DNA of 64,000 nucleotides from Slackia heliotrinireducens DSM 20476 (GTDB taxonomy: Bacteria > Actinomycetota > Coriobacteriia > Coriobacteriales > Eggerthellaceae): the NCBI RefSeq assembly GCF_000023885.1, contig NC_013165.1, positions 1,054,001 through 1,118,000 of the forward strand, read 5' to 3'. Positions 1 to 64,000 of this stretch are shown here, piece by piece (position 1 is the first letter of the stretch; each line of letters starts with the position of its first letter). The notes beneath the pieces were generated by a model. It had not been told where the DNA came from. It worked only from the letters and a program-made list of their open reading frames with translations, and did not search any database. The translations under genes and the position numbers were made by a program.

Positions 1-244
1 CGCAGTAGTCGTAATACTCGCAGGAATCGCAATCGCCGTCGCATCCGGCCTCGTACATCTCGCGCCATTCGCGGCGCCAGTCCTCCTCGGTCTTGGGCTC
101 GAATTTCTCCTTCAGACGTTGGAACTCTTCGTATTCGCGCTCTTCGGCCGTCTTGGTGTCGGCGGCCTTGGTGCTCTTCTTGGCTGCGGGTTTAGCGAAG
201 CCGCGCTTGGCTGCGGCAGGCTTCTTGCGAGAGAACAGTGCCAT
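1..244 (-). CDS. Small Lys/Ala-rich protein with a C-terminal Cys cluster (3' end outside window)
   Basis: The frame begins at an ATG (244-242) preceded by a GGGGGAT ribosome-binding site and stays open for 81 codons to the window edge, so its C-terminus is missing. The first 30 residues are rich in Lys and Ala (starting MALFSRKKPAAAKRG). The middle is acidic and charged, and the last visible part carries closely spaced cysteines (AGCDGDCDSCEYYDYC) that could bind a metal. It starts 10 bp after the smpB stop codon, so it is probably co-transcribed with smpB. I do not recognise the family and assign no function; the cysteine spacing is seen, metal binding is inferred. Confidence 0.6.
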   Translation of the reverse strand, partial: MALFSRKKPAAAKRGFAKPAAKKSTKAADTKTAEEREYEEFQRLKEKFEPKTEEDWRREWREMYEAGCDGDCDSCEYYDYC

Positions 245-254
245 AGATATCCCC

Positions 255-722
255 CTAATAACGGTTGCGTGACTTCAGGGCACGCTCGATTTCCCGTTTT
301 GTATCGCGTTCTGCCATGCTGGCTCGCTTGTCGTGCAGCTTCTTGCCGCGGGCGACTGCAAGCTCGACCTTGACCAGGCCGTTCGGCGAAAAATAGATGT
401 TGAGCGGAACCAGTGCGAGGCCTTTCTCTTTGGCCTTGGAGTCCAAATAGCGAATCTGCCTGCGATGAAGCAGCAGTTTGCGCTTGCGGTCGGGATCGAC
501 GTTGAAGTAGCTGCCGTTGGAATACGGCGCGATGTGCAGACCGTGCAGCCATACTTCGCCATGGCGGACCAACGCGTAGCAGTCCGTGAGCTGGCAGTTG
601 TTCTCACGCAGCGAACGAACCTCGGTGCCCGTCAGCACGATGCCGGCCTCGAAGGTCTCGACGATCTCGTAATCGTGCAACGCACGGCGGTTTTTGGCGA
701 TCTGTTTCTTGTCCTGGGCCAC
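255..722 (-). CDS. smpB: SsrA-binding protein SmpB
   Basis: SmpB binds tmRNA and delivers it to stalled ribosomes for trans-translation in the cytoplasm. The protein shows the family core: NRRALHDYEIVETFEAG near the N-terminus, GTEVRSLRE, the central YSNGSYFNVDPDRKRKLLLH segment, and the basic tail GKKLHDKRASMAERDTKRE that enters the ribosomal A site. I place the start at a GTG (722-720), giving 155 residues, the usual SmpB length. A GGAAAGG site lies just upstream; an ATG 15 codons earlier would add an unconserved extension. The gene is transcribed away from murI and is followed after 10 bp by a small unknown gene. No tmRNA gene is seen in this window. Confidence 0.95.
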   Translation of the reverse strand: MAQDKKQIAKNRRALHDYEIVETFEAGIVLTGTEVRSLRENNCQLTDCYALVRHGEVWLHGLHIAPYSNGSYFNVDPDRKRKLLLHRRQIRYLDSKAKEKGLALVPLNIYFSPNGLVKVELAVARGKKLHDKRASMAERDTKREIERALKSRNRY

Positions 723-769
723 GCGAGTCCAACGCCTTTCCGATTTCCAGAGCGGTTCCAATCTCAAAT

Positions 770-775
770 ATTATA
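770..775 (-). promoter_or_regulatory. -10 element of the smpB promoter
   Basis: Read on the minus strand this is a perfect TATAAT, about 48 bp upstream of the smpB GTG start. No good -35 hexamer is visible at the usual spacing. Confidence 0.5.
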
Positions 776-968
776 CAGGTTGCAGTCGCGTGTTCCTACG
801 GGCTTGCGCTCGGTCACGGAAATGAAACACGCCTAGCCATACGGTCTGCGGCGAACCGCTCGGTGTTATCCCCATTCGCAACGCCTGGGAGCGCGAGGCT
901 AGGACCAGCCCCTATGGGGAATAGACGCTATCGGGCCGGATTCGCGCGAGTCCAGTCCGAAATGCGCT

Positions 969-1892
969 ATGCTGGCATGCATGAACATGACTTCCGCATC
1001 AAACATACGCTATGGTTCGCAGTCGTGGGACAATGCGCCCATCGGCGTGTTCGACTCCGGCTACGGCGGGCTGACCTGCGCCCGCGAGATTGCAGAGCTC
1101 ATGCCCAACGAATCCATCGTCTACTTCGGCGACACGGCGCGCTGCCCCTACGGTCCGCGCGACCAGGCCGAGGTCGACTTGTTCGTCCAGCAGATCGGCG
1201 CCTGGCTTATGGACAAAGGCGTGAAGATGCTGGTCATAGCCTGCAACACGGCCACAGCCGCAGGTCTTGAGCACGCCCAACAGACGTTTTCGGTTCCCAT
1301 CCTGGGAGCCGTGGAACCCGGAGCCCGCGCCGCCGCCCGCACCACGAAGAACCGCAAGGTGGGCGTCATCGGCACGAAGGGCACCATCGAAAGCGGCTGC
1401 TACCCGCGGGCCATCCGCAACATCGATGCCGGCATCACGGTGTTCAGCACCGCCACGCCTCGGTTCGTGGAGATCGTCGAGAACGGCATCCGTCTGGCCA
1501 AAGGCCCCTTCGAGGATTTGACCAGCTCTGTGTCGAAGGTCTATATCCGCCCGGAATTCCGCACCATCGCCATCGAGTACCTGGAGCCTTTGCGCCGTTG
1601 CGAAATCGATACGCTGGTGCTGGCATGCACGCATTACCCCATGCTGAAAGCCCTGATCGGCGGTGTCATCGGCACGAATGTGCGGCTGGTTTCGTCGGCC
1701 GAAGAGCTGGCCAAGGACGTGCACGACGTGCTGTCTATGCGCGGGCAGCTGGCCGATCCCAACCATGTAGGGGAGCACCGCTTCTTCACCACGTCGACCG
1801 ATGTGGACGAGTTCCAGGCCTTCGGGTCCCGCGTGTTCAACCGTCAGATCGAACGGCCTTCCTACGTTTCCCTCTCCGAGCTGGAAGGGTAG
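969..1892 (+). CDS. murI: Glutamate racemase MurI
   Basis: MurI interconverts L- and D-glutamate to supply D-Glu for peptidoglycan. Both catalytic cysteine motifs are present: VIACNTATAAG (about residue 83 of this frame) and LACTHYPML (about residue 219). The N-terminal PIGVFDSGYGG and YFGDTARCPYG motifs are also intact. The start is unresolved. ATG codons lie at 969, 981 and 987, and none has a clear ribosome-binding site. A possible -10 box TATGCT covers 968-973, which would place the transcript start near the 981 ATG and make the mRNA leaderless. The gene is divergent from smpB and is followed by rph after 40 bp. Confidence 0.93.
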   Translation: MLACMNMTSASNIRYGSQSWDNAPIGVFDSGYGGLTCAREIAELMPNESIVYFGDTARCPYGPRDQAEVDLFVQQIGAWLMDKGVKMLVIACNTATAAGLEHAQQTFSVPILGAVEPGARAAARTTKNRKVGVIGTKGTIESGCYPRAIRNIDAGITVFSTATPRFVEIVENGIRLAKGPFEDLTSSVSKVYIRPEFRTIAIEYLEPLRRCEIDTLVLACTHYPMLKALIGGVIGTNVRLVSSAEELAKDVHDVLSMRGQLADPNHVGEHRFFTTSTDVDEFQAFGSRVFNRQIERPSYVSLSELEG

Positions 1893-1932
1893 CGCCGTCG
1901 AATTCCAACAATTTCCAATGGGAAGGAGCCCC

Positions 1933-2655
1933 ATGTTTGCAACCCGTGTCGACAACCGTGCCGACCGAGCCATTCGTCCCGTCACCTTGGAACGGGGCGT
2001 CATGAAGAACGCTACCGGCAGCTGCCTCGTGAAATTCGGGGACACCCACGTGCTTTGCGCGGCCACCATCGAGGAGCGCGTGCCCGGCTGGCGCAAGAAC
2101 TCTGGCCTCGGCTGGGTGACGGCCGAATACGCCATGCTTCCCGCATCCACATCGAAGCGGACGCCCCGCGAATACAAGGGTCGAAAGGGCCGCAGCCAGG
2201 AGATCGAACGCCTGATCGGACGAAGCCTGCGCAACGTGTGCGACATGGGCGCCATGGGCGGCGAGGTTCTCATGACCGTGGACTGCGACGTTCTGCAGGC
2301 CGACGGCGGCACTCGGACCGCATCCATCACGGGTGCATGGGTGGCGGCCTACGACGCCTTCGAGATGTGGCGGAAATCGGGCAAATGCAAGCGCAATCCG
2401 CTGTTCGGGCAGGTCGCGGCCATAAGCGTCGGCATGGTGGGCGGAAGGCTTCTGCTCGATCTGGATTATCGGGAGGATTCCAAGGCCGAAATCGACATGA
2501 ACGTGGTGATGAACGCCAAAGGCGAGTTCATCGAGATCCAAGGCACCGGCGAGCAGGCTCCCTTCGGGAAGGCGACGCTTGATGACATGCTGTCCATGGC
2601 GCAATCCGGCATCGAAGAGCTGTTGGCGCTGCAGCGCGCAGCCGTCCAGCTGTAG
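1933..2655 (+). CDS. rph: Ribonuclease PH
   Basis: Phosphorolytic 3'-5' exoribonuclease that trims tRNA 3' ends. Family signatures include the N-terminal RADRAIRPVTLERG, the GDTHVLCAATIEERVPGW stretch, the R-rich GRKGRSQEIERLIGRSL phosphate-site segment, and DGGTRTASITGAW. Start: ATG 1933 lies 6 bp after AAGGAG and gives 240 residues, the normal length; an upstream in-frame extension is unsupported. It sits between murI and rdgB, 12 bp before the latter, an order common in actinobacteria, so the three are probably one transcript. Confidence 0.96.
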   Translation: MFATRVDNRADRAIRPVTLERGVMKNATGSCLVKFGDTHVLCAATIEERVPGWRKNSGLGWVTAEYAMLPASTSKRTPREYKGRKGRSQEIERLIGRSLRNVCDMGAMGGEVLMTVDCDVLQADGGTRTASITGAWVAAYDAFEMWRKSGKCKRNPLFGQVAAISVGMVGGRLLLDLDYREDSKAEIDMNVVMNAKGEFIEIQGTGEQAPFGKATLDDMLSMAQSGIEELLALQRAAVQL

Positions 2656-2667
2656 GGGAGGTTCCGT

Positions 2668-3258
2668 ATGAAAAAGGTCGTTATCGCAACCAACAACGCC
2701 CACAAAGTGGAAGAGATCAGCACGGCGCTGGACTTCGAGGGTTGGGAGTTTCTGAAGCTGAGCCAAGTCGATCCGTACGAGGAGCCGGAAGAGGACGCCG
2801 ACACCTTCGAGGGCAACGCGCTCATCAAGGCGCGGGCGGCCCACGAGCACACGGGTCTGGCGGCACTGGCCGACGATTCGGGCCTGGTGGTGGATGCCTT
2901 GGGCGGCGCGCCCGGGGTGTTTTCCGCCCGTTACGCCGGTGTGCACGGCGACGACGAAGCCAACAACGCGAAGGTCTTGGCCGAGCTGGAAGGCGTGCCA
3001 GACGAGGAGCGCACGGCGCGGTTCGCCTGCTGCATCGCGTTCGTGGATGAGGACGGCACCGAGATCACAGCCACGGGCACCATCGAAGGCCGCATCGCCC
3101 ACGGGCTTGCGGGCGACGGCGGGTTCGGCTACGACCCCATGTTCCTGCCCGACCATTTCAACGGGGAGAAAACGTTAGCCCAGGTCACGCAGGATGAGAA
3201 GAACGCCATATCGCACCGCGGCAATGCGTTGCGGGCTCTTAAGGAGAAGCTCGCCTAA
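2668..3258 (+). CDS. rdgB: RdgB/HAM1-type XTP/dITP diphosphatase
   Basis: Hydrolyses non-canonical purine nucleotides (XTP, dITP, ITP) to the monophosphates and so keeps them out of DNA and RNA. The 196-residue protein opens with VVIATNNAHKVEEI, contains the DTFEGNALIKARAA helix and the catalytic LADDSGLVVDALGGAPGV block, and ends with the FGYDPMFLPD and ISHRGNALR motifs. The start has GGGGAGG 7-8 bp upstream. It follows rph by 12 bp and precedes a tRNA promoter, so it ends the murI-rph-rdgB unit. Confidence 0.95.
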   Translation: MKKVVIATNNAHKVEEISTALDFEGWEFLKLSQVDPYEEPEEDADTFEGNALIKARAAHEHTGLAALADDSGLVVDALGGAPGVFSARYAGVHGDDEANNAKVLAELEGVPDEERTARFACCIAFVDEDGTEITATGTIEGRIAHGLAGDGGFGYDPMFLPDHFNGEKTLAQVTQDEKNAISHRGNALRALKEKLA

Positions 3259-3321
3259 GTGGTGCGGCGCTGCGATTCGTCGGCGTTTTGTGCAGGCGGC
3301 GGTTTTCGGGGCAACGTGTTC

Positions 3322-3349
3322 TTGATGATGCCCTGTGGTTTGGTATAAT
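3322..3349 (+). promoter_or_regulatory. Promoter for the tRNA-Pro/tRNA-Gly pair
   Basis: TTGATG (3322-3327), a 16-bp spacer and a perfect TATAAT (3344-3349) preceded by TGG. The predicted transcript starts about 20 bp before the first tRNA. Confidence 0.75.
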
Positions 3350-3376
3350 ATCCAATCGCTGTCGCGAGGCAGGACC

Positions 3377-3453
3377 CGGGACGTGGCGCAGTTTGGTAGC
3401 GCGCTTGCTTTGGGAGCAAGATGTCGCAGGTTCGAATCCTGTCGTCCCGACCA
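3377..3453 (+). tRNA. tRNA-Pro (UGG)
   Basis: A 77-nt cloverleaf: acceptor stem CGGGACG with CGTCCCG, D arm GCGC...GCGC, anticodon stem CTTGC/GCAAG with loop TTTGGGA (anticodon TGG), T arm with GGTTCGAATCC, discriminator A and encoded CCA. It lies 3 bp before tRNA-Gly. Confidence 0.97.
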
Positions 3454-3456
3454 TTT

Positions 3457-3530
3457 GCGGGTGTAGTTCAATGGTAGAACTCCAGCCTTCCAAGCTGATA
3501 ACGCGGGTTCGATTCCCGTCACCCGCTCCA
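3457..3530 (+). tRNA. tRNA-Gly (UCC)
   Basis: A 74-nt cloverleaf with acceptor GCGGGTG/CACCCGC, D arm GTTC/GAAC, anticodon loop CTTCCAA (anticodon TCC), T arm GGGTTCGATTCCC and encoded CCA. The anticodon stem CCAGC/GCTGA leaves a C-A mismatch at its outermost pair. Co-transcribed with tRNA-Pro. Confidence 0.96.
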
Positions 3531-3539
3531 GAAATTAGG

Positions 3540-3569
3540 AGCGCTGACCAGTTGGTCAGCGCTTTTTTC
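3540..3569 (+). terminator. Intrinsic terminator of the tRNA pair
   Basis: Perfect 11-bp stem AGCGCTGACCA/TGGTCAGCGCT with a 2-nt loop followed by a T tract. It probably also serves the convergent RlmD-type gene. Confidence 0.9.
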
Positions 3570-3596
3570 ATGTTTCAGCCCCGATTCTTCAGATCG

Positions 3597-4922
3597 TCAG
3601 TTCTTGCGGTTCGTGAAGATGCTGACTATTTCGACATGGTGGGTCTGGGGGAACATGTCCACCGGCGTGGCCTTGACCAGTTCGAACCCTTGATCTTCAA
3701 GTCGCTTGACGTCGCGGGCCCACGTGGCGGGGTCGCAGCTCACATAGGCGAGTCGACGGGGACCGGCCGCGGCTATGGCAGGAATGATCGTCGCGTCCAA
3801 ACCGGCGCGGGGCGGGTCCACCAGCAACGCGTCCAGATGTCCCAAGCCCGGCAACTCGCGGGCGGCATCGCCGCCGATGACGTCGATGTAGAGCCCCTCT
3901 TCCTCGGTGATGCGACGCAGGTCGCGCACGCTGGAGCCGTAGCTTTCGACCGCCATGACTTCGGCGCCGGTCTTCGCCATGGGGATGGTGAAGGTGCCCA
4001 CGCCGCAGTACAGGTCGGCTACCACTGAGCCTTCGTCGATTTCGAGCCCGTCCAGGGCCAGTTCCACCAGGGTTTCGGCCTGCTCGGTGTTCACCTGGAA
4101 GAACGACGGGGCGCTCACCTTGAACGGCTGGCCTGCGACACGTTCCTTCCAATATCCGTCGCCTGCTAGCAGCTCGACGCCTTTGAGCTTGCGGGCCTTC
4201 TTCCCTTCGCCTGTCATGACACGAACGATGCTCGTACACTTCATGGCGTTGCCCAGAGTTTTGGCCACGGTCGCTCTGGGGAAGGGACCGGGGGTGGTCC
4301 AGAGCGCGATCTCGGTGGATCGGGTGCGGGCCGACTGCCTGACGCCGACGCGGTAGATGCCCAGGTCGTTCGAACCGCTCAGGTAACGCAGGGCTCCCTT
4401 GAGGGCTTTAGGCGTCTTGCTGAGCGGACCTTGGGCCAAAGGACACGAGTCGACGGGCAGCACATCGTCGGATCCTCGGCGGTGCAGCCCCATGAGAAAA
4501 CCACGTTTCGGGTCGATTTGGCACCCGAATTCAAGCTTGTTTCGGTATCCGAACTGCTTGGGGGAGGGTTTGCATTCCGCAACGATGGCCTCGGCCCGGT
4601 CGGGGTCGAAGTGTGCGGTGCGCTGCAGCTGGGAAACCACGTTGGCGCGCTTTTCGACGAGCTGCCAATCGTAGGCAACGTGCTGCCAGCCGCACCCTCC
4701 GCATACGGATGCCAAGGGGCATTTCGGGGTGACGCGATGTTCGGAAAGGGACACGATTTCCTTAATTGAACAGGTAAGATAGTTACCGTTGTCCTTCTCG
4801 ACCGCAACCTCGAGGACGTCGCCGGGGCAGGCGCCGTCGACGAATGCGGCGCGGCCGTCGGACAGGTGTCCGATTCCCGCGTCGCCGTAAAGAAGGCGTT
4901 CGATGGTTATTTGTTCAGACAT
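3597..4922 (-). CDS. rlmD: 23S rRNA (uracil-5-)-methyltransferase, RumA/RlmD type
   Basis: S-adenosylmethionine-dependent m5U methyltransferase, most likely for 23S rRNA. The 441-residue protein has an N-terminal TRAM domain (residues about 1-60) and an iron-sulfur cysteine set (CPLASVCGGCGWQH, with a further Cys in DSCPLAQ). The C-terminal Rossmann domain has QVNTEQAETLV and DLYCGVGTFTIPMA, and the catalytic Cys is in AYVSCDPATWARD. I chose the ATG at 4922-4920 because GAGGGG precedes it; an ATG five codons earlier lacks a site. Actinobacteria often have one RlmCD-like enzyme that may modify two uridines, so the exact target is not fixed by the sequence. Confidence 0.9.
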   Translation of the reverse strand: MSEQITIERLLYGDAGIGHLSDGRAAFVDGACPGDVLEVAVEKDNGNYLTCSIKEIVSLSEHRVTPKCPLASVCGGCGWQHVAYDWQLVEKRANVVSQLQRTAHFDPDRAEAIVAECKPSPKQFGYRNKLEFGCQIDPKRGFLMGLHRRGSDDVLPVDSCPLAQGPLSKTPKALKGALRYLSGSNDLGIYRVGVRQSARTRSTEIALWTTPGPFPRATVAKTLGNAMKCTSIVRVMTGEGKKARKLKGVELLAGDGYWKERVAGQPFKVSAPSFFQVNTEQAETLVELALDGLEIDEGSVVADLYCGVGTFTIPMAKTGAEVMAVESYGSSVRDLRRITEEEGLYIDVIGGDAARELPGLGHLDALLVDPPRAGLDATIIPAIAAAGPRRLAYVSCDPATWARDVKRLEDQGFELVKATPVDMFPQTHHVEIVSIFTNRKN

Positions 4923-4954
4923 GGCCCCTCGTTTCATTTGGAAAAGGTTTGGTC

Positions 4955-4960
4955 TATAAT
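4955..4960 (+). promoter_or_regulatory. -10 element for tRNA-Arg
   Basis: Perfect TATAAT 12 bp before the tRNA 5' end. The -35 region is poor. Confidence 0.55.
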
Positions 4961-4972
4961 ACCAGTCGCCGT

Positions 4973-5048
4973 GCCCTTGTAGCTCAGGGGATAGAGCGTC
5001 TGCCTCCGGAGCAGAAAGCCGCAGGTTCGAATCCTGTCAAGGGCACCA
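4973..5048 (+). tRNA. tRNA-Arg (CCG)
   Basis: A 76-nt cloverleaf: acceptor GCCCTTG/CAAGGGC, D arm GCTC...GAGC, anticodon stem TCTGC/GCAGA with loop CTCCGGA (anticodon CCG), T arm GGTTCGAATCC, encoded CCA. Confidence 0.97.
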
Positions 5049-5066
5049 TCTGAGCATACCGACGTT

Positions 5067-5094
5067 CGCCGCCTTCAGGCGGCGTTCGCTTTTT
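5067..5094 (+). terminator. Terminator of tRNA-Arg
   Basis: Stem CGCCGCC/GGCGGCG with loop TTCA, then TTCGC and a T5 run. Confidence 0.75.
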
Positions 5095-5535
5095 GGGCCA
5101 TATCCGGCAAACACAGATGCAGTCTTGTCGGTTGGCGTGCAATCTGGAGCGTTTAGGTTTTTACAGCCTCGCTCACAGCTCTCGATTGCGGTTGCAAACG
5201 AATAGCGGGATCGTTTCGGGCCCGTTTTTGGCGGGAGGAGGCGGTTGCGGGCGCAGGTCTTCGGGGCGAACGCATGAAGAGGATCGTGTTTCCGTTCGAA
5301 CGAATAAGGCTGCGCTTCGGATGCCCTCGGCGGCGGACATTTCTTCTCGATTGGGTAGATTTGGAGGCAGAAACGTGGAATGGCCGTGTTATCCGTCCCT
5401 CCATAAAGCAACTATTCGCTGAATATTCAAGGAATTTCGCATAGGAAATGAATAACCTGATAAACTGACTGACGTATGAGTTTTTACCGCCTGTTCCTAA
5501 ACGCCACAGGTTCACACGACAAAAAGGAGCGAGAC
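5095..5535. other. Gene-free interval upstream of the cyclophilin
   Basis: About 440 bp without a convincing gene: open frames here lack ribosome-binding sites and have atypical composition. No RNase P, tmRNA or SRP RNA signature is visible. The last 100 bp are AT-rich. A weak promoter candidate is TTCGCA (5436-5441), 17 bp, GATAAA (5459-5464), about 70 bp before the cyclophilin start. Confidence 0.4.
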
Positions 5536-6066
5536 ATGGCACTCTACACACCGGCATACAAACCGAATGGTAATGAAATTGCGGTCATCAAGACCTCCAA
5601 AGGCACTATCCGCTGCCAGCTGGCGGGCAACGACGCCCCCATCCATGTTGGCAACTTCGTCGAACTGGCCCAGAAGGGCTTCTACGACAATCTGAAGTTC
5701 CATCGTTACGTCCCGAACTTCGTCATCCAGGGTGGATGCCCCAATACTCGCGACATGACTCCCCAGCAGGTCGCTTCCGGCATGCCCGGCCCCTCTGGCA
5801 GGCCCGGCACCGGCAATCCCGGATACAGCATCCATGAGGAGTACACCACCAACCCCAACAACAGCCACGAGGACGGCGCGCTGGCCATGGCCCGCTCGCA
5901 GATGCCCAACTCCGCAGGTTCCCAGTTCTACCTGTGCCTGGGTGCCCAGCATTTCCTGGATCCCAACTACACCGTGTTCGGGCAGACCATCGAAGGCAAG
6001 GACGTCATCGGCACGCTGCGTGCAGGCGACGTCATCGAGACGATTGAAATTGAAAACGCGAATTAA
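5536..6066 (+). CDS. Cyclophilin-type peptidyl-prolyl cis-trans isomerase
   Basis: Catalyses cis-trans isomerisation of Xaa-Pro bonds during protein folding, probably in the cytoplasm because no signal peptide is visible. The 176-residue protein carries the cyclophilin signature: FHRYVPNFVIQGG, then EDGALAMARSQMPNSAGSQF and the FGQTIEGKDVIGTL end. The start at ATG 5536 has AAAAAGGAG upstream; an in-frame ATG 20 codons earlier has no site. A monocistronic or two-gene unit with the TPR gene 48 bp downstream is likely. Confidence 0.93.
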   Translation: MALYTPAYKPNGNEIAVIKTSKGTIRCQLAGNDAPIHVGNFVELAQKGFYDNLKFHRYVPNFVIQGGCPNTRDMTPQQVASGMPGPSGRPGTGNPGYSIHEEYTTNPNNSHEDGALAMARSQMPNSAGSQFYLCLGAQHFLDPNYTVFGQTIEGKDVIGTLRAGDVIETIEIENAN

Positions 6067-6114
6067 AGACCGACGTCACGTCATGTCTGTTTCGTTGTAA
6101 GGAAGTAACCGTTT

Positions 6115-7482
6115 ATGGAAAATACCTACATCGATCAAGCGAAGGCCGCTTACGCCTCCCATGATTTTGCAGGCGCCATCGAAGCGTATACGCAATGCCT
6201 GCAGGACGAGGAGGTCGAAAAGGCCCCCGGTGATACCGGGTTCCTGTACCACCAGATTGGCAACAGCTATTTGCAGATGCGGGATTTCGAATCCGCCATC
6301 GGCGCGTACAGCCAGGCCGTCGCCGACAGCGCGTACGACGCCTGCGGCGCGGTCAACTGCAACATGGGCAAGGCCTATGCGGCTCTGAAGGATTATGAGA
6401 ACGCAGTAGCCTGCTTCGAAATCGCCACGTCCGACGCGAAGTACGCGTCCCGCTACAAGGCCCATCTGGGCATGGGCAATGCTCTGCTGCAGCTGGGGAA
6501 GAACGCCGAAGCCGGCGCCGCTTTCCGCGAGGCCGCTCTGGACCCTGCCAATCCCGACCCCACGAAGGCCCTGCTCAACCTGGGCGTGTGCTTCATGGCT
6601 CTCGACCGTCCCCAGGCGGCCGTCCAGTCCTATGAGAGCGCGCTGCAGTTCGACATGGACCCCGCAATGCGCAACAAGATGCAAGCCAACCTGGGCCAGG
6701 CCTATGTCGCCTGCGGCCAGATGCAGAAGGCCATGAACGCCTTCGAAGCCGCCCTTGCCGACAAGACGTACTTCCTGACCGGTTCGGCCAGCGTCGACTA
6801 CAGCAAGGCCGCCACGGCAGTCGCAACGGGCACCGCATCCATCGCGCCTGTCGACGTTCCCCAGTCCGACATAGGGCTGCAGGATATGACCGGCCTTGAC
6901 GTCGCCGCCGATGGCATGCCCATCGACACCGACATGCAGTATGTGGATGATCCTACGCACTATCCGGCAGACCACTACGGCTATGAGGTCGACGACGGCT
7001 ACGCCTCCGGCGACGACCGCTTCTTCAACGCGACGGACGAGGAGCTTGAAAGCTACTCCAAGAATATCGCCCGCCAGGACCGCAAGCGTCGCAACGTGGG
7101 TTTGAAGATCCTCGTGTTCTTCTTCGTGCTGCTGCTGGCCGCCGCTGCTGCAGGCGTGTACCTGTACACCCAGGGCTACGGCTATCCTCAGCAGCAGGAC
7201 GTCGTTGCCGACCTGTTCGCCAACACCGACAACGCCGCCGAATACTTCGTCGACGGCCTGGCCGATGCCGATATCGCCGAAATCATGAACGAGGTTGTCC
7301 AGGACGACAGCATCACCATCGACGGCGTCGACAGGTCCATGTCCACCTCTACGGTGTATGTGACTGCAAGCACCTCCGAGGGCGGGGATGTCAACTACAA
7401 GGTCAGCCTTGCGCGCGACATGATTGGCTGGAAGGTTTCTGACGTCGAGCTGTTCTTCCCGTCCGAAGAGCAGTCTGAATAA
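6115..7482 (+). CDS. TPR-repeat membrane-anchored protein of unknown role
   Basis: A 455-residue protein in three parts. Residues about 1-225 form roughly six tetratricopeptide repeats (for example YHQIGNSYLQMRDFESAIGA and FEAALADKTYF). Residues about 225-325 are an acidic linker without repeats. A single membrane segment lies at about 328-352 (LKILVFFFVLLLAAAAAGVY), preceded by the basic RQDRKRR, and is followed by a 100-residue domain. The positive side faces the TPR part, so the TPR domain should be cytoplasmic and the C-terminal domain outside. TPRs suggest a protein-protein scaffold; the partner is unknown. GGAAGTAAC lies before the ATG. It sits between the cyclophilin and ndk, the latter 51 bp downstream. 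Confidence 0.8.
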   Translation: MENTYIDQAKAAYASHDFAGAIEAYTQCLQDEEVEKAPGDTGFLYHQIGNSYLQMRDFESAIGAYSQAVADSAYDACGAVNCNMGKAYAALKDYENAVACFEIATSDAKYASRYKAHLGMGNALLQLGKNAEAGAAFREAALDPANPDPTKALLNLGVCFMALDRPQAAVQSYESALQFDMDPAMRNKMQANLGQAYVACGQMQKAMNAFEAALADKTYFLTGSASVDYSKAATAVATGTASIAPVDVPQSDIGLQDMTGLDVAADGMPIDTDMQYVDDPTHYPADHYGYEVDDGYASGDDRFFNATDEELESYSKNIARQDRKRRNVGLKILVFFFVLLLAAAAAGVYLYTQGYGYPQQQDVVADLFANTDNAAEYFVDGLADADIAEIMNEVVQDDSITIDGVDRSMSTSTVYVTASTSEGGDVNYKVSLARDMIGWKVSDVELFFPSEEQSE

Positions 7483-7533
7483 AGCGGATTTCAGGGCCGA
7501 ACCGCGGCCTTCAGATAGCGAAAGGAACAAGGA

Positions 7534-7941
7534 ATGGCAATCGAAAAGACCTACTCCATGCTCAAGCCCGATGCGGTGCGCAACCACCACATCGGAGAGA
7601 TTATCGCGCGCATCGAGCGTGCCGGGCTGACCATCGAACGCATGGTTCTGGAACCGGTCACTCCTGAACAGGCGGCTGCGAACTATGCCGAGCATGAAGG
7701 CAAGCCCTTTTATGATGGGTTGATCGCTTACATCACCAGCGGTCCCGTGGTCAAGATGGTTGTTTCCGGCGAAGGCGCCGTCAAGAAGATGCGCACGCTG
7801 ATGGGACCCACCAACCCGGCCGAAGCCGCCCCCGGAACCATCCGCGGCGATTTCGGCCTGATCATGGATGAGAACGTCATCCATGGTTCCGACTCCGTGG
7901 CTTCCGCCGAGCGTGAGATCAACATCTTCTTCGGCGAATAA
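7534..7941 (+). CDS. ndk: Nucleoside diphosphate kinase
   Basis: Transfers the gamma phosphate of NTPs to NDPs through a phosphohistidine. All landmarks are present in 135 residues: EKTYSMLKPDAVRN at the start, GPVVKMVVSGEGAV, and the active-site His in NVIHGSDSVASAERE. AAAGGAACAAGGA precedes the ATG. It is followed by a strong terminator, so it closes this transcription unit. Confidence 0.97.
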   Translation: MAIEKTYSMLKPDAVRNHHIGEIIARIERAGLTIERMVLEPVTPEQAAANYAEHEGKPFYDGLIAYITSGPVVKMVVSGEGAVKKMRTLMGPTNPAEAAPGTIRGDFGLIMDENVIHGSDSVASAEREINIFFGE

Positions 7942-7962
7942 CCGACACGTCATATCGAAACG

Positions 7963-7991
7963 AAACGAGCCCGCACCTGCGGGCTCGTTTT
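7963..7991 (+). terminator. Terminator after ndk
   Basis: Stem AAACGAGCCCGC/GCGGGCTCGTTT with loop ACCT; the stem itself ends in T's, which makes it potentially bidirectional toward the convergent regulator gene. Confidence 0.85.
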
Positions 7992-8049
7992 ACGTTGCGC
8001 GTCAATCGGGGGTTAGCTGCGCAAAGGGTTTTGGAGCGGTTCGGCGGCG

Positions 8050-8703
8050 CTACGCCATGCGGCGAAGCTGCTGCTGGTTGATCTGTTCTTCCAAAGACGA
8101 ATGAACGATGTTGGTGAAATGCTTCATGTCCTCGAGGATGTCCTCGTCATCGGATGTGGAAAGCTTCGTGATGATGTATGTGATGATGGCGCCCGAGTAG
8201 AACTCCGCCAGAAACCGGATGCTGGATTCGGAAAGCCAGCGGTTGCTCAGGATGAAGCGGATGTCGTCTTCCAGTGCGGGCGTGTACAGGTTGATGAGGT
8301 ACGTCCGCAGGCTGTCGGGTTCGTTGGACCTCAAGGCTCTCCTATAGTAGGTCTTGCGCTCCTGAAGGACATCGGCGAACGCACGCAGAAACTCCGACGA
8401 GTCGAGTGAACGCACGCCCGTCTTGAGCCGCACGTAGTAGGGGAGGTCCGGCATGGACTCTTCGGTCATGGGCTCGAAAACCAACTGGGATTCTTCGAAT
8501 CGGTCGCGCAGCATGCGCGCCAGATCGCTGCGGAAGATCCAGCGAATGAGGTGCGTCTTGCTCTCAAAATGATAGTAGAACGTTTTGCGGTTCTTTTGGG
8601 ATGCGGCAACGATGTCCGAAACAGAGATTTTGTCAAAGGGCAGATTTTCGGACAATTCTACAAAAGTGTCCCCAAGAAGCATCATTGTGTCGATGGATCC
8701 CAT
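8050..8703 (-). CDS. TetR/AcrR-like transcriptional regulator
   Basis: A 217-residue protein with an N-terminal TetR-type helix-turn-helix (about residues 8-55: FDKISVSDIVAASQKNRKTF followed by YYHFESKTHLIRW). The C-terminal all-helical domain would bind a ligand and dimerise. The KTFYYHF variant resembles the DhaS-like branch of TetR proteins, some of which act as co-activators, so repression cannot be assumed. The ATG has GGAGGTCG upstream. It is divergent from the acyl-CoA dehydrogenase at 9093 across a 389-bp AT-rich gap, so it is a good candidate regulator of the fix/cai-like cluster. Confidence 0.8.
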   Translation of the reverse strand: MGSIDTMMLLGDTFVELSENLPFDKISVSDIVAASQKNRKTFYYHFESKTHLIRWIFRSDLARMLRDRFEESQLVFEPMTEESMPDLPYYVRLKTGVRSLDSSEFLRAFADVLQERKTYYRRALRSNEPDSLRTYLINLYTPALEDDIRFILSNRWLSESSIRFLAEFYSGAIITYIITKLSTSDDEDILEDMKHFTNIVHSSLEEQINQQQLRRMA

Positions 8704-9092
8704 GCGCCGACCTCCAATCTGTTTCAGCCATTCTTTCCAATACGCTTGATTGAACTCGGATTATCACTGATGTGTCAACCAGTATCATACGCGCTTTTGC
8801 TACGGATATGAAGATTAGCACAACAGATATTCAATTCTGACCCCTAAGCGGATGGCCTAGCAAAACCCCTGATAGACTACTAAAAAGCCCTGTTAAAGCA
8901 GTAAAAAGGCAAGAAACTCCGATACTTTACCATTGATATATATGAAGTGGTTATGAATGGTTGATATGGCCACAAATCGGTACAAAATTGAGAAGTTGAC
9001 CATCCCTAAATGATATGGAGCGACGTAAAGTCTTAGCTGTCATATGGAAGGCGTAGCTTCCGTACCAAAGGACTCAATATAAGGAGGACGTA
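8704..9092. promoter_or_regulatory. Divergent control region of the fix/cai-like cluster
   Basis: A 389-bp gap, clearly more AT-rich than its neighbours, between the TetR-like gene and the first acyl-CoA dehydrogenase. It holds short direct repeats (ACTAAAAAGCC and AGTAAAAAGGC, near 8878-8910), several TTGATA/TTGACC hexamers and an imperfect ACTG...CAGT dyad near 8766-8783. I cannot single out one promoter with correct spacing. A GGAGG site directly before 9093 serves the dehydrogenase. Confidence 0.45.
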
Positions 9093-10250
9093 ATGGATTT
9101 CGCATTGACCGACGAGCAAGAGCTGTTGCTGGAAAGCGTACGTGAATTCTGCGAGCGTTACTTTACCGAAGACGTCATCAAGGAAATGTACGAGAAGGGC
9201 GATATGCCTGACGAAATCGCTCTGGCCTATGCAGAGAACGGCTTCGGCTTGATGGGCATCCCCGAGGAATACGGCGGAATCCCTTGCGACAAGGTCACTC
9301 TGGGCCTCATGATCGAAGAGCTCTACCGTTCCTCCGGCTGCATGCACATCCTGTACCAGAACTCCCTGTCGATGTTCGACATCATGGAGTTCGGCACCGA
9401 AGAGCAGAAGCAGCAGGCTGTCGAACACTACATGGAGACCGGCTGGCCCATCGCTTCTCTGTCCATCTCCGAGCCGGGCGCAGGCTCCGACAACGGCTCC
9501 ATGACCTGCACCGCTGTGAAGCAGGAGGATGGCACCTATCGTCTGAACGGTCAGAAGACCTGGGTTACCATGGGCGCCAAGCTTCCGTACACCATCGTGG
9601 TCGCCAAGGACGAGGACCCCTCTCGCGAGAACCGCAACATGAGCCTTTGGTACATCAACATGGACCGCGAGGGCGTTTCCACCGCTCCGCTGCATAAGAT
9701 TGGCCAGCAGTGCATTCCGTTCTGTGAGGTCTACCTGGACAACGTCGTCGTTACCGAGGAAGACCGCATGGGCGAGCCGGGCAAGGGCTTCATGATGCTG
9801 ATGAAGAACTTCGAGGTCGAGCGTGCCTTCATCGTCGCCGAGCAGGTCGGTCTGGCTCAGGCGGCTCTGGAAGACGCCACCAAGTACGCTAACCAGCGCA
9901 TCGCCTTCGGCAAGCCGATCGCCCGTCAGGAAATCATCATGGAGTACCTGACCGACATGGAGATCGCCGTCCAGAACACCCGTAACATGCTGTACAAGAC
10001 CCTCTGGCAGCTCGACAACGGCATCCCCGTGCAGCTGGAATCCGCCCTGCTCAAGCGCTACGGCTGCTCCGAGTGCTTCAAGGTCGCCGACAAGGCCCTG
10101 GGCATCTACGCCGGCCTCGGCTACACCACCGAAGTCCGCATCGGCCGCATCTGGGCCGACCTGCGCGGCAACATGTTCGGCGGCGGTACGCACGAGATCA
10201 TGGCCTACATCGCCGGCCGTCAGGTCGCCAAGAAGTACGCCGACAAGTAG
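9093..10250 (+). CDS. CaiA-like acyl-CoA dehydrogenase/reductase (paralogue 1)
   Basis: FAD-dependent acyl-CoA dehydrogenase fold, 385 residues, close in length and start (MDFALTDEQELL) to E. coli crotonobetainyl-CoA reductase CaiA (380). It has the flavin-contact motif SISEPGAGSDNGSM (about residue 128), QKTWVTMG, the substrate/FAD segment QRIAFGKPIARQE and the C-terminal FGGGTHEIMAYIAGRQ. In ordinary fatty acyl-CoA dehydrogenases that last motif reads IYEGT with the catalytic Glu; here the Glu position is Gly, as in CaiA. This fits use as a reductase of an activated C=C bond with electrons from the FixAB flavoprotein encoded next, but substrate and direction are inferred. AAGGAGG precedes the ATG. 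Confidence 0.85.
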   Translation: MDFALTDEQELLLESVREFCERYFTEDVIKEMYEKGDMPDEIALAYAENGFGLMGIPEEYGGIPCDKVTLGLMIEELYRSSGCMHILYQNSLSMFDIMEFGTEEQKQQAVEHYMETGWPIASLSISEPGAGSDNGSMTCTAVKQEDGTYRLNGQKTWVTMGAKLPYTIVVAKDEDPSRENRNMSLWYINMDREGVSTAPLHKIGQQCIPFCEVYLDNVVVTEEDRMGEPGKGFMMLMKNFEVERAFIVAEQVGLAQAALEDATKYANQRIAFGKPIARQEIIMEYLTDMEIAVQNTRNMLYKTLWQLDNGIPVQLESALLKRYGCSECFKVADKALGIYAGLGYTTEVRIGRIWADLRGNMFGGGTHEIMAYIAGRQVAKKYADK

Positions 10251-10260
10251 TCAGGCGCCT

Positions 10261-10360
10261 TCCATCCGGCATGCCGCCGACGAAGGCGGCCATGCAATGG
10301 CATGCAACATCCGGCGTCGGCGCTGCATCCGCAGCACACAGCCGACGCCGGTTTCAAGCA
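10261..10360 (+). other. Structured intergenic element between the acyl-CoA dehydrogenase and fixA
   Basis: The 257-bp gap holds two strong inverted repeats. The first is GCATGCCGCC/GGCGGCCATGC (10269-10295, one bulged C). The second is an 11-bp perfect stem CCGGCGTCGGC (10311-10321) with GCCGACGCCGG (10341-10351), whose loop contains a smaller GCTGC/GCAGC hairpin. Only TTT follows, so it is a poor classical terminator. It may trim or attenuate the transcript and set the ratio of dehydrogenase to electron-transfer flavoprotein. The remaining bases to 10507 show nothing else. Confidence 0.6.
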
Positions 10361-10507
10361 AACGTTATCCCGATGGAAACATTTGCCAACAGCGCCAAGC
10401 AAGCACCCGCAAGTCGTGTTCGCATCGTAGCCCAGCCAAGCAAAAGCCAGGTGCTGGGCAGGCGCAGACAGAACAGGTTTCAACGGATCCGAAAGGAAAG
10501 GAACGTA

Positions 10508-11263
10508 ATGAAGATCGCAGTTGCAATCAAGGTCGTTCCGGACGACCAGGACATCCAGGTCGCAGCCGATGGCTCGCTGGATTACTCCAAGGCTAAGAAC
10601 AAGGTCTCCGAATACGACAGGAACGCCATCGAGGCTGCAGCCCAGCTCGCAGCCGCTGCCGGCGACTCCAAGGTTTACGTCGTTACCGTGGGTGGCAAGG
10701 GTATCGATGACTCCAAGACCAAGAAGGACATCCTGGCCCGTGGCGCCGACGAACTGTTCATGATCGCCGACGACGCCGCTGCCGACCTGGACGCCAACGC
10801 AACCGCTGCCGCCCTGGCCGACCTGGTCGCCAAGGTTGGCGACGTGGACGTCATCGTCTGCGGCGACGGTTCCGCCGACAACTACGCCCAGCAGGTCGAC
10901 GTTCAGCTGGCCGCCAAGCTCGGTCTGCCTTCCGTAAACGGTGCGACCAAGATCACCCCGGCCGCTGGTTCGCTCACCGTCGTGCGCGCTCTCGAGGACG
11001 CGGTCGAGACCGTCGAGATCCCGACCCCCTGCGTCGTCGCCGTGGCTCCCGACATCGCCGTGCCCCGCATTGCCGGCATGAAGGACATCCTCGCTGCTGG
11101 CAAGAAGCCGATGGACGTCTCCGGTGCCGCCAGCGCTTACACCAACACCCTGGAAGTCGTCGACTGCAAGGCTCCCGAGCAGGCTGCTCGCGCTTGCGAG
11201 ATCGTCGACGCCGGTGATGAAGCCACTGCCAAGATCGTTGCCGCCATCAAGGCTGCGCTGTAA
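10508..11263 (+). CDS. fixA: FixA, electron transfer flavoprotein beta-type subunit
   Basis: Small subunit of the FixAB electron transfer flavoprotein, which accepts or donates electrons to acyl-CoA dehydrogenases and FixCX. The 251-residue protein starts MKIAVAIKVVPDDQDIQV, has the ETF-beta nucleotide-loop region VIVCGDGSADNYAQQVDVQ (about residue 117) and the family motif RIAGMKDILAAGKKP near the end. E. coli FixA has 256 residues. GAAAGGAAC precedes the ATG; a longer frame to the left lacks a start site. It is 18 bp upstream of fixB. Codons are strongly biased, suggesting high expression. Confidence 0.92.
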   Translation: MKIAVAIKVVPDDQDIQVAADGSLDYSKAKNKVSEYDRNAIEAAAQLAAAAGDSKVYVVTVGGKGIDDSKTKKDILARGADELFMIADDAAADLDANATAAALADLVAKVGDVDVIVCGDGSADNYAQQVDVQLAAKLGLPSVNGATKITPAAGSLTVVRALEDAVETVEIPTPCVVAVAPDIAVPRIAGMKDILAAGKKPMDVSGAASAYTNTLEVVDCKAPEQAARACEIVDAGDEATAKIVAAIKAAL

Positions 11264-11281
11264 AGAAAGGGTAGCAAGACA

Positions 11282-12175
11282 ATGAAGGCATTTGTTATTG
11301 CAGAACATTCTGACGCGGCTGCCCAGCTCGCCGCTGGCGCCCGTACCGTGGCCGACGAAGTCGCCGTTGCCGTGATCAACGCCGAGGTGCCCGCAGGCAT
11401 CGCCGACGCCGCCTACCATGTGGCCGTTCCCGAAGGCGCCATCGCTGACGACGCCTATGGTGCCATCGCCACCGTTCTCGACGCTGACGTCGTCATCGCC
11501 GAGCCCACCCGTCACGTCAAGTCCGTCGTCGGTCGTCTGGCCGCCGCCAAGGGCGCTGCCGTGATCACCGACTGCCTGTCCATCGCCGACGGCGCTGCTG
11601 TCAGCATGTACTTCGGCGGTGTTGGCCAGATCACCCGCAAGGCCAAGGGCACTGCATTCTACACCGTGGCTCCCTCCGTGTTCGGCGATGCTGCCGCATC
11701 CGGTTCCAACGGTGCTGCCGAGGAACTGGCATGGGTCGCTCCGGCCAACGCTGCCAAGCTGGTCGCCTCCGAGCCGGTCGTCAAGTCCGGCGTCGATTTG
11801 ACCAAGGCCGATGTCGTCGTGGCCTGCGGCCGCGGCTTCGTGGGCAAGACCGGTCTGAACACCGAGCTCATCGGCGTCGCCGAGCAGATCGCTGCCAAGA
11901 CCAACGGCGGCGTGGGTTGCTCCCGTCCGCTGGCTGAGGGCGTCGAAGGCTCTGACTTCGATTCCTACATCGGCGTTTCCGGTCTGCAGCTGACCCCGAA
12001 GGTCTACATCTGCGCCGGCATCTCCGGTCAGATGCAGCATATGGTCGGTTGCAACCGTTCCGGCGTGATCATCGCCATCAACAAGGACAAGAACGCTCCT
12101 ATCTTCAAGCAGTGCGACCTGGGCGTCGTGGGCTCCGTCGAGGATGTCCTGCCTGCTCTGGCAGCTGCGCTGTAA
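11282..12175 (+). CDS. fixB: FixB, electron transfer flavoprotein alpha-type subunit
   Basis: Large ETF subunit that holds the electron-transferring FAD. In 297 residues it has the variable N-terminal domain and the conserved C-terminal FAD domain (about residues 165-297): VACGRGFVGK, GCSRPLAEG, then YIGVSGLQLTPKVYICAGIS with QHMVGC and AINKDKNAPIFKQCDLGVVG. E. coli FixB has 313 residues. AAAGGGTAGCAAGAC precedes the ATG. It follows fixA by 18 bp and ends 9 bp before a 14-bp-stem terminator, so fixAB forms its own transcript end rather than running into fixC. Confidence 0.92.
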   Translation: MKAFVIAEHSDAAAQLAAGARTVADEVAVAVINAEVPAGIADAAYHVAVPEGAIADDAYGAIATVLDADVVIAEPTRHVKSVVGRLAAAKGAAVITDCLSIADGAAVSMYFGGVGQITRKAKGTAFYTVAPSVFGDAAASGSNGAAEELAWVAPANAAKLVASEPVVKSGVDLTKADVVVACGRGFVGKTGLNTELIGVAEQIAAKTNGGVGCSRPLAEGVEGSDFDSYIGVSGLQLTPKVYICAGISGQMQHMVGCNRSGVIIAINKDKNAPIFKQCDLGVVGSVEDVLPALAAAL

Positions 12176-12183
12176 GCACTTCT

Positions 12184-12232
12184 CCACTGAAGCGGCGAGG
12201 GCTGTCTCCGCGCCGCTTCAGTGGCTCTTTTT
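12184..12232 (+). terminator. Strong terminator after fixB
   Basis: Perfect 14-bp stem CCACTGAAGCGGCG/CGCCGCTTCAGTGG, 13-nt loop, then CTCTTTTT. It separates fixAB from fixCX. Confidence 0.93.
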
Positions 12233-12337
12233 GTCCATCAACAAGCTTTACTGTTGGGCGAGATTGAGCACCTTCGCGTCTGTCGTACCTTTTTCGTGTG
12301 ATGCAACGAGCTGGTTCGCATGGCATGATGGTTCGTG

Positions 12338-12359
12338 CATAGGATACGGTTTTCCTATG
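12338..12359. promoter_or_regulatory. Inverted repeat in the fixC upstream region
   Basis: CATAGGA (12338-12344) and TCCTATG (12353-12359) form a 7-bp perfect dyad with an 8-bp spacer, about 210 bp before fixC. The rest of the 340-bp gap (12233-12571) shows only an imperfect GGAAACCC/GGGTTCCC dyad near 12484. A regulator-binding role is a guess based on related ATAGG elements elsewhere in the cluster. Confidence 0.4.
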
Positions 12360-12571
12360 GGCAGACGCAAAGGACTCATGCGGTTTTTCAAATGGGGGAT
12401 ACGACGTCTGGATTGGTGCCGTCCTTCGGTTTCAAAAAGCCGTTTCGGCCGTAGGCTATGTGGTAAGGGGGTTGGGTTCGCTCTGGAAACCCTGCGGGTT
12501 CCCAAGGCAAATCGCAACCGCATACGTTGGCGTGACAACGCCTGATTACGACAAAGAAAGGATGTGGCACC

Positions 12572-13900
12572 ATGGCTGATTTTGAGCCTGATTTCGATGC
12601 GATCGTCGTCGGCGCAGGCCTAGCCGGCTCCGTGGCCGCATACGAACTCGCGAAGGCGGGCAAATCCGTCCTCGTCGTAGAACGCGGCAACTTTGCAGGC
12701 GCCAAAAACATGACCGGCGGGCGCATCTACGCCCACTCGCTGCACAGCGTGTTCCCGGACATGGACTTCTCGGAGCTTCCATTCGAGCGCAAGGTTTCGC
12801 ATGAGCGCATCTCGCTGATGGCTCCGGATTCCAACTTCACCATCGACTTCACCTCCGAGGACCTGACCAAGGATGGTCAGGAGTCCTACACCATCCTGCG
12901 CGCCGTGTTCGACCCGTGGTTGGCCGAGCAGGCTGAGAACGAAGGTGCCGAAATCATCTGCGGCATTCCCGTGGAAGACCTCCTCAAGGACGAGGACGGC
13001 TCCGTCACCGGCACTGCTGGCAAAATCTACGGCGTGCGTGCGGGCGAAGACGAAATGACCGCATCCGTGGTCATCCTCGCAGATGGCGTCAACTCCCTGC
13101 TGACCGAGAAGGCCGTCGGCTACAAGCGCCCCGAAGCCAAGTTCATGGCTGTCGGCGTCAAAGAGGTCTACGAGCTTTCCGAGCAGCGCATCAACGACCT
13201 GTTCCAGGTTGCTGACGGCGAAGGTGCTGCATGGCTGTTTGCTGGCGATGTCACCCATGGCCTGTTCGGCGGCGGCATCATCTACACCAACAAGGATTCC
13301 ATCTCCATCGGCATCGTCGCAGGCATCGAAGCCATCGCGAACGGCGCCACGCGTCCTGTTTACCAGATGCTCGAGGATCTGAAGGCCCATCCGGCCGTGG
13401 CTCCTGTCCTGAAGGACGCCAAGATGGTAGAGCACTCCGGCCACATGGTTCCCGAAGGCGGCATCAACATGATGCCCGAGCTGACCGGCGACGGCGTCAT
13501 CGTCGCTGGCGACGCGGCCATGATGTGTGTCAACCTGGGCTACACCGTGCGCGGCATGGACTACGCCGTGGCCGCCGGCCAGTACGCCGGCCAGGCCGCT
13601 GTGGAGGCCCTTGATGCTGGCGACACGTCCAAGAGCGGCCTTGCCGGTTATGTGAACCGCCTGAACAACTCCTTCGTCCTGAAGGACCTCAACCAGTTCA
13701 AGCTGGTCCCCGGATTCATGGAGGGCTTCGACCGCATGTTCTGCGGCTATCCCGAGATGATTCGCGACATGATGAACAAGATGTTCGTCATTGATGGAAC
13801 GCCTGTTCAGCCCATGAAGAAGACCATGATGCCTATCGTGAAGGAAGTGGGCTTCATGAACCTCTTCAAGGATGTGAGAGGAGCAATGAAGGCCCTATGA
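12572..13900 (+). CDS. fixC: FixC, ETF:quinone oxidoreductase-like flavoprotein
   Basis: FAD protein that couples FixAB to FixX and the membrane quinone pool or, in bifurcating FixABCX complexes, splits NADH electrons between ferredoxin/flavodoxin and quinone. The 442-residue protein has an N-terminal dinucleotide fold (DAIVVGAGLAGSVAAYELA), the VVERG and KNMTGGRIY segment, a second FAD motif ASVVILADGVNS (about residue 165) and the late TGDGVIVAGDAAMMCV. A C-terminal hydrophobic/Met-rich stretch may touch the membrane. E. coli FixC has 428 residues. GAAAGGATG precedes the ATG. Its stop overlaps the fixX start (ATGA), indicating translational coupling. Confidence 0.92.
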   Translation: MADFEPDFDAIVVGAGLAGSVAAYELAKAGKSVLVVERGNFAGAKNMTGGRIYAHSLHSVFPDMDFSELPFERKVSHERISLMAPDSNFTIDFTSEDLTKDGQESYTILRAVFDPWLAEQAENEGAEIICGIPVEDLLKDEDGSVTGTAGKIYGVRAGEDEMTASVVILADGVNSLLTEKAVGYKRPEAKFMAVGVKEVYELSEQRINDLFQVADGEGAAWLFAGDVTHGLFGGGIIYTNKDSISIGIVAGIEAIANGATRPVYQMLEDLKAHPAVAPVLKDAKMVEHSGHMVPEGGINMMPELTGDGVIVAGDAAMMCVNLGYTVRGMDYAVAAGQYAGQAAVEALDAGDTSKSGLAGYVNRLNNSFVLKDLNQFKLVPGFMEGFDRMFCGYPEMIRDMMNKMFVIDGTPVQPMKKTMMPIVKEVGFMNLFKDVRGAMKAL

Positions 13901-14193
13901 GCAACATCGAGATCGAGGTGAACGTTGACGAGTACCTGTCGCTGAACAAGTACGAGGTCGACGAGGAGAACGCACACATCGAAGTGGACCTTGAGGGTTC
14001 CGATGCGGAATTCGACAAGCTGATTCGCGTGTGCCCTGCGGCGCTGTACAAGCGCGATGAGGACGGCAACAAGTCCTTCGACTATGCCGGCTGCCTGGAG
14101 TGCGGCACCTGCCGTATCGCCTGCGGCGACACCATCATCAAGAAATGGGTCTACCCCGGCCCCACCATGGGTGTCGAGTATCGCTTCGGATAA
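13897..14193 (+). CDS. fixX: FixX, ferredoxin-like protein
   Basis: A 98-residue iron-sulfur protein that works with FixC. Cysteines lie at 46 (RVCPAALY) and at 66, 69, 72 and 76 (CLECGTCRIAC), the FixX pattern for a 4Fe-4S cluster, and the fold is of ferredoxin-like size (E. coli FixX has 95 residues). It starts inside the fixC stop codon (ATGA overlap) and is followed by a terminator. The first 40 residues are acidic and not clearly part of the cluster-binding domain. Confidence 0.9.
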   Translation: MSNIEIEVNVDEYLSLNKYEVDEENAHIEVDLEGSDAEFDKLIRVCPAALYKRDEDGNKSFDYAGCLECGTCRIACGDTIIKKWVYPGPTMGVEYRFG

Positions 14194-14230
14194 TGGGATA
14201 AACGGCGCATAGTATTTGATGCTCAACTTG

Positions 14231-14268
14231 CGAGGATGCTCTACAATGAAGCGGGGCATCCTCGTTTT
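14231..14268 (+). terminator. Terminator after fixX
   Basis: Stem CGAGGATGC/GCATCCTCG with a 16-nt loop and TTTT. Confidence 0.75.
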
Positions 14269-14344
14269 GCGTATATGGGGCGAAAGATTGGTCCCGTATG
14301 CGGGTTCGAGGATAAGAGAGAAAAAATGACGGAAAGGCCATGCC

Positions 14345-15511
14345 ATGTACGATGGTCTAAGCAGAGATGAGCAAAGGCTGCTCAATCACGTTCGGGAGTA
14401 CGGAGAGAAGTACTTCACCCCGGCGTCCATTTCGAAATGGCGCAAAGATCAGGGATTGCCGGACGAGGTGGTCAAAGCTTTTGTGGATTTGGACTTCAAC
14501 GGGTTCGGGGTCATCCATCGAAGGAACCACAGGACCTACGACCTGTTCGCACAAGTGCTGGTCATCGAGGAGCTGAGCCGTATTTCCGGAGCCTGCCTGC
14601 CGTTCCAGAACGATCTTCTGCAGCTGCAGATCCTGGAGGCGTTCGCCAGCTCGGCACAGACATCGCCGTTCCGCACCGAATACCAGGACACAGGACGTCT
14701 GTCCTATGCTCTGGCCATCTCTGAGCCTGAGGCCGGCTCTGACACCCGCAGCATGCGCACGCACGTGACGCGTGAAGGCGATACGCTGGTCATGAACGGA
14801 ACGAAGATGTTCGTGAACAACGGGGAATACGCTCCTGCGCTGCTCGTGTCGGCTTATGACAAGACCGGAGACGACGGCGAGCCGGAATTCTCGTTTTGGA
14901 TGGTCCCTCGTTCCGCCGCGGGCATCTATGCATACCCGGAACAGAAAATCGGCCAATCCATGCTTCCGTTCGCCACCGTCAGGTTCGACAACGTCGAGGT
15001 TAAGGAATCATGGCGGCTTAAGGGCTCTTCCAAGGGCTTCTCCCAGCTGTACAGCCTTCTGGAGTACGGACGCGTGTTCACGTGCGCAGCGGCCCTCGGA
15101 GAGGCTCAGGCGGCCATGGAGGACGCCGTTGCGTGGGCCCGCGGACGCGAGGCCTTCGGACAGCGCATAGCGGATCTTCAGCAGGTCCAGATGAAGCTGA
15201 CTGAGATGGAGGTCAAGCTGACCAACATGCGCAATCTGGTTTACGGGGCCGCGCGGGAATACGACAGGGGAGAGCATAAGCGCCTGAGCGTCGCCCTGAT
15301 GAAATACTACGTGCCCAAGGCGGCGACCGAGGTGGCAAGCGATGCCATGCAGATTCTGGGCGGCCGCGGATACATTCAGGAGAACAGGGTTTCTTCCATC
15401 TGGCAGGACTGCCGCGGCTACCAGTTTGCCGACGGTACCGACGAGGTCATGGTCGTCATCGCTGCACCGCTCATTCTGGAGCAATACAAGGCCTCGAAAA
15501 ACAATCGATAA
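14345..15511 (+). CDS. CaiA-like acyl-CoA dehydrogenase/reductase (paralogue 2)
   Basis: A 388-residue acyl-CoA dehydrogenase-fold protein, paralogous to the one at 9093 but clearly diverged. It has LAISEPEAGSDTRSM in the flavin-contact site (with EPEAG in place of the EPGAG of paralogue 1), GTKMFVNNGEYAPALLV, REAFGQRIADLQQVQ and MQILGGRGYIQE. At the catalytic-base position (YEGT in ordinary enzymes) it reads ADGT, so Glu is replaced by Asp. GGAAAGG lies upstream of the ATG; an overlapping ATG at 14340 is in a frame that stops after six codons. It follows fixX by about 150 bp beyond a terminator, so it probably has its own promoter and may act on a different CoA ester from paralogue 1. Confidence 0.82.
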   Translation: MYDGLSRDEQRLLNHVREYGEKYFTPASISKWRKDQGLPDEVVKAFVDLDFNGFGVIHRRNHRTYDLFAQVLVIEELSRISGACLPFQNDLLQLQILEAFASSAQTSPFRTEYQDTGRLSYALAISEPEAGSDTRSMRTHVTREGDTLVMNGTKMFVNNGEYAPALLVSAYDKTGDDGEPEFSFWMVPRSAAGIYAYPEQKIGQSMLPFATVRFDNVEVKESWRLKGSSKGFSQLYSLLEYGRVFTCAAALGEAQAAMEDAVAWARGREAFGQRIADLQQVQMKLTEMEVKLTNMRNLVYGAAREYDRGEHKRLSVALMKYYVPKAATEVASDAMQILGGRGYIQENRVSSIWQDCRGYQFADGTDEVMVVIAAPLILEQYKASKNNR

Positions 15512-15534
15512 CGGCGTTTCGCACCGCAATACGA

Positions 15535-15568
15535 AAGCCCCGCTGCTCGCACTTGCGCAGCGGGGCTT
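15535..15568 (+). terminator. Terminator after paralogue 2
   Basis: Perfect 12-bp stem AAGCCCCGCTGC/GCAGCGGGGCTT; the following T run is weak (ATTCTG). Confidence 0.75.
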
Positions 15569-15600
15569 ATTCTGTGTCGCGTTGACCTCACCATAACAGA

Positions 15601-15630
15601 AAGAAGACCGCCGGCAAAGGCGGTCTTCTT
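15601..15630 (-). terminator. Terminator of the minus-strand acyl-CoA dehydrogenase
   Basis: Perfect 12-bp stem AAGAAGACCGCC/GGCGGTCTTCTT with loop of six. On the minus strand it is followed by TCTGTTATG; it can also act on the plus strand (CGCTTTT). Confidence 0.8.
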
Positions 15631-15674
15631 CGCTTTTGAAGCTAAGGTGTCCTGATGGGACGTCTGAGTATAAC

Positions 15675-16871
15675 TTAGAAGTTGTACTTGACGACGCCGC
15701 CGAACTTCTGGCACTCGCGAGCGATGGTGATCTTCTGAACGTTGGGAGCACCTTCCTCGAGCCACATGGCGCGGCAGTCACGATACAGACGCTCGGTCGG
15801 GCCGTAGGGGCTGTCCTCGAAGTAGCCGTCGCCACCGAAGATCTCCAGCATCTCGTCGGAGACTTCCTTGACGGTCTCGATGGAGACCAGCTTGCAGATG
15901 GCGGCCTTCTCGGTGACGTACTCGTTGTACGGATCGATGTCGTAGTCGCGAGCGAAGTCGTAGATGGCGCAACGCAGGGTGTGGATGTGAGCCTGCATGC
16001 GGGCGATCTTCTCTTTGATCATCTGGCGAGAAGCGATCGGCTTGCCGAAGGTGATGCGGTCATTGGCGCGCTTGAGGGTGATCTCGAGCATACGCTGAGC
16101 CATACCGAGGTTGGACATGGCGATGTGGACGCGGGAGACGGAGAGGGAGTGGATGGCGACTTCCATGCCCTGGCCCTCTTCGCCGAGCAGGTAGATGGGC
16201 TCGAGTTCAACGTTGTTGAACTTCAGGCCTGCATGGCCGGCGCCGCGGCAGCCCATCATGTGGGGCATTTCGACGATTTCGAAGCCAGGAGCATCGTTGG
16301 GAACGAAGAATGCGGACAGGCGGGAATCCTTGTCGCTTTCGGGGTCGGTCACAGCGATGACGTAGGTGAAGTCAGAGCAGTCGGTGTGGGAGATGAGCCA
16401 CTTCTCGCCGTTGAGGACGTAGTTGCCCTTCTCGTTCTTCAGAGCGGTGGTGTGAAGGTCAGCACCGGTGCCGCCAGTCTGCTCGGTGATGGCGAAGTTG
16501 CAGTAGATGGTCTTGTCCTGGAACTTGTCCATGTACTTGGCCTTGAGCTCCGGTTTGCCGTAGTCGTCAAGGATGCGCCAGTTCATGTCAGCGGCATGAT
16601 GGAGATGCATGCGCATTCCGCCAGGGCCACGGGAGAACTCTTCCTGGACGCGCAGGATCTCGAGCTCGTTGAGGTTCCATCCACCGTACTCTGCGGGCAG
16701 GTAGAAGCGGTACAGATCGTTCTTGATGGCGAGATCATAGAACTCCTGCGGGAACACGTTGGTGACTTCGACCTCCTTCTGAATCTCCTCAAAAGGACCT
16801 TCCACCAGTTCGCGGATCTGCTTGAGGTAAGCCTCAAACTGCTCGTCGGTGATAGTCGCGTTCGGATTCAT
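15675..16871 (-). CDS. Acyl-CoA dehydrogenase with intact catalytic Glu (paralogue 3)
   Basis: A 398-residue acyl-CoA dehydrogenase. Landmarks: FAITEQTGGTGADL in the flavin-contact site (about residue 125), GEKWLISHTDC, DRITFGKPIASRQM (about residue 270), IFGGDGYFEDSPYG and the C-terminal RAMWLEEGAPNVQKITIARE. The last motif keeps Glu where paralogues 1 and 2 have Gly and Asp, so this enzyme has the expected proton-abstracting base of true dehydrogenases. The start has a strong GGAGG 6-7 bp upstream. It is transcribed toward paralogue 2 and divergent from the LysR gene, which may control it. The substrate is unknown. Confidence 0.88.
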   Translation of the reverse strand: MNPNATITDEQFEAYLKQIRELVEGPFEEIQKEVEVTNVFPQEFYDLAIKNDLYRFYLPAEYGGWNLNELEILRVQEEFSRGPGGMRMHLHHAADMNWRILDDYGKPELKAKYMDKFQDKTIYCNFAITEQTGGTGADLHTTALKNEKGNYVLNGEKWLISHTDCSDFTYVIAVTDPESDKDSRLSAFFVPNDAPGFEIVEMPHMMGCRGAGHAGLKFNNVELEPIYLLGEEGQGMEVAIHSLSVSRVHIAMSNLGMAQRMLEITLKRANDRITFGKPIASRQMIKEKIARMQAHIHTLRCAIYDFARDYDIDPYNEYVTEKAAICKLVSIETVKEVSDEMLEIFGGDGYFEDSPYGPTERLYRDCRAMWLEEGAPNVQKITIARECQKFGGVVKYNF

Positions 16872-17164
16872 TAAAACCTCCTTCAGTAGGTAATCCGTAG
16901 AGCCCCGTTCAGCAGAACTCTTTCATGTCTGTCATTATGGGGGCCTGACCTCGGAATATCCAATTAGAGTCACCATGGCAATATCGTGTAACCTATCAGA
17001 ACGGCTCATAATAAACGGAAATTATGGATAGCATGTATACCTATCGTGGCAACTTGTGAATAACACCACACTATTGCAAGATTGACCCTGTACCGACGTT
17101 CGGATTTTCAGTTTTATAAGCATTGACGATATTTCAGCTGAAAAGTGTCTCGGAGGTAACATCA
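16872..17164. promoter_or_regulatory. Divergent promoter region between acyl-CoA dehydrogenase 3 and the LysR gene
   Basis: 293 bp of AT-rich DNA. It contains two copies of ACCTATC (16991-16997 and 17039-17045), the second forming a dyad GATAG (17027-17031), nine bases, CTATC (17041-17045). The divergent layout is typical for a LysR regulator and its target. No -35/-10 pair with ideal spacing stands out. Confidence 0.5.
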
Positions 17165-18115
17165 ATGAGCATGAACCTTTCGCAGCTTTATTATTTTCGG
17201 AAACTTGCGGAACTTCAGCACTACACGAAGGCGGCGAAAGAGCTCTACATCACCCAGCCTGCTCTGTCCGATGCCATCAAGTCTTTGGAGAAGGAGCTGG
17301 GCGTTCCTCTGTTCCAGCGCAAAGGCCGCAACGTGTGCCTTACCAAATATGGAAAAGAGTTCGCGGTCTACGTAAACGATGCCTTGCGCGAGCTGGATAA
17401 GGGCATCGCCGTCATGAAGGAGTACACGGGCAGCCTGTCCGGCCGCATCAACATCGGCGGCATCTACACCATCACCGGCGACTATCTGCCGGCTTTGCTG
17501 CGTTCCTACCATGCCGAATACGGCGACGCCGTGAAGTTCGTGGTTTCCCAGGGCGTCACGTTAGAGCTTATCGAGGACTTGAAGAACGACAAATACGACG
17601 TGGTGTTCTCGGCGTTTAAGGACAACGAGCCTACGCTGCGATTCTTCCCGGTTGTGGCCCATCAGCTGGTCGCCTGTGTGAAAGCGGACCACCCCTTGGC
17701 CGAGCGCAAGTCCATTCGAATGGATGACCTGCGCAAATGCGGGTTCGAAATCTACACCTACCGCACCGACATCCCCATCGGAGCCGAGGTTGCGGCCGTG
17801 ACTGACGAATACGGCATCAAGACGCATCAGCGCTTCGACGACGAGATCACCCTGTGCGGCATGGTGTCCAACGAGCGAGACGATTCCGTGGGCCTGCTCA
17901 CGTACACCATCGGCATGAAGCCCTTCACAGACCTGGTCATCATTCCCATCGACGACCGCGACGTGCCGGTGGACTTCCACCGCATGTACATGGTGTACAA
18001 GAAGGACGAGTTCAAGAACCGCGCCTTGGAAAGCTTCATCGACCTTGCGAAGGAGTTCGTGCCTCCTGAGGGTACGCTTCCCACCTGCAAAGTGGTTCGC
18101 GAGAACGCCGAGTAA
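17165..18115 (+). CDS. LysR-family transcriptional regulator
   Basis: A 316-residue LysR regulator. Residues 1-60 are the winged HTH (NLSQLYYFRKLAELQHYTKA, KELYITQPALSDAIKSLEKE); residues about 90-300 are the periplasmic-binding-protein-like inducer domain (GRINIGGIYTITGDYLPALL and onward). The start ATG 17165 has GGAGG 8 bp upstream; a frame beginning 14 codons earlier has no site. Divergence from acyl-CoA dehydrogenase 3, with a dyad between them, and position in the middle of the cluster suggest that it senses the pathway substrate or CoA ester. That role is inferred. Confidence 0.9.
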   Translation: MSMNLSQLYYFRKLAELQHYTKAAKELYITQPALSDAIKSLEKELGVPLFQRKGRNVCLTKYGKEFAVYVNDALRELDKGIAVMKEYTGSLSGRINIGGIYTITGDYLPALLRSYHAEYGDAVKFVVSQGVTLELIEDLKNDKYDVVFSAFKDNEPTLRFFPVVAHQLVACVKADHPLAERKSIRMDDLRKCGFEIYTYRTDIPIGAEVAAVTDEYGIKTHQRFDDEITLCGMVSNERDDSVGLLTYTIGMKPFTDLVIIPIDDRDVPVDFHRMYMVYKKDEFKNRALESFIDLAKEFVPPEGTLPTCKVVRENAE

Positions 18116-18132
18116 AACCCTTACGGTATACG

Positions 18133-18160
18133 AAAGCCGCCCGATCGGGCGGCTTTTTTC
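18133..18160 (+). terminator. Terminator after the LysR gene
   Basis: Stem AAAGCCGCCC/GGGCGGCTTT, loop GATC, T6 run. Confidence 0.92.
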
Positions 18161-18194
18161 GTCGGATGAGGAATGTTTCGTGCGGCTTCGAGCG

Positions 18195-18779
18195 TTATTT
18201 CTCCAGCTTCAGCAGGCTGATGCGGGTCATGGGCTTGCGGACGATGCCCAGACCCTTGATGTGGTAGTAGATGACGAAGCCGCTCTTGCACCGGAAGGCG
18301 CATTCCTCGCAGGGCTGCTTGTTGCAGTAGACGTAGGCGTCCTCCCGGGCCAGTGCGAAATACAGGGGAGGGAACTTCTTCGGCAGGACGTATTTCATCT
18401 GCATGCCAGTGAAGGTTTTCAGGGCGACCCAGTCCACCTGGTACAGGTCCTTGTTCTTGATGGTCCAATCCACAACGATGCAGTTGTTGTTGAAGCCGCC
18501 GTCGATGCGGTAGTCGAGCTCGACGCCTTCGGGCAGGTCGTCTTCGGTCAGGATCTGCTGCCGCTCGGGCAGGCCGCCGTCCTCTTCGCCCAGATACATG
18601 TAAGGCATCTCGGCGACGACGGTGGAGCCGGATCCCGAGTAGAAGATGTCGTTGGCTCCGCCGAACCCGACGGTCACATCGCCGTTGGCATCTTGGTAGA
18701 ACGGCAGGTCGTTGTCGCTGATGCGCGGCTTGAATCCGTTGCGGGTGCGGGTGATGCTGAACTCGCGTTTCTCGGCCAC
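18195..18779 (-). CDS. Unknown 194-residue protein with a four-Cys motif, last gene of the ligase unit
   Basis: I do not recognise this family. The GTG start (18779-18777) is preceded by AAAGGGGG and lies 53 bp downstream of the CoA-ligase gene. The protein has no signal peptide or membrane segment. Its first half is polar (DLPFYQDANGDVTVGFGG), the middle looks like a beta-rich domain (MPYMYLGEEDGG, VVDWTIKNKDLYQVDWVAL), and near residue 150 it has YCNKQPCEECAFRC, a Cys set with 4, 2 and 3 residue spacings that could bind zinc or an iron-sulfur cluster. Its constant place behind a CoA ligase in this cluster suggests an accessory role in handling the acyl-CoA or electron transfer, but this is only a guess from context. 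Confidence 0.7.
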   Translation of the reverse strand: MAEKREFSITRTRNGFKPRISDNDLPFYQDANGDVTVGFGGANDIFYSGSGSTVVAEMPYMYLGEEDGGLPERQQILTEDDLPEGVELDYRIDGGFNNNCIVVDWTIKNKDLYQVDWVALKTFTGMQMKYVLPKKFPPLYFALAREDAYVYCNKQPCEECAFRCKSGFVIYYHIKGLGIVRKPMTRISLLKLEK

Positions 18780-18832
18780 GATGTACCCCCTTTAAGCATG
18801 CGGTCGGCGCTGATGGCCGACCGTCGTTCATT

Positions 18833-20482
18833 CTATTCTTCGGGAAGCCCCATGCGGCGCTTCAGAATGCGGAGCAATTCGTTGCGACGCACTTTGCCCG
18901 TGGGCGTGCGGGGAATCTCGTCGATCAGTTCCAGACGCTCGGGCCACAGGCGCTTGGAGACTCCTTTTTCGCGCAGGTGTTCCAAAAGGTCCGCCAGCTC
19001 GGGCGTGTGTTCCAGATGGGCCGCCGGCACGGCGAACAGGCAGATGCGTTCGCCCATGCGGTCGTCGGGCGCGCCGATGGTGGCTTGGTCGACGATGTCC
19101 GCCCAGTCCATGACGTTGTCGTCCACTTCAAGAGCGGAGATGTTCTCGCCGCCGCGAATGATAATCTCTTTCTTGCGGCCGTTGATGCGGATGCGGCCTT
19201 CTTCATCCATGTAGCACAGGTCGCCGCTGTAGAACCAGCCGTCATCGTCGAGCGCCTTGTTCGTTTCCTCCGGGTTGTTGAGGTAGCCCACGAACATGTG
19301 GGGACCGCGGCTGATCTCTTCGCCCTGCACGCCGCAGGGGACGGGCTTGCGGTTCTCATCTACAACGCCGACTTCGATTCCCTCCAAAGCCACACCCGAC
19401 CAGGCTCCGTTCCATTCGGTGCACTTCTCAGGCGGCACGTAGGCGTGCGGGCAGCTTTCCGTGGAGCCGTAGCACTCGCAAAGCAGGATGTTGTGCCGTT
19501 TGGCGCGCTCGATGAGGCGGCTGGGCAGAGGAGCGCCGCCGCTCAGGAATAGTTTGAGCGTGGGCACATGGCTGTGCGCGGCCTCGAGCTCGGTCAGGAT
19601 ATCCATGATGAAGGGCGTGGCGCCCATGGACCAGGTGACCTTCTCTTTGTTGATGATGCGGATGGCGGTGGATGCCTTGAACCGCTCTTCCAGAACGGTG
19701 GTCTGTCCCAGCAGCATAGGCGAGATCAAACCGTGGAAGAATCCGGTAGCGTGGTTGAGCGGGGACGGCATAAACATGATGTCGTCGCTGGTCAGGTGCA
19801 ACCCGCCAGTGAATGCGCGCTCCGAGAACAGGATGTTGTTATGGGTGAGGAGCGCTTGTTTGGGCTTGCCGGTCGTGCCGCTTGTGGACAGGATGCAAGC
19901 CACGCTGTCAGAGGACGCATTCGGGAATTCTGACAGCGGCTCATAGGTTTCGATGACTTTGGCATAGGTCATCAGGTCGGAGTTTGCCGGCTTCCCGTTC
20001 TTGTCGAAAAGCAGCACTCGGGAAGCGTCCAGGGTGTCGACGCGCTCGATGCACTCCAGGGCCATGGGCTCGTGGTCTATCGAACGTTCGTAGGTGGGGC
20101 AGATGAACGCGCGCGATCCGACCAGGTTCATGACGTAGACCAGATCCTCCACGCTGAAGTTGCGCGGCAGCGGATGCATGACGGCGCCGGCTTTGGTGAT
20201 GCCCAGGTAGAAGATGCAGAATTCCGCCCAGGTAGGGAACTGGAAGGTGACGATGTCGCCGACTTCGACGCCCGCATCGACGAGCCATGCCGCGACGCGT
20301 GAGGAAAGTTCATCGCATTCCGCATAGGTGTATGAAGCGCCGAGGTCGTCCTTGACGTAGGTCTTATCGGCGAATGCCTTGCACTGGCGAGCCCATACGT
20401 CTGCGATGGTGTCTTCGGTCCAGTAGCCTTTTTCGTAGTACTGTTTCTTGGCTTCTTCGTTGATCTTCAAATCAGTGATCAT
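18833..20482 (-). CDS. CaiC-like acyl-CoA ligase (AMP-forming)
   Basis: A 549-residue ANL-superfamily adenylate-forming enzyme that would activate a carboxylic acid to its CoA thioester with ATP. It has the P-loop-like [20 protein letters not shown] (about residue 190), the adenine motif [31 protein letters not shown] and the C-terminal catalytic Lys region [14 protein letters not shown]. CaiC of E. coli is 517 residues with a similar layout, but crotonobetaine or carnitine specificity cannot be read from these motifs. AGAGGGAAG lies upstream of the ATG. A terminator-like hairpin lies between it and the CoA-transferase gene upstream. Confidence 0.85.
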
Positions 20483-20520
20483 GGCGCGTGCTTCCCTCTT
20501 GGCTCGGTGGTGCTGGGGTT

Positions 20521-20558
20521 AAAGAAAGGGCAGGCTGAGCCACCTGCCCTTTCTTTTT
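20521..20558. terminator. Hairpin between the CoA-transferase and CoA-ligase genes
   Basis: Perfect 14-bp stem AAAGAAAGGGCAGG/CCTGCCCTTTCTTT with an 8-nt loop. Both ends are A/T-rich, so it can work on either strand; on the minus strand it follows the transferase gene by about 33 bp and could lower ligase expression. Confidence 0.75.
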
Positions 20559-20590
20559 GCTCATTTGGGATCGGGTGTGCCCGTTGGAAC

Positions 20591-21823
20591 TTAGATGAGC
20601 TCGTCCAGGCTGGTAGCGCCCTTGATGGAACCGTCGGCCAGAGCGGCAGCGATCTGCTCGTCGGTGTAGCCGAGCTCCTTCATGACGGCCTCGGTGTCTT
20701 CGCCGAGCTTGCCGGTGGGCTCGAAGGGAGCCATGTCGTTGATCTCGAACTGAACCGGGATCGTGGGGCACCAACGGCCGCCCTTGGGATAGGGGACCTG
20801 CTTGATGTACTCGTTCTCGATGGCGTTCTGGTCTTCGTAGATGTCCGTCGGGGTCTGAGCAGGCTCGCAGGGCATGTCGTTCTCTTTGAACATCTTGAGC
20901 AGCTCGTCGCGGGTGAACTGAGCGAAGCCCTCGTCCAGGATGCGGACGACCTGAGGAGCCAGGCCCTTGCCGTTGACGGTGAAGATGTCGGCCATATCGG
21001 TGTCTTCCAACAGGTCTTCACGATGGATGAGCTTCAGGACGCGCGGCCAGTCGCGGTTGTACTCGGGGAGGCACAGGACGACCCACTTGCCGTCGCCGGA
21101 GCGGAAGACGTTGTTCAGCGGGTTGTTGACCTCGAGGCGGCTCTTGGGGTAGGGGTTGCCGTACTGGGCGGAAACCATGCCCGTGGACAGGGCGTAGATG
21201 CCGGCGTGCTGCAGAGCGCAGGTGACGTAGTCGCCTTCGCCGGTGGTCTCGCGGCCGATGACGGCAGCCAGGATGCCTGCGGCCAGGAACATGGAGGCCT
21301 GGAAGTCACCGTAGCCGTTGGTGGGGATCATAGGGAAGGAGTCCTTGTCGACGGTGGTGCCGAAGACGCCGCCGCGGCCCATGTAGCAGGTGACGTCGAA
21401 GCCGGCAGCATCCTTCTCGGCGCCGACCTTGCCGTAGCCCAGGCCGTGGCCCATGATCAGGCGAGGATACTTGGCATGCAGGCTTTCCCAGTCGAGGCCC
21501 ATCTTGCGCAGGGACTTGGTGCGGTTGTTGGTGATGAAGATGTCAGCGTCAGCGAGCAGCTTGTTGAACGCCTCAAGGCCGGTTTCGGACTTCAGGTTCA
21601 AGCTGATGCAGCGCTTGTGCATGTTTGCCATGTCGAAGGCGAGGTTTTCGTCGTCGGCCATCGGCATGCCGTAAACGGGAGCCTGGTTGACGCGGGTAGG
21701 GTCGCCCTTGGCGGCTTCGACCTTGATGACCTCGGCGCCCATTTCACCGAGCACGCGGCCGGTCGTGGGGGTGGCGAGGAAGGTGGTAAGATCGACGACC
21801 TTAAGACCCTTGAGTGGTTGCAT
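20591..21823 (-). CDS. CaiB-like class III (family III) CoA-transferase
   Basis: A 410-residue CaiB/BaiF-type CoA-transferase, which moves CoA from a product thioester to a new substrate acid and thus avoids ATP cost. Motifs: PLKGLKVVDLTTFLATPTTG and RVLGEMGAEVIKVE at the N-terminus, and the expected catalytic Asp in AAGFDVTCYMGRGG (about residue 165). The C-terminal part has NPLNNVFRSGDGKWVVLCLP and a TDEQIAAALADGSI end. CaiB of E. coli has 405 residues. GGAGG lies 7 bp before the ATG. It has its own long AT-rich upstream region with a palindrome, and a hairpin after it. Confidence 0.88.
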   Translation of the reverse strand: MQPLKGLKVVDLTTFLATPTTGRVLGEMGAEVIKVEAAKGDPTRVNQAPVYGMPMADDENLAFDMANMHKRCISLNLKSETGLEAFNKLLADADIFITNNRTKSLRKMGLDWESLHAKYPRLIMGHGLGYGKVGAEKDAAGFDVTCYMGRGGVFGTTVDKDSFPMIPTNGYGDFQASMFLAAGILAAVIGRETTGEGDYVTCALQHAGIYALSTGMVSAQYGNPYPKSRLEVNNPLNNVFRSGDGKWVVLCLPEYNRDWPRVLKLIHREDLLEDTDMADIFTVNGKGLAPQVVRILDEGFAQFTRDELLKMFKENDMPCEPAQTPTDIYEDQNAIENEYIKQVPYPKGGRWCPTIPVQFEINDMAPFEPTGKLGEDTEAVMKELGYTDEQIAAALADGSIKGATSLDELI

Positions 21824-22195
21824 AGTCTGACCTCCTTGGTTTCCGCTTCAGCGGAACCTCGTAATGGGTGGATATAGAAAAACCACTTACGACCTGCAAG
21901 CGGTCATTCTCCGGATGGAAACGAAACGGTGTGCCTTCGGGTAATCTCGGAATAGGTTTCAGACGGATCGACGGTGGGTCTTCCCAGGGCCGACCACCTT
22001 TCTTGTCTTTATTATGGTGGACGTGTGAAGAGGTGTCTAATCGTTGCTTTGAGGTATCTTCAGGCCTATTCATAGGCTCGATTTATGGTTGGCCAAACAA
22101 TGCGATTCTGTGCTGTTCATCTGCGGTTATATGCATTGCGACAACCAGGGGGAGAAGGGTGTGGGGCGAAGGTTCCAACCGGGGCTGCGGGGCCG
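21824..22195. promoter_or_regulatory. Upstream region of the CoA-transferase gene with a palindrome
   Basis: A gap of about 370 bp between the transporter's terminator and the transferase start. It contains GCCTAT-TC-ATAGGC (22064-22077), a 6-bp perfect dyad, about 240 bp upstream of the transferase ATG. No coding frame here is credible. The ATAGG half-site recurs in other control regions of the cluster. Confidence 0.45.
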
Positions 22196-22233
22196 GAAAA
22201 AAGAAGAACCCGGCCCTCTTTGGGAGCCGGGTT
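22196..22233 (-). terminator. Terminator of the MFS transporter gene
   Basis: On the minus strand: stem AACCCGGC/GCCGGGTT with a 10-nt loop and a CTTCTTTTTT tail, about 50 bp after the stop. Confidence 0.85.
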
Positions 22234-22282
22234 CCAATGCGATCGCTTTTTGCAAGCGCTGTGGGCTATCGAATGTTAAGGC

Positions 22283-23605
22283 TTAGTCCTGAGGAGCCAT
22301 TGCGCTCTTGCCGAACAGACCCTTCCAAGCAGCCACCAGGTAGGCGCTCATGGCGCAGGAGATCAGGGCTGCGACGAGCAGCAGGATCATCATGACCCAG
22401 ACGGCCTGGGTTTCACCCACGGCAGAGGTCATGCTGCCGACGATGAAGGGCAGGAAGACGGAGGCGAAGCCCATGAAGGTGTAGTACATACCGACGTTAC
22501 GACCGCGAGGACCGGGGCAAACCGTCTGACGCAGGGTGACGCCAGTCTGGAGCATGCCGCCAGCAGCGCCGAAGCCGAGCAGGGCGATGGCGATGTAGAC
22601 GACGCCGGCACCGAGGCCGAGAGGCAGGGCCAGGATGACCATGGCCAGAGCGACGGTGGCGATGATGGAGTCGATCAGGATGACCTTGATCGGGCTCCAG
22701 CGGAGCTTGCCCATCATGAATGCCCAGAAGAGGACGGCGATGATGGAACCGGCGGTGTAGATGGAGGTCATGCCTGCAGCGGCAACGTCGGACAGGCCGA
22801 GGTTGTTGATGCCGAAGGCCTTGGAGTACTGCTGTGCGCCGTACATGATGAACATGATGATGAAGCCGAAGAACAGGGTGACGAAGTTCTCGAGGCCGTT
22901 GGGCTTACGCAGCATGGCGTCCCTAGCAGCCTGGATTTCAGCTTCGGCAGCGTTCTTGGCGCCGGCGGTATCCTTCTCGACACCCTGCTTGCGCTCGTCG
23001 TCATACACGAACGGGGTGATGATGGCCAGCACGGTGGCGATGACGGACATGACGATGGGGATCCAGATGTTGATGTGCCAGTTGGCGCCGGAGTTCATAG
23101 CGGCGAACAGCGGGTACACGATACCGGACACGGAGATGACGGCCTTGATGCCGATGGTGGTGGAGCCTGCATACTTCGGCGAAGCCTCGGCGATTGCCGG
23201 GTACAGAGCGCCATCCCAGAAGCCAGACGTAGCAACGCCGGACAGGAAGCCTGCGACGCAAGCGACGGTAGCGCTGTTGGTGACCAGGAAGATCACGAAG
23301 CAGATGATGTACAGGACGCCACCGAGGACAGCGGGGATCTTACGGCCGATGCGGTCGGAAATCTCGCCGCCGATCCAGACGCTGACGAACTTGCCGACGC
23401 CGGTCCAGGTGATGGCCAAAGACACGGCAGCGGCGCCAGCGGCGAAGGCTGCGGAGTTGGGGTCAGACATGTCAAATCCCCACTGAGTGGCGAAATTGAC
23501 CTTGTTCTGGCTAAGAATGATTGCCTGGACGCCATGGGTCAGGTAGCACATGTACGTCGTGGCGATAGCGAGAAGGTACTTCTTCGCTTGTTGAGCTGCA
23601 CTCAC
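22283..23605 (-). CDS. MFS transporter, probable carboxylate importer of the cluster
   Basis: A 440-residue major facilitator protein with about 12 membrane segments split by a charged central loop (about residues 205-235, DDERKQGVEKDTAGAKNAAE). The loop between segments 2 and 3 has the MFS signature GGEISDRIGRKIPAVLGG. The start is GTG (23605-23603) with AGGAGGAG upstream. Clustering with CoA ligase, CoA-transferase and acyl-CoA dehydrogenases suggests that it imports the acid, or exchanges substrate for product. In the E. coli cai system this job is done by a BCCT antiporter (CaiT), so a different, perhaps non-betaine, substrate is likely. That is an inference. Confidence 0.85.
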   Translation of the reverse strand: MSAAQQAKKYLLAIATTYMCYLTHGVQAIILSQNKVNFATQWGFDMSDPNSAAFAAGAAAVSLAITWTGVGKFVSVWIGGEISDRIGRKIPAVLGGVLYIICFVIFLVTNSATVACVAGFLSGVATSGFWDGALYPAIAEASPKYAGSTTIGIKAVISVSGIVYPLFAAMNSGANWHINIWIPIVMSVIATVLAIITPFVYDDERKQGVEKDTAGAKNAAEAEIQAARDAMLRKPNGLENFVTLFFGFIIMFIMYGAQQYSKAFGINNLGLSDVAAAGMTSIYTAGSIIAVLFWAFMMGKLRWSPIKVILIDSIIATVALAMVILALPLGLGAGVVYIAIALLGFGAAGGMLQTGVTLRQTVCPGPRGRNVGMYYTFMGFASVFLPFIVGSMTSAVGETQAVWVMMILLLVAALISCAMSAYLVAAWKGLFGKSAMAPQD

Positions 23606-24139
23606 TACAATCTCCTCCTAATGTTGATTGATTCGGCTCAATATGGAGATCACCATCCGCCGTCTTTGAAACTCGCCCACATAGAATTTCAACGACTGCG
23701 GACCGTTCTCTTCACCACGTATTATCCATAACCCCGATATCGAACGCCAATAGATTCAATTGCGGGTTTTCTGGTCGATTCATAGAGGAAAACATTCGAT
23801 TTGCCTCTTGACTTAAAATCGGTGGATATAACGGTACAGAATGGCCGGTATAAGGCGTTATCGGGTGAAAAAGTACCGTTCGCTGAATATTTGTAACGTA
23901 TTGGTTTTCATATCGCTTGGCTTGTGCATAGGATGCGTTTATAGGAAGGCGCCCACAATGGGAGTATCTCTTATATGTAAATCCTTATGGCAAACCGAGT
24001 CCTTCTCCGTACCCAAGGCGCATTGGGGCGAGATGCTTCGTTTGTGGAGCCGATTGCGCCCCGCTTGAAGCGGCAATGTCCCGTGTGGTATAAAAGATGA
24101 GGTTTCAGCAGGAACCAATACAACTTTTTCGGTCTTTGA
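23606..24139. promoter_or_regulatory. Divergent region: MFS control region and rimP operon promoter
   Basis: 534 bp without a credible gene. The transporter side holds ATAGGA twice (23928-23933 and 23941-23946). The plus-strand rimP operon has an extended -10 promoter TGG-TATAAA (24089-24094), with TTGAAG as a distant -35 candidate (24064-24069, 19-bp spacer). Confidence 0.55.
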
Positions 24140-24168
24140 GAAAGTGGGCTTTGTCCCGCTTTCTTTTT
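24140..24168 (+). terminator. Leader terminator/attenuator upstream of rimP-nusA
   Basis: Stem GAAAGTGGG/CCCGCTTTC (one G-T pair), 6-nt loop, T5. It lies about 45 bp downstream of the operon promoter and 50 bp before the rimP ATG, so it sits inside the leader rather than after a gene. Confidence 0.75.
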
Positions 24169-24218
24169 GTATGAGGACCCGATACGTGCAAGTGAGTGCA
24201 AAACGGAAGGAGGTCAGG

Positions 24219-24695
24219 ATGCTGTCTGCAAAAGAAGCCGAGCTGCTGGCTTCGTTGGAGCCCCGCGCTCAGCAGGAGGGTATGGAGATCGTGACCATCG
24301 AAATCGTCGGTTCGCGAAAAGCGCCCACCATCAGGGTGTACCTCGATACGCCTGAAGGCGTCACATTCGACGACATCGCTGCCGCCCAGGTGTGGGTGAA
24401 CGAGATCGTCGAGGAAATCGACCCGTTTCCCGGAGCGTATACGCTCGAGGTGAGCTCCCCGGGCATCGATCGCCCCTTGCGCACCCCCGAGCATTTCGCA
24501 CGGTTCGCGGGCGAGGATGTGTATGTCATGACCGCCAAGCCCTTCGACGGACAAAGCAGGTTCAACGCGCAGCTCAACGGGTTCGACGAGGAGTCCGGTT
24601 GCGTGCTCATCGGCTTGGAGAGTGGCGAAGAGCTCGCCATCGCTCTGAACGATGTGAAGAAAGCTCACGTCAAAGGCAAGATTGAATTCAATTAG
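24219..24695 (+). CDS. rimP: Ribosome maturation factor RimP
   Basis: RimP assists 30S subunit assembly. The 158-residue protein has the N-terminal alpha/beta domain (IVTIEIVGSRKAPTIRVYLD) and the hallmark LEVSSPGIDRPLRTPEHFAR near residue 83, then a C-terminal SH3-like domain. I start at ATG 24219 because AAGGAGG lies just upstream; the frame is open further left, but that would run into the leader hairpin. First gene of the rimP-nusA-infB block. Confidence 0.93.
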   Translation: MLSAKEAELLASLEPRAQQEGMEIVTIEIVGSRKAPTIRVYLDTPEGVTFDDIAAAQVWVNEIVEEIDPFPGAYTLEVSSPGIDRPLRTPEHFARFAGEDVYVMTAKPFDGQSRFNAQLNGFDEESGCVLIGLESGEELAIALNDVKKAHVKGKIEFN

Positions 24696-24744
24696 TACCG
24701 AACGGGCCGCATGCAGCCCACCTATATATAGAAAGGAAAACGCC

Positions 24745-25950
24745 ATGTCTTCTGAATTGATGGATGCCCTTCAGGCGCTGGCCCATGAGAAGAAGATCGA
24801 CGAGATCTACCTCATCGAACGCCTCGAGGCCTCCCTGGCCAAGAGCTACCAGTCCATTCTCAATCTGGAATGGGATGCTCGCGTGACCATCGACCGCACC
24901 ACCGGTCAGATCTACGTGTACGAGCTCGTCCCCACGGGCGAGATGGACGAAGATGGCTACTGGACCGAGTTCGAAGAGCGCGACGTAACGCCTTCCAACG
25001 TAAGCCGCATCGCAGCCCAGAACGCCAAGAGCGTCATCGCCTCCATCGTCCGTGAAGCCGGCCGCCAGAGCATCTACGACGAGTTCCGTGACCGCGTTGG
25101 CGACATCGTCACGGGCACCGTGCTGCAGGGCACGCCTGACTTCACCATCGTGAAGATCCGCGACGGCGTCGAGGCCGAGCTGCCGCATTACGACGAGAAG
25201 CGCAACCCCGGCGAACGCAACGAGGTTCCCGCAGGCGAGCGCTACCGCCACAACCAGCGCATCAAGACCCTGATCATCGACGTCCGCGACCCCAATTCCG
25301 TGGAGAACCGCGGTCGTGGCGACCAGGCCCGTCCCGCCATCGTCGTGTCCCGTACCCATCCTGACCTGATTCGCCGTCTTTTCGAGCTCGAGGTTCCCGA
25401 GATCTACGACGGCATGGTCGAGATCAAGTCCATCGCCCGTGAGCCCGGCGCTCGTTCCAAGGTGGCCGTGGCTTCCCGCGAGCCCAATCTGGACCCGGTG
25501 GGTGCCTGCGTCGGCCCCAAGGGCAGCCGCGTGCGCATGGTCGTCGAGGAGCTGCGCAACGAGCGCGTCGACGTCATCCAGTGGTCGGAAGACCCCGCCA
25601 AGTACGTCGCCAACGCCTTGAGCCCGGCCCGCGTCACCCGCGTGTCCGTTGATGAGGAAAACCAGTACGCGACTGTCATCGTGCCTGACGACCAGCTGTC
25701 TTTGGCCATCGGCAAAGAGGGTCAGAACGCCCGTCTGGCGGCTCGCCTGACCGGCTGGCACATCGACATCAAGTCCACCAGCTTCGCTGGACAGCCGGCC
25801 CCCGAGGTCAACATGCTCATCGACGAGGAGCCCGAGGATGAGGACGTCGAGTTCTGCTCGTACGTTTCCGAAACCGGCGTCGCCTGCCGCAACCACGCCC
25901 GCCCCGGCAGCCGTTTCTGCGGCATTCACGCCGAGTACGAAGAGAAATAG
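24745..25950 (+). CDS. nusA: Transcription termination/antitermination factor NusA with a C-terminal Cys/His tail
   Basis: NusA binds RNA polymerase and nascent RNA to control pausing, termination and antitermination. The 401-residue protein has the N-terminal polymerase-binding domain (about 1-125), an S1 domain (about 130-200, starting VGDIVTGTVLQG), and two KH domains (about 225-350; VGACVGPKGSRVRMVVEEL and IGKEGQNARLAARLTGW). After these it has an unusual tail with Cys371, Cys381, Cys392 and His395 (spacing ETGVACRNHARPGSRFCGIH), resembling a small zinc knuckle. No ylxR gene is found between nusA and infB. GAAAGG precedes the ATG; the frame is open further upstream without a site. Confidence 0.93.
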   Translation: MSSELMDALQALAHEKKIDEIYLIERLEASLAKSYQSILNLEWDARVTIDRTTGQIYVYELVPTGEMDEDGYWTEFEERDVTPSNVSRIAAQNAKSVIASIVREAGRQSIYDEFRDRVGDIVTGTVLQGTPDFTIVKIRDGVEAELPHYDEKRNPGERNEVPAGERYRHNQRIKTLIIDVRDPNSVENRGRGDQARPAIVVSRTHPDLIRRLFELEVPEIYDGMVEIKSIAREPGARSKVAVASREPNLDPVGACVGPKGSRVRMVVEELRNERVDVIQWSEDPAKYVANALSPARVTRVSVDEENQYATVIVPDDQLSLAIGKEGQNARLAARLTGWHIDIKSTSFAGQPAPEVNMLIDEEPEDEDVEFCSYVSETGVACRNHARPGSRFCGIHAEYEEK

Positions 25951-25983
25951 CTCTTCAGAGCAAGGATAGAGAAGGAGTACCGC

Positions 25984-28809
25984 ATGCCGAATATGAGAGT
26001 TCTGGAATTAGCCAAAGAATTCGGTATGGACAGCAAGGAGCTTCTTGCGAAGATCCATGATCTGAAGATCCCCGCCAAGAGCCATGCTTCGCCGCTTACC
26101 GAAGAGAACGTCGAAAAGATCCGCAAGGCGCTGGCACCCGAAGTCGGTGCCGCCGCAGCGGGCCTCGACAGCAAAGAAGCCGCTGCCCTGAAGGCCGAGC
26201 AGGAGGCGGAAGCCGCCAGGAAGGCCGAAGAGGAGGCGGAGCGCCGCAAGGCCATGGAGCACGAGCGCGCCATGCGTGACGCCGAGCGTGCCGCCCGTGG
26301 CGTTTCGACGCCTGCGCCGGCCCCCGAAGAGCCTGCGCACACGGTGAAGCCGGCCCCGAAGGTCTCTTCGGGCCTGTCCAGCCTTGCCCAGCAGATAGAG
26401 GAGCAGCGCCAGGCCGAAGCGGAGCGCAAGGCCAAGCGCGAGGCCGAGGCCCGCGCTGCCAAGCTGTCAGCCGAGGTGGCCAAGAAGAAGGCCGTGGCAG
26501 AGGCTCTTGCCAACCGTAACGGCAAGAAGTCTTCCGCCAAGACCGAGGAGACGGTCCAGCGGGCCCCCAAGAAGCCCGCGCCGGCTCCCACGCCGACCCG
26601 TCGCACCTCCGCGTTCAACTCGCTGCTTTCGCAGATAGAGTCCGAGAACGCGCGCATTAACGCCGAGGCGGAGGAGCGCAAGGCCGCCAAGAAGAACAGC
26701 AACCGCAATGCCGGCGGCAACCGTCCTGCGGCTGCCCACAACGACGGCAAGGCCGGCGTTCAGGACAACCGTGGCGGCAAGAAGCGCGGCAAGCGCAACG
26801 AGCATCGCTTCGAGCCCGATGTGCCTGAGCTGAACGCCCAGGAAGCGGCGTCCGGCGAGGACAGGTATGCCCAGATGGCCGTTCAGGCCGAAAAGCTGCA
26901 GCGCGACAAGGTGCTGGCCGAGGCCCGCGCCGCCGTGGCCGCAGCCAGCAGCAACGAGGGCGAAGGCCGTCGCCGCAAGCGCAAGGAGAAGCGCGAGGCC
27001 GAGCAGCGCGAGCGTCTGGCGATGGAAGCCATCGAGCACGGCATCGACCCCGACCTGGTGCTCGACGACAGTGTTGTCGAGGTGGGCGAGGGCGTAACCG
27101 TCGGCGAATTCGCCGAAGCCCTGGGCGTTCCCTCCAGCGACGTCATCAAGCGACTGTTCATGCTTGGGCAGGCGTTCACCGTCACCCAGACCATGCCTGA
27201 GGAGATGGTCGAACTGATCGCCGACGACATGGGCCGCAAGGTCCGCATCGTGTCGCCGGAGGAGGAGTACGCCATCGTCTACAACGACTCCGAAGAAGAC
27301 CTGAAGCCCCGCCCGCCGGTGGTCACGGTCATGGGCCACGTCGACCACGGCAAAACCTCGCTGCTCGACGCCATCCGTTCTTCGGGCGTCGCCCTGTCCG
27401 AGGCCGGCGGCATCACCCAGCACATCGGCGCATCGGTGGTCAACGTGCAGGGCCGTCAGGTCACGTTTATCGACACCCCCGGCCACGAGGCGTTTACCGC
27501 CATGCGTGCCCGCGGTGCTGAAGTGACCGACGTTGTCGTTCTGGTCGTTGCGGCCGACGACGGCGTCATGCCCCAGACCGTTGAGGCAATCAACCACGCA
27601 GAGGCCGCAGGCGTGCCCATCGTGGTTGCCGTCAACAAGATCGACAAGCCCGGCGCGAATCCCGACCGTGTGCGCCAGGAACTTGTGGAATACGGCGTCA
27701 TCCCCGAAGAATGGGGCGGCTCCAACATGTTCGTCAACGTGTCCGCCAAGAAGAAGGAGGGCATCGACGATCTGCTCGAGACCATCCTGCTGCAGGCTGA
27801 CGTGCTCGAACTGAAGGCCAACCCCGACGCCATCGCATCCGGCTTCGTCATCGAGGCGAACCTGGACAGGGGCCGCGGCCCTGTTGCCACCGTTCTGGTG
27901 CAGCGCGGCACCTTGAAGCCTGGCGATGTGGTCGTCGCAGGTCAGAGCTATGGTCGCGTTCGCGCCCTGGTCGACCCGCGCGGCAACCACACCAAGGCCG
28001 CCAAGCCTTCCGACCCGGTTGAGATCTTGGGTCTGGGCAGCGTGCCTACCGCAGGTGACGAGTTCCGCGTATTCGAAGAGGAGCGCGACGCCCGCAAACT
28101 GGCCGAAGAGCGCCAGATGCGTGCCCGCCTCAAGGAGCAGGAAGCCCGCGGGCATGTCTCCCTGGACGACTTGTTCAGCCGTATCGAAGAGGGCATGGCC
28201 GACCTCAACCTGGTGGTCAAGGCCGACGTTCAGGGTTCCATCGAGGCTCTGCGCGACGCCTTCGCCAAGATGGACCAGTCCGAGGTCCGCATCAACATCA
28301 TCCATGCCGCTGTCGGCGGCGTGACCGAGACCGACGTCACGCTTGCTGCCGCGTCGGACGCCATCATCATTGGCTTCAACGTGCGTCCCACGGCCGGCGC
28401 CCGCAAGTCCGCCGAGCGCGAGAAGGTCGACATCCGCCTGTACCGCGTCATCTACCAGGCCATCGAGGACATCAATGCCGCGCGCGTCGGCATGCTTGCC
28501 CCCGAAATCATCGAGCGCGACACCGGTTCGGCCGAGGTCCGCGACGTGTTCCGCGTACCCAAGGTGGGCAACGTCGCCGGCTGCTACGTCACCGAAGGCG
28601 AGCTGTCCCGCGACGACCGTGTCCGCGTGGTCCGCAACCAGACCATCATCTTCGAAGGCACGTTGTCTTCGCTGCGCCGTTTCAAGGACGACGTCAAGAC
28701 GGTCAAGCAGGGCTACGAATGCGGCATCAGCGTCGACGGCTACAACGACGTCAAGGTGGGCGACATGATCGAAGGTTACCGCATCGAGCAGGTCGCACGT
28801 ACCGAATAA
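25984..28809 (+). CDS. infB: Translation initiation factor IF-2
   Basis: GTPase that places initiator tRNA on the 30S subunit. The 941-residue protein has an N-terminal IF2N module ([20 protein letters not shown]), a long Ala/Glu/Lys-rich low-complexity region to about residue 350, a second IF2N-like part ([20 protein letters not shown]) and the GTPase core from about 440: GHVDHGKTS (G1), DTPGHE (G3), NKID (G4). Domains II-IV follow, ending [27 protein letters not shown] precedes the ATG. It lies 33 bp after nusA. Confidence 0.97.
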
Positions 28810-28849
28810 CCGCTGAATATCGCGGCCTGAACTGCGATATCACAAATAC

Positions 28850-28893
28850 GCGCCTGTCGCTTCCTCTTTTTCGGGGGAGCGCAGGCGCCTTTT
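28850..28893 (+). terminator. Terminator-like hairpin between infB and rbfA
   Basis: Outer stem GCGCCTG/CAGGCGC extended inward by CGCTTCC/GGGAGCG, followed by CTTTTG. It probably reduces, but may not stop, read-through into rbfA. Confidence 0.75.
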
Positions 28894-28911
28894 GCACAAG
28901 GAGGATTGGCC

Positions 28912-29328
28912 ATGAAGCAATCGAACGCCAACCGTAAAACCAACGAGCAGGCCAGGGAGATTCTGGCGAATATTCTGCTGTTCGAGGTGTCCGACCCGCG
29001 TCTGAGCATGGTGACCATCACCGGATGCGAGGTCAGCTTCGACCGCAGCTACTGCAACGTCTTCTATACCGCCGAGCCCGGAACGTACGAGGGCGCTGCC
29101 GCTGGCTTCGAAGCGGCCAAAGGTCGCATCCGTTCGCTCATGGGCCGCAGCCTGTCCTGGCGCGTGACGCCTGAGTTGCGTTTCCTGTTGGACCCCAGCG
29201 TTGATGAGGCCGAACGCATCGCCCGTGCCCTGGCTGCCGACGCCGAGCGCAACGCGGCCAGCGCCGCGAAGAACGCTGGGTCGAACCTGGACGACACCTA
29301 CGACTGGGAAGACGACGAGGAGGACTAA
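28912..29328 (+). CDS. rbfA: Ribosome-binding factor A
   Basis: Small KH-like protein needed for 16S rRNA 5'-end maturation and cold adaptation. It has RKTNEQAREILANILLFEVSDP at the start, continues with the strand VTITGCEVSFDRSYCNVF, and contains RSLMGRSLSWRVTPELRFLL. The last 30 residues are an acidic tail (DDTYDWEDDEED) beyond the fold. ATG 28912 has AAGGAGG 7 bp upstream; a TTG two codons earlier is possible. It is 5 bp before nrnA. Confidence 0.94.
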   Translation: MKQSNANRKTNEQAREILANILLFEVSDPRLSMVTITGCEVSFDRSYCNVFYTAEPGTYEGAAAGFEAAKGRIRSLMGRSLSWRVTPELRFLLDPSVDEAERIARALAADAERNAASAAKNAGSNLDDTYDWEDDEED

Positions 29329-29333
29329 CCGAC

Positions 29334-30344
29334 ATGGCCGTCACCCCGCAGACCAACGCGACGCTGGCGGACATCGCCCGCGAACTGAAGAAGCACGACA
29401 CCTTCGCGCTGTGCGGCCACGTGAGCCCCGACGGCGATTGTCTGGGCAGCCTGTTGGCGCTGGCCTTTGCGTTGGAGTCGTTGGGAAAGCGTGCCGACGT
29501 GCTGCTGGCCACATCCGACCCCATTCCCGCCGACCTGGCGTTTCTGCCTGGTGCGGAGCGTCTTGTGCCGGCGAAGGAGTACCAGGGCTCGCCCGAGGCG
29601 TTCGTCGCCTGCGACGTGCCTACGACCGAGCGTCTGCGCGATGCGTCGGAGGTGCAGGCCCGAGCGCAGGTCAGGTTCACGATAGACCACCATGCCGTGC
29701 CTACGGTCATGTCCGAGTTCAACTACGTCGACCCCGATGCGGCGGCGGTGGGCATCCTCATGTGGGACCTGATCAAGGAGCTCGGCGTGGAACCGACCGT
29801 CGACATGGCCGTGTGCTGCTACGTGGCGCTCATGACCGATACGGGCCGCTTCCAGTTCCAGAACGCCGATGAACGCGCCTTCCGGGCAGCCACCGAGATG
29901 GTCGCCGCCGGCGCCTCGCCTTCGGAGGCTTCCCAGGCGGTGTACCAGTCCCGGACGCTGGCCTCCTTCAAGTTGGAGAGGCGCATGCTGGAACGCATCC
30001 GCGTGTCCGACAGCGGCAAATGGGTGCTGTCCTACGTGACTGTTGCCGACTATTCCGAATCCGGGGCCGTGGATGCCGACGCCGAGATCCTTATCGACTC
30101 CATCCGTTCCCTTGGAGGCATCTATACCGCTTGCATCCTGCGCGAACGTGAGAACGTCATCCGCGGATCCATCCGTTCCAAGGTGGATGACATCGACGTG
30201 GCCGAAATCGCCCGCAGCCTGGGCGGAGGCGGCCACAAGGCGGCTGCAGGATTTACGTTCAAAGGCTCGCTGGAAGACGCGATAGAGGCCGTTTCGAAGG
30301 CCATGGACAAGGCCGTTGCCGCATACGACCAGGAGCGCGCATGA
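29334..30344 (+). CDS. nrnA: DHH-family nanoRNase / pAp phosphatase (NrnA type)
   Basis: Degrades 2-5-nt RNA fragments and dephosphorylates 3'-phosphoadenosine 5'-phosphate. The 336-residue protein has the DHH metal motifs: CGHVSPDGDCLGS (about residue 30), FTIDHHAVPTV (about 115), MTDTGRFQFQN (about 165), and the DHHA1 glycine motif LGGGGHKAAAGFTFKG near the end. GGAGGACTAACCGAC lies before the ATG. Its stop codon overlaps the truB start (ATGA), and it sits between rbfA and truB as in many Gram-positive genomes. Confidence 0.92.
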   Translation: MAVTPQTNATLADIARELKKHDTFALCGHVSPDGDCLGSLLALAFALESLGKRADVLLATSDPIPADLAFLPGAERLVPAKEYQGSPEAFVACDVPTTERLRDASEVQARAQVRFTIDHHAVPTVMSEFNYVDPDAAAVGILMWDLIKELGVEPTVDMAVCCYVALMTDTGRFQFQNADERAFRAATEMVAAGASPSEASQAVYQSRTLASFKLERRMLERIRVSDSGKWVLSYVTVADYSESGAVDADAEILIDSIRSLGGIYTACILRERENVIRGSIRSKVDDIDVAEIARSLGGGGHKAAAGFTFKGSLEDAIEAVSKAMDKAVAAYDQERA

Positions 30345-31345
30345 AACGTGGGGAAAGCGGCCTGTCGCTTGTAGTGGGCGTGGACAAGCCTAAAGGCATG
30401 AGTTCCCATGACGTGGTCAACCGGTGCCGCCGCATCTTCGGCGAGCGCCGCGTGGGCCATACCGGAACGCTCGACCCTTTGGCAACGGGCGCCTTGGCGG
30501 TGTGCATCGGGCCTGCTACCAGGCTTGACGCGTACTTCGTCAACCACGACAAGGTCTATGACGTGCGAATAGCCTTCGGTACGGCAACCGACACCGACGA
30601 CAGGTGCGGCCAGGTCATCCGTACGGCCGAGGTGCCGCCCGAGCTGTCTGACGAGACCCAGGCCAGAGCCTTTCTCTTCACATGTCTGGGCAAGCAGCTG
30701 CAGACGCCGCCGCAGTATTCGGCCATCAAACGCGACGGCAAGCGCGCCTACGAGGCCGCCCGTGCCGGCAACGTCGTCGAGCTGGATGCCCGCGAGATTA
30801 CCGTGTACGCCGCCGACCTGCTGCAAACGGGCCGCACCGAGGACGGCGTCCTGTTCTGGGACGTTCGGTTCGGCGTTTCCAAGGGGACGTACATCCGCTC
30901 GCTGGCCCGGGACATCGGAGTTCGTCTGGGGACGGCCGCCCACGTGTCGGAGCTTCGCCGCATCGAGGCGGGCGGGCTGCATGTGGACCAGTGCGTGACT
31001 CTGGAGGAGCTGGAGGCCGCAGGCCCGAAGGCGGCCATCGATCCCGTGCGGCTGCTGGGCTTCCGCACGGCGTTTCTCAACGAGCGGCAGCAGGCCGACG
31101 TGGCCAACGGAAAGCGTCTGCCTGCGAAGACCCTGCAGCTGTTCGAGGCGCCCCGGAACGACCAGGGCGATTGCTGCATGACGGCACACGCCAAACGGTC
31201 GAGTGCGCCTTTGGCGGACGGCGAGACCATAAGCATGGTCGCAGGCAATACATTGGTTGCCCTCTATTCCGCACAGGTGAATCGTGGTATGGTTTCACCC
31301 TGCTGCGTCTTTGCTCAAGGAGTGTATCGTGGGTCTAATATATAG
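30341..31345 (+). CDS. truB: tRNA pseudouridine(55) synthase TruB
   Basis: Makes pseudouridine 55 in the T loop of tRNAs. The 334-residue protein has VVGVDKPKGMSSHDVVNRC, the catalytic Asp in HTGTLDPLATGALAV, the YSAIKRDGKRAYEAAR motif, and GTYIRSLARDIG. The C-terminal PUA-like part extends to the stop, and the last 17 bases overlap ribF. Start ATG overlaps the nrnA stop, indicating coupled translation. Confidence 0.95.
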   Translation: MKRGESGLSLVVGVDKPKGMSSHDVVNRCRRIFGERRVGHTGTLDPLATGALAVCIGPATRLDAYFVNHDKVYDVRIAFGTATDTDDRCGQVIRTAEVPPELSDETQARAFLFTCLGKQLQTPPQYSAIKRDGKRAYEAARAGNVVELDAREITVYAADLLQTGRTEDGVLFWDVRFGVSKGTYIRSLARDIGVRLGTAAHVSELRRIEAGGLHVDQCVTLEELEAAGPKAAIDPVRLLGFRTAFLNERQQADVANGKRLPAKTLQLFEAPRNDQGDCCMTAHAKRSSAPLADGETISMVAGNTLVALYSAQVNRGMVSPCCVFAQGVYRGSNI

Positions 31346-32249
31346 TATTGACGAAGCGTTTGAGAAACGCGTGCTTGTGGGTGCATCCTGCGCGTTCGGC
31401 GTGTTCGACGGCGTGCATAAGGGGCATCAGTTCCTCATCGATTCGGCCTGCGAGATGGCTCGGGAGAACGGCGGCGCTTCGGTGGCTCTGACCTTCGACA
31501 TAGATCCTGACGAGGTGTTTCGTCCTGACAAGCTGAAAAAGCTCATGACGAACGAGGAGCGCATCCAGGCGCTTTCGCGGACCTGCGCGGATTACGTCGT
31601 GGTGCTTCCCTTCACAAGGGAGTTCGCATCCCAGCTGCCCATGGACTTTCTGGCCACGACGTTCGGCGAGGAGATCATCTACTCGCTGCACGTCGGCAAT
31701 GATTTCCGGTTCGGCTGCAAGGCGCAGGGCACAGTCGCCGACCTGAAGGCATGGGGCGACGGACTTGGCGTGAGGATCTGTGACCACGACTTGAAGAGCA
31801 AGTACGGCTCGCCCATTACGGCAACGCGCATCCGGGGCCTTCTGTCTTGCGGCGACTGCGAAGTGGCCACGAAGCTTTTGGGACATCCGTACACGTTTAC
31901 GGGCAAAGTTCTGGAAGGACGTCACGAAGGCGCTGACATGGGGTTCGCTACAGCCAACCTGGAACTGCCGGCCATGCGCCAGGTGTTGGGCGAAGGCGTG
32001 TACGCCGCCTACGGATATGTCGACGGCAGGAAATACAAGGTCGCCATGAGCGTCGGCGTTGCTCCGACCTTCGAGGATGCGACGGCCACCTGCGAAGCCC
32101 ATATTCTGGATTTCGAAGGCGACATCTACGGCGACACGATTACCATCGAACCGGTTCATTACCTGCGTCCGATGATCAAGTTCGAGAGCACGGATGAGCT
32201 CATCGCCACGGTGATGGACAACATCGCATGGACGCGGGAGAACCTGTAG
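31329..32249 (+). CDS. ribF: Bifunctional riboflavin kinase / FMN adenylyltransferase
   Basis: Converts riboflavin to FMN and FAD, the cofactor used by many flavoproteins in this window. The N-terminal adenylyltransferase domain has the nucleotide motif CAFGVFDGVHKGHQFLI and YSLHVGNDFRFG; the C-terminal kinase domain has GKVLEGRHEGADMGFATANL and GVYAAYGYVDG. I chose the GTG at 31329 because AAGGAG is 5-6 bp upstream; this gives 306 residues and a 17-bp overlap with truB. An ATG at 31284 would create a longer overlap without a site. Confidence 0.93.
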   Translation: MGLIYSIDEAFEKRVLVGASCAFGVFDGVHKGHQFLIDSACEMARENGGASVALTFDIDPDEVFRPDKLKKLMTNEERIQALSRTCADYVVVLPFTREFASQLPMDFLATTFGEEIIYSLHVGNDFRFGCKAQGTVADLKAWGDGLGVRICDHDLKSKYGSPITATRIRGLLSCGDCEVATKLLGHPYTFTGKVLEGRHEGADMGFATANLELPAMRQVLGEGVYAAYGYVDGRKYKVAMSVGVAPTFEDATATCEAHILDFEGDIYGDTITIEPVHYLRPMIKFESTDELIATVMDNIAWTRENL

Positions 32250-32306
32250 CGGTTCATACGTGGTAGAGTAGGGGAGTTCGAAGGCGTCGGAAAGGAGGAC
32301 GGGCGC

Positions 32307-34163
32307 GTGGCATCCATTCCCGAGGATGATATTCGCAAGGTGCGTGAGGCGAGCGATCTGGTGGCCATTGTGGGCGACAGGGTTCCGCTGCGCCAGCGCG
32401 GTCGCGACTTCTGGGGCTGCTGCCCGTTCCACAACGAGAAAACGCCGTCGTTCAAGGTCGACCCGAACACCCAGCTTTGGCATTGCTTCGGCTGCGGCGA
32501 AGGTGGCGACGTCATCAGCTTCGTCATGAAGCTTGACGACATCGGGTTCGCCGATGCCGTTCGTGAACTGGCCCGACGTGCTGGCATCCAGATTACCGAA
32601 GACGAACGCGAACGTGCGGTGCGCGGCAAGAAGGCGCGCCTGAAAGAGGTGTGCGAGGCCACGGCCGCGTTCTATCATACGCAACTCATGCGCTCCCGCG
32701 ACGAAGGGGCCGCTTCCGCCCGCTCGTATCTGGGGTCCCGCGATTTGGGCGGCACCATTCCCAAAACATGGAATCTGGGGTTCGCGCCCGGACGAGGAGC
32801 ATTGGTCAGGCACCTTCGCTCGCTGGGTTTCACCCAGCAGCAGATGATCGACGCCAATGTGGCGCTGATCTCCAACCGCACCAACAAGCTGCAGGACCGG
32901 TTCTACAACCGCATCATGTTCCCGATTCGCGACGCCGAAGGCGACACCATCGCGTTTGGCGGCCGCGTCATCGGCAAGGGCGAGCCCAAGTATCTGAACA
33001 CCCAGGAGACGGCGCTGTTCCATAAGTCGCAAGTGCTGTTCGGGCTGGATATGGCCAAAGGCGCCATGGCCTCGACGGGCATCGCGATCATCGTGGAGGG
33101 TTACACCGACGTCATCGTGCTGCACGAGGCTGGCGTGAAGAACGTCGTTGCCACGCTTGGCACGGCGTTGACGGCGCAACACGTGCGTCAGCTCTCGCGC
33201 CACGCCAAGAACAAGATCGTCTATCTGTTCGACGGTGATGAAGCAGGCCAGCGGGCCGCCGACCGTGCCGCACGGTTCGTGGACGAGAGCATGTTGCCTG
33301 AAGCGGGGCGCAAGCAGGTGGGTCTGTACGCCTGCACGCTGCCCGACAACCTGGACCCGGCCGATTTCGTGCAGCAGCGGGGCGCCGACGCGCTCAAGGT
33401 GTTGCTGGATGACGCCAAGCCGCTGATGCGCTACGCCATCGACCGGAAGCTGGCGGCTCGGGATTTGACGGACTATGCGGAAAAGAGCCGGGTGCTGCCC
33501 GAGGTCATCGAGCTTCTGGCTCCCATTCGCCAGTCGCTTATGGCGCAGGAGTACGTGAACTACCTGGCCGACCGGTTGCAGGTGGATTCCAGGGTCATTC
33601 AGGACAAGCTCGCCAACGCCCGCGTGCCGCGTCCGATGGGGGAGGCCGCCGACGGCCCCGCCCAGCAGCCTGCCGCCCCAGCGAATGCACAGCCCGCCTT
33701 CGAGCTGTCTTCGAAGGAGCGGGAGCGTCTGCGCATCGAGCAGGAATTCTTGGCTTTGGCCGCCACGCATCCGCAGATAGGCATCCAGTTCGCCGCCCAG
33801 ATAGCGCGAACCATGTGGCGCAGCCGCAACCACGGCGCCATCGCCGAAGGGCTGCTGACCATGTTGGCGGAATATCCCCAGGCCACAGCAGCGGAGTTGA
33901 TTACCGCCCTTGATGCGGCCTGTCCCGGCTCGCGTTCGGTTCTCACATCGGCCTCGTCCTACGACGTGTCCGATCCGGTGCGCTTGGCAACGTTTTTGTC
34001 CGAGGAGCTTGCGATTCGCGATATGGAGCAGAACATCCTGTCCATGAACGCCGAAATCAAGGATTCGTCTCTGACCGACGACGAACGCAACATTCTGTAT
34101 GCCAGCGTCGTGGCTCTGCAAAAGGAACTGGCTGCGCTGCGGCGGTCCCATACTGTCGTTTAA
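32307..34163 (+). CDS. dnaG: DNA primase DnaG
   Basis: Synthesises RNA primers for DNA replication. The 618-residue protein has the N-terminal zinc domain (CCPFHNEKTPSF with later HCFGCGEGGD), the RNA polymerase core, the Toprim motifs AIIVEGYTDVIVLH and YLFDGDEAGQRAA (about residues 265-320), and a C-terminal helicase-interaction domain. Start is GTG with AAAGGAGG 8 bp upstream. It is followed by rpoD, the classic macromolecular-synthesis order, but with a separate promoter region in between. Confidence 0.96.
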   Translation: MASIPEDDIRKVREASDLVAIVGDRVPLRQRGRDFWGCCPFHNEKTPSFKVDPNTQLWHCFGCGEGGDVISFVMKLDDIGFADAVRELARRAGIQITEDERERAVRGKKARLKEVCEATAAFYHTQLMRSRDEGAASARSYLGSRDLGGTIPKTWNLGFAPGRGALVRHLRSLGFTQQQMIDANVALISNRTNKLQDRFYNRIMFPIRDAEGDTIAFGGRVIGKGEPKYLNTQETALFHKSQVLFGLDMAKGAMASTGIAIIVEGYTDVIVLHEAGVKNVVATLGTALTAQHVRQLSRHAKNKIVYLFDGDEAGQRAADRAARFVDESMLPEAGRKQVGLYACTLPDNLDPADFVQQRGADALKVLLDDAKPLMRYAIDRKLAARDLTDYAEKSRVLPEVIELLAPIRQSLMAQEYVNYLADRLQVDSRVIQDKLANARVPRPMGEAADGPAQQPAAPANAQPAFELSSKERERLRIEQEFLALAATHPQIGIQFAAQIARTMWRSRNHGAIAEGLLTMLAEYPQATAAELITALDAACPGSRSVLTSASSYDVSDPVRLATFLSEELAIRDMEQNILSMNAEIKDSSLTDDERNILYASVVALQKELAALRRSHTVV

Positions 34164-34216
34164 CGTGACTGTTCAGGGCCTTAAACGTACGGATATGTAA
34201 TAAGCTTGAATATAGG

Positions 34217-34256
34217 AAATCGATTATTTCCACGGGTCTTCAAAACGTGGTATAGT
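34217..34256 (+). promoter_or_regulatory. rpoD promoter region with a palindrome
   Basis: An extended -10 TGG-TATAGT (34248-34256) lies about 55 bp before the rpoD start. Just upstream is GGAAAT-CGATT-ATTTCC (34217-34233), a 6-bp perfect dyad overlapping the expected -35 area, a possible operator. Confidence 0.55.
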
Positions 34257-34309
34257 TAAGAGCCTTTTTAAACAGGTGTACTATACGCATTCGACGGAAG
34301 GACTTGTCT

Positions 34310-35494
<1,185 letters not shown>

Positions 35495-35519
35495 TGCGCT
35501 ACAATAGCGTGCGCAATTT

Positions 35520-35594
35520 GGGCCTGTAGCTCAATGGTGGAGCAGGGGACTCATAATCCTTTGGTTGTCGGTTCGAATCCGGCCGGGCCCACCA
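35520..35594 (+). tRNA. tRNA with anticodon CAU (Met elongator or Ile2)
   Basis: Acceptor GGGCCTG/CGGGCCC (one T-G pair), D arm GCTC...GAGC, anticodon stem GGGGA/TCCTT with loop CTCATAA, T arm GTCGG-TTCGAAT-CCGGC, encoded CCA. It is not an initiator type. The anticodon arm and variable loop resemble tRNA-Ile2, whose C34 would be modified to lysidine, but elongator Met cannot be excluded. A -10 box TACAAT lies at 35500-35505. Confidence 0.92.
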
Positions 35595-35642
35595 CTTAAA
35601 ACCGTGCCCCGTCAGGCGTTACGCGCTGGCGGGGCTTTTTCG
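35588..35642 (+). repeat. Direct repeat copy 1 (tRNA 3' tip plus terminator), probable att site
   Basis: Covers the last seven tRNA bases (CCCACCA), CTTAAAACCG and a hairpin terminator (GCCCCGTCAGGCG...CGCTGGCGGGGC then TTTTT). It is 54/55 identical to 38533-38587. Beyond 35642 a diverged match continues to 35716, including an exact 14-mer GCGTGCCGACGGGC (35703-35716 and 38666-38679). The repeat also functions as the tRNA terminator. Confidence 0.88.
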
Positions 35643-35891
35643 TGTTCTCGGCTGCGGCCAGGCTCGGCCGCGCCGTGGCCGTTCGGATTCCGGTTTTCTA
35701 AAGCGTGCCGACGGGCCGCCGCGGGCCGAAGCGGATCGCGGACCTTGCCCGAACCGCCCTTTGCAACTTCTGAGACATGGATGAGGTAGGATAAGCGAGT
35801 CTTCTATATCGTTGGTTCGGATCGATGGTCCGAAAAGCCCGTTTTGCTGTCTTAAACAGCGTTTCGGACACGAAAATCAGTCGTTTAGACC

Positions 35892-36602
35892 ATGCAAAAG
35901 TCGGTTGAGGATATAGAAAACTCGCAAGTCCTACCTCAAAGGGATCTTGCTCAGGTTAGACACATGGGAGAGAAAGGAATCTCTGCAGGAGCCGAGGGTT
36001 TCCTTCGGGGTTCAATATCCGCTGCGCTTCAAATCATGTGTGATAGCGGCGCTTTGGGAGAAGCACTCAAGGGCATCAGCCCGACACTTCTTGGTACAGT
36101 TGTTGCTCTGGTTTTGCAGACTACAAAGAACAGCATTCTCGTCGCCGCTGGAAAGATGACCACACAGCAGATGGGTGCGGCGTTCGTGGACATGGTTGTA
36201 GTGTCCGACGGATACCTTGTCGGAGCACATATCGGAGGCGTCATAGGTCAGGCACTCGGGTTCCAGCTTCCTGTTCTCGGGTACCTGCTGGGCAGCCTGA
36301 TAGGAACCTCCTTCTGCGTCATCTACAACATCGGCAAGAAGAAGCTAATCTCGTTCTGTGTCGATACCGGGTTCACCTGTTTCGGACTGGTAGAGCAGAA
36401 CTATGAGCTTCCAGAGGACGTGCTCCATGAGATGGGAGTAGCGACGATAGAGATACCGCGCACCAGAATCGAGACAACGGAAACCCCGAGGATTGCCATC
36501 AGTGCGTCGGAAATAAAGAGAGCGGACTACGATACAATCGATATCACCGTCCTGCGCCGAGGCGTTATTGGCGTAAACAAGGTCGGGTATGTTTTCTCAT
36601 AA
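35892..36602 (+). CDS. Hydrophobic membrane protein of unknown function
   Basis: A 236-residue protein I do not recognise. Residues about 30-150 are hydrophobic and glycine-rich with three or four possible membrane segments (LGTVVALVLQTTKNSILVAA, GYLVGAHIGGVIGQALGF, LPVLGYLLGSLIGTSFCVIY). The last 90 residues are soluble and Thr/Ile/Glu-rich (RTRIETTETPRIAISASEIK). The ATG at 35892 has no clear ribosome-binding site; a start at 35964 (MGEKGISAG) is an alternative. Lower GC and relaxed codon use compared with rpoD fit an acquired gene within the tRNA-associated insertion. Confidence 0.6.
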   Translation: MQKSVEDIENSQVLPQRDLAQVRHMGEKGISAGAEGFLRGSISAALQIMCDSGALGEALKGISPTLLGTVVALVLQTTKNSILVAAGKMTTQQMGAAFVDMVVVSDGYLVGAHIGGVIGQALGFQLPVLGYLLGSLIGTSFCVIYNIGKKKLISFCVDTGFTCFGLVEQNYELPEDVLHEMGVATIEIPRTRIETTETPRIAISASEIKRADYDTIDITVLRRGVIGVNKVGYVFS

Positions 36603-36641
36603 CAGAAGAAATAATAGACTAAGGTGGGGTTATTACTCTGA

Positions 36642-37721
36642 ATGGAAAAGAAAAGATCAAAAAAGAAAACCGCATTGATCGTCGTGTTATGCGCCCTTGT
36701 CCTATTGCTGGGTGCATGGCAGGGCTTTTGCGCATTTATATACAACGAGAACATCAATCAACGGTTTGAAAGCTACGAGCCGCTAGAGCTGCGTGTTGAA
36801 GACTTCGATGGACTGCAGTGCACGGAGTACAAGTTCCCCTCTGACAAGGGACAAATGCTTGCTGGGTACTTATACAGTGCAAGCAGCGATCCGCGCGGAA
36901 TCATTATCATCGCCCACGGGTACGGGGGCGGCCACAACTCGTATATGGACTGCGCAAACTACTTTGCACAGCACGGGTATTACGTGTTTGCCTACGATGC
37001 CACCGGAAACGATGCCAGCGAAGGCGATGGCGTAGGCGGCTTCCCGCAAGGAGTAGTCGACCTCGATTATGCCATTTCGTTTGTGGAGGAGAGCGGGAAC
37101 TTCCCCGATCTGCCGATAGGATTGTTCGGGCACAGTTGGGGCGGCTACAGTGTATGCAGCGTGCTTACCTACCATCCCGAGGTGAAAGCCGTCATCGAGT
37201 GCTGTGGGTGCAATCGCGCCTCGGATCTGTTTGAAGTGGGCGGCAGAGCGGAGGTGGGCGACGGAATCGAAGCCATGATGCCATTTGTGAGAAGTTACGA
37301 ATGGTTCAAATACGGAAACTACGCAACCAATACAGCAATGGATGGATTCGAGGCAAGTGAAGCAGCGGTGATGGTTGCGCACAGCGAAGACGATGATGTG
37401 GTGCCTATGAGCTACGGCTATAACCTGTATTACGGGAAATACAAGGACGACCCACGGTTCACCTTCCTGCATTTCGAGGACAAGGGACATAGTGACTTTT
37501 TCATTGATGGTAATGACACTTATAAGGATGAGTTCGACGCCGAGTTTGACAAATGGTTCGAAACGCTTGGATACGACCGCGAAGCTGATGAAAACAAGGA
37601 ACGGTTTGCAAAGGACAGAGCTGAATACATAAATACCCACCTCGATAGAGTAAGGTGGAGCAATCGGCTGGATAAAGAACTCTTCGATCAGTTCTTGGAC
37701 TTTTACGATAGGAACATGTAG
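36642..37721 (+). CDS. Membrane-anchored or exported alpha/beta hydrolase
   Basis: A 359-residue serine hydrolase. An N-terminal basic stretch and a hydrophobic segment (TALIVVLCALVLLLGAWQGF, residues 11-30) form a signal anchor, so the enzyme probably faces outward. The catalytic set is visible: oxyanion-side IIIAHGYGGGHNSY, nucleophile Ser in LFGHSWGGYSVC (about residue 170), the acid in MVAHSEDDDVVPM (about 250) and the His in EDKGHSDFF. The substrate is unknown; peptidase, esterase or acyltransferase are all possible. It is 2 bp upstream of the TfoX-N gene, so the two are coupled. Confidence 0.75.
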   Translation: MEKKRSKKKTALIVVLCALVLLLGAWQGFCAFIYNENINQRFESYEPLELRVEDFDGLQCTEYKFPSDKGQMLAGYLYSASSDPRGIIIIAHGYGGGHNSYMDCANYFAQHGYYVFAYDATGNDASEGDGVGGFPQGVVDLDYAISFVEESGNFPDLPIGLFGHSWGGYSVCSVLTYHPEVKAVIECCGCNRASDLFEVGGRAEVGDGIEAMMPFVRSYEWFKYGNYATNTAMDGFEASEAAVMVAHSEDDDVVPMSYGYNLYYGKYKDDPRFTFLHFEDKGHSDFFIDGNDTYKDEFDAEFDKWFETLGYDREADENKERFAKDRAEYINTHLDRVRWSNRLDKELFDQFLDFYDRNM

Positions 37722-37723
37722 CT

Positions 37724-38035
37724 ATGGCATCGAGTAAAGAGTATCTGGATTACATATTGGAGCAGCTTTCCGACTTGGAAGACGTATCCTGCCGCGCCAT
37801 GATGGGCGAATATATCATCTACTACCGGGGCAAGGTCATCGGCGGCATTTACGACGACCGCTTTCTGGTGAAGCCCACGAAGTCAGCGCAGGCGATGATG
37901 CCGGATGCGGAGATGGAGCTTCCCTATGAGGGCGCGAAGGATATGCTTCTTGTTGATGGTGTCGAAAACCGGGAGTTCTTGGAAGAACTGCTGAAAGCAA
38001 TGTATGTGGAACTCCCTGCTCCGAAGAAGAAATGA
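37724..38035 (+). CDS. TfoX N-terminal domain protein
   Basis: A 103-residue stand-alone TfoX-N domain (SSKEYLDYILEQLSDLEDVS, RAMMGEYIIYYRGKVIGGIY, DRFLVKPTKSAQAMMPDAEM). In Gammaproteobacteria the longer TfoX/Sxy protein activates competence genes. Stand-alone N-domain proteins are common in Firmicutes and Actinobacteria and have no settled role. It begins 2 bp after the hydrolase stop codon and ends with a basic PAPKKK tail. Confidence 0.8.
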   Translation: MASSKEYLDYILEQLSDLEDVSCRAMMGEYIIYYRGKVIGGIYDDRFLVKPTKSAQAMMPDAEMELPYEGAKDMLLVDGVENREFLEELLKAMYVELPAPKKK

Positions 38036-38060
38036 TGAATGATTTCCGCTAACGAGATAC

Positions 38061-38540
38061 CTATTTGTGGTATTCAGTGCTATGCCGGATGCGAACGTTA
38101 TTGTCGTGGAGGATCTTCGAGACGCTCTTAGGTGAGATATCCAGCTCGGTTCCGATTTGCTTGGCATGCATCCTGTCGGCATACATCTGGAGGACACGCT
38201 CCACCAGCGCCGGACGGTCGATGACCTTGTTGGAAACCGTGATACCCTGCAGCCTCAGATGCCTGCTTATGGTGGAGCGGTGGCAGTCGAAGTCCCGGGC
38301 GAGTTCATAGACGCTGGCACCTTCGCTGTAACGTCGAGTAATTTGCAGGATTTCGTCGTCCGTGAGATCTTTTTGTTGCTGCTGTATCTCGGTGACGATA
38401 TAATTAGGGTCGTAGGAAGTGTCTGTGATATTGGTGCTGACCAGCGGAAATGCACCGGAATCACTGGGATTCAGGTACTCAGGCTTGAGACTGATTAACC
38501 GGGGGGCAAAGTTAGAGTAGCGACTCAACAGTCCCACCAC
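38061..38540 (-). CDS. Resolvase-type helix-turn-helix protein or recombinase remnant
   Basis: About 159 residues. It has two HTH-like units resembling the C-terminal DNA-binding domains of serine recombinases: LTDDEILQITRRYSEGASVY with LARDFDCHRSTISRHLRLQG, and ALVERVLQMYADRMHAKQIG with TELDISPKSVSKILHDNNV. No catalytic recombinase domain is present. The open frame begins at a GTG at 38540-38538 inside the downstream 55-bp repeat, immediately after an in-frame stop, with no clear ribosome-binding site. It may therefore be the 3' remnant of a larger recombinase gene cut at the repeat, or a small regulator with an alternative internal start. Confidence 0.6.
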   Translation of the reverse strand: MVGLLSRYSNFAPRLISLKPEYLNPSDSGAFPLVSTNITDTSYDPNYIVTEIQQQQKDLTDDEILQITRRYSEGASVYELARDFDCHRSTISRHLRLQGITVSNKVIDRPALVERVLQMYADRMHAKQIGTELDISPKSVSKILHDNNVRIRHSTEYHK

Positions 38541-38587
38541 TTAAAACCATGCCCCGTCAGGCGTTACGCGCTGGCGGGGCTTTTTCG
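38533..38587 (+). repeat. Direct repeat copy 2, probable second att site
   Basis: Matches 35588-35642 except for one base (A at 38549 versus G at 35604) and includes the same terminator hairpin. It overlaps the 5' end of the HTH gene on the other strand. Confidence 0.88.
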
Positions 38588-38729
38588 CGGCGCAGCTTGC
38601 GGCCAGGTTCGGACGCATCTTGGCCGCACATCTTTTCAGATGGCGTTCGGACGTCTGTTTCGAAGGCGTGCCGACGGGCTGTTCTGCATGAAGGGCGGTG
38701 GGTTCGTGCGGGGCGATTCCCCCGTCGGT

Positions 38730-39029
38730 TTACGAGCGGGCGGCGTCGCGCTCGACGCTGAGGTCTTCGAGAAGCCGTGCCATGCCTTCGAGCTCGTCCA
38801 TGCATTCGAGCAGGCTGTCGTGTACGGCAAGCGCGGTATCGGGATGCTCGGTGGTGGAGGGCAGCGCCTCGATTGCCGCCGTGCATAAAACCAGACGTCG
38901 ACGGATTCCTTCGGTAGAGCACGCAAGCACATGGACGGGATTTCGGTTCTCGCCATTGAACTTCTTCTCGTATTTAGGCAGGTTCTCGTGGATGGTCTTC
39001 TGTGTCGTGGGAGTTGTCGAGAATCTCAT
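38730..39029 (-). CDS. Small helical protein of unknown function
   Basis: A 99-residue frame starting at ATG 39029-39027, with GGAAAGGG about 9 bp upstream. The N-terminal third is polar (TTPTTQKTIHENLPKYEKKF); the rest is helical with Leu/Ala/Glu spacing (ALAVHDSLLECMDELEGMAR, LLEDLSVERDAARS). No domain is recognised. Codon use in the second half matches real genes better than the overlapping frames do. It lies just beyond the repeat that ends the insertion. The 260 bp between it and the next gene hold only a possible -10 (TACAAT, 39247-39252) for that gene. Confidence 0.5.
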   Translation of the reverse strand: MRFSTTPTTQKTIHENLPKYEKKFNGENRNPVHVLACSTEGIRRRLVLCTAAIEALPSTTEHPDTALAVHDSLLECMDELEGMARLLEDLSVERDAARS

Positions 39030-39289
39030 AGGACATCCCTTTCCGCCCCTCGGTGATGCATGTCGAGAGGTCTTCATGTGGTATAAGACTGTAATGCAAC
39101 TATCGCGCAAATGCAGATTCTTTGAAATAGCTACGCATTTAGAAGCGTACGCGCTTCGAGAACCTTTCCAACACGCGACATTCCCCAGAGTTGTTTGCTC
39201 CGAATTGTACAGCGACGGGGCGGCAGACAGGCGGCGATGGGGCTGATACAATGCTCCGAAGATGAATCCTTTCGCACGAGGAGCCTGTT

Positions 39290-39994
39290 TTGAACGATTT
39301 GACGGAAACGTATCTGGATTTGTACCGGCAGCTTGAGACGATTGTCAGGGGCACGTACAGCTTGGATGACCGGGCGTCGGTGGTCACGTTTTTGAGGCGG
39401 CAGCCCCGTTACGAGCGTTGGCGGGACCGCATCGAGTACTGCGCCGATGTGCGCAACCTGCTGTCCCATCGGCCGAAGGTGGGCAGCGAGTTCGCCGTGC
39501 AACCGAGCCAGGAGATGGTCGACTTCCTCCAGCGGCTCATATTCGACATCCAGGGCGGGACGTCCGCGATGGACGCCTGCGTGCGCAAGGAAGACATGCT
39601 GACCTGCACGTGGGACAGCGATGTGCGGCCGGCCATCGAGGAGATGAACAGGCGTGGATTCTCCTATCTACCAGTGGTGGAGGACGGTCGCGTGACTGCG
39701 GTATTCGGCGCCGACTCGCTGTGCGCGTACCTTGCGGAATGCGACATCGTATCCTTCGATGAGCTGCGGTTCTCCGACTTGCGCGAATGGATGGGCTTCG
39801 ATGGGCGCGACAGGATCGTGTTTCTGTTCCGGCCGCGCAACGCCAGCCTGGACAGCATCGCCCAAGACTTCGAAGATCAGTTTCACATCGGCAAGCGCGT
39901 CGGTGTGGTGTTTCTGACCAACTTGGGCAGGCAGGGCGAACGAGTGCTGGGCATGCTGACGGCATGGGATGTGTTGGGTCACGATGACGAATGA
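39290..39994 (+). CDS. CBS-domain protein paired with a protein kinase
   Basis: A 234-residue protein. Residues about 1-80 are a helical domain (NDLTETYLDLYRQLETIVRG; VVTFLRRQPRYERWRDRIEY; NLLSHRP). Residues about 95-225 look like two CBS modules (DVRPAIEEMNRRGFSYLPVV with GRVTAVFGADSLC, and a second after the DLREWMG segment, ending RVLGMLTAWDVLGHD), which usually bind adenine nucleotides and act as sensors. The start is TTG with GAGGAG about 8 bp upstream. Its last 11 bases overlap the kinase gene, so the two products probably work together. The biological signal is unknown. Confidence 0.72.
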   Translation: MNDLTETYLDLYRQLETIVRGTYSLDDRASVVTFLRRQPRYERWRDRIEYCADVRNLLSHRPKVGSEFAVQPSQEMVDFLQRLIFDIQGGTSAMDACVRKEDMLTCTWDSDVRPAIEEMNRRGFSYLPVVEDGRVTAVFGADSLCAYLAECDIVSFDELRFSDLREWMGFDGRDRIVFLFRPRNASLDSIAQDFEDQFHIGKRVGVVFLTNLGRQGERVLGMLTAWDVLGHDDE

Positions 39995-41450
39995 TGCCAA
40001 ACCCGACAACCTGCGGCCGCGGCCGACGAGCACCGGTCGTGCGGGTGCTCGGAACACCTCGGCTCCGTCTGGCGGGACGATTCGCGGCATCGGTTCGAGC
40101 GGCGGCGTTTTGCACCTTCGCATTCGCGATTCGTACGGCAAGTCCGGCATACGCTTTGCTTCTGATTTGAACGTCCGCATCGTGCAGCAGCTGGGTTCGG
40201 GCGGCCAGGGGCGCGTGGTTCTGGTGGCCGACGGATCGGGCCAGCGGTTCGCGCTTAAAACCTTCGAGAGCGAGCGGGCCATGCAGGTCGAATGGGAGGC
40301 CTTGCTTCTGCATGCCAACGAGCGCATCGCGCCTATGCCTTATGCCTGCGGGGTGCTGGCGACGAACCCGGCCGCCGCAGCGGACGCGTTCGTGCTGATG
40401 GAATACATCAGCGGAACGAACTTGGCATCTGAATTGGCCCACCCGAACAGGTGGCCGCTGGATCTGTGCCAGGCGCTCGAAACAATCGGTCCCGTCATCC
40501 GGTTCGCCGCACACGCCTGCGCCGCCCGCAACGTGCATGCCCACTGCGACATCAAACCGTCCAACATCGTGGTATCCGAAGGCGGGGTCCGCCTTATCGA
40601 CTTCGGCATTTCCAAGGGGCCGGATGGGCGCGGCCTTGCCCGAGGAACGTACGGGTTTTCCGCTCCTGAACAGTACTTTCAAGAGGCAGGGCTGGGGGTT
40701 GGCACGGACGTCGACGCCGTTGCCCGCATAGATGCTTACAGCATCGCGGCCACGTTCTACGCGTTGATGAACAAAGGGAACCCGCCTGGGTATCCGGCCG
40801 TTGAGGCCGTGGCTGCCATGAAGTTTCCGGAGTTTCGACCGAACACGAAGCGCATCGTCGATGCGGAGCGGATTGCAGCTGAGGAAATCGCCCGCGAGAC
40901 CGGGTTTCCCGCTGACGATTCTGCCGTGCGCTCGATCGTGCAGGCCGCATACCGCGACGTCGTCGAGCGCATGCGCAGCCTAATGGCCCAGGCCCTCGAC
41001 AGCGACGCCTCGATGCGTCCCACGCCGCTGCAGCTGGAGGACACGTGGCCCATCCGTCCTGGCGAGTTTGCCGAAGAGGTCCGCACCCGCGTACGATATC
41101 TGGCTTTGAAGCATGCGAAGGAACGCTTGTCGTGGATGTCCGGCGTGTCTGAAATGCTGACTACCTTGGATGCGGCGGCCGAGGGCGTGTCGCTTCTGTT
41201 CGACGATGACGAGATGGAAGAGGCCATGGCCATCTCGGTGGACGATTGCCGCAAAGAGTTTCTGGCCCTCGATCCTGATAGCGAGGACTGCTTCGACCTG
41301 GCTTTCGGCATACTCGGGGTGCTGTGCATCCAGGAGCCGGATGATGTGGGCGGGGTTCTGAAGGCCGTGTCCTTCGGCAATGCGAAAATAACGCCAGCCA
41401 CGCCTCAGGGCGAGCTGGCGCTTGAAATCATCGGTTCGCTTTTCAGCTAG
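39984..41450 (+). CDS. Serine/threonine protein kinase (Hanks type) with a C-terminal extension
   Basis: A 488-residue cytoplasmic kinase. The kinase domain has the glycine loop GSGGQGRVVL (71-80), ATP-binding Lys92 (FALKTF), catalytic loop HCDIKPSN (187-194, HCD instead of the usual HRD), LIDFGIS (DFG 206-208) and SAPEQYF (APE 227-229). The missing Arg suggests regulation without activation-loop phosphorylation. No membrane segment or PASTA repeats are seen. The C-terminal 200 residues are helical and acidic and unlike known sensors. Its start ATG overlaps the CBS gene, suggesting that the CBS protein is its sensor or substrate. Confidence 0.82.
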   Translation: MTNDAKPDNLRPRPTSTGRAGARNTSAPSGGTIRGIGSSGGVLHLRIRDSYGKSGIRFASDLNVRIVQQLGSGGQGRVVLVADGSGQRFALKTFESERAMQVEWEALLLHANERIAPMPYACGVLATNPAAAADAFVLMEYISGTNLASELAHPNRWPLDLCQALETIGPVIRFAAHACAARNVHAHCDIKPSNIVVSEGGVRLIDFGISKGPDGRGLARGTYGFSAPEQYFQEAGLGVGTDVDAVARIDAYSIAATFYALMNKGNPPGYPAVEAVAAMKFPEFRPNTKRIVDAERIAAEEIARETGFPADDSAVRSIVQAAYRDVVERMRSLMAQALDSDASMRPTPLQLEDTWPIRPGEFAEEVRTRVRYLALKHAKERLSWMSGVSEMLTTLDAAAEGVSLLFDDDEMEEAMAISVDDCRKEFLALDPDSEDCFDLAFGILGVLCIQEPDDVGGVLKAVSFGNAKITPATPQGELALEIIGSLFS

Positions 41451-41453
41451 GGC

Positions 41454-42236
41454 TTACAGCTCTACGGGATCCCAGCCGAAGTCCTGGTATGCCGTCACGT
41501 TCAGGCCGTTTTCCTGCACGTAGGCGCGGATGGCATCCGTGCGAATGCCGGCTTGCGGCTCTGCCGACAGGTCGGTCGCGGCAGCAATCTCATCTGCCAG
41601 CGCACTGTCGCCGCCGCAGATTTCGACCAGGCTGCCGTACCACCTCTCTCCGTCTTCGGCCACATCCATCGAGGTCACCTCGTAGCCGCCTTCTGCGGTT
41701 TTGGCGAGGTGCACGCATCCGGGGTAGTTGCCTCCGCAGGTGCATTCGAGTGTGGTGCCGTTTTGGTTGTAACCCAAGATCCAGTAGCTGCCCCAGCATT
41801 TGATGTCTTCGGCGTTCGATTCGTCGACGGCAACGGTTTGCACGACGGGAATCCATGTGTCAGGCGCTTCGTAGCCGGCTGAGAATTCTGCAATCAGGTA
41901 GTTTGCAATGTTTCCGTCGAGGGTGCTTGTGTCGCCTGCATAGGGCGGCAGCGGCTCCGCAGCGGAATCCTCGACCGTGGGGTTTGCGGCACCCGTGGAT
42001 TCCGGGTCGGTGTCGCCTTCATTCTCCACGGCGTCTTCGGTCTTTGTAACGGTTTCCTTTTCTGTGGCGTTTTCGTCTTCTGCGGTGCCTTCGGACTCTT
42101 CGGCCGCGGGGGTGTCGCTGGTCGCAAGGCTGCCGCCGTCTTCCTTTTCGGCTGTGCTTGCCGAGCAGCCCAGGCAGGCCATGCCCAAAGCCGCGGCTAC
42201 GGCGAATGCGACCATCGTCATCATCGGTTTGTTCAT
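41454..42236 (-). CDS. Putative secreted lipoprotein
   Basis: A 260-residue exported protein. The N-terminus has a basic/hydrophobic signal (MVAFAVAAALGMACLGCSAS) with two Cys residues in a lipobox-like context, though neither fits the consensus well. Residues about 25-95 are a disordered Glu/Thr/Asp-rich linker. The C-terminal 150 residues form a possible domain with paired cysteines (LECTCGGNYPGCVHLAK) and Trp-rich motifs (CWGSYWILGYNQNG). GGAGGTGCTT lies directly before the ATG at 42236. Function unknown; convergent with the kinase gene, 3 bp apart. Confidence 0.7.
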   Translation of the reverse strand: MNKPMMTMVAFAVAAALGMACLGCSASTAEKEDGGSLATSDTPAAEESEGTAEDENATEKETVTKTEDAVENEGDTDPESTGAANPTVEDSAAEPLPPYAGDTSTLDGNIANYLIAEFSAGYEAPDTWIPVVQTVAVDESNAEDIKCWGSYWILGYNQNGTTLECTCGGNYPGCVHLAKTAEGGYEVTSMDVAEDGERWYGSLVEICGGDSALADEIAAATDLSAEPQAGIRTDAIRAYVQENGLNVTAYQDFGWDPVEL

Positions 42237-42321
42237 AAGCACCTCCAAACCTTGTTTTGCCTGAACGGTATTTTACGTCTTGCGCCCGTGAGTCTCCCTC
42301 AAACCGCCAATGGGTTTTCAG

Positions 42322-43242
42322 CTACCATTGCTCGATGGCCCGCCGAATGCTCCGGTCGATGTCGATGCGGGCCTGGCGGCATTCCTTCGTGTAGCCTTTC
42401 GCCTCCCGAAAGATTCTGGTGAGCAGAAAGTCGAACCCTATGGGCAGCATGGTCTTCACCATGCCTTCCGGAAAGACGAAATGCGTCCCGTGCTCAAACA
42501 GGTGCGATTCCCAAGAGCAGGTGTGCGGGCGCTCCGCCAGGCGGGCTTCCATGCGCCGGATGTAGGTGCAGGTGTCCCAAAGGACGTCGTCCTCGGCGCC
42601 GACGAACACGATGTGCCCGTGGATGTTCTCCACTTTGATCCGTTCATCCTCCTGCACAGGATGGCGGCGCTCCGACTCGTCGAACAGAGGGCGGGACACG
42701 ACCATGTCCTTGCGCTTTTTCGATTCTGCCTGGATGTTTTGCCAGTATTCAGGGTGCCTGTAGGCGTAGGGGAGGAAGGGCAGCTGCTCGCCACGCCAGG
42801 TCAGCGACGATTCGAAGTCGCCTGGACGTTCCGTCATGCCGTCCAGGCCGTCCCGATAGAACCCTTCCATCACGAAGTCGGGCGGGGTCAGGGCGATGGT
42901 CAAGGTGATGTCGGGGATGAGCGATGCGGCAACCAGGGCGAGCATGCCGGTGGTAGACGCGCCCACAACGCCGATTTTCTCGAAGCCGTGGGATTTGAGG
43001 AATGCGACGGCCGATTCGACGCGCTCGACAGGGTAGCTGTGGTGGCCGTAATCCTTCTTTTCGGGGGACATGGTCACTACGGGGATGCCCAGCCCGTGCA
43101 GCCACTTCACGGCGCAGCGGGCCATGTAGTCGTCGGGGTCGTCGCCGATCATACCGATGACAGCTTTTGATCCTGCCTGTTCAAGCGGGTAATACGTTCC
43201 GTAAAAGCCTTCTTCGGCCACGGTGCAGTGCTGTGCGTTCAT
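42322..43242 (-). CDS. Alpha/beta hydrolase, acyl-CoA thioesterase/BAAT-like
   Basis: A 306-residue alpha/beta hydrolase. The nucleophile elbow IGVVGASTTGMLALV (about residue 95) has Ser in GASTTG, the pattern of the BAAT/acyl-CoA thioester hydrolase C-terminal domain. A later acid (FVGAEDDVLWD) and His (LFEHGTHFVFP) complete the triad. No signal peptide is present, so it should be cytoplasmic. Reaction with an acyl-CoA is plausible but not shown. The last residues (YTKECRQARIDIDRSIRRAI) are charged. The start ATG is at 43242; its upstream site is weak. Confidence 0.72.
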   Translation of the reverse strand: MNAQHCTVAEEGFYGTYYPLEQAGSKAVIGMIGDDPDDYMARCAVKWLHGLGIPVVTMSPEKKDYGHHSYPVERVESAVAFLKSHGFEKIGVVGASTTGMLALVAASLIPDITLTIALTPPDFVMEGFYRDGLDGMTERPGDFESSLTWRGEQLPFLPYAYRHPEYWQNIQAESKKRKDMVVSRPLFDESERRHPVQEDERIKVENIHGHIVFVGAEDDVLWDTCTYIRRMEARLAERPHTCSWESHLFEHGTHFVFPEGMVKTMLPIGFDFLLTRIFREAKGYTKECRQARIDIDRSIRRAIEQW

Positions 43243-43580
43243 GCTTCTCGTTTCCTTAGGGGGTCGGTGTGCGAATGTGTGCGCATGCGCTTTCGGGCAG
43301 ATGATACCAGAACAGAAGACGTCTATGACGTCGTGGGCAATCGCGCCGCTCAGGAGGTGTCGCGCTGCAGAGGCGATCGTTCCGTCTGGAGGCAGTCGGT
43401 CCGCCTCGGGTGGCTACATCATAATTCCACGTCGAAGGGCCGATGGACGGTGGTACAATGCACTCGCGCCAAGCGAGGGCGGAGTTTTGAAGACGTCTCC
43501 ACGGTTGGCGGGATTTTTGAAAATGGGTCTTGCGCCCGCTGGGCTTTATCGCTAATATTACGTCTTGCGTTTGACGCAAT
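43243..43580. promoter_or_regulatory. Gene-free interval with the tRNA-Val/Asn promoter
   Basis: 338 bp without a credible gene. Near its end is a very good promoter: TTGCGC (43530-43535), 17 bp, TAATAT (43553-43558), about 22 bp before tRNA-Val. Confidence 0.75.
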
Positions 43581-43655
43581 GGGCGTTTGGCTCAGGGGGA
43601 GAGCGCTTCCTTCACACGGAAGAGGTCACAAGTTCAAATCTTGTAACGCCCACCA
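43581..43655 (+). tRNA. tRNA-Val (CAC)
   Basis: Acceptor GGGCGTT/AACGCCC, D arm GCTC...GAGC, anticodon stem CTTCC/GGAAG with loop TTCACAC (anticodon CAC), T arm AGTTCAAATCT, encoded CCA. Confidence 0.96.
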
Positions 43656-43658
43656 TAT

Positions 43659-43733
43659 TCCTCGGTAGCTCAACGGCAGAGCCCGCGGCTGTTAACCGCG
43701 TTGTTGTAGGTTCGAATCCTACCCGGGGAGCCA
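43659..43733 (+). tRNA. tRNA-Asn (GUU)
   Basis: Acceptor TCCTCGG/CCGGGGA, anticodon stem CGCGG/CCGCG with loop CTGTTAA (anticodon GTT), T arm GGTTCGAATCC, discriminator G, encoded CCA. Co-transcribed with tRNA-Val, 3 bp apart. Confidence 0.96.
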
Positions 43734-43741
43734 GAAACGAT

Positions 43742-43776
43742 ACAGGCCAGGCAGAAATGTCTGGCCTGTTTTCTTT
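43742..43776 (+). terminator. Terminator of the tRNA-Val/Asn unit
   Basis: Stem ACAGGCCAG/CTGGCCTGT with loop of ten, followed by TTTCTTTT. Confidence 0.9.
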
Positions 43777-43973
43777 TCGCGTCAAAAAAGTGGATTTAGG
43801 GTTATGGGCCTTCCCTTTGCTGTTCTTCTCGCCTCGCGACCGCATACGCATCGCCCCTTCTGTTCACGCCTTATTTTGACCGCAGCGCCGTTTTGCCTGA
43901 TGAATACCCAATTCTGCATGTCATAGTGCAATTATGCCATGCGGGCGGTTTTTACGAGCGATGGGAGGACCCA

Positions 43974-44969
43974 ATGGAAAAACGGACGAACTTCGTACTA
44001 CACGCCGCAATCGCGTTTGTGCTGGGATGCCTGCTATTAGGCTCTGCTGCCACCACCTACGCATACGCCGATGAATGGAAAAACGAATCCGACGGCTGGC
44101 ACTGCTACGACGACTACGGCTGGGAGTATGCCGACGGCGTTTTCTGGATCGAACCCGACGGCGCCTATTACTATTTCGACGCTAACGGCGTCATGCAGAG
44201 AAACTGCTGGAAGAACACCGACCTGGGCTGGATGCACTTCGAAAAGAACGGCAAGGGTACGAACGGTTGGTTGAAATCAGGTGGCAAATGGTATTACTGC
44301 CTCGACGGGATGATGTCGACCGGCGCGGTTTTCGACGGCACGGCCTGGTATTTCATGGGTGACGACGGGGTTTGGGACACCACGCCCGGTTGGCGCAGCT
44401 TCAAGGATTTCGAAGGCACAAAATACTGGACTTACGTCGATACGAACGGGAGAATCCACGAGGGCTGGCTGAAGTTCGGCGGCAAGTGGTACTGCATCGA
44501 CCAGGGTATCATGGCCACCTACTGGCTGTGGTGGGGCACGGAAGTGGACGGCAGCTACTATTACATGGGCACCGACGGCGCCATGCGGACCGGCTGGATC
44601 AAATGGGTCGACGAAAACGGCGACACCATTTGGAGCTATCAGGACAGCAACGGCAGAAGCCATGAGGGCTGGCTGAAGTCCGGCGGGAAGTGGTATTACT
44701 GCATCGGCGGTGACATGGTTTCGAATGACTGGGTGAAAGACGGCGGGAAATGGTACTGGTTCCCCGCGAACGGCGTGATGCAGACCGGTTGGGCGAAAAT
44801 CGGCGGCTCGTGGTATTACTTCAGCGGCGGTGGAGTGATGCAGACCGGCTGGCAGAAGATCAGCGGAAGCTGGTACTACCTGGGCACGAACGGCAAGATG
44901 GTCACGGGCACGCAGACCATCGGCGGCAAAACCTATACCTTCAGCAGCTCGGGCGTCTGGATGCAATAA
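43974..44969 (+). CDS. Secreted protein made of cell-wall/choline-binding-type repeats
   Basis: A 331-residue exported protein. A signal peptide (residues about 1-33; FVLHAAIAFVLGCLLLGSAA then TTYAYA) is followed almost entirely by Trp/Tyr/Gly repeats of about 20-25 residues, such as GGKWYYCLDGMMSTG, NGVMQTGWAKIGGSWYYFSG and QKISGSWYYLGTNGKMVTG. This is the fold of choline-binding and glucan-binding repeats that attach proteins to wall polymers. There is no separate catalytic domain, so it is an adhesin-like or modular wall protein. ATG 43974 has GGGAGGA upstream. It lies behind the tRNA pair and is divergent in style from the housekeeping neighbours. Confidence 0.85.
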   Translation: MEKRTNFVLHAAIAFVLGCLLLGSAATTYAYADEWKNESDGWHCYDDYGWEYADGVFWIEPDGAYYYFDANGVMQRNCWKNTDLGWMHFEKNGKGTNGWLKSGGKWYYCLDGMMSTGAVFDGTAWYFMGDDGVWDTTPGWRSFKDFEGTKYWTYVDTNGRIHEGWLKFGGKWYCIDQGIMATYWLWWGTEVDGSYYYMGTDGAMRTGWIKWVDENGDTIWSYQDSNGRSHEGWLKSGGKWYYCIGGDMVSNDWVKDGGKWYWFPANGVMQTGWAKIGGSWYYFSGGGVMQTGWQKISGSWYYLGTNGKMVTGTQTIGGKTYTFSSSGVWMQ

Positions 44970-45174
44970 GGCTCGCTTGGGAGCATTCGAAGCAACGTGG
45001 CTCTATATTAATACTCGGTCGCTCTCAAAGCTTGCACGGGTTTGAGCTGTTGCGCCTGGGGCCGCGGCTGCGCCAAGGGCGGCACGTCCCCTCGGAAAGG
45101 TGGCGCGTCAGGGCTGCGTAATGGTAGAATCAAACCAGCTTCAAGGGGGGCGCAACGACGTTTAGGAGGCAACT

Positions 45175-45333
45175 ATGAAGTACATCTGCGTTTGCGGCTG
45201 GATCTACGATCCCGAAATCGGCGATCCTGACAACGGCATTGCTCCAGGAACCGCCTTCGAGGACCTGCCCGAGGATTGGGTTTGTCCCGAATGCGGCTTG
45301 GACAAGGACAATTTCGAGCCGTACGAGGAATAA
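45175..45333 (+). CDS. Rubredoxin with a CxC first knuckle
   Basis: A 52-residue one-iron electron carrier. The second knuckle [18 protein letters not shown], the [16 protein letters not shown] loop and AFEDLPEDW are typical of rubredoxins. The first knuckle reads [11 protein letters not shown], one residue shorter than the normal CxxCG, so the iron site or its redox potential may differ. TAGGAGG precedes the ATG, and an extended -10 (TGG-TAGAAT, 45124-45129) lies upstream. A terminator follows, so it is a single-gene unit. Likely partners are oxygen- or peroxide-reducing enzymes elsewhere in the genome. Confidence 0.9.
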
Positions 45334-45356
45334 TTCGGCTCTTAAAACCGATTGAA

Positions 45357-45391
45357 AAGGGCGTGCCTGACAAAGGCGCGCCCTTGTCTGT
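45357..45391 (+). terminator. Terminator after rubredoxin
   Basis: Stem AAGGGCGTGCCT/AAGGCGCGCCCTT with loop GACA and a short mixed T tail. Confidence 0.7.
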
Positions 45392-45537
45392 TCAGGGGCA
45401 AAAGACCATGGGGAAGGGGCTGTACGGCTCGAGAGGTGCGTATTTCGTCGATATTCGTGAAATACTCGCCGAACGCGACTCTGATGTGGCAATATAAACC
45501 AACTTATGTATACGGTCCTGAGAGGAACACACCATAG

Positions 45538-47082
45538 ATGAAGCATGCTAACGTAGAGGAGCCGGCTGAGGACTTCGCAGCCGTCAATCCTGCGGGCATC
45601 CAGGGCTCGATTGCTGGTTATTCGCGCGATTCCTACGCGGGTAGGACTTCGCAGAAAAATGGCAAGGGTGGCCGTGTTGCCCTGATCACATTTGGAATAT
45701 TCGCCGCTATCGCAGGGGCTGCGTATGGTGCCGGCGCATATTATTTCGGCAACCATTTCTACCCGAACACCACCATGGGTCCGCTGGATCTGTCTCTGGC
45801 CACCCATGAAGAGGTCATCTCCCAAATCGAGGATGTCGAATCCTACTATTCCATCAACGTGAAGGGCGAAGGCATCGACTTCAACATCACGTCCGCTGAC
45901 GGCGGCATCGATTTGGACGCGGAAAGCGTGGTTAAGGCCGCTGCCGATACGGTCGATAAATGGAAGTGGCCCGTCCAGGTCATGGATGACCACGACCTGA
46001 CCGAAGTGCTGGTGGCTTCTTCCTCAGGCGACGTGCTGAGCGGATACGTGGCCGAACAGGTGGCCACGTTCAACGAGCCGCAGACGGTTTCCGAGGACGC
46101 GTACATCACGTACAAAGACGCCGAAGACGCCTTCGTCATCGTGGACGAGGTATACGGCACCCAGATTAACCCCGATGCTGTTCTGGCCAAGGTGGAGTCT
46201 GCCATCGTCACGCTGGACGAAACCTGTGAAGTGACCGAAGACGACCTGATTAAGCCCCAGGTGCTCGCCACCGATGAAACGCTGGTCGCCAACTGCCAGG
46301 CGGCAAACGACATCGTCGCCTGCGATGCGCTGCTCGTTTCGGACGTGACCGGCGCCGAAATCACCCGCGTCAACGCCGACGTGGTCAGCCAGTGGGTGGT
46401 CTTCGACGAAAGCGGCGTGCCGTCGCTTGACGAAGCAGCCATGACCGAGTGGGCATCGGGTCTTGCTGACGGCATGAGCACCATCGGCACCGAGCGCACC
46501 TACGAACGCCCCGACGGGAAGACCGTTACGGTGTCGGGCGGCGATTACGGCTGGAGCATCTCTTCCGACGCTATCGTCGAGGCCGTAACCGATTCCGTCC
46601 TGAATCACGTGAGCGGCGAGGTGGACATCGAAGCCACCAGCTCGGGCAACGGCTATGTATCCGAGAATCGCGACTGGGGCTCCTGGGTGGATGTGGACTT
46701 AAGCGAGCAGCACGCCTACCTGTATGACGCATCGGGCAACCTGCTGTGGGATTCGCCTATCATCACAGGCAAGACAGACGGCCACCAAACGCCGACGGGC
46801 GTGTACTACCTGAAGGCCCATCAGACCAATGTCGTTCTGAAGGGCCAGATCGACCCGGAGACGAATGAACCGGAATACGAGTCGCACGTGGAGTACTGGA
46901 TGCCCTTCATCGGCAACGCCGTGGGCATGCACGATGCGCCATGGCAATCCGACGCGGCGTTCGCCGATCCCAACGCGTACACCTACCGGGGATCCCACGG
47001 ATGCGTGAACCTGCCGCCCTCGAAGGCAGAGGCGCTGTTCGGCCTCATCGACGTGGGGATTTGCGTCGTCTCTCATTACTAG
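45538..47082 (+). CDS. L,D-transpeptidase with N-terminal membrane anchor
   Basis: Forms 3-3 cross-links in peptidoglycan or attaches proteins to it, outside the membrane. The 514-residue protein has a single membrane segment (about residues 47-70; [20 protein letters not shown]), then two probable peptidoglycan-binding/putative wall domains (about 75-380). The YkuD domain (about 385-514) has [34 protein letters not shown] and the catalytic [14 protein letters not shown] with Cys about 489. GAGAGGAACACACC lies before the ATG. It is followed by a hairpin and the ABC-F gene. Confidence 0.92.
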
Positions 47083-47088
47083 AAATGC

Positions 47089-47122
47089 GAAGGGTGCGGG
47101 CGATATGCTTCGCACCCTCTTC
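47089..47122 (+). terminator. Probable terminator after the L,D-transpeptidase gene
   Basis: Stem AGGGTGCG (47091-47098)/CGCACCCT (47111-47118) with a 12-nt loop and CTTCTTG tail. It covers the first ATG of the next open frame. Confidence 0.6.
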
Positions 47123-47140
47123 TTGAACGGTGAATTGCTC

Positions 47141-49234
47141 TTGTTACTGCAGATCGAACATATCACGAAAAGCTTCGGAGGACGCGTGCTGTTCTCCGAT
47201 GCGTCTTTTGGGCTTGATGCCCATGACCGGCTTGCGCTTGTCGGCCCCAACGGAGCCGGCAAGACCACGCTGCTCAACATCATCATGGGGGAGGAGGACT
47301 TCGACGAAGGCCACGTGGTGCTGGCTCATGGCGCCCAGGTGGGCTACCTGCGCCAGGAAGCCATCGAGATGGAGGACAACACCATCTTCGACGAGGTCAT
47401 TTCCAGCCAGCAGGACGTGCTCGACGCCGAGCGCCGCCTGCATCAGCTGGAGGCGAACCTGGGCGACAACCCCACGGAGGCGCAGCTCGCGCAATGCGGC
47501 CGCGCCCGGGACGCCTACGAGGCCATGGGCGGCTACCGCTTGGAATCGGACGTGCGCAGCGTGCTGTTCGGCCTGGGCTTCGGCGAAGACGACATGCGCC
47601 GGTCCACCTTGGAGTTTTCCGGCGGCTGGCAGATGCGCATCGCCCTGGCGAAGCTCCTCATCCGCAAACCCGACATCCTGCTTCTGGACGAGCCCACCAA
47701 CCACCTGGACCTGGAAAGCGTCAAGTGGCTGGAGAAGTTCCTGCGCGCCTACGACGGCGCCGTCATCGTCGTGTCCCACGACCGCGCGTTCATGGACAAC
47801 ATGGTGGACCGCGTGGCGGAGATCGACCTGGGGCAGATCCACCTGTACAAGGGCAACTATGCGTCGTACCTCAAGCAGCGTGAGGAATGGATCGAACGCC
47901 TGAAGCAGCAGGCCGAAAAGCAGGCCGAAGAGCGCGCCCACATGGAAGCCTTCGTCGAGCGCTTCCGCTACAAGGCCACCAAGGCCAAGCAGGTGCAGGA
48001 CCGCGTCCGCAAGCTGGAGAAGATGGACGTCATCGTCGTGCCTGAAGAGAAGAAGACGGTGCATTTCAACTTCGTGCAGCCGCCCCGTACGGGCGACATG
48101 GTGGTTTCCGTGGACGGCGTGCAGAAGCACTTCGGCGACAAGCACGTCTACGACGGGCTTGACCTGAAGCTGTACCGCGGCCAGAAGATCGCCCTGGTAG
48201 GGCCCAACGGCGCGGGCAAATCCACGCTGCTCAAGATGATCGCCGGCGTGATGGAGCCCGACGCGGGCACCATCACTTACGGTACCAACGTCACCAAGAC
48301 CTATTACGCCCAGCACCAGCTGGAAGAGCTTCACGGCGGCAACACCGTGTTCGAGGAGCTTGACCATGTGGCGCCGGGTTGGACCATCAGTCAGGTGCGC
48401 ACGCTTTTGGGCGCGTTCCTGTTCAATGGGGACGACGTCAACAAACGCGTGAGCGTGCTGTCCGGCGGCGAGAAGAGCCGTCTGGCTCTGGCGAAGATGC
48501 TGGTGTCGCCCAGGCCTCTGCTGTGTTTGGACGAGCCCACCAACCACTTGGACATCGCGTCCACGGACATCTTGGAGCAGGCGCTGCTGTCCTTCGAAGG
48601 CACCATCCTGCTCATCACTCACGACCGTCATCTGATCCGCAGCGTAGCCAACCGCATCGTCGAGGTGCAGCCGGGCAAGCTCACGGTGTACGACGGCGAC
48701 TACGATTACTACCTGTACAAGACCGGCCAGCTGGAAGACGACCTGGATGCCAAGACCGAAGGCGCCGCGCAAGGTTCGGACAAAGGCCCTGGCAAGATGC
48801 CTGCATCGCAGGTCAAAAGCTCGAAGGGCGTTTCCAACAAAGGTCGCCGCAAAGACGCCGACGGCAGGGCGGCAACCCCGGCCCCGGCGCCTGCGGGCAG
48901 CCAGCTGACGGCCCCGAAGCAGAGCGCGCCGAAGTCGAAGGAGCAGAAGCGCCGCGAGGCCGAGGCCCGCAACCGTGCCTACGCCGCACTGAAGAACCAT
49001 CGCAAGCGCATCGCCGCCCTGGACGCCCAGATGGAGGCGGATTCCAAGCGTATGGCGGAGCTGATCGAGCTCATGAGCGACCCGGACTTCTACATCAACG
49101 AGGATGCTTCCACCGACGCCATCGCCGAGCATGCGGCTATCAAGCAGCGCATGGCCGCCGCCGAAGAGGAATGGCTCATGCTGAACGAGGAGCTGGAAGC
49201 CGAAATGGCAAGGCAGGCCGCCGGTGTCCGATAA
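47141..49234 (+). CDS. ABC-F family ATPase
   Basis: A soluble two-domain ATPase of the ABC-F family, whose members act on ribosomes (translation factors or antibiotic protection). Walker A motifs [11 protein letters not shown] and [11 protein letters not shown], signature motifs [13 protein letters not shown] and [11 protein letters not shown], and Walker B/H loops ([23 protein letters not shown]) are intact. They are joined by an Arg/Lys-rich linker (about residues 245-305). A long charged C-terminal extension (about 540-697) ends in a coiled-coil domain as in Uup-like members. The start is uncertain: an ATG at 47105 lies in a terminator hairpin, so I prefer TTG 47141 behind GGTGA, which gives the usual N-terminus ([13 protein letters not shown]). 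Confidence 0.85.
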
Positions 49235-49703
49235 GCCCCATATCCATGTCGTGCTCTTCGAGCCTGAGATCCCCCAGAACACGGGCAACGTCGCCCGCAC
49301 CTGCGCGGTGGTGGGGGCCACGTTGCATCTGGTGGAGCCCATGGGCTTCCGTCTGACGGAGCGCAACCTGAAACGTTCGGGCTGCGACTACTGGGACGAC
49401 GTGGACGTGGTCAAACATGCCAGCGTGGAGGCGTTTCTGTCTCAGCACGGCAACGACGAGCTGCATCTGTTCACTTCCCATACCGAAACGTGCTATACCG
49501 ATGTGCGCTACGGCGAAGGCGGCGGCGACGTGTATCTGGTGTTCGGCCGCGAAAGCCGGGGCATCGACGAGGACGTGCTGGCGGCCCATGTTGACAGGTG
49601 CGTCCGCATCCCCATGAGGCACAACATGCGCAGCCTGAACCTGTCCAACGCCGTGGCGGTGGGCGTGTACGAAGTCATCCGCCAATGGGGCGGTTTGGAA
49701 TAG
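49224..49703 (+). CDS. trmL: tRNA (cytidine/uridine-34 2'-O)-methyltransferase TrmL
   Basis: SPOUT-fold methyltransferase that modifies wobble position 34 of some leucine tRNAs. The 159-residue protein is one minimal SPOUT domain: [20 protein letters not shown] at the N-terminus, [38 protein letters not shown] and the knot-forming [20 protein letters not shown]. The GTG start overlaps the end of the ABC-F gene by 11 bp. The assignment is firm at family level. Confidence 0.93.
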
Positions 49704-49723
49704 GAGACTGACGAAAAGGGCTT

Positions 49724-50398
49724 ATGGACGAACTGATCTACATCATCATCCAAGTGCTGTGCTTCGTGCCGGCCATCGTGTTCCACGAGGTGTCGCACGG
49801 ATTCGCAGCCATGAAGCTGGGCGACCCCACGGCGAAGTCCCGCGGGCGCTTGAGCCTGAACCCGCTCAAGCACATCGACCCCTTCGGCACGGTGCTCATG
49901 CCGCTCATGCTCATGGCCATGAACATGCCCATCTTCGGCTACGCCAAGCCGGTGCCGTACAACCCGCGGTACTTCAGGGACATCCGCAAGGGCGAGGCCA
50001 TCGTTGGCGTCGCAGGTCCGGCGGCCAATCTGGCCATGGCGCTGCTCGCGTCCGCCGTCGCATGGCTGCTGTGGCCCGCAGCCCAGAACCTGGTCAACAC
50101 CAGCGAAGTGTTCGTGTGGTTCTACCTGGTGTTCATCCCCATGTTCGTGCTCATCAACCTGTACCTGATGTTTTTCAACCTCATTCCCATCCCGCCTTTG
50201 GACGGCGCCAGCATCATCGCGCTGTTCCTGCCGGCGAAGGCCCTGCCCACCTACTACCGCATCCAGCAGTACGCCATGCCGGTGTTCATGGTGGTCGTCA
50301 TCCTGCTTCCGTACCTCACGAACATCAACCTGTTCGGCATGTACCTCAACGCGACGGCGGGCAATCTGGCGAACCTGCTTTTGCCCTTCAACGTGTAA
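49724..50398 (+). CDS. Site-2 protease family (M50) membrane metalloprotease
   Basis: A 224-residue polytopic protein of the small rhomboid-like/Spo IVFB-related M50 branch. It has the zinc motif HEVSHGF within the first membrane segment (residues about 21-27) and the second-site PIPPLDGASI (about 160), in four to six hydrophobic segments. The PTAKSRGRLSLNPLKHIDPF loop is typical of this subgroup. It sits upstream of scpA, as in many Gram-positive genomes; the substrate is unknown. The start ATG has AAAAGGG upstream. Confidence 0.85.
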   Translation: MDELIYIIIQVLCFVPAIVFHEVSHGFAAMKLGDPTAKSRGRLSLNPLKHIDPFGTVLMPLMLMAMNMPIFGYAKPVPYNPRYFRDIRKGEAIVGVAGPAANLAMALLASAVAWLLWPAAQNLVNTSEVFVWFYLVFIPMFVLINLYLMFFNLIPIPPLDGASIIALFLPAKALPTYYRIQQYAMPVFMVVVILLPYLTNINLFGMYLNATAGNLANLLLPFNV

Positions 50399-50407
50399 AG
50401 GGGCGCC

Positions 50408-51187
50408 ATGAGCTACCGCGTGCGACTTGACAATTTCGAAGGGCCCTTCGACCTGCTGCTGTACCTGGTGAGCCGCCAGCGCGTGGACATCGGGTCGATC
50501 AGCGTGTCCGAGATCGTGGACCAGTATCTGGCCTACGTCGACCGCATGCAGAGGCTCGACCTGGACGTAGCCAGCGACTTTCTGCTGGTGGCGTCCACGT
50601 TGCTGGACATCAAGGCCGCATCCCTCATCCCGTCGGACGCTCCGGAGGACGTGGACCTGGACATGGACGAGCTCACGCCCGACGAAGCCCGCGACATCCT
50701 GGTCCAGCGCCTGTTCACGTACCTGCAGTACAAGAATGCGGCCGTCGACATGAACCGTCGGTTCGAAGCGGAGGGCCGCCTGCACACCCGCGGCGTGGGT
50801 CCCGATGCGGAGTTTCTGAACCTCATGCCCGACTACCTGCACGGCGTGAAGTTGGACGATTTGGCGGGCATGTGCGCGAACATGATGGCCCGCCGCGAGG
50901 TGGTGCTGTTGGAAAGCGAGCACATCGCGGCCAAGCCCATCCCTTTGGAGCCCCGCGTCCGTTCGTTCTACCAGCGCATCTCCCAGGAGAAGCACGTGAA
51001 GTTCTCGCAGCTCATGGAGGAGTCGCCTTCCGTTCCCCTTCGTGTGGTGAGCTTTCTCGCCATTCTCGAGCTGTACAAGCAGACCATGGTCGAGCTGCTG
51101 CAGGAAGAGCAGTTCGGCGACATAGACATCGATTTCATCGAGGATTCGGGCGAGCTGGTGCTTGACTCGCTGGATGAGGAGGCGTAG
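50408..51187 (+). CDS. scpA: Segregation and condensation protein ScpA
   Basis: Kleisin subunit that closes the SMC ring and is needed for chromosome segregation. The 259-residue protein opens with the family motif VRLDNFEGPFDLLLYLVSRQ and has the N-terminal helices that bind the SMC neck (to about residue 95). The middle is the variable acidic linker (VDLDMDELTPDEARD), and the C-terminal winged-helix domain (about 175-240; VPLRVVSFLAILELYKQTMV) binds the SMC head. It is 5 bp upstream of scpB; together they form the SMC-ScpAB complex. Confidence 0.95.
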   Translation: MSYRVRLDNFEGPFDLLLYLVSRQRVDIGSISVSEIVDQYLAYVDRMQRLDLDVASDFLLVASTLLDIKAASLIPSDAPEDVDLDMDELTPDEARDILVQRLFTYLQYKNAAVDMNRRFEAEGRLHTRGVGPDAEFLNLMPDYLHGVKLDDLAGMCANMMARREVVLLESEHIAAKPIPLEPRVRSFYQRISQEKHVKFSQLMEESPSVPLRVVSFLAILELYKQTMVELLQEEQFGDIDIDFIEDSGELVLDSLDEEA

Positions 51188-51192
51188 ACGCC

Positions 51193-51924
51193 GTGGAATT
51201 TGCCGAAATGAACCCGGAAGAGCTGATGGGGGCCTGCGAGGCCATGCTGTTCGTGAGCGCCGAGCCCGTGAATGCCATCACCATGGCCGACATGATGGGT
51301 GTGGATGTGGAAGCCGCAGAAACCGCGTTGAACGGCCTTCGGGACCGGCTGGCGCACTCCGACTCCGGCATCCAGCTGCGCCAGGTGGCGGGCGGATGGC
51401 AACTGGCGACGCACCCGCGTTACCACGAGCTCATCGAGAAGTACGTGATCTCCTGGGACACGAGACGCCTTTCGCAGGCGGCCTTGGAAACCCTGTCGAT
51501 CGTCGCATACAACCAGCCCATCACGCGCAACGGCATCCTGGCCATCCGCGGCGTGAACTCGGACAGCTCCATCTCGTCGCTGATCGAAAAGGGCCTGGTC
51601 CGCGAGGCGGGCCGGGAACAGAGCCCGGGCCAGCCTATTCTGTATGCGACCACGCGTTCTTTCCTGGAGCGCTTCGGGCTGACATCCTTGGCCGACCTGC
51701 CCGACCTGGAATCCTTCGCTCCCGACGAGGAGAGCCGCGAGCTCATTCGCGAGCGCCTGGGCATCACGCGCTCCGACGACTTGGAAGCCAACGAGGCCCT
51801 GTTCGACGATTCCGCGCTGGACATCGATTTGGCCGACGATATCGTGGACCTGCGGGCGGAGGTCCAGCTCGACCTGGCGTCCTTCGCCGCCGAGCAGGGG
51901 CTCGAAGACGAGGACGGCGAATAA
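51193..51924 (+). CDS. scpB: Segregation and condensation protein ScpB
   Basis: Partner of ScpA that binds the kleisin linker as a dimer. The 243-residue protein has two winged-helix domains: LMGACEAMLFVSAEPVNAIT with IQLRQVAGGWQLATHPRYHE (about 1-85), and SQAALETLSIVAYNQPITRN with RGVNSDSSISSLIEKGLVRE (about 95-170). An acidic C-terminal tail follows. The start is GTG 51193, about 10 bp after GGAGG; ATG 51208 is an alternative. The stop overlaps the rluB start by one base. Confidence 0.93.
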   Translation: MEFAEMNPEELMGACEAMLFVSAEPVNAITMADMMGVDVEAAETALNGLRDRLAHSDSGIQLRQVAGGWQLATHPRYHELIEKYVISWDTRRLSQAALETLSIVAYNQPITRNGILAIRGVNSDSSISSLIEKGLVREAGREQSPGQPILYATTRSFLERFGLTSLADLPDLESFAPDEESRELIRERLGITRSDDLEANEALFDDSALDIDLADDIVDLRAEVQLDLASFAAEQGLEDEDGE

Positions 51925-52673
51925 TGCCTCAGCAGGAAGAGCGCATCGTGCCCATGCGCGTGCAGAAGTTCCTGGCGCGCGCCGGCGTGGCCAGCCGCCG
52001 CAGGTCGGAGGACCTGATGACGGCAGGGCGCGTCTGCGTGAACGGGGAAGTGGTGACCGAGCTGGGCGCCAAGGTGGACCCGCGGGTCGACACCGTGACC
52101 GTGGACGGCCGCGAGGTACGCCTGACCGACGGCCCCGTCACCATCATGCTGAACAAGCCCTGCGGCTTCATCACCACCATGTCTGATCCTTACGGACGAG
52201 CATGTGTGGCCGAGCTGGTGCCCTCCGACGACTATCCCGGGCTGTTCCCCGTCGGCCGGCTGGACACCGATACCTCGGGCCTGCTGCTGTTCTCCACCGA
52301 CGGCGAGCTGGGAAATTCCCTTCTGCACCCGCGCCACCACGTGGACAAGACCTACGAGGCCTGCGTGCAGGGGCGCATTTCCGACGAGGCCCTGCAGACC
52401 CTTCGCGACGGCGTGGAGCTGGACGACGGCGTCACGTCGCCGGCTGCGGTCACCCTGGTTTCCCGGTCGAAGGAGAAGTCCCGCATCACGCTGGTCATCC
52501 ACGAAGGGCGCACCCGCCAGGTCCGCCGTATGTGCCAGAAGGTGGGCCATCCTGTCTTGGAACTGCATCGCGCCCAGTTCGGGCCGCTGACCTTGGGCGA
52601 TTTGCCGGAAGGGTCCTGGCGTGAACTGACGAAGGCCGAAGTGGAGTCGCTGCGCAGCGCCCCGCGCCGGTAG
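51924..52673 (+). CDS. rluB: Ribosomal large-subunit pseudouridine synthase RluB/RsuA family
   Basis: Converts a uridine of 23S rRNA (or 16S, RsuA type) to pseudouridine. The 249-residue protein has an N-terminal S4 RNA-binding domain (MRVQKFLARAGVASRRRSED, about 12-70), then the synthase core with catalytic Asp in FPVGRLDTDTSGLLLFSTDG (about 115), DKTYEACVQGRI and the C-terminal HEGRTRQVRRMCQKVGHPVL. The start ATG overlaps the scpB stop by one base. The scpA-scpB-rluB order is common in Gram-positive bacteria. Confidence 0.93.
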   Translation: MPQQEERIVPMRVQKFLARAGVASRRRSEDLMTAGRVCVNGEVVTELGAKVDPRVDTVTVDGREVRLTDGPVTIMLNKPCGFITTMSDPYGRACVAELVPSDDYPGLFPVGRLDTDTSGLLLFSTDGELGNSLLHPRHHVDKTYEACVQGRISDEALQTLRDGVELDDGVTSPAAVTLVSRSKEKSRITLVIHEGRTRQVRRMCQKVGHPVLELHRAQFGPLTLGDLPEGSWRELTKAEVESLRSAPRR

Positions 52674-52818
52674 GTCTTCTTGTCGAAGCGCGGGCGGTTT
52701 GCCCCCTTGCATCTGATAAACCATGTTTTACCAGGGAAAACGCGTTTTGATGATTATGTAAATCGCAACGGCGGCGCTCCCGTGCCCAGTTCATGTGCTT
52801 TCCTCGGCTTTGAGTTGC

Positions 52819-52824
52819 TATAAT
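52819..52824 (+). promoter_or_regulatory. -10 element upstream of aroA
   Basis: Perfect TATAAT about 68 bp before the aroA ATG, in a 218-bp gap that shows no other feature. No strong -35. Confidence 0.55.
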
Positions 52825-52891
52825 CAGGAAGACAATAAGCATGGTCTGCAACGAGTTTTCCGCTTCATGCTAAGGGAAGAAGTGAGGGGTC

Positions 52892-54211
52892 ATGAGCGAA
52901 ATTACCGTCATAAATCCGTTGAATCGTCCGTTGGTTGGAAGCATCGCAGTTCCTGGTGATAAAAGCATTTCGCATCGCAGCGTGCTCTTTTCCGCTATGG
53001 CGGAGGGCACGTCGCGCATTTCCGGCGTTTTGGACTCCGACGACGTGCGCTCTTCCATCCGCGTCGTCCAGCAGCTGGGCGCCCAGGTCAATTTGGAGAA
53101 GATGCCCGACGGCAGCCTGTCCGGCGGCATCACCGGGTGGGGCGCGGCCGGCCCCAAGCAGCCCGACGAACCTGTGGACTGCGGAAACTCCGGCACCACG
53201 GCCCGCCTTATCATGGGCATCCTGGCACCTTGGGATATCCAGGTCGAAATCACCGGCGACGCGTCGCTTCGGAGCAGGCCCATGCAGCGCGTGGCCACGC
53301 CGCTTGCCCGCATGGGTGCGCGTTTCCTTCCCGAGGGAACCTACACGCTGCCTATGACGGTATGCGGAACGAGCAAGCTCAAGGCCATCACCTATGAAAC
53401 CCCGGTGGCATCCGCCCAGGTAAAAACGGCCGTCTTGCTGGCTGGCCTTTCCGCGGAAGGAGAGACGCGCGTCGTTGAGCCGGCGCCTTCCCGCAACCAT
53501 ACCGAGCTCATGCTGCCCGAATACGGAGCCGAGACCATCGCTGCCACGCGCTTGGCCGGCGTCACCGGCCCCGTCACCTTGAAGGCCGCAGAAATCACCG
53601 TGCCGGGCGATCCGTCCTCCGCGGCGTTTCTGCTGTGCGCGGCGGCCATCATCCCCGGCAGCGCCGTCCAGATCGAAGGCGTCTCTTTGAACCCGGCCCG
53701 CATCGGGTTCCTCCGTACCTTGGAGCACATGGGCGTGGACGCGTCGCGGCGCAGCGTCACCGAGGGCGGCAAAGAGATCGTCGGCCTGCTGAACGCCGAA
53801 TACTGCCCGCACCTGCGCGGATGCGAAGTTCCCACCGAGAAGATCGCCTCGCTGGTCGATGAGGTCCCCATCCTGGCGTTGGTGGCGGCACATGCCCACG
53901 GCATCACGGTGTTCCGCGGCATCGACGAGCTCCGCGTGAAGGAGACCGACCGCGTGGCCGCCGTCATCGAGGGGCTGGGGGTGCTTGGCGTGGATGCCTG
54001 GACCGAAGGCAGCGACCTGTATGTAGAAGGCAACCCCGGGCTGAAGGTGCCCAAGGGTGCTCGGTTCAACGCCCACAACGACCATCGTCTGGCCATGACC
54101 TGGGCTGTCGCCGGCCTTGCCGGAAACGAGCCGGTACAGATCGAAGGCTACGACTCCATCGCCATCAGCTACCCCACGTTCATGCAGGATATCGACAGGC
54201 TCGCGAGATAG
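52892..54211 (+). CDS. aroA: 3-phosphoshikimate 1-carboxyvinyltransferase (EPSP synthase)
   Basis: Sixth step of the shikimate pathway: transfers the enolpyruvyl group of PEP to shikimate 3-phosphate. The 439-residue protein has the two six-fold inside-out barrel halves, with AVPGDKSISHRSVLFSAMAE, DCGNSGTTARLIMG (substrate site), ETRVVEPAPSRNHTELML and the late LRVKETDRVAAVIEGLGVLG. GAGGGG lies before the ATG. The neighbouring cmk gene is a frequent partner. Confidence 0.95.
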   Translation: MSEITVINPLNRPLVGSIAVPGDKSISHRSVLFSAMAEGTSRISGVLDSDDVRSSIRVVQQLGAQVNLEKMPDGSLSGGITGWGAAGPKQPDEPVDCGNSGTTARLIMGILAPWDIQVEITGDASLRSRPMQRVATPLARMGARFLPEGTYTLPMTVCGTSKLKAITYETPVASAQVKTAVLLAGLSAEGETRVVEPAPSRNHTELMLPEYGAETIAATRLAGVTGPVTLKAAEITVPGDPSSAAFLLCAAAIIPGSAVQIEGVSLNPARIGFLRTLEHMGVDASRRSVTEGGKEIVGLLNAEYCPHLRGCEVPTEKIASLVDEVPILALVAAHAHGITVFRGIDELRVKETDRVAAVIEGLGVLGVDAWTEGSDLYVEGNPGLKVPKGARFNAHNDHRLAMTWAVAGLAGNEPVQIEGYDSIAISYPTFMQDIDRLAR

Positions 54212-54279
54212 TTGTGATGGTGTGCCGAGCGTGACCCTCGCCTGGCCGCCACCTGCTAAAATACCCCCTGTGACTTTAC

Positions 54280-54307
54280 GATGCGGCGCACATTCGGGCG
54301 CCGCATC
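54280..54307 (+). terminator. Hairpin between aroA and cmk
   Basis: Stem GATGCGGCG/CGCCGCATC with a 10-nt loop, followed only by TTGAT, so termination is probably partial. A possible -10 (TAAAAT) lies just upstream. Confidence 0.5.
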
Positions 54308-54356
54308 TTGATGCGGACGGGTGTCCGGACGGGCGCCTTAAAGAAAGGTACGACTC

Positions 54357-55028
54357 ATGATCATCGCAATCGACGGCCCCTCCGGAGCCGGTAAATCCAC
54401 GGTGGCCACGGCTGTGGCCAGGCGACTCGGTTTCCATTGCCTGGACACCGGCGCCATGTACCGCTCCATCGCCTGGAAGGCCATCCAGCAGGGCGCCGAC
54501 CTGGCCGACGAGGCTGCGGTGGGCGCCATCGCCCAGACCTTCGACATCGCCTTCGAGCATGAAGAAGGCGACCCCAGGCCCAGCCGCGTGCTCATCGGGG
54601 GCGACGACGTGACCGCCGCCATCCGCACGGCCGAAATCGACCGTTCGGTCAGTGTGGTGAGCGCCCATCCCAGCGTGCGCGCCGCCCTGGTCGAGCAGCA
54701 GCGCCGCATCGCCGAGGGAGGCGACTACGTCATCGAGGGCCGCGACATCGGCACGGTGGTGTGCCCGAACGCCGAGGTCAAGGTGTTCCTGACGGCAACC
54801 AACGAAGCTCGCGCCCGCCGTCGCGTGGCCCAGAACGCCGAGCGCGGCGTGGGCTCTGTGGACTTCGAAGAGGTACTGGCCGACATCATCCGCCGCGACG
54901 AGCTGGATTCGAGCCGCGCCACGGCTCCGCTGGTCCAGGCCGACGACGCCGTGCTGGTGGATTCCTCGGACAAGACCATCAACGAGGTCATCGACGCGAT
55001 CTGCGCCATGGCCGATGCCCGGGCGTAA
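54357..55028 (+). CDS. cmk: Cytidylate kinase
   Basis: Phosphorylates CMP and dCMP with ATP. The 223-residue protein has the P-loop IDGPSGAGKSTVATAVA at the start, the NMP-binding CLDTGAMYRSIAWKA and the DYVIEGRDIGTVVCP motif (about residue 122). AAGAAAGG precedes the ATG. It starts a block cmk-plsC-ispH-DUF512-der-plsY-gpsA, with short gaps, that is conserved in Gram-positive genomes. Confidence 0.95.
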   Translation: MIIAIDGPSGAGKSTVATAVARRLGFHCLDTGAMYRSIAWKAIQQGADLADEAAVGAIAQTFDIAFEHEEGDPRPSRVLIGGDDVTAAIRTAEIDRSVSVVSAHPSVRAALVEQQRRIAEGGDYVIEGRDIGTVVCPNAEVKVFLTATNEARARRRVAQNAERGVGSVDFEEVLADIIRRDELDSSRATAPLVQADDAVLVDSSDKTINEVIDAICAMADARA

Positions 55029-55055
55029 CCGCCGAGGTTCGTGAAAGGACCATCC

Positions 55056-55862
55056 ATGATTTCCTACGAGAAGATCTGGGACATGCCTGTCATGACCGCG
55101 GCCCAGCGCGGACAGGGCGACGACAAGACCGAGCCGTACAGTTCGCAGGTCATGGGCAACATCATCTACGCGGTGGTGGGCCTCATCTGCAAGGTCGCCT
55201 TCCGCTACAACGCCGAGGGGTTGGAAAACTTCCGTCAGTTTGCCGGCAAACAGGGCTGCGTGGTGGTGAGCGCCCACAGGTCGTTTTTGGATCCGGTGTT
55301 TCTGTGGCTGACGGCCCGTCCCAGCCAATGGATCCGCTTCATGGCCCGCGAGAACATCTTCCCCAAAGCCAACGGGCTTTTGGGCTGGATCTGCTCCAAG
55401 GTGGGGGCGTTTCCCATCAAGCGCGATTCCGCCGACCGTACGGCCATCAAGCGCGCGGCGGCCATGCTGAAGCGCGGCGAGAACGTGGGCATCTTTCCGG
55501 AGGGAACCCGTCGCGGCCGCGGCACGACGAAGCTTTCGCTGCACAGCGGTGCGGCGTTCATCGCCCGCATGGGCAAGGCGCCCATGGTGCCGACGGGCAT
55601 CCGCAACGTCGAGAACATCAAGCCGCCCGAGGCCAGGTTCGTCCGCTTCCCGAAGGTCACGGTGGTGTACGGCACGCCTGTGAACTTGGAAGATTTTGAT
55701 TTTCTTCCGAAAGCGGAGCGTTTGGACGCGGCCTCTTGGTATGTCATGCGAGAATGCTATGCATTGCATGACGGCGTGCCGCGCGAGGATGTGGACATGG
55801 CGTCCCTCTTCCCAGAGGCGAAGGACTACACCCAAGTGTTCGCCGAACACGCCATTCCGTAA
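55056..55862 (+). CDS. plsC: 1-acylglycerol-3-phosphate acyltransferase family protein (PlsC type)
   Basis: Adds the second acyl chain in phosphatidic acid synthesis at the inner membrane. The 268-residue protein has the acyltransferase motifs: AHRSFLDPVF (H-x4-D, about residue 74), FPIKRDS, and FPEGTRRGRGTTKLS (about 147), and PMVPTGIRN. ATG 55056 has GAAAGGAC upstream; an in-frame GTG five codons earlier lacks a site. It follows cmk by 27 bp and precedes ispH by 51 bp. Confidence 0.9.
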   Translation: MISYEKIWDMPVMTAAQRGQGDDKTEPYSSQVMGNIIYAVVGLICKVAFRYNAEGLENFRQFAGKQGCVVVSAHRSFLDPVFLWLTARPSQWIRFMARENIFPKANGLLGWICSKVGAFPIKRDSADRTAIKRAAAMLKRGENVGIFPEGTRRGRGTTKLSLHSGAAFIARMGKAPMVPTGIRNVENIKPPEARFVRFPKVTVVYGTPVNLEDFDFLPKAERLDAASWYVMRECYALHDGVPREDVDMASLFPEAKDYTQVFAEHAIP

Positions 55863-55913
55863 ACGATCATGCGCCGCCCCTTACGGGGCGCGTATTCATT
55901 GGAGGTAACACAC

Positions 55914-56744
55914 ATGGAGATTCTCCGTGCCAAGCATGCCGGCGTCTGCTACGGTGTCGAGCGCGCGCTCGACATGGTATCGGCCGCATCCATGGATGGC
56001 GACGAAGACACCTTCACGCTGGGGCCGCTCATCCATAATCCGCAGGTGGTTGCCAAGCTGGAAAGCCGCGGCGTGCGTGCAGTCGACGGCCCCGAGCAGG
56101 TCGACCACGGCATCGTCATCCTGCGCACCCACGGGGTTGAACCTCACATCGCGGCCGATCTCAAGTCCCGCGACCTGACGGTCATCGACGCGACGTGCCC
56201 GCATGTGGCCAAGGCCCAGCGGTCCGCCGCCAACCTGGCCGACACCTGCGGCACGGTGCTCATCATCGGACGCGCCGAGCATCCGGAAATCCGAAGCGTT
56301 CGCGAATACGCAGGCGAGAAGGCCATCGTCGTGGCCGACGTCGACGAGGTGCCCGAGCATCTCGAAGAGCCGGTGGGCGTCATCGTGCAGACCACCGAAA
56401 GCAAGGAGAAACTGCAGGCCGTGGTGAACGAGCTTGAGGCCCGCGGTGTCGAGACCCAGGTCAAGAACACCATCTGCTTTGCAACCCGCCAGCGCCAGGA
56501 TGCCGCGGCGGCCCTGGCAGACGAGGTTGACGCCATGGTGGTCATCGGCGGTAAGAACTCGTCGAACACCACGCATCTCTACGAGATCTGCCGCGACCAT
56601 TGCGACCGCTCGTACTTCGTCGAGACCAAAGAGGAGCTCGACCCGTCCTGGTTCTCGGCCACCGACCGCGTGGGCGTGACGGCCGGCGCCTCCACTCCCG
56701 ACTACCAGATCGAGGACGTCATCTCGTATTTGGAATCGCTGTAA
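55914..56744 (+). CDS. ispH: 4-hydroxy-3-methylbut-2-enyl diphosphate reductase IspH
   Basis: Last enzyme of the MEP pathway, a 4Fe-4S protein that makes IPP and DMAPP. The 276-residue protein has the first cluster Cys in AKHAGVCYGVERAL (about residue 12), the second in DATCPHVAKAQ (about 93) and the third in NTICFATRQRQDAA (about 188), plus GGKNSSNTTHLYEIC. GGAGG is 8 bp upstream of the ATG; the frame extends left without a start site. Twelve bases separate it from the DUF512 gene. Confidence 0.94.
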   Translation: MEILRAKHAGVCYGVERALDMVSAASMDGDEDTFTLGPLIHNPQVVAKLESRGVRAVDGPEQVDHGIVILRTHGVEPHIAADLKSRDLTVIDATCPHVAKAQRSAANLADTCGTVLIIGRAEHPEIRSVREYAGEKAIVVADVDEVPEHLEEPVGVIVQTTESKEKLQAVVNELEARGVETQVKNTICFATRQRQDAAAALADEVDAMVVIGGKNSSNTTHLYEICRDHCDRSYFVETKEELDPSWFSATDRVGVTAGASTPDYQIEDVISYLESL

Positions 56745-56756
56745 GTCGGTGGTTGC

Positions 56757-58130
56757 ATGACGGAGAAACGAACGGTCCACGAATACCCAGGCAACCCCGC
56801 CCGCCCCATGGCGCGCATATTGGAGGTCGAGGAATATTCCCCTGCCTTTGACGCCGGTTTCGAGCCGGGATGCATCGTCACGGCCGTCAACGGACATCCG
56901 TTGCGGGACATGATCGACTGGCAGTGGTATTCCGACGGCTACGAGGTGGAGCTGTCCTACATCGATTTGGACGGCGACGAAGGCACCGTGGTGCTGGAGC
57001 GGGAAGAAGGGGAGTCCTGGGGCATCACCTTCGACGGCGCCATCTTCGACGGTATCCGCGTCTGCCGCAACGCGTGCATGTTCTGCTTCATGCGCATGCT
57101 GCCGAAGGAATCCCGCGACACGCTCATGTTGCGTGACGACGACTGGCGGCTCAGCTTCCTGCAGGGCAACTTCACCACGCTCACGAACCTTTCCGAGGAG
57201 GATGCCGACGAGATCACCGAGCGCCACGTTTCTCCTCTGCGCGTGTCGCTGCACTGCATCTCGCCCGAGGTGCGCAGCAAGATGATCGGTCGCCATGCCG
57301 ACCACGGCGTGCGCATGATGGAGAAGCTTCTGGCCGGCGGCATCGAGCTGTACATGCAGATCGTGCTGCTGCCGGGCGTCAACGACGGCGCCGAGCTCAT
57401 GAAGACCCTGGCCTGGGCCTATCTGCATGAGGGCATCGCCAACGTTGGCATCGTGCCTTTGGGTTTCACCAAGCATCAGACCGCCTTCGACAAAAGCTTC
57501 AACGATCGCGAGGCCGCCCTTGAAGTGGTCGAAGCCGTCGAGGCGTTCCAGAAGCATGCCATGGCCGAACGCGGCTGCGCGTGGGTGTATCTGGCCGACG
57601 AGTTCTACAGCAACGCCTATCCGGACGACCTTCTGGACCACCTGCCGCCTGCCGAGCATTACGGCGCGTTCGACATGTTCGAAGACGGCATCGGCATCAT
57701 CCGCTCCTTCGTGGACGATTGGCAGCAGCAGGGCCAGGCCGTATCCGAGCTCGCGCAGGTGCTTGAGGACGAAGGCGTCCGCGTGTACTACGTGTTCGGC
57801 GAAGCCATGCGCGAGACGTTCACGCCGCTGGTGGAGGCGAGCCCGCTGAAAGGCCTGCTCATCCCCCTGTACGTGAAGAACGAGTTCTTCGGCGGCAACG
57901 TGGACGTGACGGGTCTTCTAAGCGGCGTCGACGTGGCGCGGGCCATCCGCGGCGTATCGGCCCACGATTACGTGGTGCTGCCCCGGGTCATGTTCAACTC
58001 CGACATGATCACGCTTGACGATATGACTGTTGACGATATTCGGGATACGGCAGGCATGCCCGTGACCGTGGTATCCTGTAATGCATACGAATTTCTTCCC
58101 GAGATTCGGGAACTAGTTGAAGGATATTAA
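56757..58130 (+). CDS. DUF512 radical-SAM-like protein with an N-terminal PDZ domain
   Basis: A 457-residue protein of the DUF512 family, which is widespread in Gram-positive bacteria and located next to der. Residues about 18-75 form a PDZ-like domain (VEEYSPAFDAGFEPGCIVTA, VNGHPLRDMIDWQWYSDGYE). The cluster-like cysteines are in RVCRNACMFCFMRMLPKESR (C-x3-C-x2-C, about residue 103), typical of radical SAM enzymes, and the barrel-like region follows. The cellular role is not settled in the literature; membrane or secretion links have been proposed. The start ATG has no strong site; it is 12 bp after ispH. Confidence 0.85.
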   Translation: MTEKRTVHEYPGNPARPMARILEVEEYSPAFDAGFEPGCIVTAVNGHPLRDMIDWQWYSDGYEVELSYIDLDGDEGTVVLEREEGESWGITFDGAIFDGIRVCRNACMFCFMRMLPKESRDTLMLRDDDWRLSFLQGNFTTLTNLSEEDADEITERHVSPLRVSLHCISPEVRSKMIGRHADHGVRMMEKLLAGGIELYMQIVLLPGVNDGAELMKTLAWAYLHEGIANVGIVPLGFTKHQTAFDKSFNDREAALEVVEAVEAFQKHAMAERGCAWVYLADEFYSNAYPDDLLDHLPPAEHYGAFDMFEDGIGIIRSFVDDWQQQGQAVSELAQVLEDEGVRVYYVFGEAMRETFTPLVEASPLKGLLIPLYVKNEFFGGNVDVTGLLSGVDVARAIRGVSAHDYVVLPRVMFNSDMITLDDMTVDDIRDTAGMPVTVVSCNAYEFLPEIRELVEGY

Positions 58131-58132
58131 TT

Positions 58133-59449
58133 ATGTCTCTGCCTATTGTGGCCGTTGTCGGCCGCCCCAACGTGGGCAAATCCACGTTCGTGAACCGCAT
58201 CGCCCATGCTGACGATGCCATTGTCCACGAGATGCGCGGCGTTACCCGCGACCGCTCCTACCATAACGCCGACTGGCGCGGCGTCCACTTCACGCTCATC
58301 GATACCGGCGGTATCGAGATGGGTGACGACGACGCGTTCCAGAGCTCCATCCGCGACCAGGCTTTCATGGCGGCCGACGAAGCCGACGTCATCCTGTTCA
58401 TGGTGGACGGCAAGACCGGCATCACCGCCGACGACGAAGAGGTCGCCCGCGTGCTGCGCAAGGTGGACACGCCGGTGTTCCTGCTGGTCAACAAGATGGA
58501 CAACCCGTCCAAGATGGAAGAGAACTGGGAGTTCTACAGCCTGGGGCTGGGCGATCCCCGCTCCATCTCGTCCACCCATGGGCACGGCACGGGCGACCTG
58601 CTCGACGAAGTGGTCGCCATCCTGCGCGAGCTGCCGGAGCGCGAGGACGAACCCGCTGAAGAGGGCATCAACGTGGCCATCATCGGCCGTCCGAACGCCG
58701 GCAAGTCGTCGTTGACCAACCGCCTCATCGGCAGGGACCGCTCCATCGTCAGCGACGTGGCCGGAACCACCCGCGACGCCATCGACACCCGCGTCGAGCA
58801 TGACGGCAAGGTGTACACCATCGTGGATACCGCAGGTCTGCGCCGCAAGAGCCAGATCGACGAGGATGTTGAATACTACAGCTACGTCCGCGCCATGCGC
58901 GCAATCGACCGCGCCGACGTGGCCATCCTGGTGATGGACGCTACGCTGGGCCTGACCGACCAGGACCAGCGCGTCGCGGGCTACGCCAACGAGCGCGGCT
59001 GCGCCCTGATCATCCTGCTCAACAAGCGCGACGTGGTGGAGTCGGGAGATGTGCTCGACGGCTTGCGCGAGGATGTGGGCGACCGCATGACCTTCGTGAA
59101 CTACGCGCCTGTGATCAGCATCTCCGCCCTGACGGGCAAAGGCGTGCTGCGCATCTGGGATGCCATCGACGAGGTGTACGCCAACTACTCGCAGACCGTT
59201 TCCACCAGCAAGCTCAACAACTGGCTGGAAGGCATCCGACAGTTCGGCCACACCGTCAACAAGGGCAAGCGCACCCTGAAGCTCAAGTACATGACGCAGA
59301 CCCACAATCAGCCGCCTCAGTTCACCATCTTCTGCAACCATCCGGATTTGGTGACCGACAACTACGAGCGATTCCTGGAGAACCGCCTGCGTAAGGAGTT
59401 CGACTTCACGGGCACGCCCATCAACCTGAAGTTCAAGAGAAGGGACTAA
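58133..59449 (+). CDS. der: Ribosome biogenesis GTPase Der (EngA)
   Basis: Double GTPase essential for 50S assembly. The 438-residue protein has G1 motifs GRPNVGKS (about residue 9) and GRPNAGKS (about 185), G3 DTGGIE and DTAGLR, G4 NKMD and NKRD, and the C-terminal KH-like domain (about 345-438; LNNWLEGIRQFGHTVNKGKR). It starts 2 bp after the DUF512 gene, so translation is coupled. The plsY gene follows after 6 bp. Confidence 0.95.
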   Translation: MSLPIVAVVGRPNVGKSTFVNRIAHADDAIVHEMRGVTRDRSYHNADWRGVHFTLIDTGGIEMGDDDAFQSSIRDQAFMAADEADVILFMVDGKTGITADDEEVARVLRKVDTPVFLLVNKMDNPSKMEENWEFYSLGLGDPRSISSTHGHGTGDLLDEVVAILRELPEREDEPAEEGINVAIIGRPNAGKSSLTNRLIGRDRSIVSDVAGTTRDAIDTRVEHDGKVYTIVDTAGLRRKSQIDEDVEYYSYVRAMRAIDRADVAILVMDATLGLTDQDQRVAGYANERGCALIILLNKRDVVESGDVLDGLREDVGDRMTFVNYAPVISISALTGKGVLRIWDAIDEVYANYSQTVSTSKLNNWLEGIRQFGHTVNKGKRTLKLKYMTQTHNQPPQFTIFCNHPDLVTDNYERFLENRLRKEFDFTGTPINLKFKRRD

Positions 59450-59455
59450 CCTGGG

Positions 59456-60100
59456 ATGACTGCGATTGCGGTACTGATTACGTTCGTTGCTTCATTCGCT
59501 TTGGGATCCGTACCTTGGGGTCTTATCATCTCGCGCGTGTTCTACCACACGGACATACGCGCCCACGGCTCGGGCAACATCGGCACGACCAACGCCATGC
59601 GCACCATGGGCAAGAAGGCGGGCGTCGCGGTGTTCCTGCTGGACTTCGGGAAAGGCGTCCTGTCGGGGCTTATCGGCATCGCCTGCGCCCACTTCCTGCT
59701 GCCCGACAACGCGGCGGTGTCCCGCGATGCGCTGCTGGCCTTTGCCATGGCGGGCTGCGTCTGGGGCCATATCTTCAGTCCGTGGCTGAACTTCCACGGC
59801 GGCAAAGGCATCGCCGTGGCCATCGGCGCGCTGTACGTCACCTTCGGGTTTGTGCCGGCAAGCGTCGAGCTGTTCGTCATTTTCGCCATCCTCGTGCTGG
59901 CCACACGCTACGTGTCGCTGGGGTCGGTGGCCGCAGCGGCCGCCTGCCCGTTTATCGCCGCGTTCCTGTACTGGGGCGACTGGCTGACCATCCTACTGTA
60001 TCTGGCTGCCGCCTCCACCGTCGTATGGGCGCATCGCGGCAACATCAAGCGGCTGCTGGACGGCACCGAACGCCGTATCGGCGACCCGAAAGAAGAATAG
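59456..60100 (+). CDS. plsY: Glycerol-3-phosphate acyltransferase PlsY
   Basis: Membrane enzyme that transfers the acyl group of acyl-phosphate to glycerol 3-phosphate, the first step of phospholipid synthesis. The 214-residue protein has about five to seven membrane segments and the family motifs: SVPWGLIISR, SGNIGTTNAMRTMGKKAG (about residue 37), and HGGKGIAVAIGALY (about 115). It works with PlsC upstream. It is 45 bp before gpsA. Confidence 0.92.
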   Translation: MTAIAVLITFVASFALGSVPWGLIISRVFYHTDIRAHGSGNIGTTNAMRTMGKKAGVAVFLLDFGKGVLSGLIGIACAHFLLPDNAAVSRDALLAFAMAGCVWGHIFSPWLNFHGGKGIAVAIGALYVTFGFVPASVELFVIFAILVLATRYVSLGSVAAAAACPFIAAFLYWGDWLTILLYLAAASTVVWAHRGNIKRLLDGTERRIGDPKEE

Positions 60101-60145
60101 GCCGGCGGCTTTTTCATTCCTGTCCGACCGTCAAGGAGGCATGAC

Positions 60146-61138
60146 ATGAAAGTATCTGTTATCGGAGCGGGGTCTTGGGGCACTGCGCTGGCGAACCTGC
60201 TGGCGTCCCAAGGCAACGACGTATGCATGTGGGCCCGCAAGCCCGAGGTGTGCGAATCCATCAACACCCGTCACGTGAACCCGCGCTATCTGGTCAACTC
60301 CACGCTTGACGAGCGCCTGCGCGCATCGTCGGACTTCGCGGAGGTGCTCAAGGGCACCGAGGCCGTGGTTGTGGTCACGCCTTCGTCCATCCTGCGCCAG
60401 ACCGCCGAGGCCATCGCGCCTTACATCACCAGCGTGACGCCCATCGTCATCTGCAGCAAGGGTGTGGAAGAGGGGACGGGCCTGCTTCCTGTCGAGATCT
60501 TCGAAGACGTTTTGGGACACCTAGGGCGCCTTGCCGGCCTGACCGGACCGAACCATGCCGAAGAGGTGATCAAAGCCCTGCCTTCAGGCACGGTCATCGC
60601 GGCTTTCAGGTTGAAAACAGCGAAGTTCTTCCAGGAGCTGTTCGCAGCGCCTTATTTCCGCACGTACGTGTCCAGCGATGTGATCGGCGCCGAAATCTGC
60701 GCGGCCTACAAAAACGTGGTGGCCATCGCCGTGGGCGCCGCATACGGCATGGGGCTGGGCGACAACACCGCATCGCTTATCATGACCCGCGGCCTGGCCG
60801 AAATGGGCCGGCTGGTCACGGCGTGCGGCGGCAACTCCATGACCTGCATGGGCCTGGCCGGCGTGGGCGATTTGGAAGTCACCTGCATGTCGGAGCATTC
60901 CCGCAACCGCACCTTCGGCTACCGCCTTGCCAAGGGCACGACCCTTGAGGAGTACAAGGCCGAGACCCACATGGTGGTGGAGGGTGCCGTGGCATGCCGG
61001 ACGCTGCACACGCTGGCGTCGGAGCATGGCGTCGACCTGCCTATCGCGCAGGCCGTGCGGGCCATCGTCTGGGAGGGTGCAACCCTTCAGGATGTGGCTG
61101 TGGCGCTGCTGGACCGCCCTCTCAAGGCAGAGTTTTAA
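60146..61138 (+). CDS. gpsA: NAD(P)-dependent glycerol-3-phosphate dehydrogenase
   Basis: Reduces dihydroxyacetone phosphate to sn-glycerol 3-phosphate for lipids, supplying PlsY. The 330-residue protein has the Rossmann GAGSWGTALANLLASQG (about residues 6-22), TGPNHAEEVIKALPSGTVIA, the catalytic Lys in CAAYKNVVAIAVGAAYG (about 190), and the substrate motif HSRNRTFGYRLAKG. CAAGGAGG precedes the ATG. A weak hairpin GGGGCA/TGCCCC (61230-61247) lies about 90 bp downstream. Confidence 0.94.
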   Translation: MKVSVIGAGSWGTALANLLASQGNDVCMWARKPEVCESINTRHVNPRYLVNSTLDERLRASSDFAEVLKGTEAVVVVTPSSILRQTAEAIAPYITSVTPIVICSKGVEEGTGLLPVEIFEDVLGHLGRLAGLTGPNHAEEVIKALPSGTVIAAFRLKTAKFFQELFAAPYFRTYVSSDVIGAEICAAYKNVVAIAVGAAYGMGLGDNTASLIMTRGLAEMGRLVTACGGNSMTCMGLAGVGDLEVTCMSEHSRNRTFGYRLAKGTTLEEYKAETHMVVEGAVACRTLHTLASEHGVDLPIAQAVRAIVWEGATLQDVAVALLDRPLKAEF

Positions 61139-61389
61139 GGCTTGGCATCATGCCGCACCTGCCGCAGCGGTGGAGCGGACAACGTCTTCCATAAGAAATA
61201 GGGGCGTCAACACGGCGCCCTTTCCATACGGGGCATCTGGTTGCCCCCTCTTCGGCGACCAAGGGTCGAGGTCGTTCTTCCTGACGCTCTCGATGCCGTC
61301 ATGGCCCGTTTTCCGTTCGCTTCCCGAAGATGCATCGCATATCGGGTATGATGGCTTCGAACCGAACGTCGTTGGAAGGAGTCCGAACC

Positions 61390-62334
61390 ATGGGATTGTT
61401 TGACGGCTTGACGAAAGAGAAGCACTGCGCGGTCTGCGGCAAAGAAGTCGGCCTGTTCGGCAAGGCGAAGCTGAAGGACGGCAACTACGTATGCGATGAC
61501 TGTTCCGCTAAGTTCTCGCCGTTCATGAGCGGCTGGAAGGCCTATCCCATCGAGAAGATCAACGACCATCTGGCGTACCGCGAGGCAAACGAGATGGCGT
61601 TGCAGGAATTCGCGGCCACCGACACGTTCGGCGCCGCCACCAAAGTGGTGGTGGACTCCCGCAAGGGCTGGTTCATCGTGACGAGCCGGGACCCGTGGCG
61701 CGAGGGCAACCCCGACATCATCGGGTTCAACCAGGTTGCGAACTGCTCGTACAGCGTCTCCGAGACCAAAACCGAGATCTACAAGGTGAACGAGCCGGGG
61801 CACCGCGAGTCTTACGAACCGAAACGGTACGACACCGATTACGACATATTCGTCACCATCGAGGTCGATTCGCCCTGGTACAGCACCATCCGGTTCAAGA
61901 CGAATCCGTCGCGCATCAAGGTGAAGGGCAGCAAGGAGTGGGACGCCGCCGAAGCCGAGGCCCAACGCATCCAGGACTTGATGATGGGCGTGCGCAACCT
62001 GTCCCGTCAGGCCGAAATCGAAGCGCAGCTGTCGGCTCTGCGGGTCGAGAAGGCCGCTGAGCCCGAACCTGCGAACGAGGTCGCGGCCGCGCCTGATGCA
62101 GGCGCATGGGCGTGCTCTTGCGGGCAGCAGGGCAACACAGGCAACTTCTGCCAGAACTGCGGAAGCCCCAAGCCCGGCCCCTCCGAGTGGACTTGCGAAT
62201 GCGGCGCGGCCAACTCCGGCAACTTCTGCCAGAACTGCGGAAAGCCCCGTCCCGAGGCCGCATCCTGGCAGTGCGAGTGCGGGTCCGTGAACACCTCCAA
62301 GTTCTGCGGCAATTGCGGCAAACCCCGTCCGTAG
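61390..62334 (+). CDS. DUF4428-type protein with three C-terminal zinc ribbons
   Basis: A 314-residue cytoplasmic protein. It opens with a small Cys4 zinc module (KHCAVCGKEVGLFGKAKL, then YVCDDCSAK, residues about 10-40) of the DUF4428 kind. Next is a beta-rich domain (about 75-200; GWFIVTSRDPWREGNPDIIG, YDTDYDIFVTIEVDSPWYST), then a charged linker. Finally there are three tandem zinc-ribbon repeats, each with WxCxCG...FCxxCGxPxP (WACSCGQQGNTGNFCQNCG and two related copies, about 244-314). GGAAGGAGT lies before the ATG, and an extended -10 (GGG-TATGAT) upstream. The role is unknown; adaptor or nucleic-acid binding is possible. Confidence 0.75.
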   Translation: MGLFDGLTKEKHCAVCGKEVGLFGKAKLKDGNYVCDDCSAKFSPFMSGWKAYPIEKINDHLAYREANEMALQEFAATDTFGAATKVVVDSRKGWFIVTSRDPWREGNPDIIGFNQVANCSYSVSETKTEIYKVNEPGHRESYEPKRYDTDYDIFVTIEVDSPWYSTIRFKTNPSRIKVKGSKEWDAAEAEAQRIQDLMMGVRNLSRQAEIEAQLSALRVEKAAEPEPANEVAAAPDAGAWACSCGQQGNTGNFCQNCGSPKPGPSEWTCECGAANSGNFCQNCGKPRPEAASWQCECGSVNTSKFCGNCGKPRP

Positions 62335-62358
62335 GGAAGCGGGGTCTGCCTGAGATTG

Positions 62359-62391
62359 TCTGCAAAACATGAATTCGTGAGGTTTTGCAGA
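62359..62391 (+). terminator. Inverted repeat after the zinc-ribbon gene
   Basis: Perfect 10-bp stem TCTGCAAAAC/GTTTTGCAGA with a 13-nt loop, but no T run. It ends just before the tRNA-Pro promoter and might also block read-through. Confidence 0.55.
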
Positions 62392-62398
62392 TTGGCTC

Positions 62399-62427
62399 TT
62401 GCCCTGAGCGTAAGAAACCGCTAATAT
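62399..62427 (+). promoter_or_regulatory. Promoter of tRNA-Pro(GGG)
   Basis: TTGCCC (62399-62404), 17 bp, TAATAT (62422-62427), about 20 bp before the tRNA. It has the same architecture as the tRNA-Val promoter. Confidence 0.8.
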
Positions 62428-62447
62428 TCTTTTTCGCGTTAACGCAT

Positions 62448-62524
<77 letters not shown>

Positions 62525-62534
62525 TTGAAACAGC

Positions 62535-62570
62535 AGGCCAGAAGGCAAATTTGCTTTCTGGCCTTTTTTT
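62535..62570 (+). terminator. Terminator of tRNA-Pro(GGG)
   Basis: Stem AGGCCAGAAGGCA/TGCTTTCTGGCCT (with one G-T pair) and a T7 run. Confidence 0.92.
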
Positions 62571-62832
62571 GTGTCCTGGGAATGTTCCCAAATGGTTCTG
62601 TTACGCTTGCGGGCCGATTCAATCGAATCGCATGCAGATGCATCTCCTGAAAAGCGGATCTGTCGTCGCATTCTCAGGGGATTCTGGAACGCTTGCGGCT
62701 GACGGTGGCTTGAAAGACTCCGGTTCGCAAGGCCTGCCAGGTGTAAAGCCCGTTGATTCTCAGGCCCTTCTGCTTAGATGCGGTATGATGATGCCCGTCA
62801 TAAAACGGCCGCATGCGTAGGAAGGAATGGCA

Positions 62833-63513
62833 ATGGAGCAGTACAAGCAGGAGTTCATCGAGTTCATGGTGGAAAGCGATGTGCTCAAGTTCGGCGACTT
62901 CACCCTGAAGAGCGGCCGCAAGTCCCCGTTTTTCATGAACGCGGGCGCCTATGTCACCGGCTCTCAGCTCAAGCGTCTGGGCGAGTACTACGCCCGTGCC
63001 ATTTACGCCAACTTCGGTCTCGACTTCGACGTGGTGTTCGGTCCTGCCTACAAGGGCATCCCGCTGAGCGTCGTGACGGCCATCGCGCTGGAGGATATCT
63101 ACGGCAAAGAGGTACGCTACTGCTCGAATCGCAAAGAGGCCAAGGACCACGGCGCCGACGCCGGCATGCTGCTGGGCTACGAGCTGAAGGACGGCGACCG
63201 CGTGGTCATGGTGGAGGACGTCACCACCTCCGGTAAGTCCATCGACGAGACCTATCCGCTGATCAGCGGCGTTGCGAACATCACGGTCAAGGGCCTGATG
63301 GTGTCCCTGAACCGCATGGAAGTGGGCAAAGGCGGCAAGATGGCCGCCATCGACGAGGTCTCCGAGAAGTACGGTTTCCCCACGGCCGCAATCGTCGACA
63401 TGAAGGAAGTCACCGAATACCTGTACGACCGCGAGGTCAAGGGTCGCGTGGTCATCGACGCGGCTACCAAGGCCGCCATCGACGCCTATTACGAAACGTA
63501 CGGCGTCCGCTAG
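62833..63513 (+). CDS. pyrE: Orotate phosphoribosyltransferase
   Basis: Adds the PRPP ribose-phosphate to orotate in pyrimidine synthesis. The 226-residue protein has the LKFGDFTLKSGRKSPFFMNA entry motif, the PRPP loop VVMVEDVTTSGKSIDE (about residue 125) and FGPAYKGIPLS. ATG 62833 is 6 bp after GGAAGGA; an ATG two codons earlier is too close to that site. The 262-bp gap upstream contains a possible -10 (GG-TATGAT, 62784-62789) and no other gene. Confidence 0.94.
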   Translation: MEQYKQEFIEFMVESDVLKFGDFTLKSGRKSPFFMNAGAYVTGSQLKRLGEYYARAIYANFGLDFDVVFGPAYKGIPLSVVTAIALEDIYGKEVRYCSNRKEAKDHGADAGMLLGYELKDGDRVVMVEDVTTSGKSIDETYPLISGVANITVKGLMVSLNRMEVGKGGKMAAIDEVSEKYGFPTAAIVDMKEVTEYLYDREVKGRVVIDAATKAAIDAYYETYGVR

Positions 63514-63533
63514 TTCGGCCAAACGAAGCATCC

Positions 63534-63559
63534 AAGCCCGCCGGTGTCGGCGGGCTTTT
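63534..63559 (+). terminator. Terminator after pyrE
   Basis: Stem AAGCCCGCC/GGCGGGCTT with loop GGTGTC, followed by TTC. Confidence 0.85.
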
Positions 63560-63644
63560 CTGTGTATGGGAGTTTGTCGAGGCGAACTTCTAGCTGCGAT
63601 GTGGTTAAATGGTTCAGACAGAAACGACGCAGAACGGAAGAGCC

Positions 63645-64000
63645 ATGTTTTTCAGGAAGCAACGCGAAGCCGCCATCAAGCAGGCGGTCGACGAGAAACG
63701 CACCGAGGAGATCGACGCCATCAAGGAGCTCATCAAGCCCCTCGCGAAAAACGAGCTCACGCGCATCCAGACGGACTTCGAACGCATCCGCAAGATGCGA
63801 GCCGCCCAACAGATGGATTGGGTGGTGTTTTGGCGCGCCAAAGGGTTCAAGGCCTTGCGCGACATCGAAATCAAAGCCGCTGACGAGCTGGGCCACAGGT
63901 TCATCCCCGGCGAAGTGCTGTATGTGGTTACGGACACCACCAACGAATACGACCCCTTCGCCCTGCGCGTTGTCACGCGCCGCGGCAATCTGGTAGGCTA
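63645..64000 (+). CDS. Coiled-coil protein with a probable HIRAN domain (truncated at the window end)
   Basis: The frame opens at ATG 63645 and continues past the window edge, with 118 complete codons visible. GGAAGAGCC lies upstream. Residues about 5-60 are a charged coiled-coil-like helix (AIKQAVDEKRTEEIDAIKEL). Residues about 85 onward resemble a HIRAN domain (FIPGEVLYVVTDTTNEYDPF, ALRVVTRRGNLVGY), a fold that binds DNA ends or single-strand 3' ends in some proteins. The assignment rests on the EYDPFALRV...GNLVGY pattern and should be treated as tentative. What follows it is not visible. Confidence 0.55.
   Translation, partial: MFFRKQREAAIKQAVDEKRTEEIDAIKELIKPLAKNELTRIQTDFERIRKMRAAQQMDWVVFWRAKGFKALRDIEIKAADELGHRFIPGEVLYVVTDTTNEYDPFALRVVTRRGNLVG

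Follow-up and report, generated by a model that had tools for sequence, protein, structure and literature searches.

An ETF- and FixCX-coupled acyl-CoA redox gene block in Slackia heliotrinireducens and its relation to Escherichia coli ydi/fadK

Gene content of the locus

The window, the whole 64,000-nucleotide stretch of S. heliotrinireducens DSM 20476 that was analysed (NC_013165.1, positions 1,054,001 to 1,118,000), contains a block of acyl-CoA metabolism genes. We checked the genes against Pfam and NCBIfam profile cut-offs and compared them with E. coli proteins by blastp, which gave the following features.

8050..8703, minus strand: TetR-family regulator, divergent from ACAD1 (Pfam TetR_C_8 and TetR_N above cut-off)
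9093..10250, plus strand: ACAD1, acyl-CoA dehydrogenase of YdiO/CaiA class (NCBIfam scores, blastp, base positions)
10508..11263, plus strand: FixA, ETF beta (blastp against E. coli; 10508 is the adopted start)
11282..12175, plus strand: FixB, ETF alpha (Pfam ETF_alpha)
12212..12225, plus strand: terminator-like hairpin in the fixB/fixC gap (consensus scan only)
12572..13900, plus strand: FixC/YdiS-like FAD quinone oxidoreductase (PRK10015 above cut-off)
13897..14193, plus strand: FixX/YdiT-like ferredoxin (FixX model below cut-off; blastp)
14345..15511, plus strand: ACAD2, acyl-CoA dehydrogenase (Pfam; identity to PDB 4rm7)
15675..16871, minus strand: ACAD3, Bcd-type acyl-CoA dehydrogenase (Pfam/NCBIfam; base position)
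17123..18115, plus strand: LysR-family regulator (Pfam)
18195..18779, minus strand: CysP, 194 aa (composition, alignment, predicted fold)
18833..20482, minus strand: FadK-like AMP-forming acyl-CoA ligase (PRK06087 above cut-off)
20591..21823, minus strand: family III CoA-transferase (Pfam CoA_transf_3, 276 bits)
22205..22235, minus strand: terminator-like hairpin 3' of the MFS gene (consensus scan only)
22283..23605, minus strand: MFS transporter (Pfam MFS_1)

The Pfam and NCBIfam matches agreed with the gene list of a preliminary description of this DNA, including its three acyl-CoA dehydrogenase paralogues (ACAD1, ACAD2 and ACAD3, by Pfam), except for the frame of the cysteine protein and the labels CaiC-like and CaiB-like. 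The block is not one operon, as indicated by several strand switches and by the terminator-like hairpins after fixB and the MFS gene. These hairpins are weak evidence, since the scan count of 15 terminator-like sites was close to that in shuffled sequences (12.7 ± 3.2).

The cysteine protein is present, but not in the frame first assigned to it: the 236-aa ORF at 18121-18831 (minus strand) had an aberrant composition and no Pfam match and looks wrong, and 18195-18779 replaces it. Residues C152, C157, C160 and C164 of CysP were invariant in all 47 aligned sequences. The predicted structure (pLDDT 80.7) matched superoxide-reductase-like proteins, with a top Foldseek E-value of 6e-5, and aligned with 1y07 (Z 9.4, rmsd 3.5 over 116 residues) and 1dfx (Z 8.8, rmsd 3.8 over 118), in a list where unrelated beta-sandwiches scored Z 8.1-8.2. 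The profile match to superoxide reductase/desulfoferrodoxin was weak (E 5e-5). The superoxide reductase site is a mononuclear iron bound by four His and one Cys. CysP keeps the Cys aligned with the C-N pair of superoxide reductase, and no alignment column held His in at least 20 of the 47 rows. Judged by its aligned residues, CysP does not have the four-His, one-Cys iron site; it may resemble desulfoferrodoxin/superoxide reductase in predicted fold, and differs from it in having four invariant Cys and no conserved His.

Relation of the enzymes to Cai, Ydi and Car proteins

ACAD1 scored below the cut-offs both of PRK12341, which we take to be the YdiO model (473.1 bits, cut-off 537), and of the CaiA model (298.8, cut-off 540), and was 44% identical to YdiO versus 35% to CaiA in blastp. 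This corrects the CaiA-like label previously given to ACAD1 and ACAD2: by score ACAD1 is nearer to YdiO than to CaiA, and ACAD2, like ACAD3, is more distant. The base position of ACAD1 is CaiA-type, with Glu243 at the isovaleryl-CoA-dehydrogenase position and Gly at the MCAD position, and a tree grouped YdiO with CaiA. ACAD2, identical in sequence to PDB 4rm7, has Asp at the MCAD base position. ACAD3 has a Bcd-type Glu373 and is the best-conserved enzyme of the substrate side.

The ligase passed the cut-off of PRK06087, the FadK model (836 bits, cut-off 736), and missed that of the CaiC model (182.7, cut-off 651); it was 39% identical to E. coli FadK and 26% to CaiC, and is FadK-like rather than CaiC-like. 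Its second-best model was cyclohexanecarboxylate-CoA ligase, far under the cut-off (357.6 against 792.3), as it was for the C. ljungdahlii and Pelotomaculum copies. The CoA-transferase belongs to the family III class; it was 24% identical to CaiB and scored 103.2 bits with the CaiB model, against a cut-off of 413.

In blastp, FixA was 48% identical to E. coli FixA and 40% to YdiQ, FixB 36% to FixB and 34% to YdiR, and FixX 53% to YdiT and 51% to FixX. FixC passed PRK10015, presumably the YdiS model (490.4 bits, cut-off 466), and missed the FixC model (460.8, cut-off 610), while blastp gave no separation (49.5% to YdiS, 49.6% to E. coli FixC). The adjoining FixX scored 109.8 bits with the FixX model, below the cut-off of 166. 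At the site near the second FAD that bears the motif of bifurcating-type EtfB, FixA carries GDGSADNYAQQV, and the AIDGDT motif of A. fermentans EtfB is not in FixA; this motif check, which says nothing direct on function, would argue against electron bifurcation.

The block had been described as a rearranged cai cluster. It shares with E. coli caiTABCDE and fixABCX a FixABCX-coupled acyl-CoA reduction, a ligase, a family III CoA-transferase and the ACAD1 base position; it differs in missing all three of the CaiA, CaiB and CaiC cut-offs. CaiD, CaiT, CaiE and CaiF of E. coli were unmatched by the 13 window proteins compared (blastp, E 1e-3), which for these proteins upholds the reported absence of CaiD and CaiT. 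A Slackia relative (L036) carries caiA (646.8 bits, cut-off 540), caiB (570.5, cut-off 413) and caiC (677.1, cut-off 651) homologs, all above cut-off, a few kb from the FixABCX of that relative and alongside orthologs of the window TetR-ACAD1-FixABCX genes. Since these cut-offs are passed by that set and missed by the window proteins, the window block is not a rearranged cai cluster. The transporter is indeed MFS, but this does not serve as an argument, because the carrier beside the cai set of the relative is likewise MFS. A divergent carnitine/gamma-butyrobetaine system, to which the identical enzyme classes and the CaiA-type base position might point, is very improbable given these cut-offs and a tree that separates the cai proteins from those of the window, and the cai reading is largely refuted. 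The broader claim, an ETF/FixCX-coupled acyl-CoA redox cluster for a non-carnitine acid with a ligase, a CoA-transferase and three dehydrogenases, was supported.

The nearest described locus is E. coli ydiO-ydiQRST-fadK, which is little understood; there, ydiB (quinate/shikimate dehydrogenase), aroD and the MFS gene ydiN lie beside ydiF-ydiO-ydiQRST-fadK. The block resembles ydiN-ydiB-aroD-ydiF-ydiO-ydiP-ydiQRST-fadK in its acyl-CoA dehydrogenase, ETF beta and alpha, FixC/FixX type, FadK-type ligase and MFS transporter (25.5% identical to YdiN in blastp). It differs in lacking the shikimate genes that accompany ydi, in CoA-transferase family (YdiF was unmatched by the family III enzyme in blastp), in gene order and regulators, in two extra acyl-CoA dehydrogenases, and in CysP, which is not among the annotated E. 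coli genes at that locus. The ligase is of FadK type and the quinone oxidoreductase of YdiS type (with the FixX partner below its own cut-off). Because the cut-offs for YdiO, YdiQ (233.6 against 338) and YdiR (144.2 against 528) were missed, we regard the block as working like ydi and do not file it as a ydi member.

A further comparison is the Acetobacterium caffeyl-CoA reductase CarABCDE, of which we take PDB 6fah to be CarCDE. It likewise combines a ligase, a CoA-transferase and an acyl-CoA dehydrogenase with an ETF to reduce an activated enoate; its ETF is of bifurcating type, and it is not known to have FixCX, ACAD3 or CysP.

Conservation and gene neighbourhoods

TetR-ACAD1-FixABCX occurred together in all 12 relatives with an ACAD1 ortholog of at least 80% identity, beyond chance, although FixC and FixX were matched only partly in one (L042) and ACAD1 was split over two frames in another (L050). 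The CoA-transferase/ligase/CysP/ACAD3 block lay within ~20-25 kb of ACAD1-FixABCX in six of these relatives and apart from it in the other six. In two of these the blocks share a contig at ~27-35 kb; in four, all draft assemblies, they fall on different contigs, so that their separation is not a measured distance. This goes part of the way towards the unlinked, separately conserved genes that the preliminary description would have counted as refuting its reading.

A scan with CysP gave 57 loci, not independent of each other, whose hosts range from Eggerthellaceae to Clostridium, Acetobacterium, Halanaerobium and Agrilactobacillus. In 44 of them an ACAD3 homolog (at least 55%) was nearby, accompanied by the CoA-transferase in 33 and the ligase in 34 of these. 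This core is common to some clostridia, acetogens and lactobacilli.

Nine of the 57 CysP loci had a shikimate dehydrogenase nearby, where ~0.6 would be expected; seven of these belong to the 44 loci that have ACAD3 (~0.45 expected). Type I dehydroquinase was near five of the 57, each of which also has ACAD3. A ydiB-type and aroD-type pair lies beside the module in L082, L083, L115, L127 and L128. In L115 both the shikimate dehydrogenase and the dehydroquinase passed their NCBIfam cut-offs, as did the shikimate dehydrogenase of L127; in L058 the dehydroquinase passed and the shikimate dehydrogenase missed its cut-off (317.7 against 432). The shikimate dehydrogenases of L129 and L130 were weak (37% and 30% to YdiB), L130 being without ACAD3. 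Both Agrilactobacillus genomes have a second pair elsewhere besides the one in the module. Of 61 genomes, seven have type I dehydroquinase; a strong CysP match occurred in five of these seven, versus 13 of all 61 (hypergeometric 0.0035, uncorrected for kinship). Type II dehydroquinase was missing from five of the seven, so this co-occurrence may partly reflect biosynthesis. Around the other 48 of the 57 loci, among them almost every one from acetogens, the stretch covered showed no shikimate dehydrogenase, and no ydiB- or aroD-type gene adjoins the window block. The S. heliotrinireducens genome has a single dehydroquinase/shikimate-dehydrogenase pair, ~290 kb from the block, which is therefore probably biosynthetic.

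Proposed function and alternatives

As a class, with no substrate specified, an anaerobic acyl-CoA reduction system is highly probable. The MFS transporter, probably the carrier of the acid, would import an alpha,beta-unsaturated carboxylic acid, which would be primed as its CoA thioester; the double bond would then be reduced and CoA handed from the reduced product to the next acid. The transporter, FadK-like ligase, family III CoA-transferase and ACAD3, probably with ACAD2 and CysP, would form the substrate part, and FixCX, FixAB and ACAD1 the electron part, supplied most likely from menaquinol.

For the acid, our leading candidate, held at a little less than even confidence, is shikimate or a cyclohexene acid derived from quinate, reduced as an electron sink in a ydi/fadK-like manner. 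This proposal is based on the ligase and FixC scores above the FadK and PRK10015 cut-offs, the gene cast of E. coli ydi, the conservation of the core and its linkage to shikimate genes. Shikimate is a 2-enoate, so no extra step before activation would be needed. Counting against it are the 48 CysP loci with no shikimate dehydrogenase nearby, the distant and probably biosynthetic pair of S. heliotrinireducens, and the name of the FadK model, which refers to medium-chain fatty acids. In S. equolifaciens, moreover, no dehydroquinase was found outside the module.

A medium-chain fatty-acid role has been proposed for E. coli ydiO/ydiQRST/fadK, and the ligase score would suit anaerobic medium-chain fatty-acid metabolism, in which a FadK-like enzyme activates the acid and ETF-linked enzymes either dehydrogenate the acyl-CoA or reduce the enoyl-CoA. 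We consider this unlikely, as none of the genes assigned in the block encodes a hydratase, hydroxyacyl-CoA dehydrogenase or thiolase, and it is shikimate/quinate rather than beta-oxidation genes that recur beside the core in several lineages. Reduction (or oxidation in syntrophs) of another cyclic or aryl enoate, such as cyclohexenecarboxylate or cinnamate, would fit the second-best ligase model in the three organisms and the presence of CarC among the top solved-structure relatives of ACAD1 and ACAD2. However, the cyclohexanecarboxylate-type models fell far short of their cut-offs and, apart from a UbiD-type decarboxylase at a Sporomusa locus (L114), no sign of a cinnamate or benzoate pathway was seen nearby, which leaves this reading doubtful. 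That a general electron unit (ACAD1-FixABCX) and a CoA-transferase/ligase/CysP/ACAD3 unit lie together by chance is suggested by their separation in half of the relatives, their two different regulators and the occurrence of ACAD1-FixABCX near cai genes too; linkage in the other half, and single loci in Pelotomaculum (L110) and Bacillus (L121) holding ACAD3, CysP, FixC, FixX and FadK, make it quite improbable.

The shikimate/quinate proposal can be extended, more tentatively, to a widespread respiration module in which the FadK-type ligase and family III CoA-transferase would activate the acid, ACAD3-family enzymes would reduce it with ETF electrons, and CysP, with its four Cys and superoxide-reductase-like predicted fold, would help. 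On this view E. coli ydiO-ydiQRST-fadK, too, would serve shikimate or quinate as a related system, and not fatty acids. Among the literature matches listed, with most subscription journals and preprints outside their scope, no paper assigned genes to anaerobic quinate/shikimate reduction. Plant food commonly contains quinate and shikimate. One paper lists quinic, shikimic and chlorogenic acid among the dietary sources leading to benzoate, the hippurate precursor (PMC8515120). If the extended proposal is correct, the module would be a marker in gut Eggerthellaceae, lactobacilli and acetogens, the ydi genes of E. coli might have another function, and one substrate module would be paired with different electron-supply modules. 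The donor would be host-specific: menaquinol via FixCX, a bifurcating-type ETF in acetogens, and perhaps a D-2-hydroxyacid via a GlcD-like enzyme in lactobacilli. Among the CysP loci the ETF type varies between lineages, and most clostridial copies of the CysP/ACAD3 module carry the AIDGDT motif.

Gene content and relation to the cai and ydi systems

The gene list of the preliminary description was correct in outline when checked against Pfam and NCBIfam, with two changes. The Cys protein, placed there on a 236-aa frame, is instead encoded at 18195-18779 on the reverse strand (CysP), and the ligase described as CaiC-like is FadK-like, as it passed the FadK model and failed that of CaiC. The 236-aa frame (18121-18831) and a 133-aa ORF (12144-12545) were rejected, as each had no Pfam match and the composition of a shadow frame. 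The start of FixA was set at 10508. The window corresponds to bases 1,054,001-1,118,000 of a single 3,165,038-base contig of Slackia heliotrinireducens DSM 20476, a member of the Eggerthellaceae (Coriobacteriia), and was studied to about 29 kb. The block is flanked by:

7534-7941: ndk, flank of the block
24144 onward: rimP-nusA-infB, other flank of the block

Strand and gaps suggest that the block is likely divided into at least seven transcription units: TetR (-); ACAD1-fixAB (+); fixCX-ACAD2 (+); ACAD3 (-); LysR (+); CoA-transferase-ligase-CysP (-); and MFS (-). The breaks 3' of fixB and of the MFS gene are placed at terminator-like hairpins identified as consensus matches only; the terminator scan gave 15 sites against 12.7 ± 3.2 in shuffles, and the promoter scan 8 against 5.9 ± 2.2. 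Searches of Rfam and of a plasmid collection returned no matches.

The block had been read as a rearranged cai cluster acting on an acid other than carnitine. ACAD1 scored 298.8 bits against the CaiA model (cut-off 540), the CoA-transferase 103.2 against CaiB (cut-off 413) and the ligase 182.7 against CaiC (cut-off 651; all NCBIfam), while a set about 4 kb past fixX in a locus from a Slackia relative (L036) passed all three (646.8, 570.5 and 677.1 bits). In a phylogeny built from 81 of the 170 acyl-CoA dehydrogenases, chosen by a per-bin rule and omitting loci L056-L075, the CaiA proteins of relatives grouped with E. coli CaiA (support 1.0), outside the ACAD1, ACAD2 and ACAD3 clades. We therefore retain the suggestion of another acid and reject descent from cai. 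YdiO also grouped with CaiA in this tree (0.996). Sets resembling caiA/B/C were present in five further Eggerthellaceae loci (L039, L064, L065, L067, L075), called by blastp identity to E. coli (58-63%, 41-44% and 42-47%, respectively), the NCBIfam cut-offs having been applied to the L036 set. The latter set (10840-16646 of its locus) adjoins an MFS carrier and has no CaiT match; a CaiT-like frame beside the relative's cai set ("CaiT36") was rejected, since it is a shadow ORF of the MFS carrier gene on the opposite strand.

The E. coli ydi locus has a similar cast, with ydiB and aroD among its genes. The window ligase passed the FadK model (836 bits, cut-off 736), and FixC passed PRK10015 (490.4 bits, cut-off 466), which we take to be the YdiS model. 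ACAD1 fell below the cut-off of PRK12341, presumably the YdiO model, and FixA and FixB fell below those of their ydi models. Because these three proteins miss the cut-offs and YdiO groups with CaiA, we claim that the cluster works like ydi and do not claim orthologous membership. It is a real, conserved and apparently unnamed acyl-CoA redox module; systems of the same kind (ydi/fadK, cai, car) are already known, and the combination is new.

Conserved parts, dehydrogenases and electron supply

Orthologues of ACAD1 with at least 80% identity were found in 12 relatives, and TetR-ACAD1-FixABCX was kept in 12/12. The ACAD2, MFS, LysR, CoA-transferase, ACAD3, CysP and ligase genes all lay within the same 20 kb in four of these (L041, L044, L046, L050), and most of them were present in two more (L042 with L071, and L045), with no MFS orthologue matched in either. 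In the remaining six, all of one genus, the substrate block (CoA-transferase, ligase, CysP and ACAD3) was elsewhere: about 27-35 kb off on the same contig in two, and on other contigs of draft assemblies in four. The cluster therefore consists of two conserved parts able to separate. In L050, ACAD1 is split over two frames (15754-16906), reflecting assembly error or decay.

The catalytic base positions were those known for the family, located by alignment with Bcd and CarC. ACAD1, YdiO and CaiA combine Glu at the isovaleryl-CoA-dehydrogenase position with Gly at the MCAD position, a pattern shared by 27/27 ACAD1-like sequences (at least 40% identity). At the MCAD position, Glu is present in ACAD3 and in 68/69 relatives of at least 60% identity, the other having a gap. 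ACAD2 of the window carries Asp at this position, and among 33 relatives with 40% identity or more, 32 have Glu and one has Asp; these counts include some genes twice, from overlapping loci. The full-length sequence of ACAD2 (14345-15511) is the same as that of PDB 4rm7, which we take to be a structure from this strain, Slackia heliotrinireducens DSM 20476; its listed name gives no substrate. Two ACAD3 paralogues are present in L077 (5626-6813 and 12025-13221, about 74% and 87% identical to that of the window), and also in L076, L078, L079 and L081.

The FixA motif GDGSAD is shared by the window and 21 relatives, the corresponding motifs of E. coli being GDGSSD in FixA and GEGSGD in YdiQ; two more Eggerthellaceae ETFs (L062, L066) have another motif. 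AIDGDT, as in A. fermentans EtfB, is found in 11 loci (nine clostridial or acetogen loci, L125 and Halanaerobium), and LctB has TTDGDT. A Bacillus ETF copy has AIDTDA, and three lactobacillus copies have GREAxDDNQ. In Agrilactobacillus composti, a GlcD-like FAD enzyme that missed the GlcD cut-off directly follows CysP. Since ETF motifs differ across loci with the core, it is the substrate core that is constant and the ETF that changes. The window's donor would most simply be the quinone pool via FixCX. Its FixABCX may alternatively bifurcate, since Azotobacter FixABCX bifurcates from NADH (PMC5861303). The genome encodes a second ETF pair with an adjoining acyl-CoA dehydrogenase, 25% identical to ACAD1 (L141:7668-10540, about 322.7-325.5 kb), and a LuxR36-like frame adjoins this pair.

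CysP and its distribution

Four Cys residues are invariant in 47 aligned CysP sequences (C152, C157, C160 and C164, window numbering), and no alignment column has His in at least 20 of the 47 rows. Both Foldseek and VIA-align ranked superoxide reductase/desulfoferrodoxin first for an AlphaFold2 model of CysP (mean pLDDT 80.7), with matches to 1y07 (E 6e-5, Z 9.4, rmsd 3.5 over 116) and 1dfx (Z 8.8, rmsd 3.8 over 118), where unrelated sandwiches reached Z 8.1-8.2. A profile search matched the same family weakly (E 5e-5), aligning C152 to the Cys of the superoxide reductase Cys-Asn pair, presumably an iron ligand. The desulfoferrodoxin N-terminal metal domain was matched by 12/47 members (E up to 1, best 1.7e-4), and the main domain of the superoxide reductase family by 1/47 (9e-11). 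CysP is unlikely to be a superoxide reductase, because the His ligands are missing; we guess that it is a redox protein with a Cys4 metal or Fe-S site. Its presence with the core does not depend on ETF type, and a role in the acyl-CoA step is therefore more probable than one with the donor.

A scan of genome contigs for matches to the CysP alignment yielded 57 loci; the scan used two peptide patterns and missed distant members, and the loci are not independent, making any enrichment among them a guide. They were found in Slackia (piriformis, isoflavoniconvertens, equolifaciens, exigua), elsewhere in the class (Rubneribacter, Senegalimassilia, Gordonibacter, Curtanaerobium, Hugonella, Adlercreutzia, Eggerthella sinensis, Enteroscipio, Paraeggerthella) and beyond it (Clostridium ljungdahlii, four Acetobacterium, Pelotomaculum, Sporomusa, Halanaerobium, Bacillus sp., two Agrilactobacillus and Loigolactobacillus, among others). 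Under thresholds of our own (among them at least 55% identity and 250 bits for ACAD3, and a profile match for CysP), 44/57 contained an ACAD3 homologue, including L131 with only the end of CysP; among these 44 were a CoA-transferase in 33, a ligase in 34, an ETF alpha subunit in 22 and FixC in 9. Firmicutes loci with ACAD3 showed 62-68% identity to that of the window, with the exception of L109 (74%), from an unclassified genome. CysP is not exclusive to the module, since 13/57 loci are without ACAD3. Eight such relatives in Adlercreutzia and other Coriobacteriia (L090, L091, L092, L094, L095, L097, L098, L099) are often adjacent to large unidentified frames, in what would be a different use of CysP. 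Eight weak A1 matches (E 3e-5 to 9.5e-4), which may be ordinary desulfoferrodoxins, were excluded from the count.

Shikimate or quinate as a candidate substrate

In the mechanism that we propose, the MFS carrier would take up the acid, the FadK-like ligase, going by its family, would prime it in an ATP-dependent step, and the transferase, assigned to family III, would recycle CoA. ACAD3, with or without ACAD1/ACAD2, would reduce the double bond, a role suggested by its family, on a substrate that we infer, with electrons passing from menaquinol via FixCX to FixAB. The anaerobic lifestyle and the lactobacillus context point to the reductive direction.

We propose shikimate or quinate as the substrate, which can be checked with ordinary cultures and enzymes. 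Shikimate is an alpha,beta-unsaturated acid, and could therefore be activated and reduced without an extra step; quinate would be converted to shikimate via YdiB and AroD. Lactobacilli are reported in old physiology papers to reduce both compounds, and a literature search for the genes of this reduction gave nothing usable. A shikimate dehydrogenase gene was present in 9/57 CysP loci (L082, L083, L086, L115, L120, L127, L128, L129, L130), seven of which hold ACAD3, where about 0.6 would be expected in 1.03 Mb (25 matches per 44.3 Mb in 14 genomes, partly picked for carrying this gene, so that the expectation is too high rather than too low). The weakest were L129 and L130 (37% and 30% to YdiB), the latter without ACAD3. 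Type I dehydroquinase was present in 5/57 loci. Both Agrilactobacillus genomes carry shikimate dehydrogenase and type I dehydroquinase in two copies each, with one pair inside the module. The modules of S. equolifaciens and another Slackia (L082) combine a shikimate dehydrogenase with type I and type II dehydroquinases, and these genomes have a second, divergent shikimate dehydrogenase near chorismate synthase; however, no other dehydroquinases were found in them. Among 61 genomes, 7 had type I dehydroquinase, 13 strong CysP (E below 1e-20) and 5 both (hypergeometric 0.0035, uncorrected for kinship).

Against shikimate, 48/57 CysP loci had no shikimate dehydrogenase, and the sole dehydroquinase/shikimate dehydrogenase pair of the S. 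heliotrinireducens genome is unlinked to the cluster. Type I dehydroquinase occurs without type II in 5/7 genomes having type I, including that of the window, which suggests a biosynthetic role in those five.

The S. heliotrinireducens pair lies side by side, with a type I dehydroquinase (L140:9698-11448, about 766.7-768.4 kb). This genome has two chorismate synthase matches (1159106-1160149 and 908340-909362), as do most Slackia genomes searched, the second copies being divergent. A TIM-barrel gene of L058/L083 was rejected as a 3-dehydroshikimate dehydratase, its nearest model being hydroxypyruvate isomerase, below cut-off (151.3/353.5 bits, NCBIfam). Fe-S flavoenzyme-type reductases of about 670 aa lie near the module in some Firmicutes (L115:16030-18066, L127:10695-12701, L120:1185-3185) and possibly provide an extra reduction step; that of L115 is nearest to BaiCD, below cut-off.
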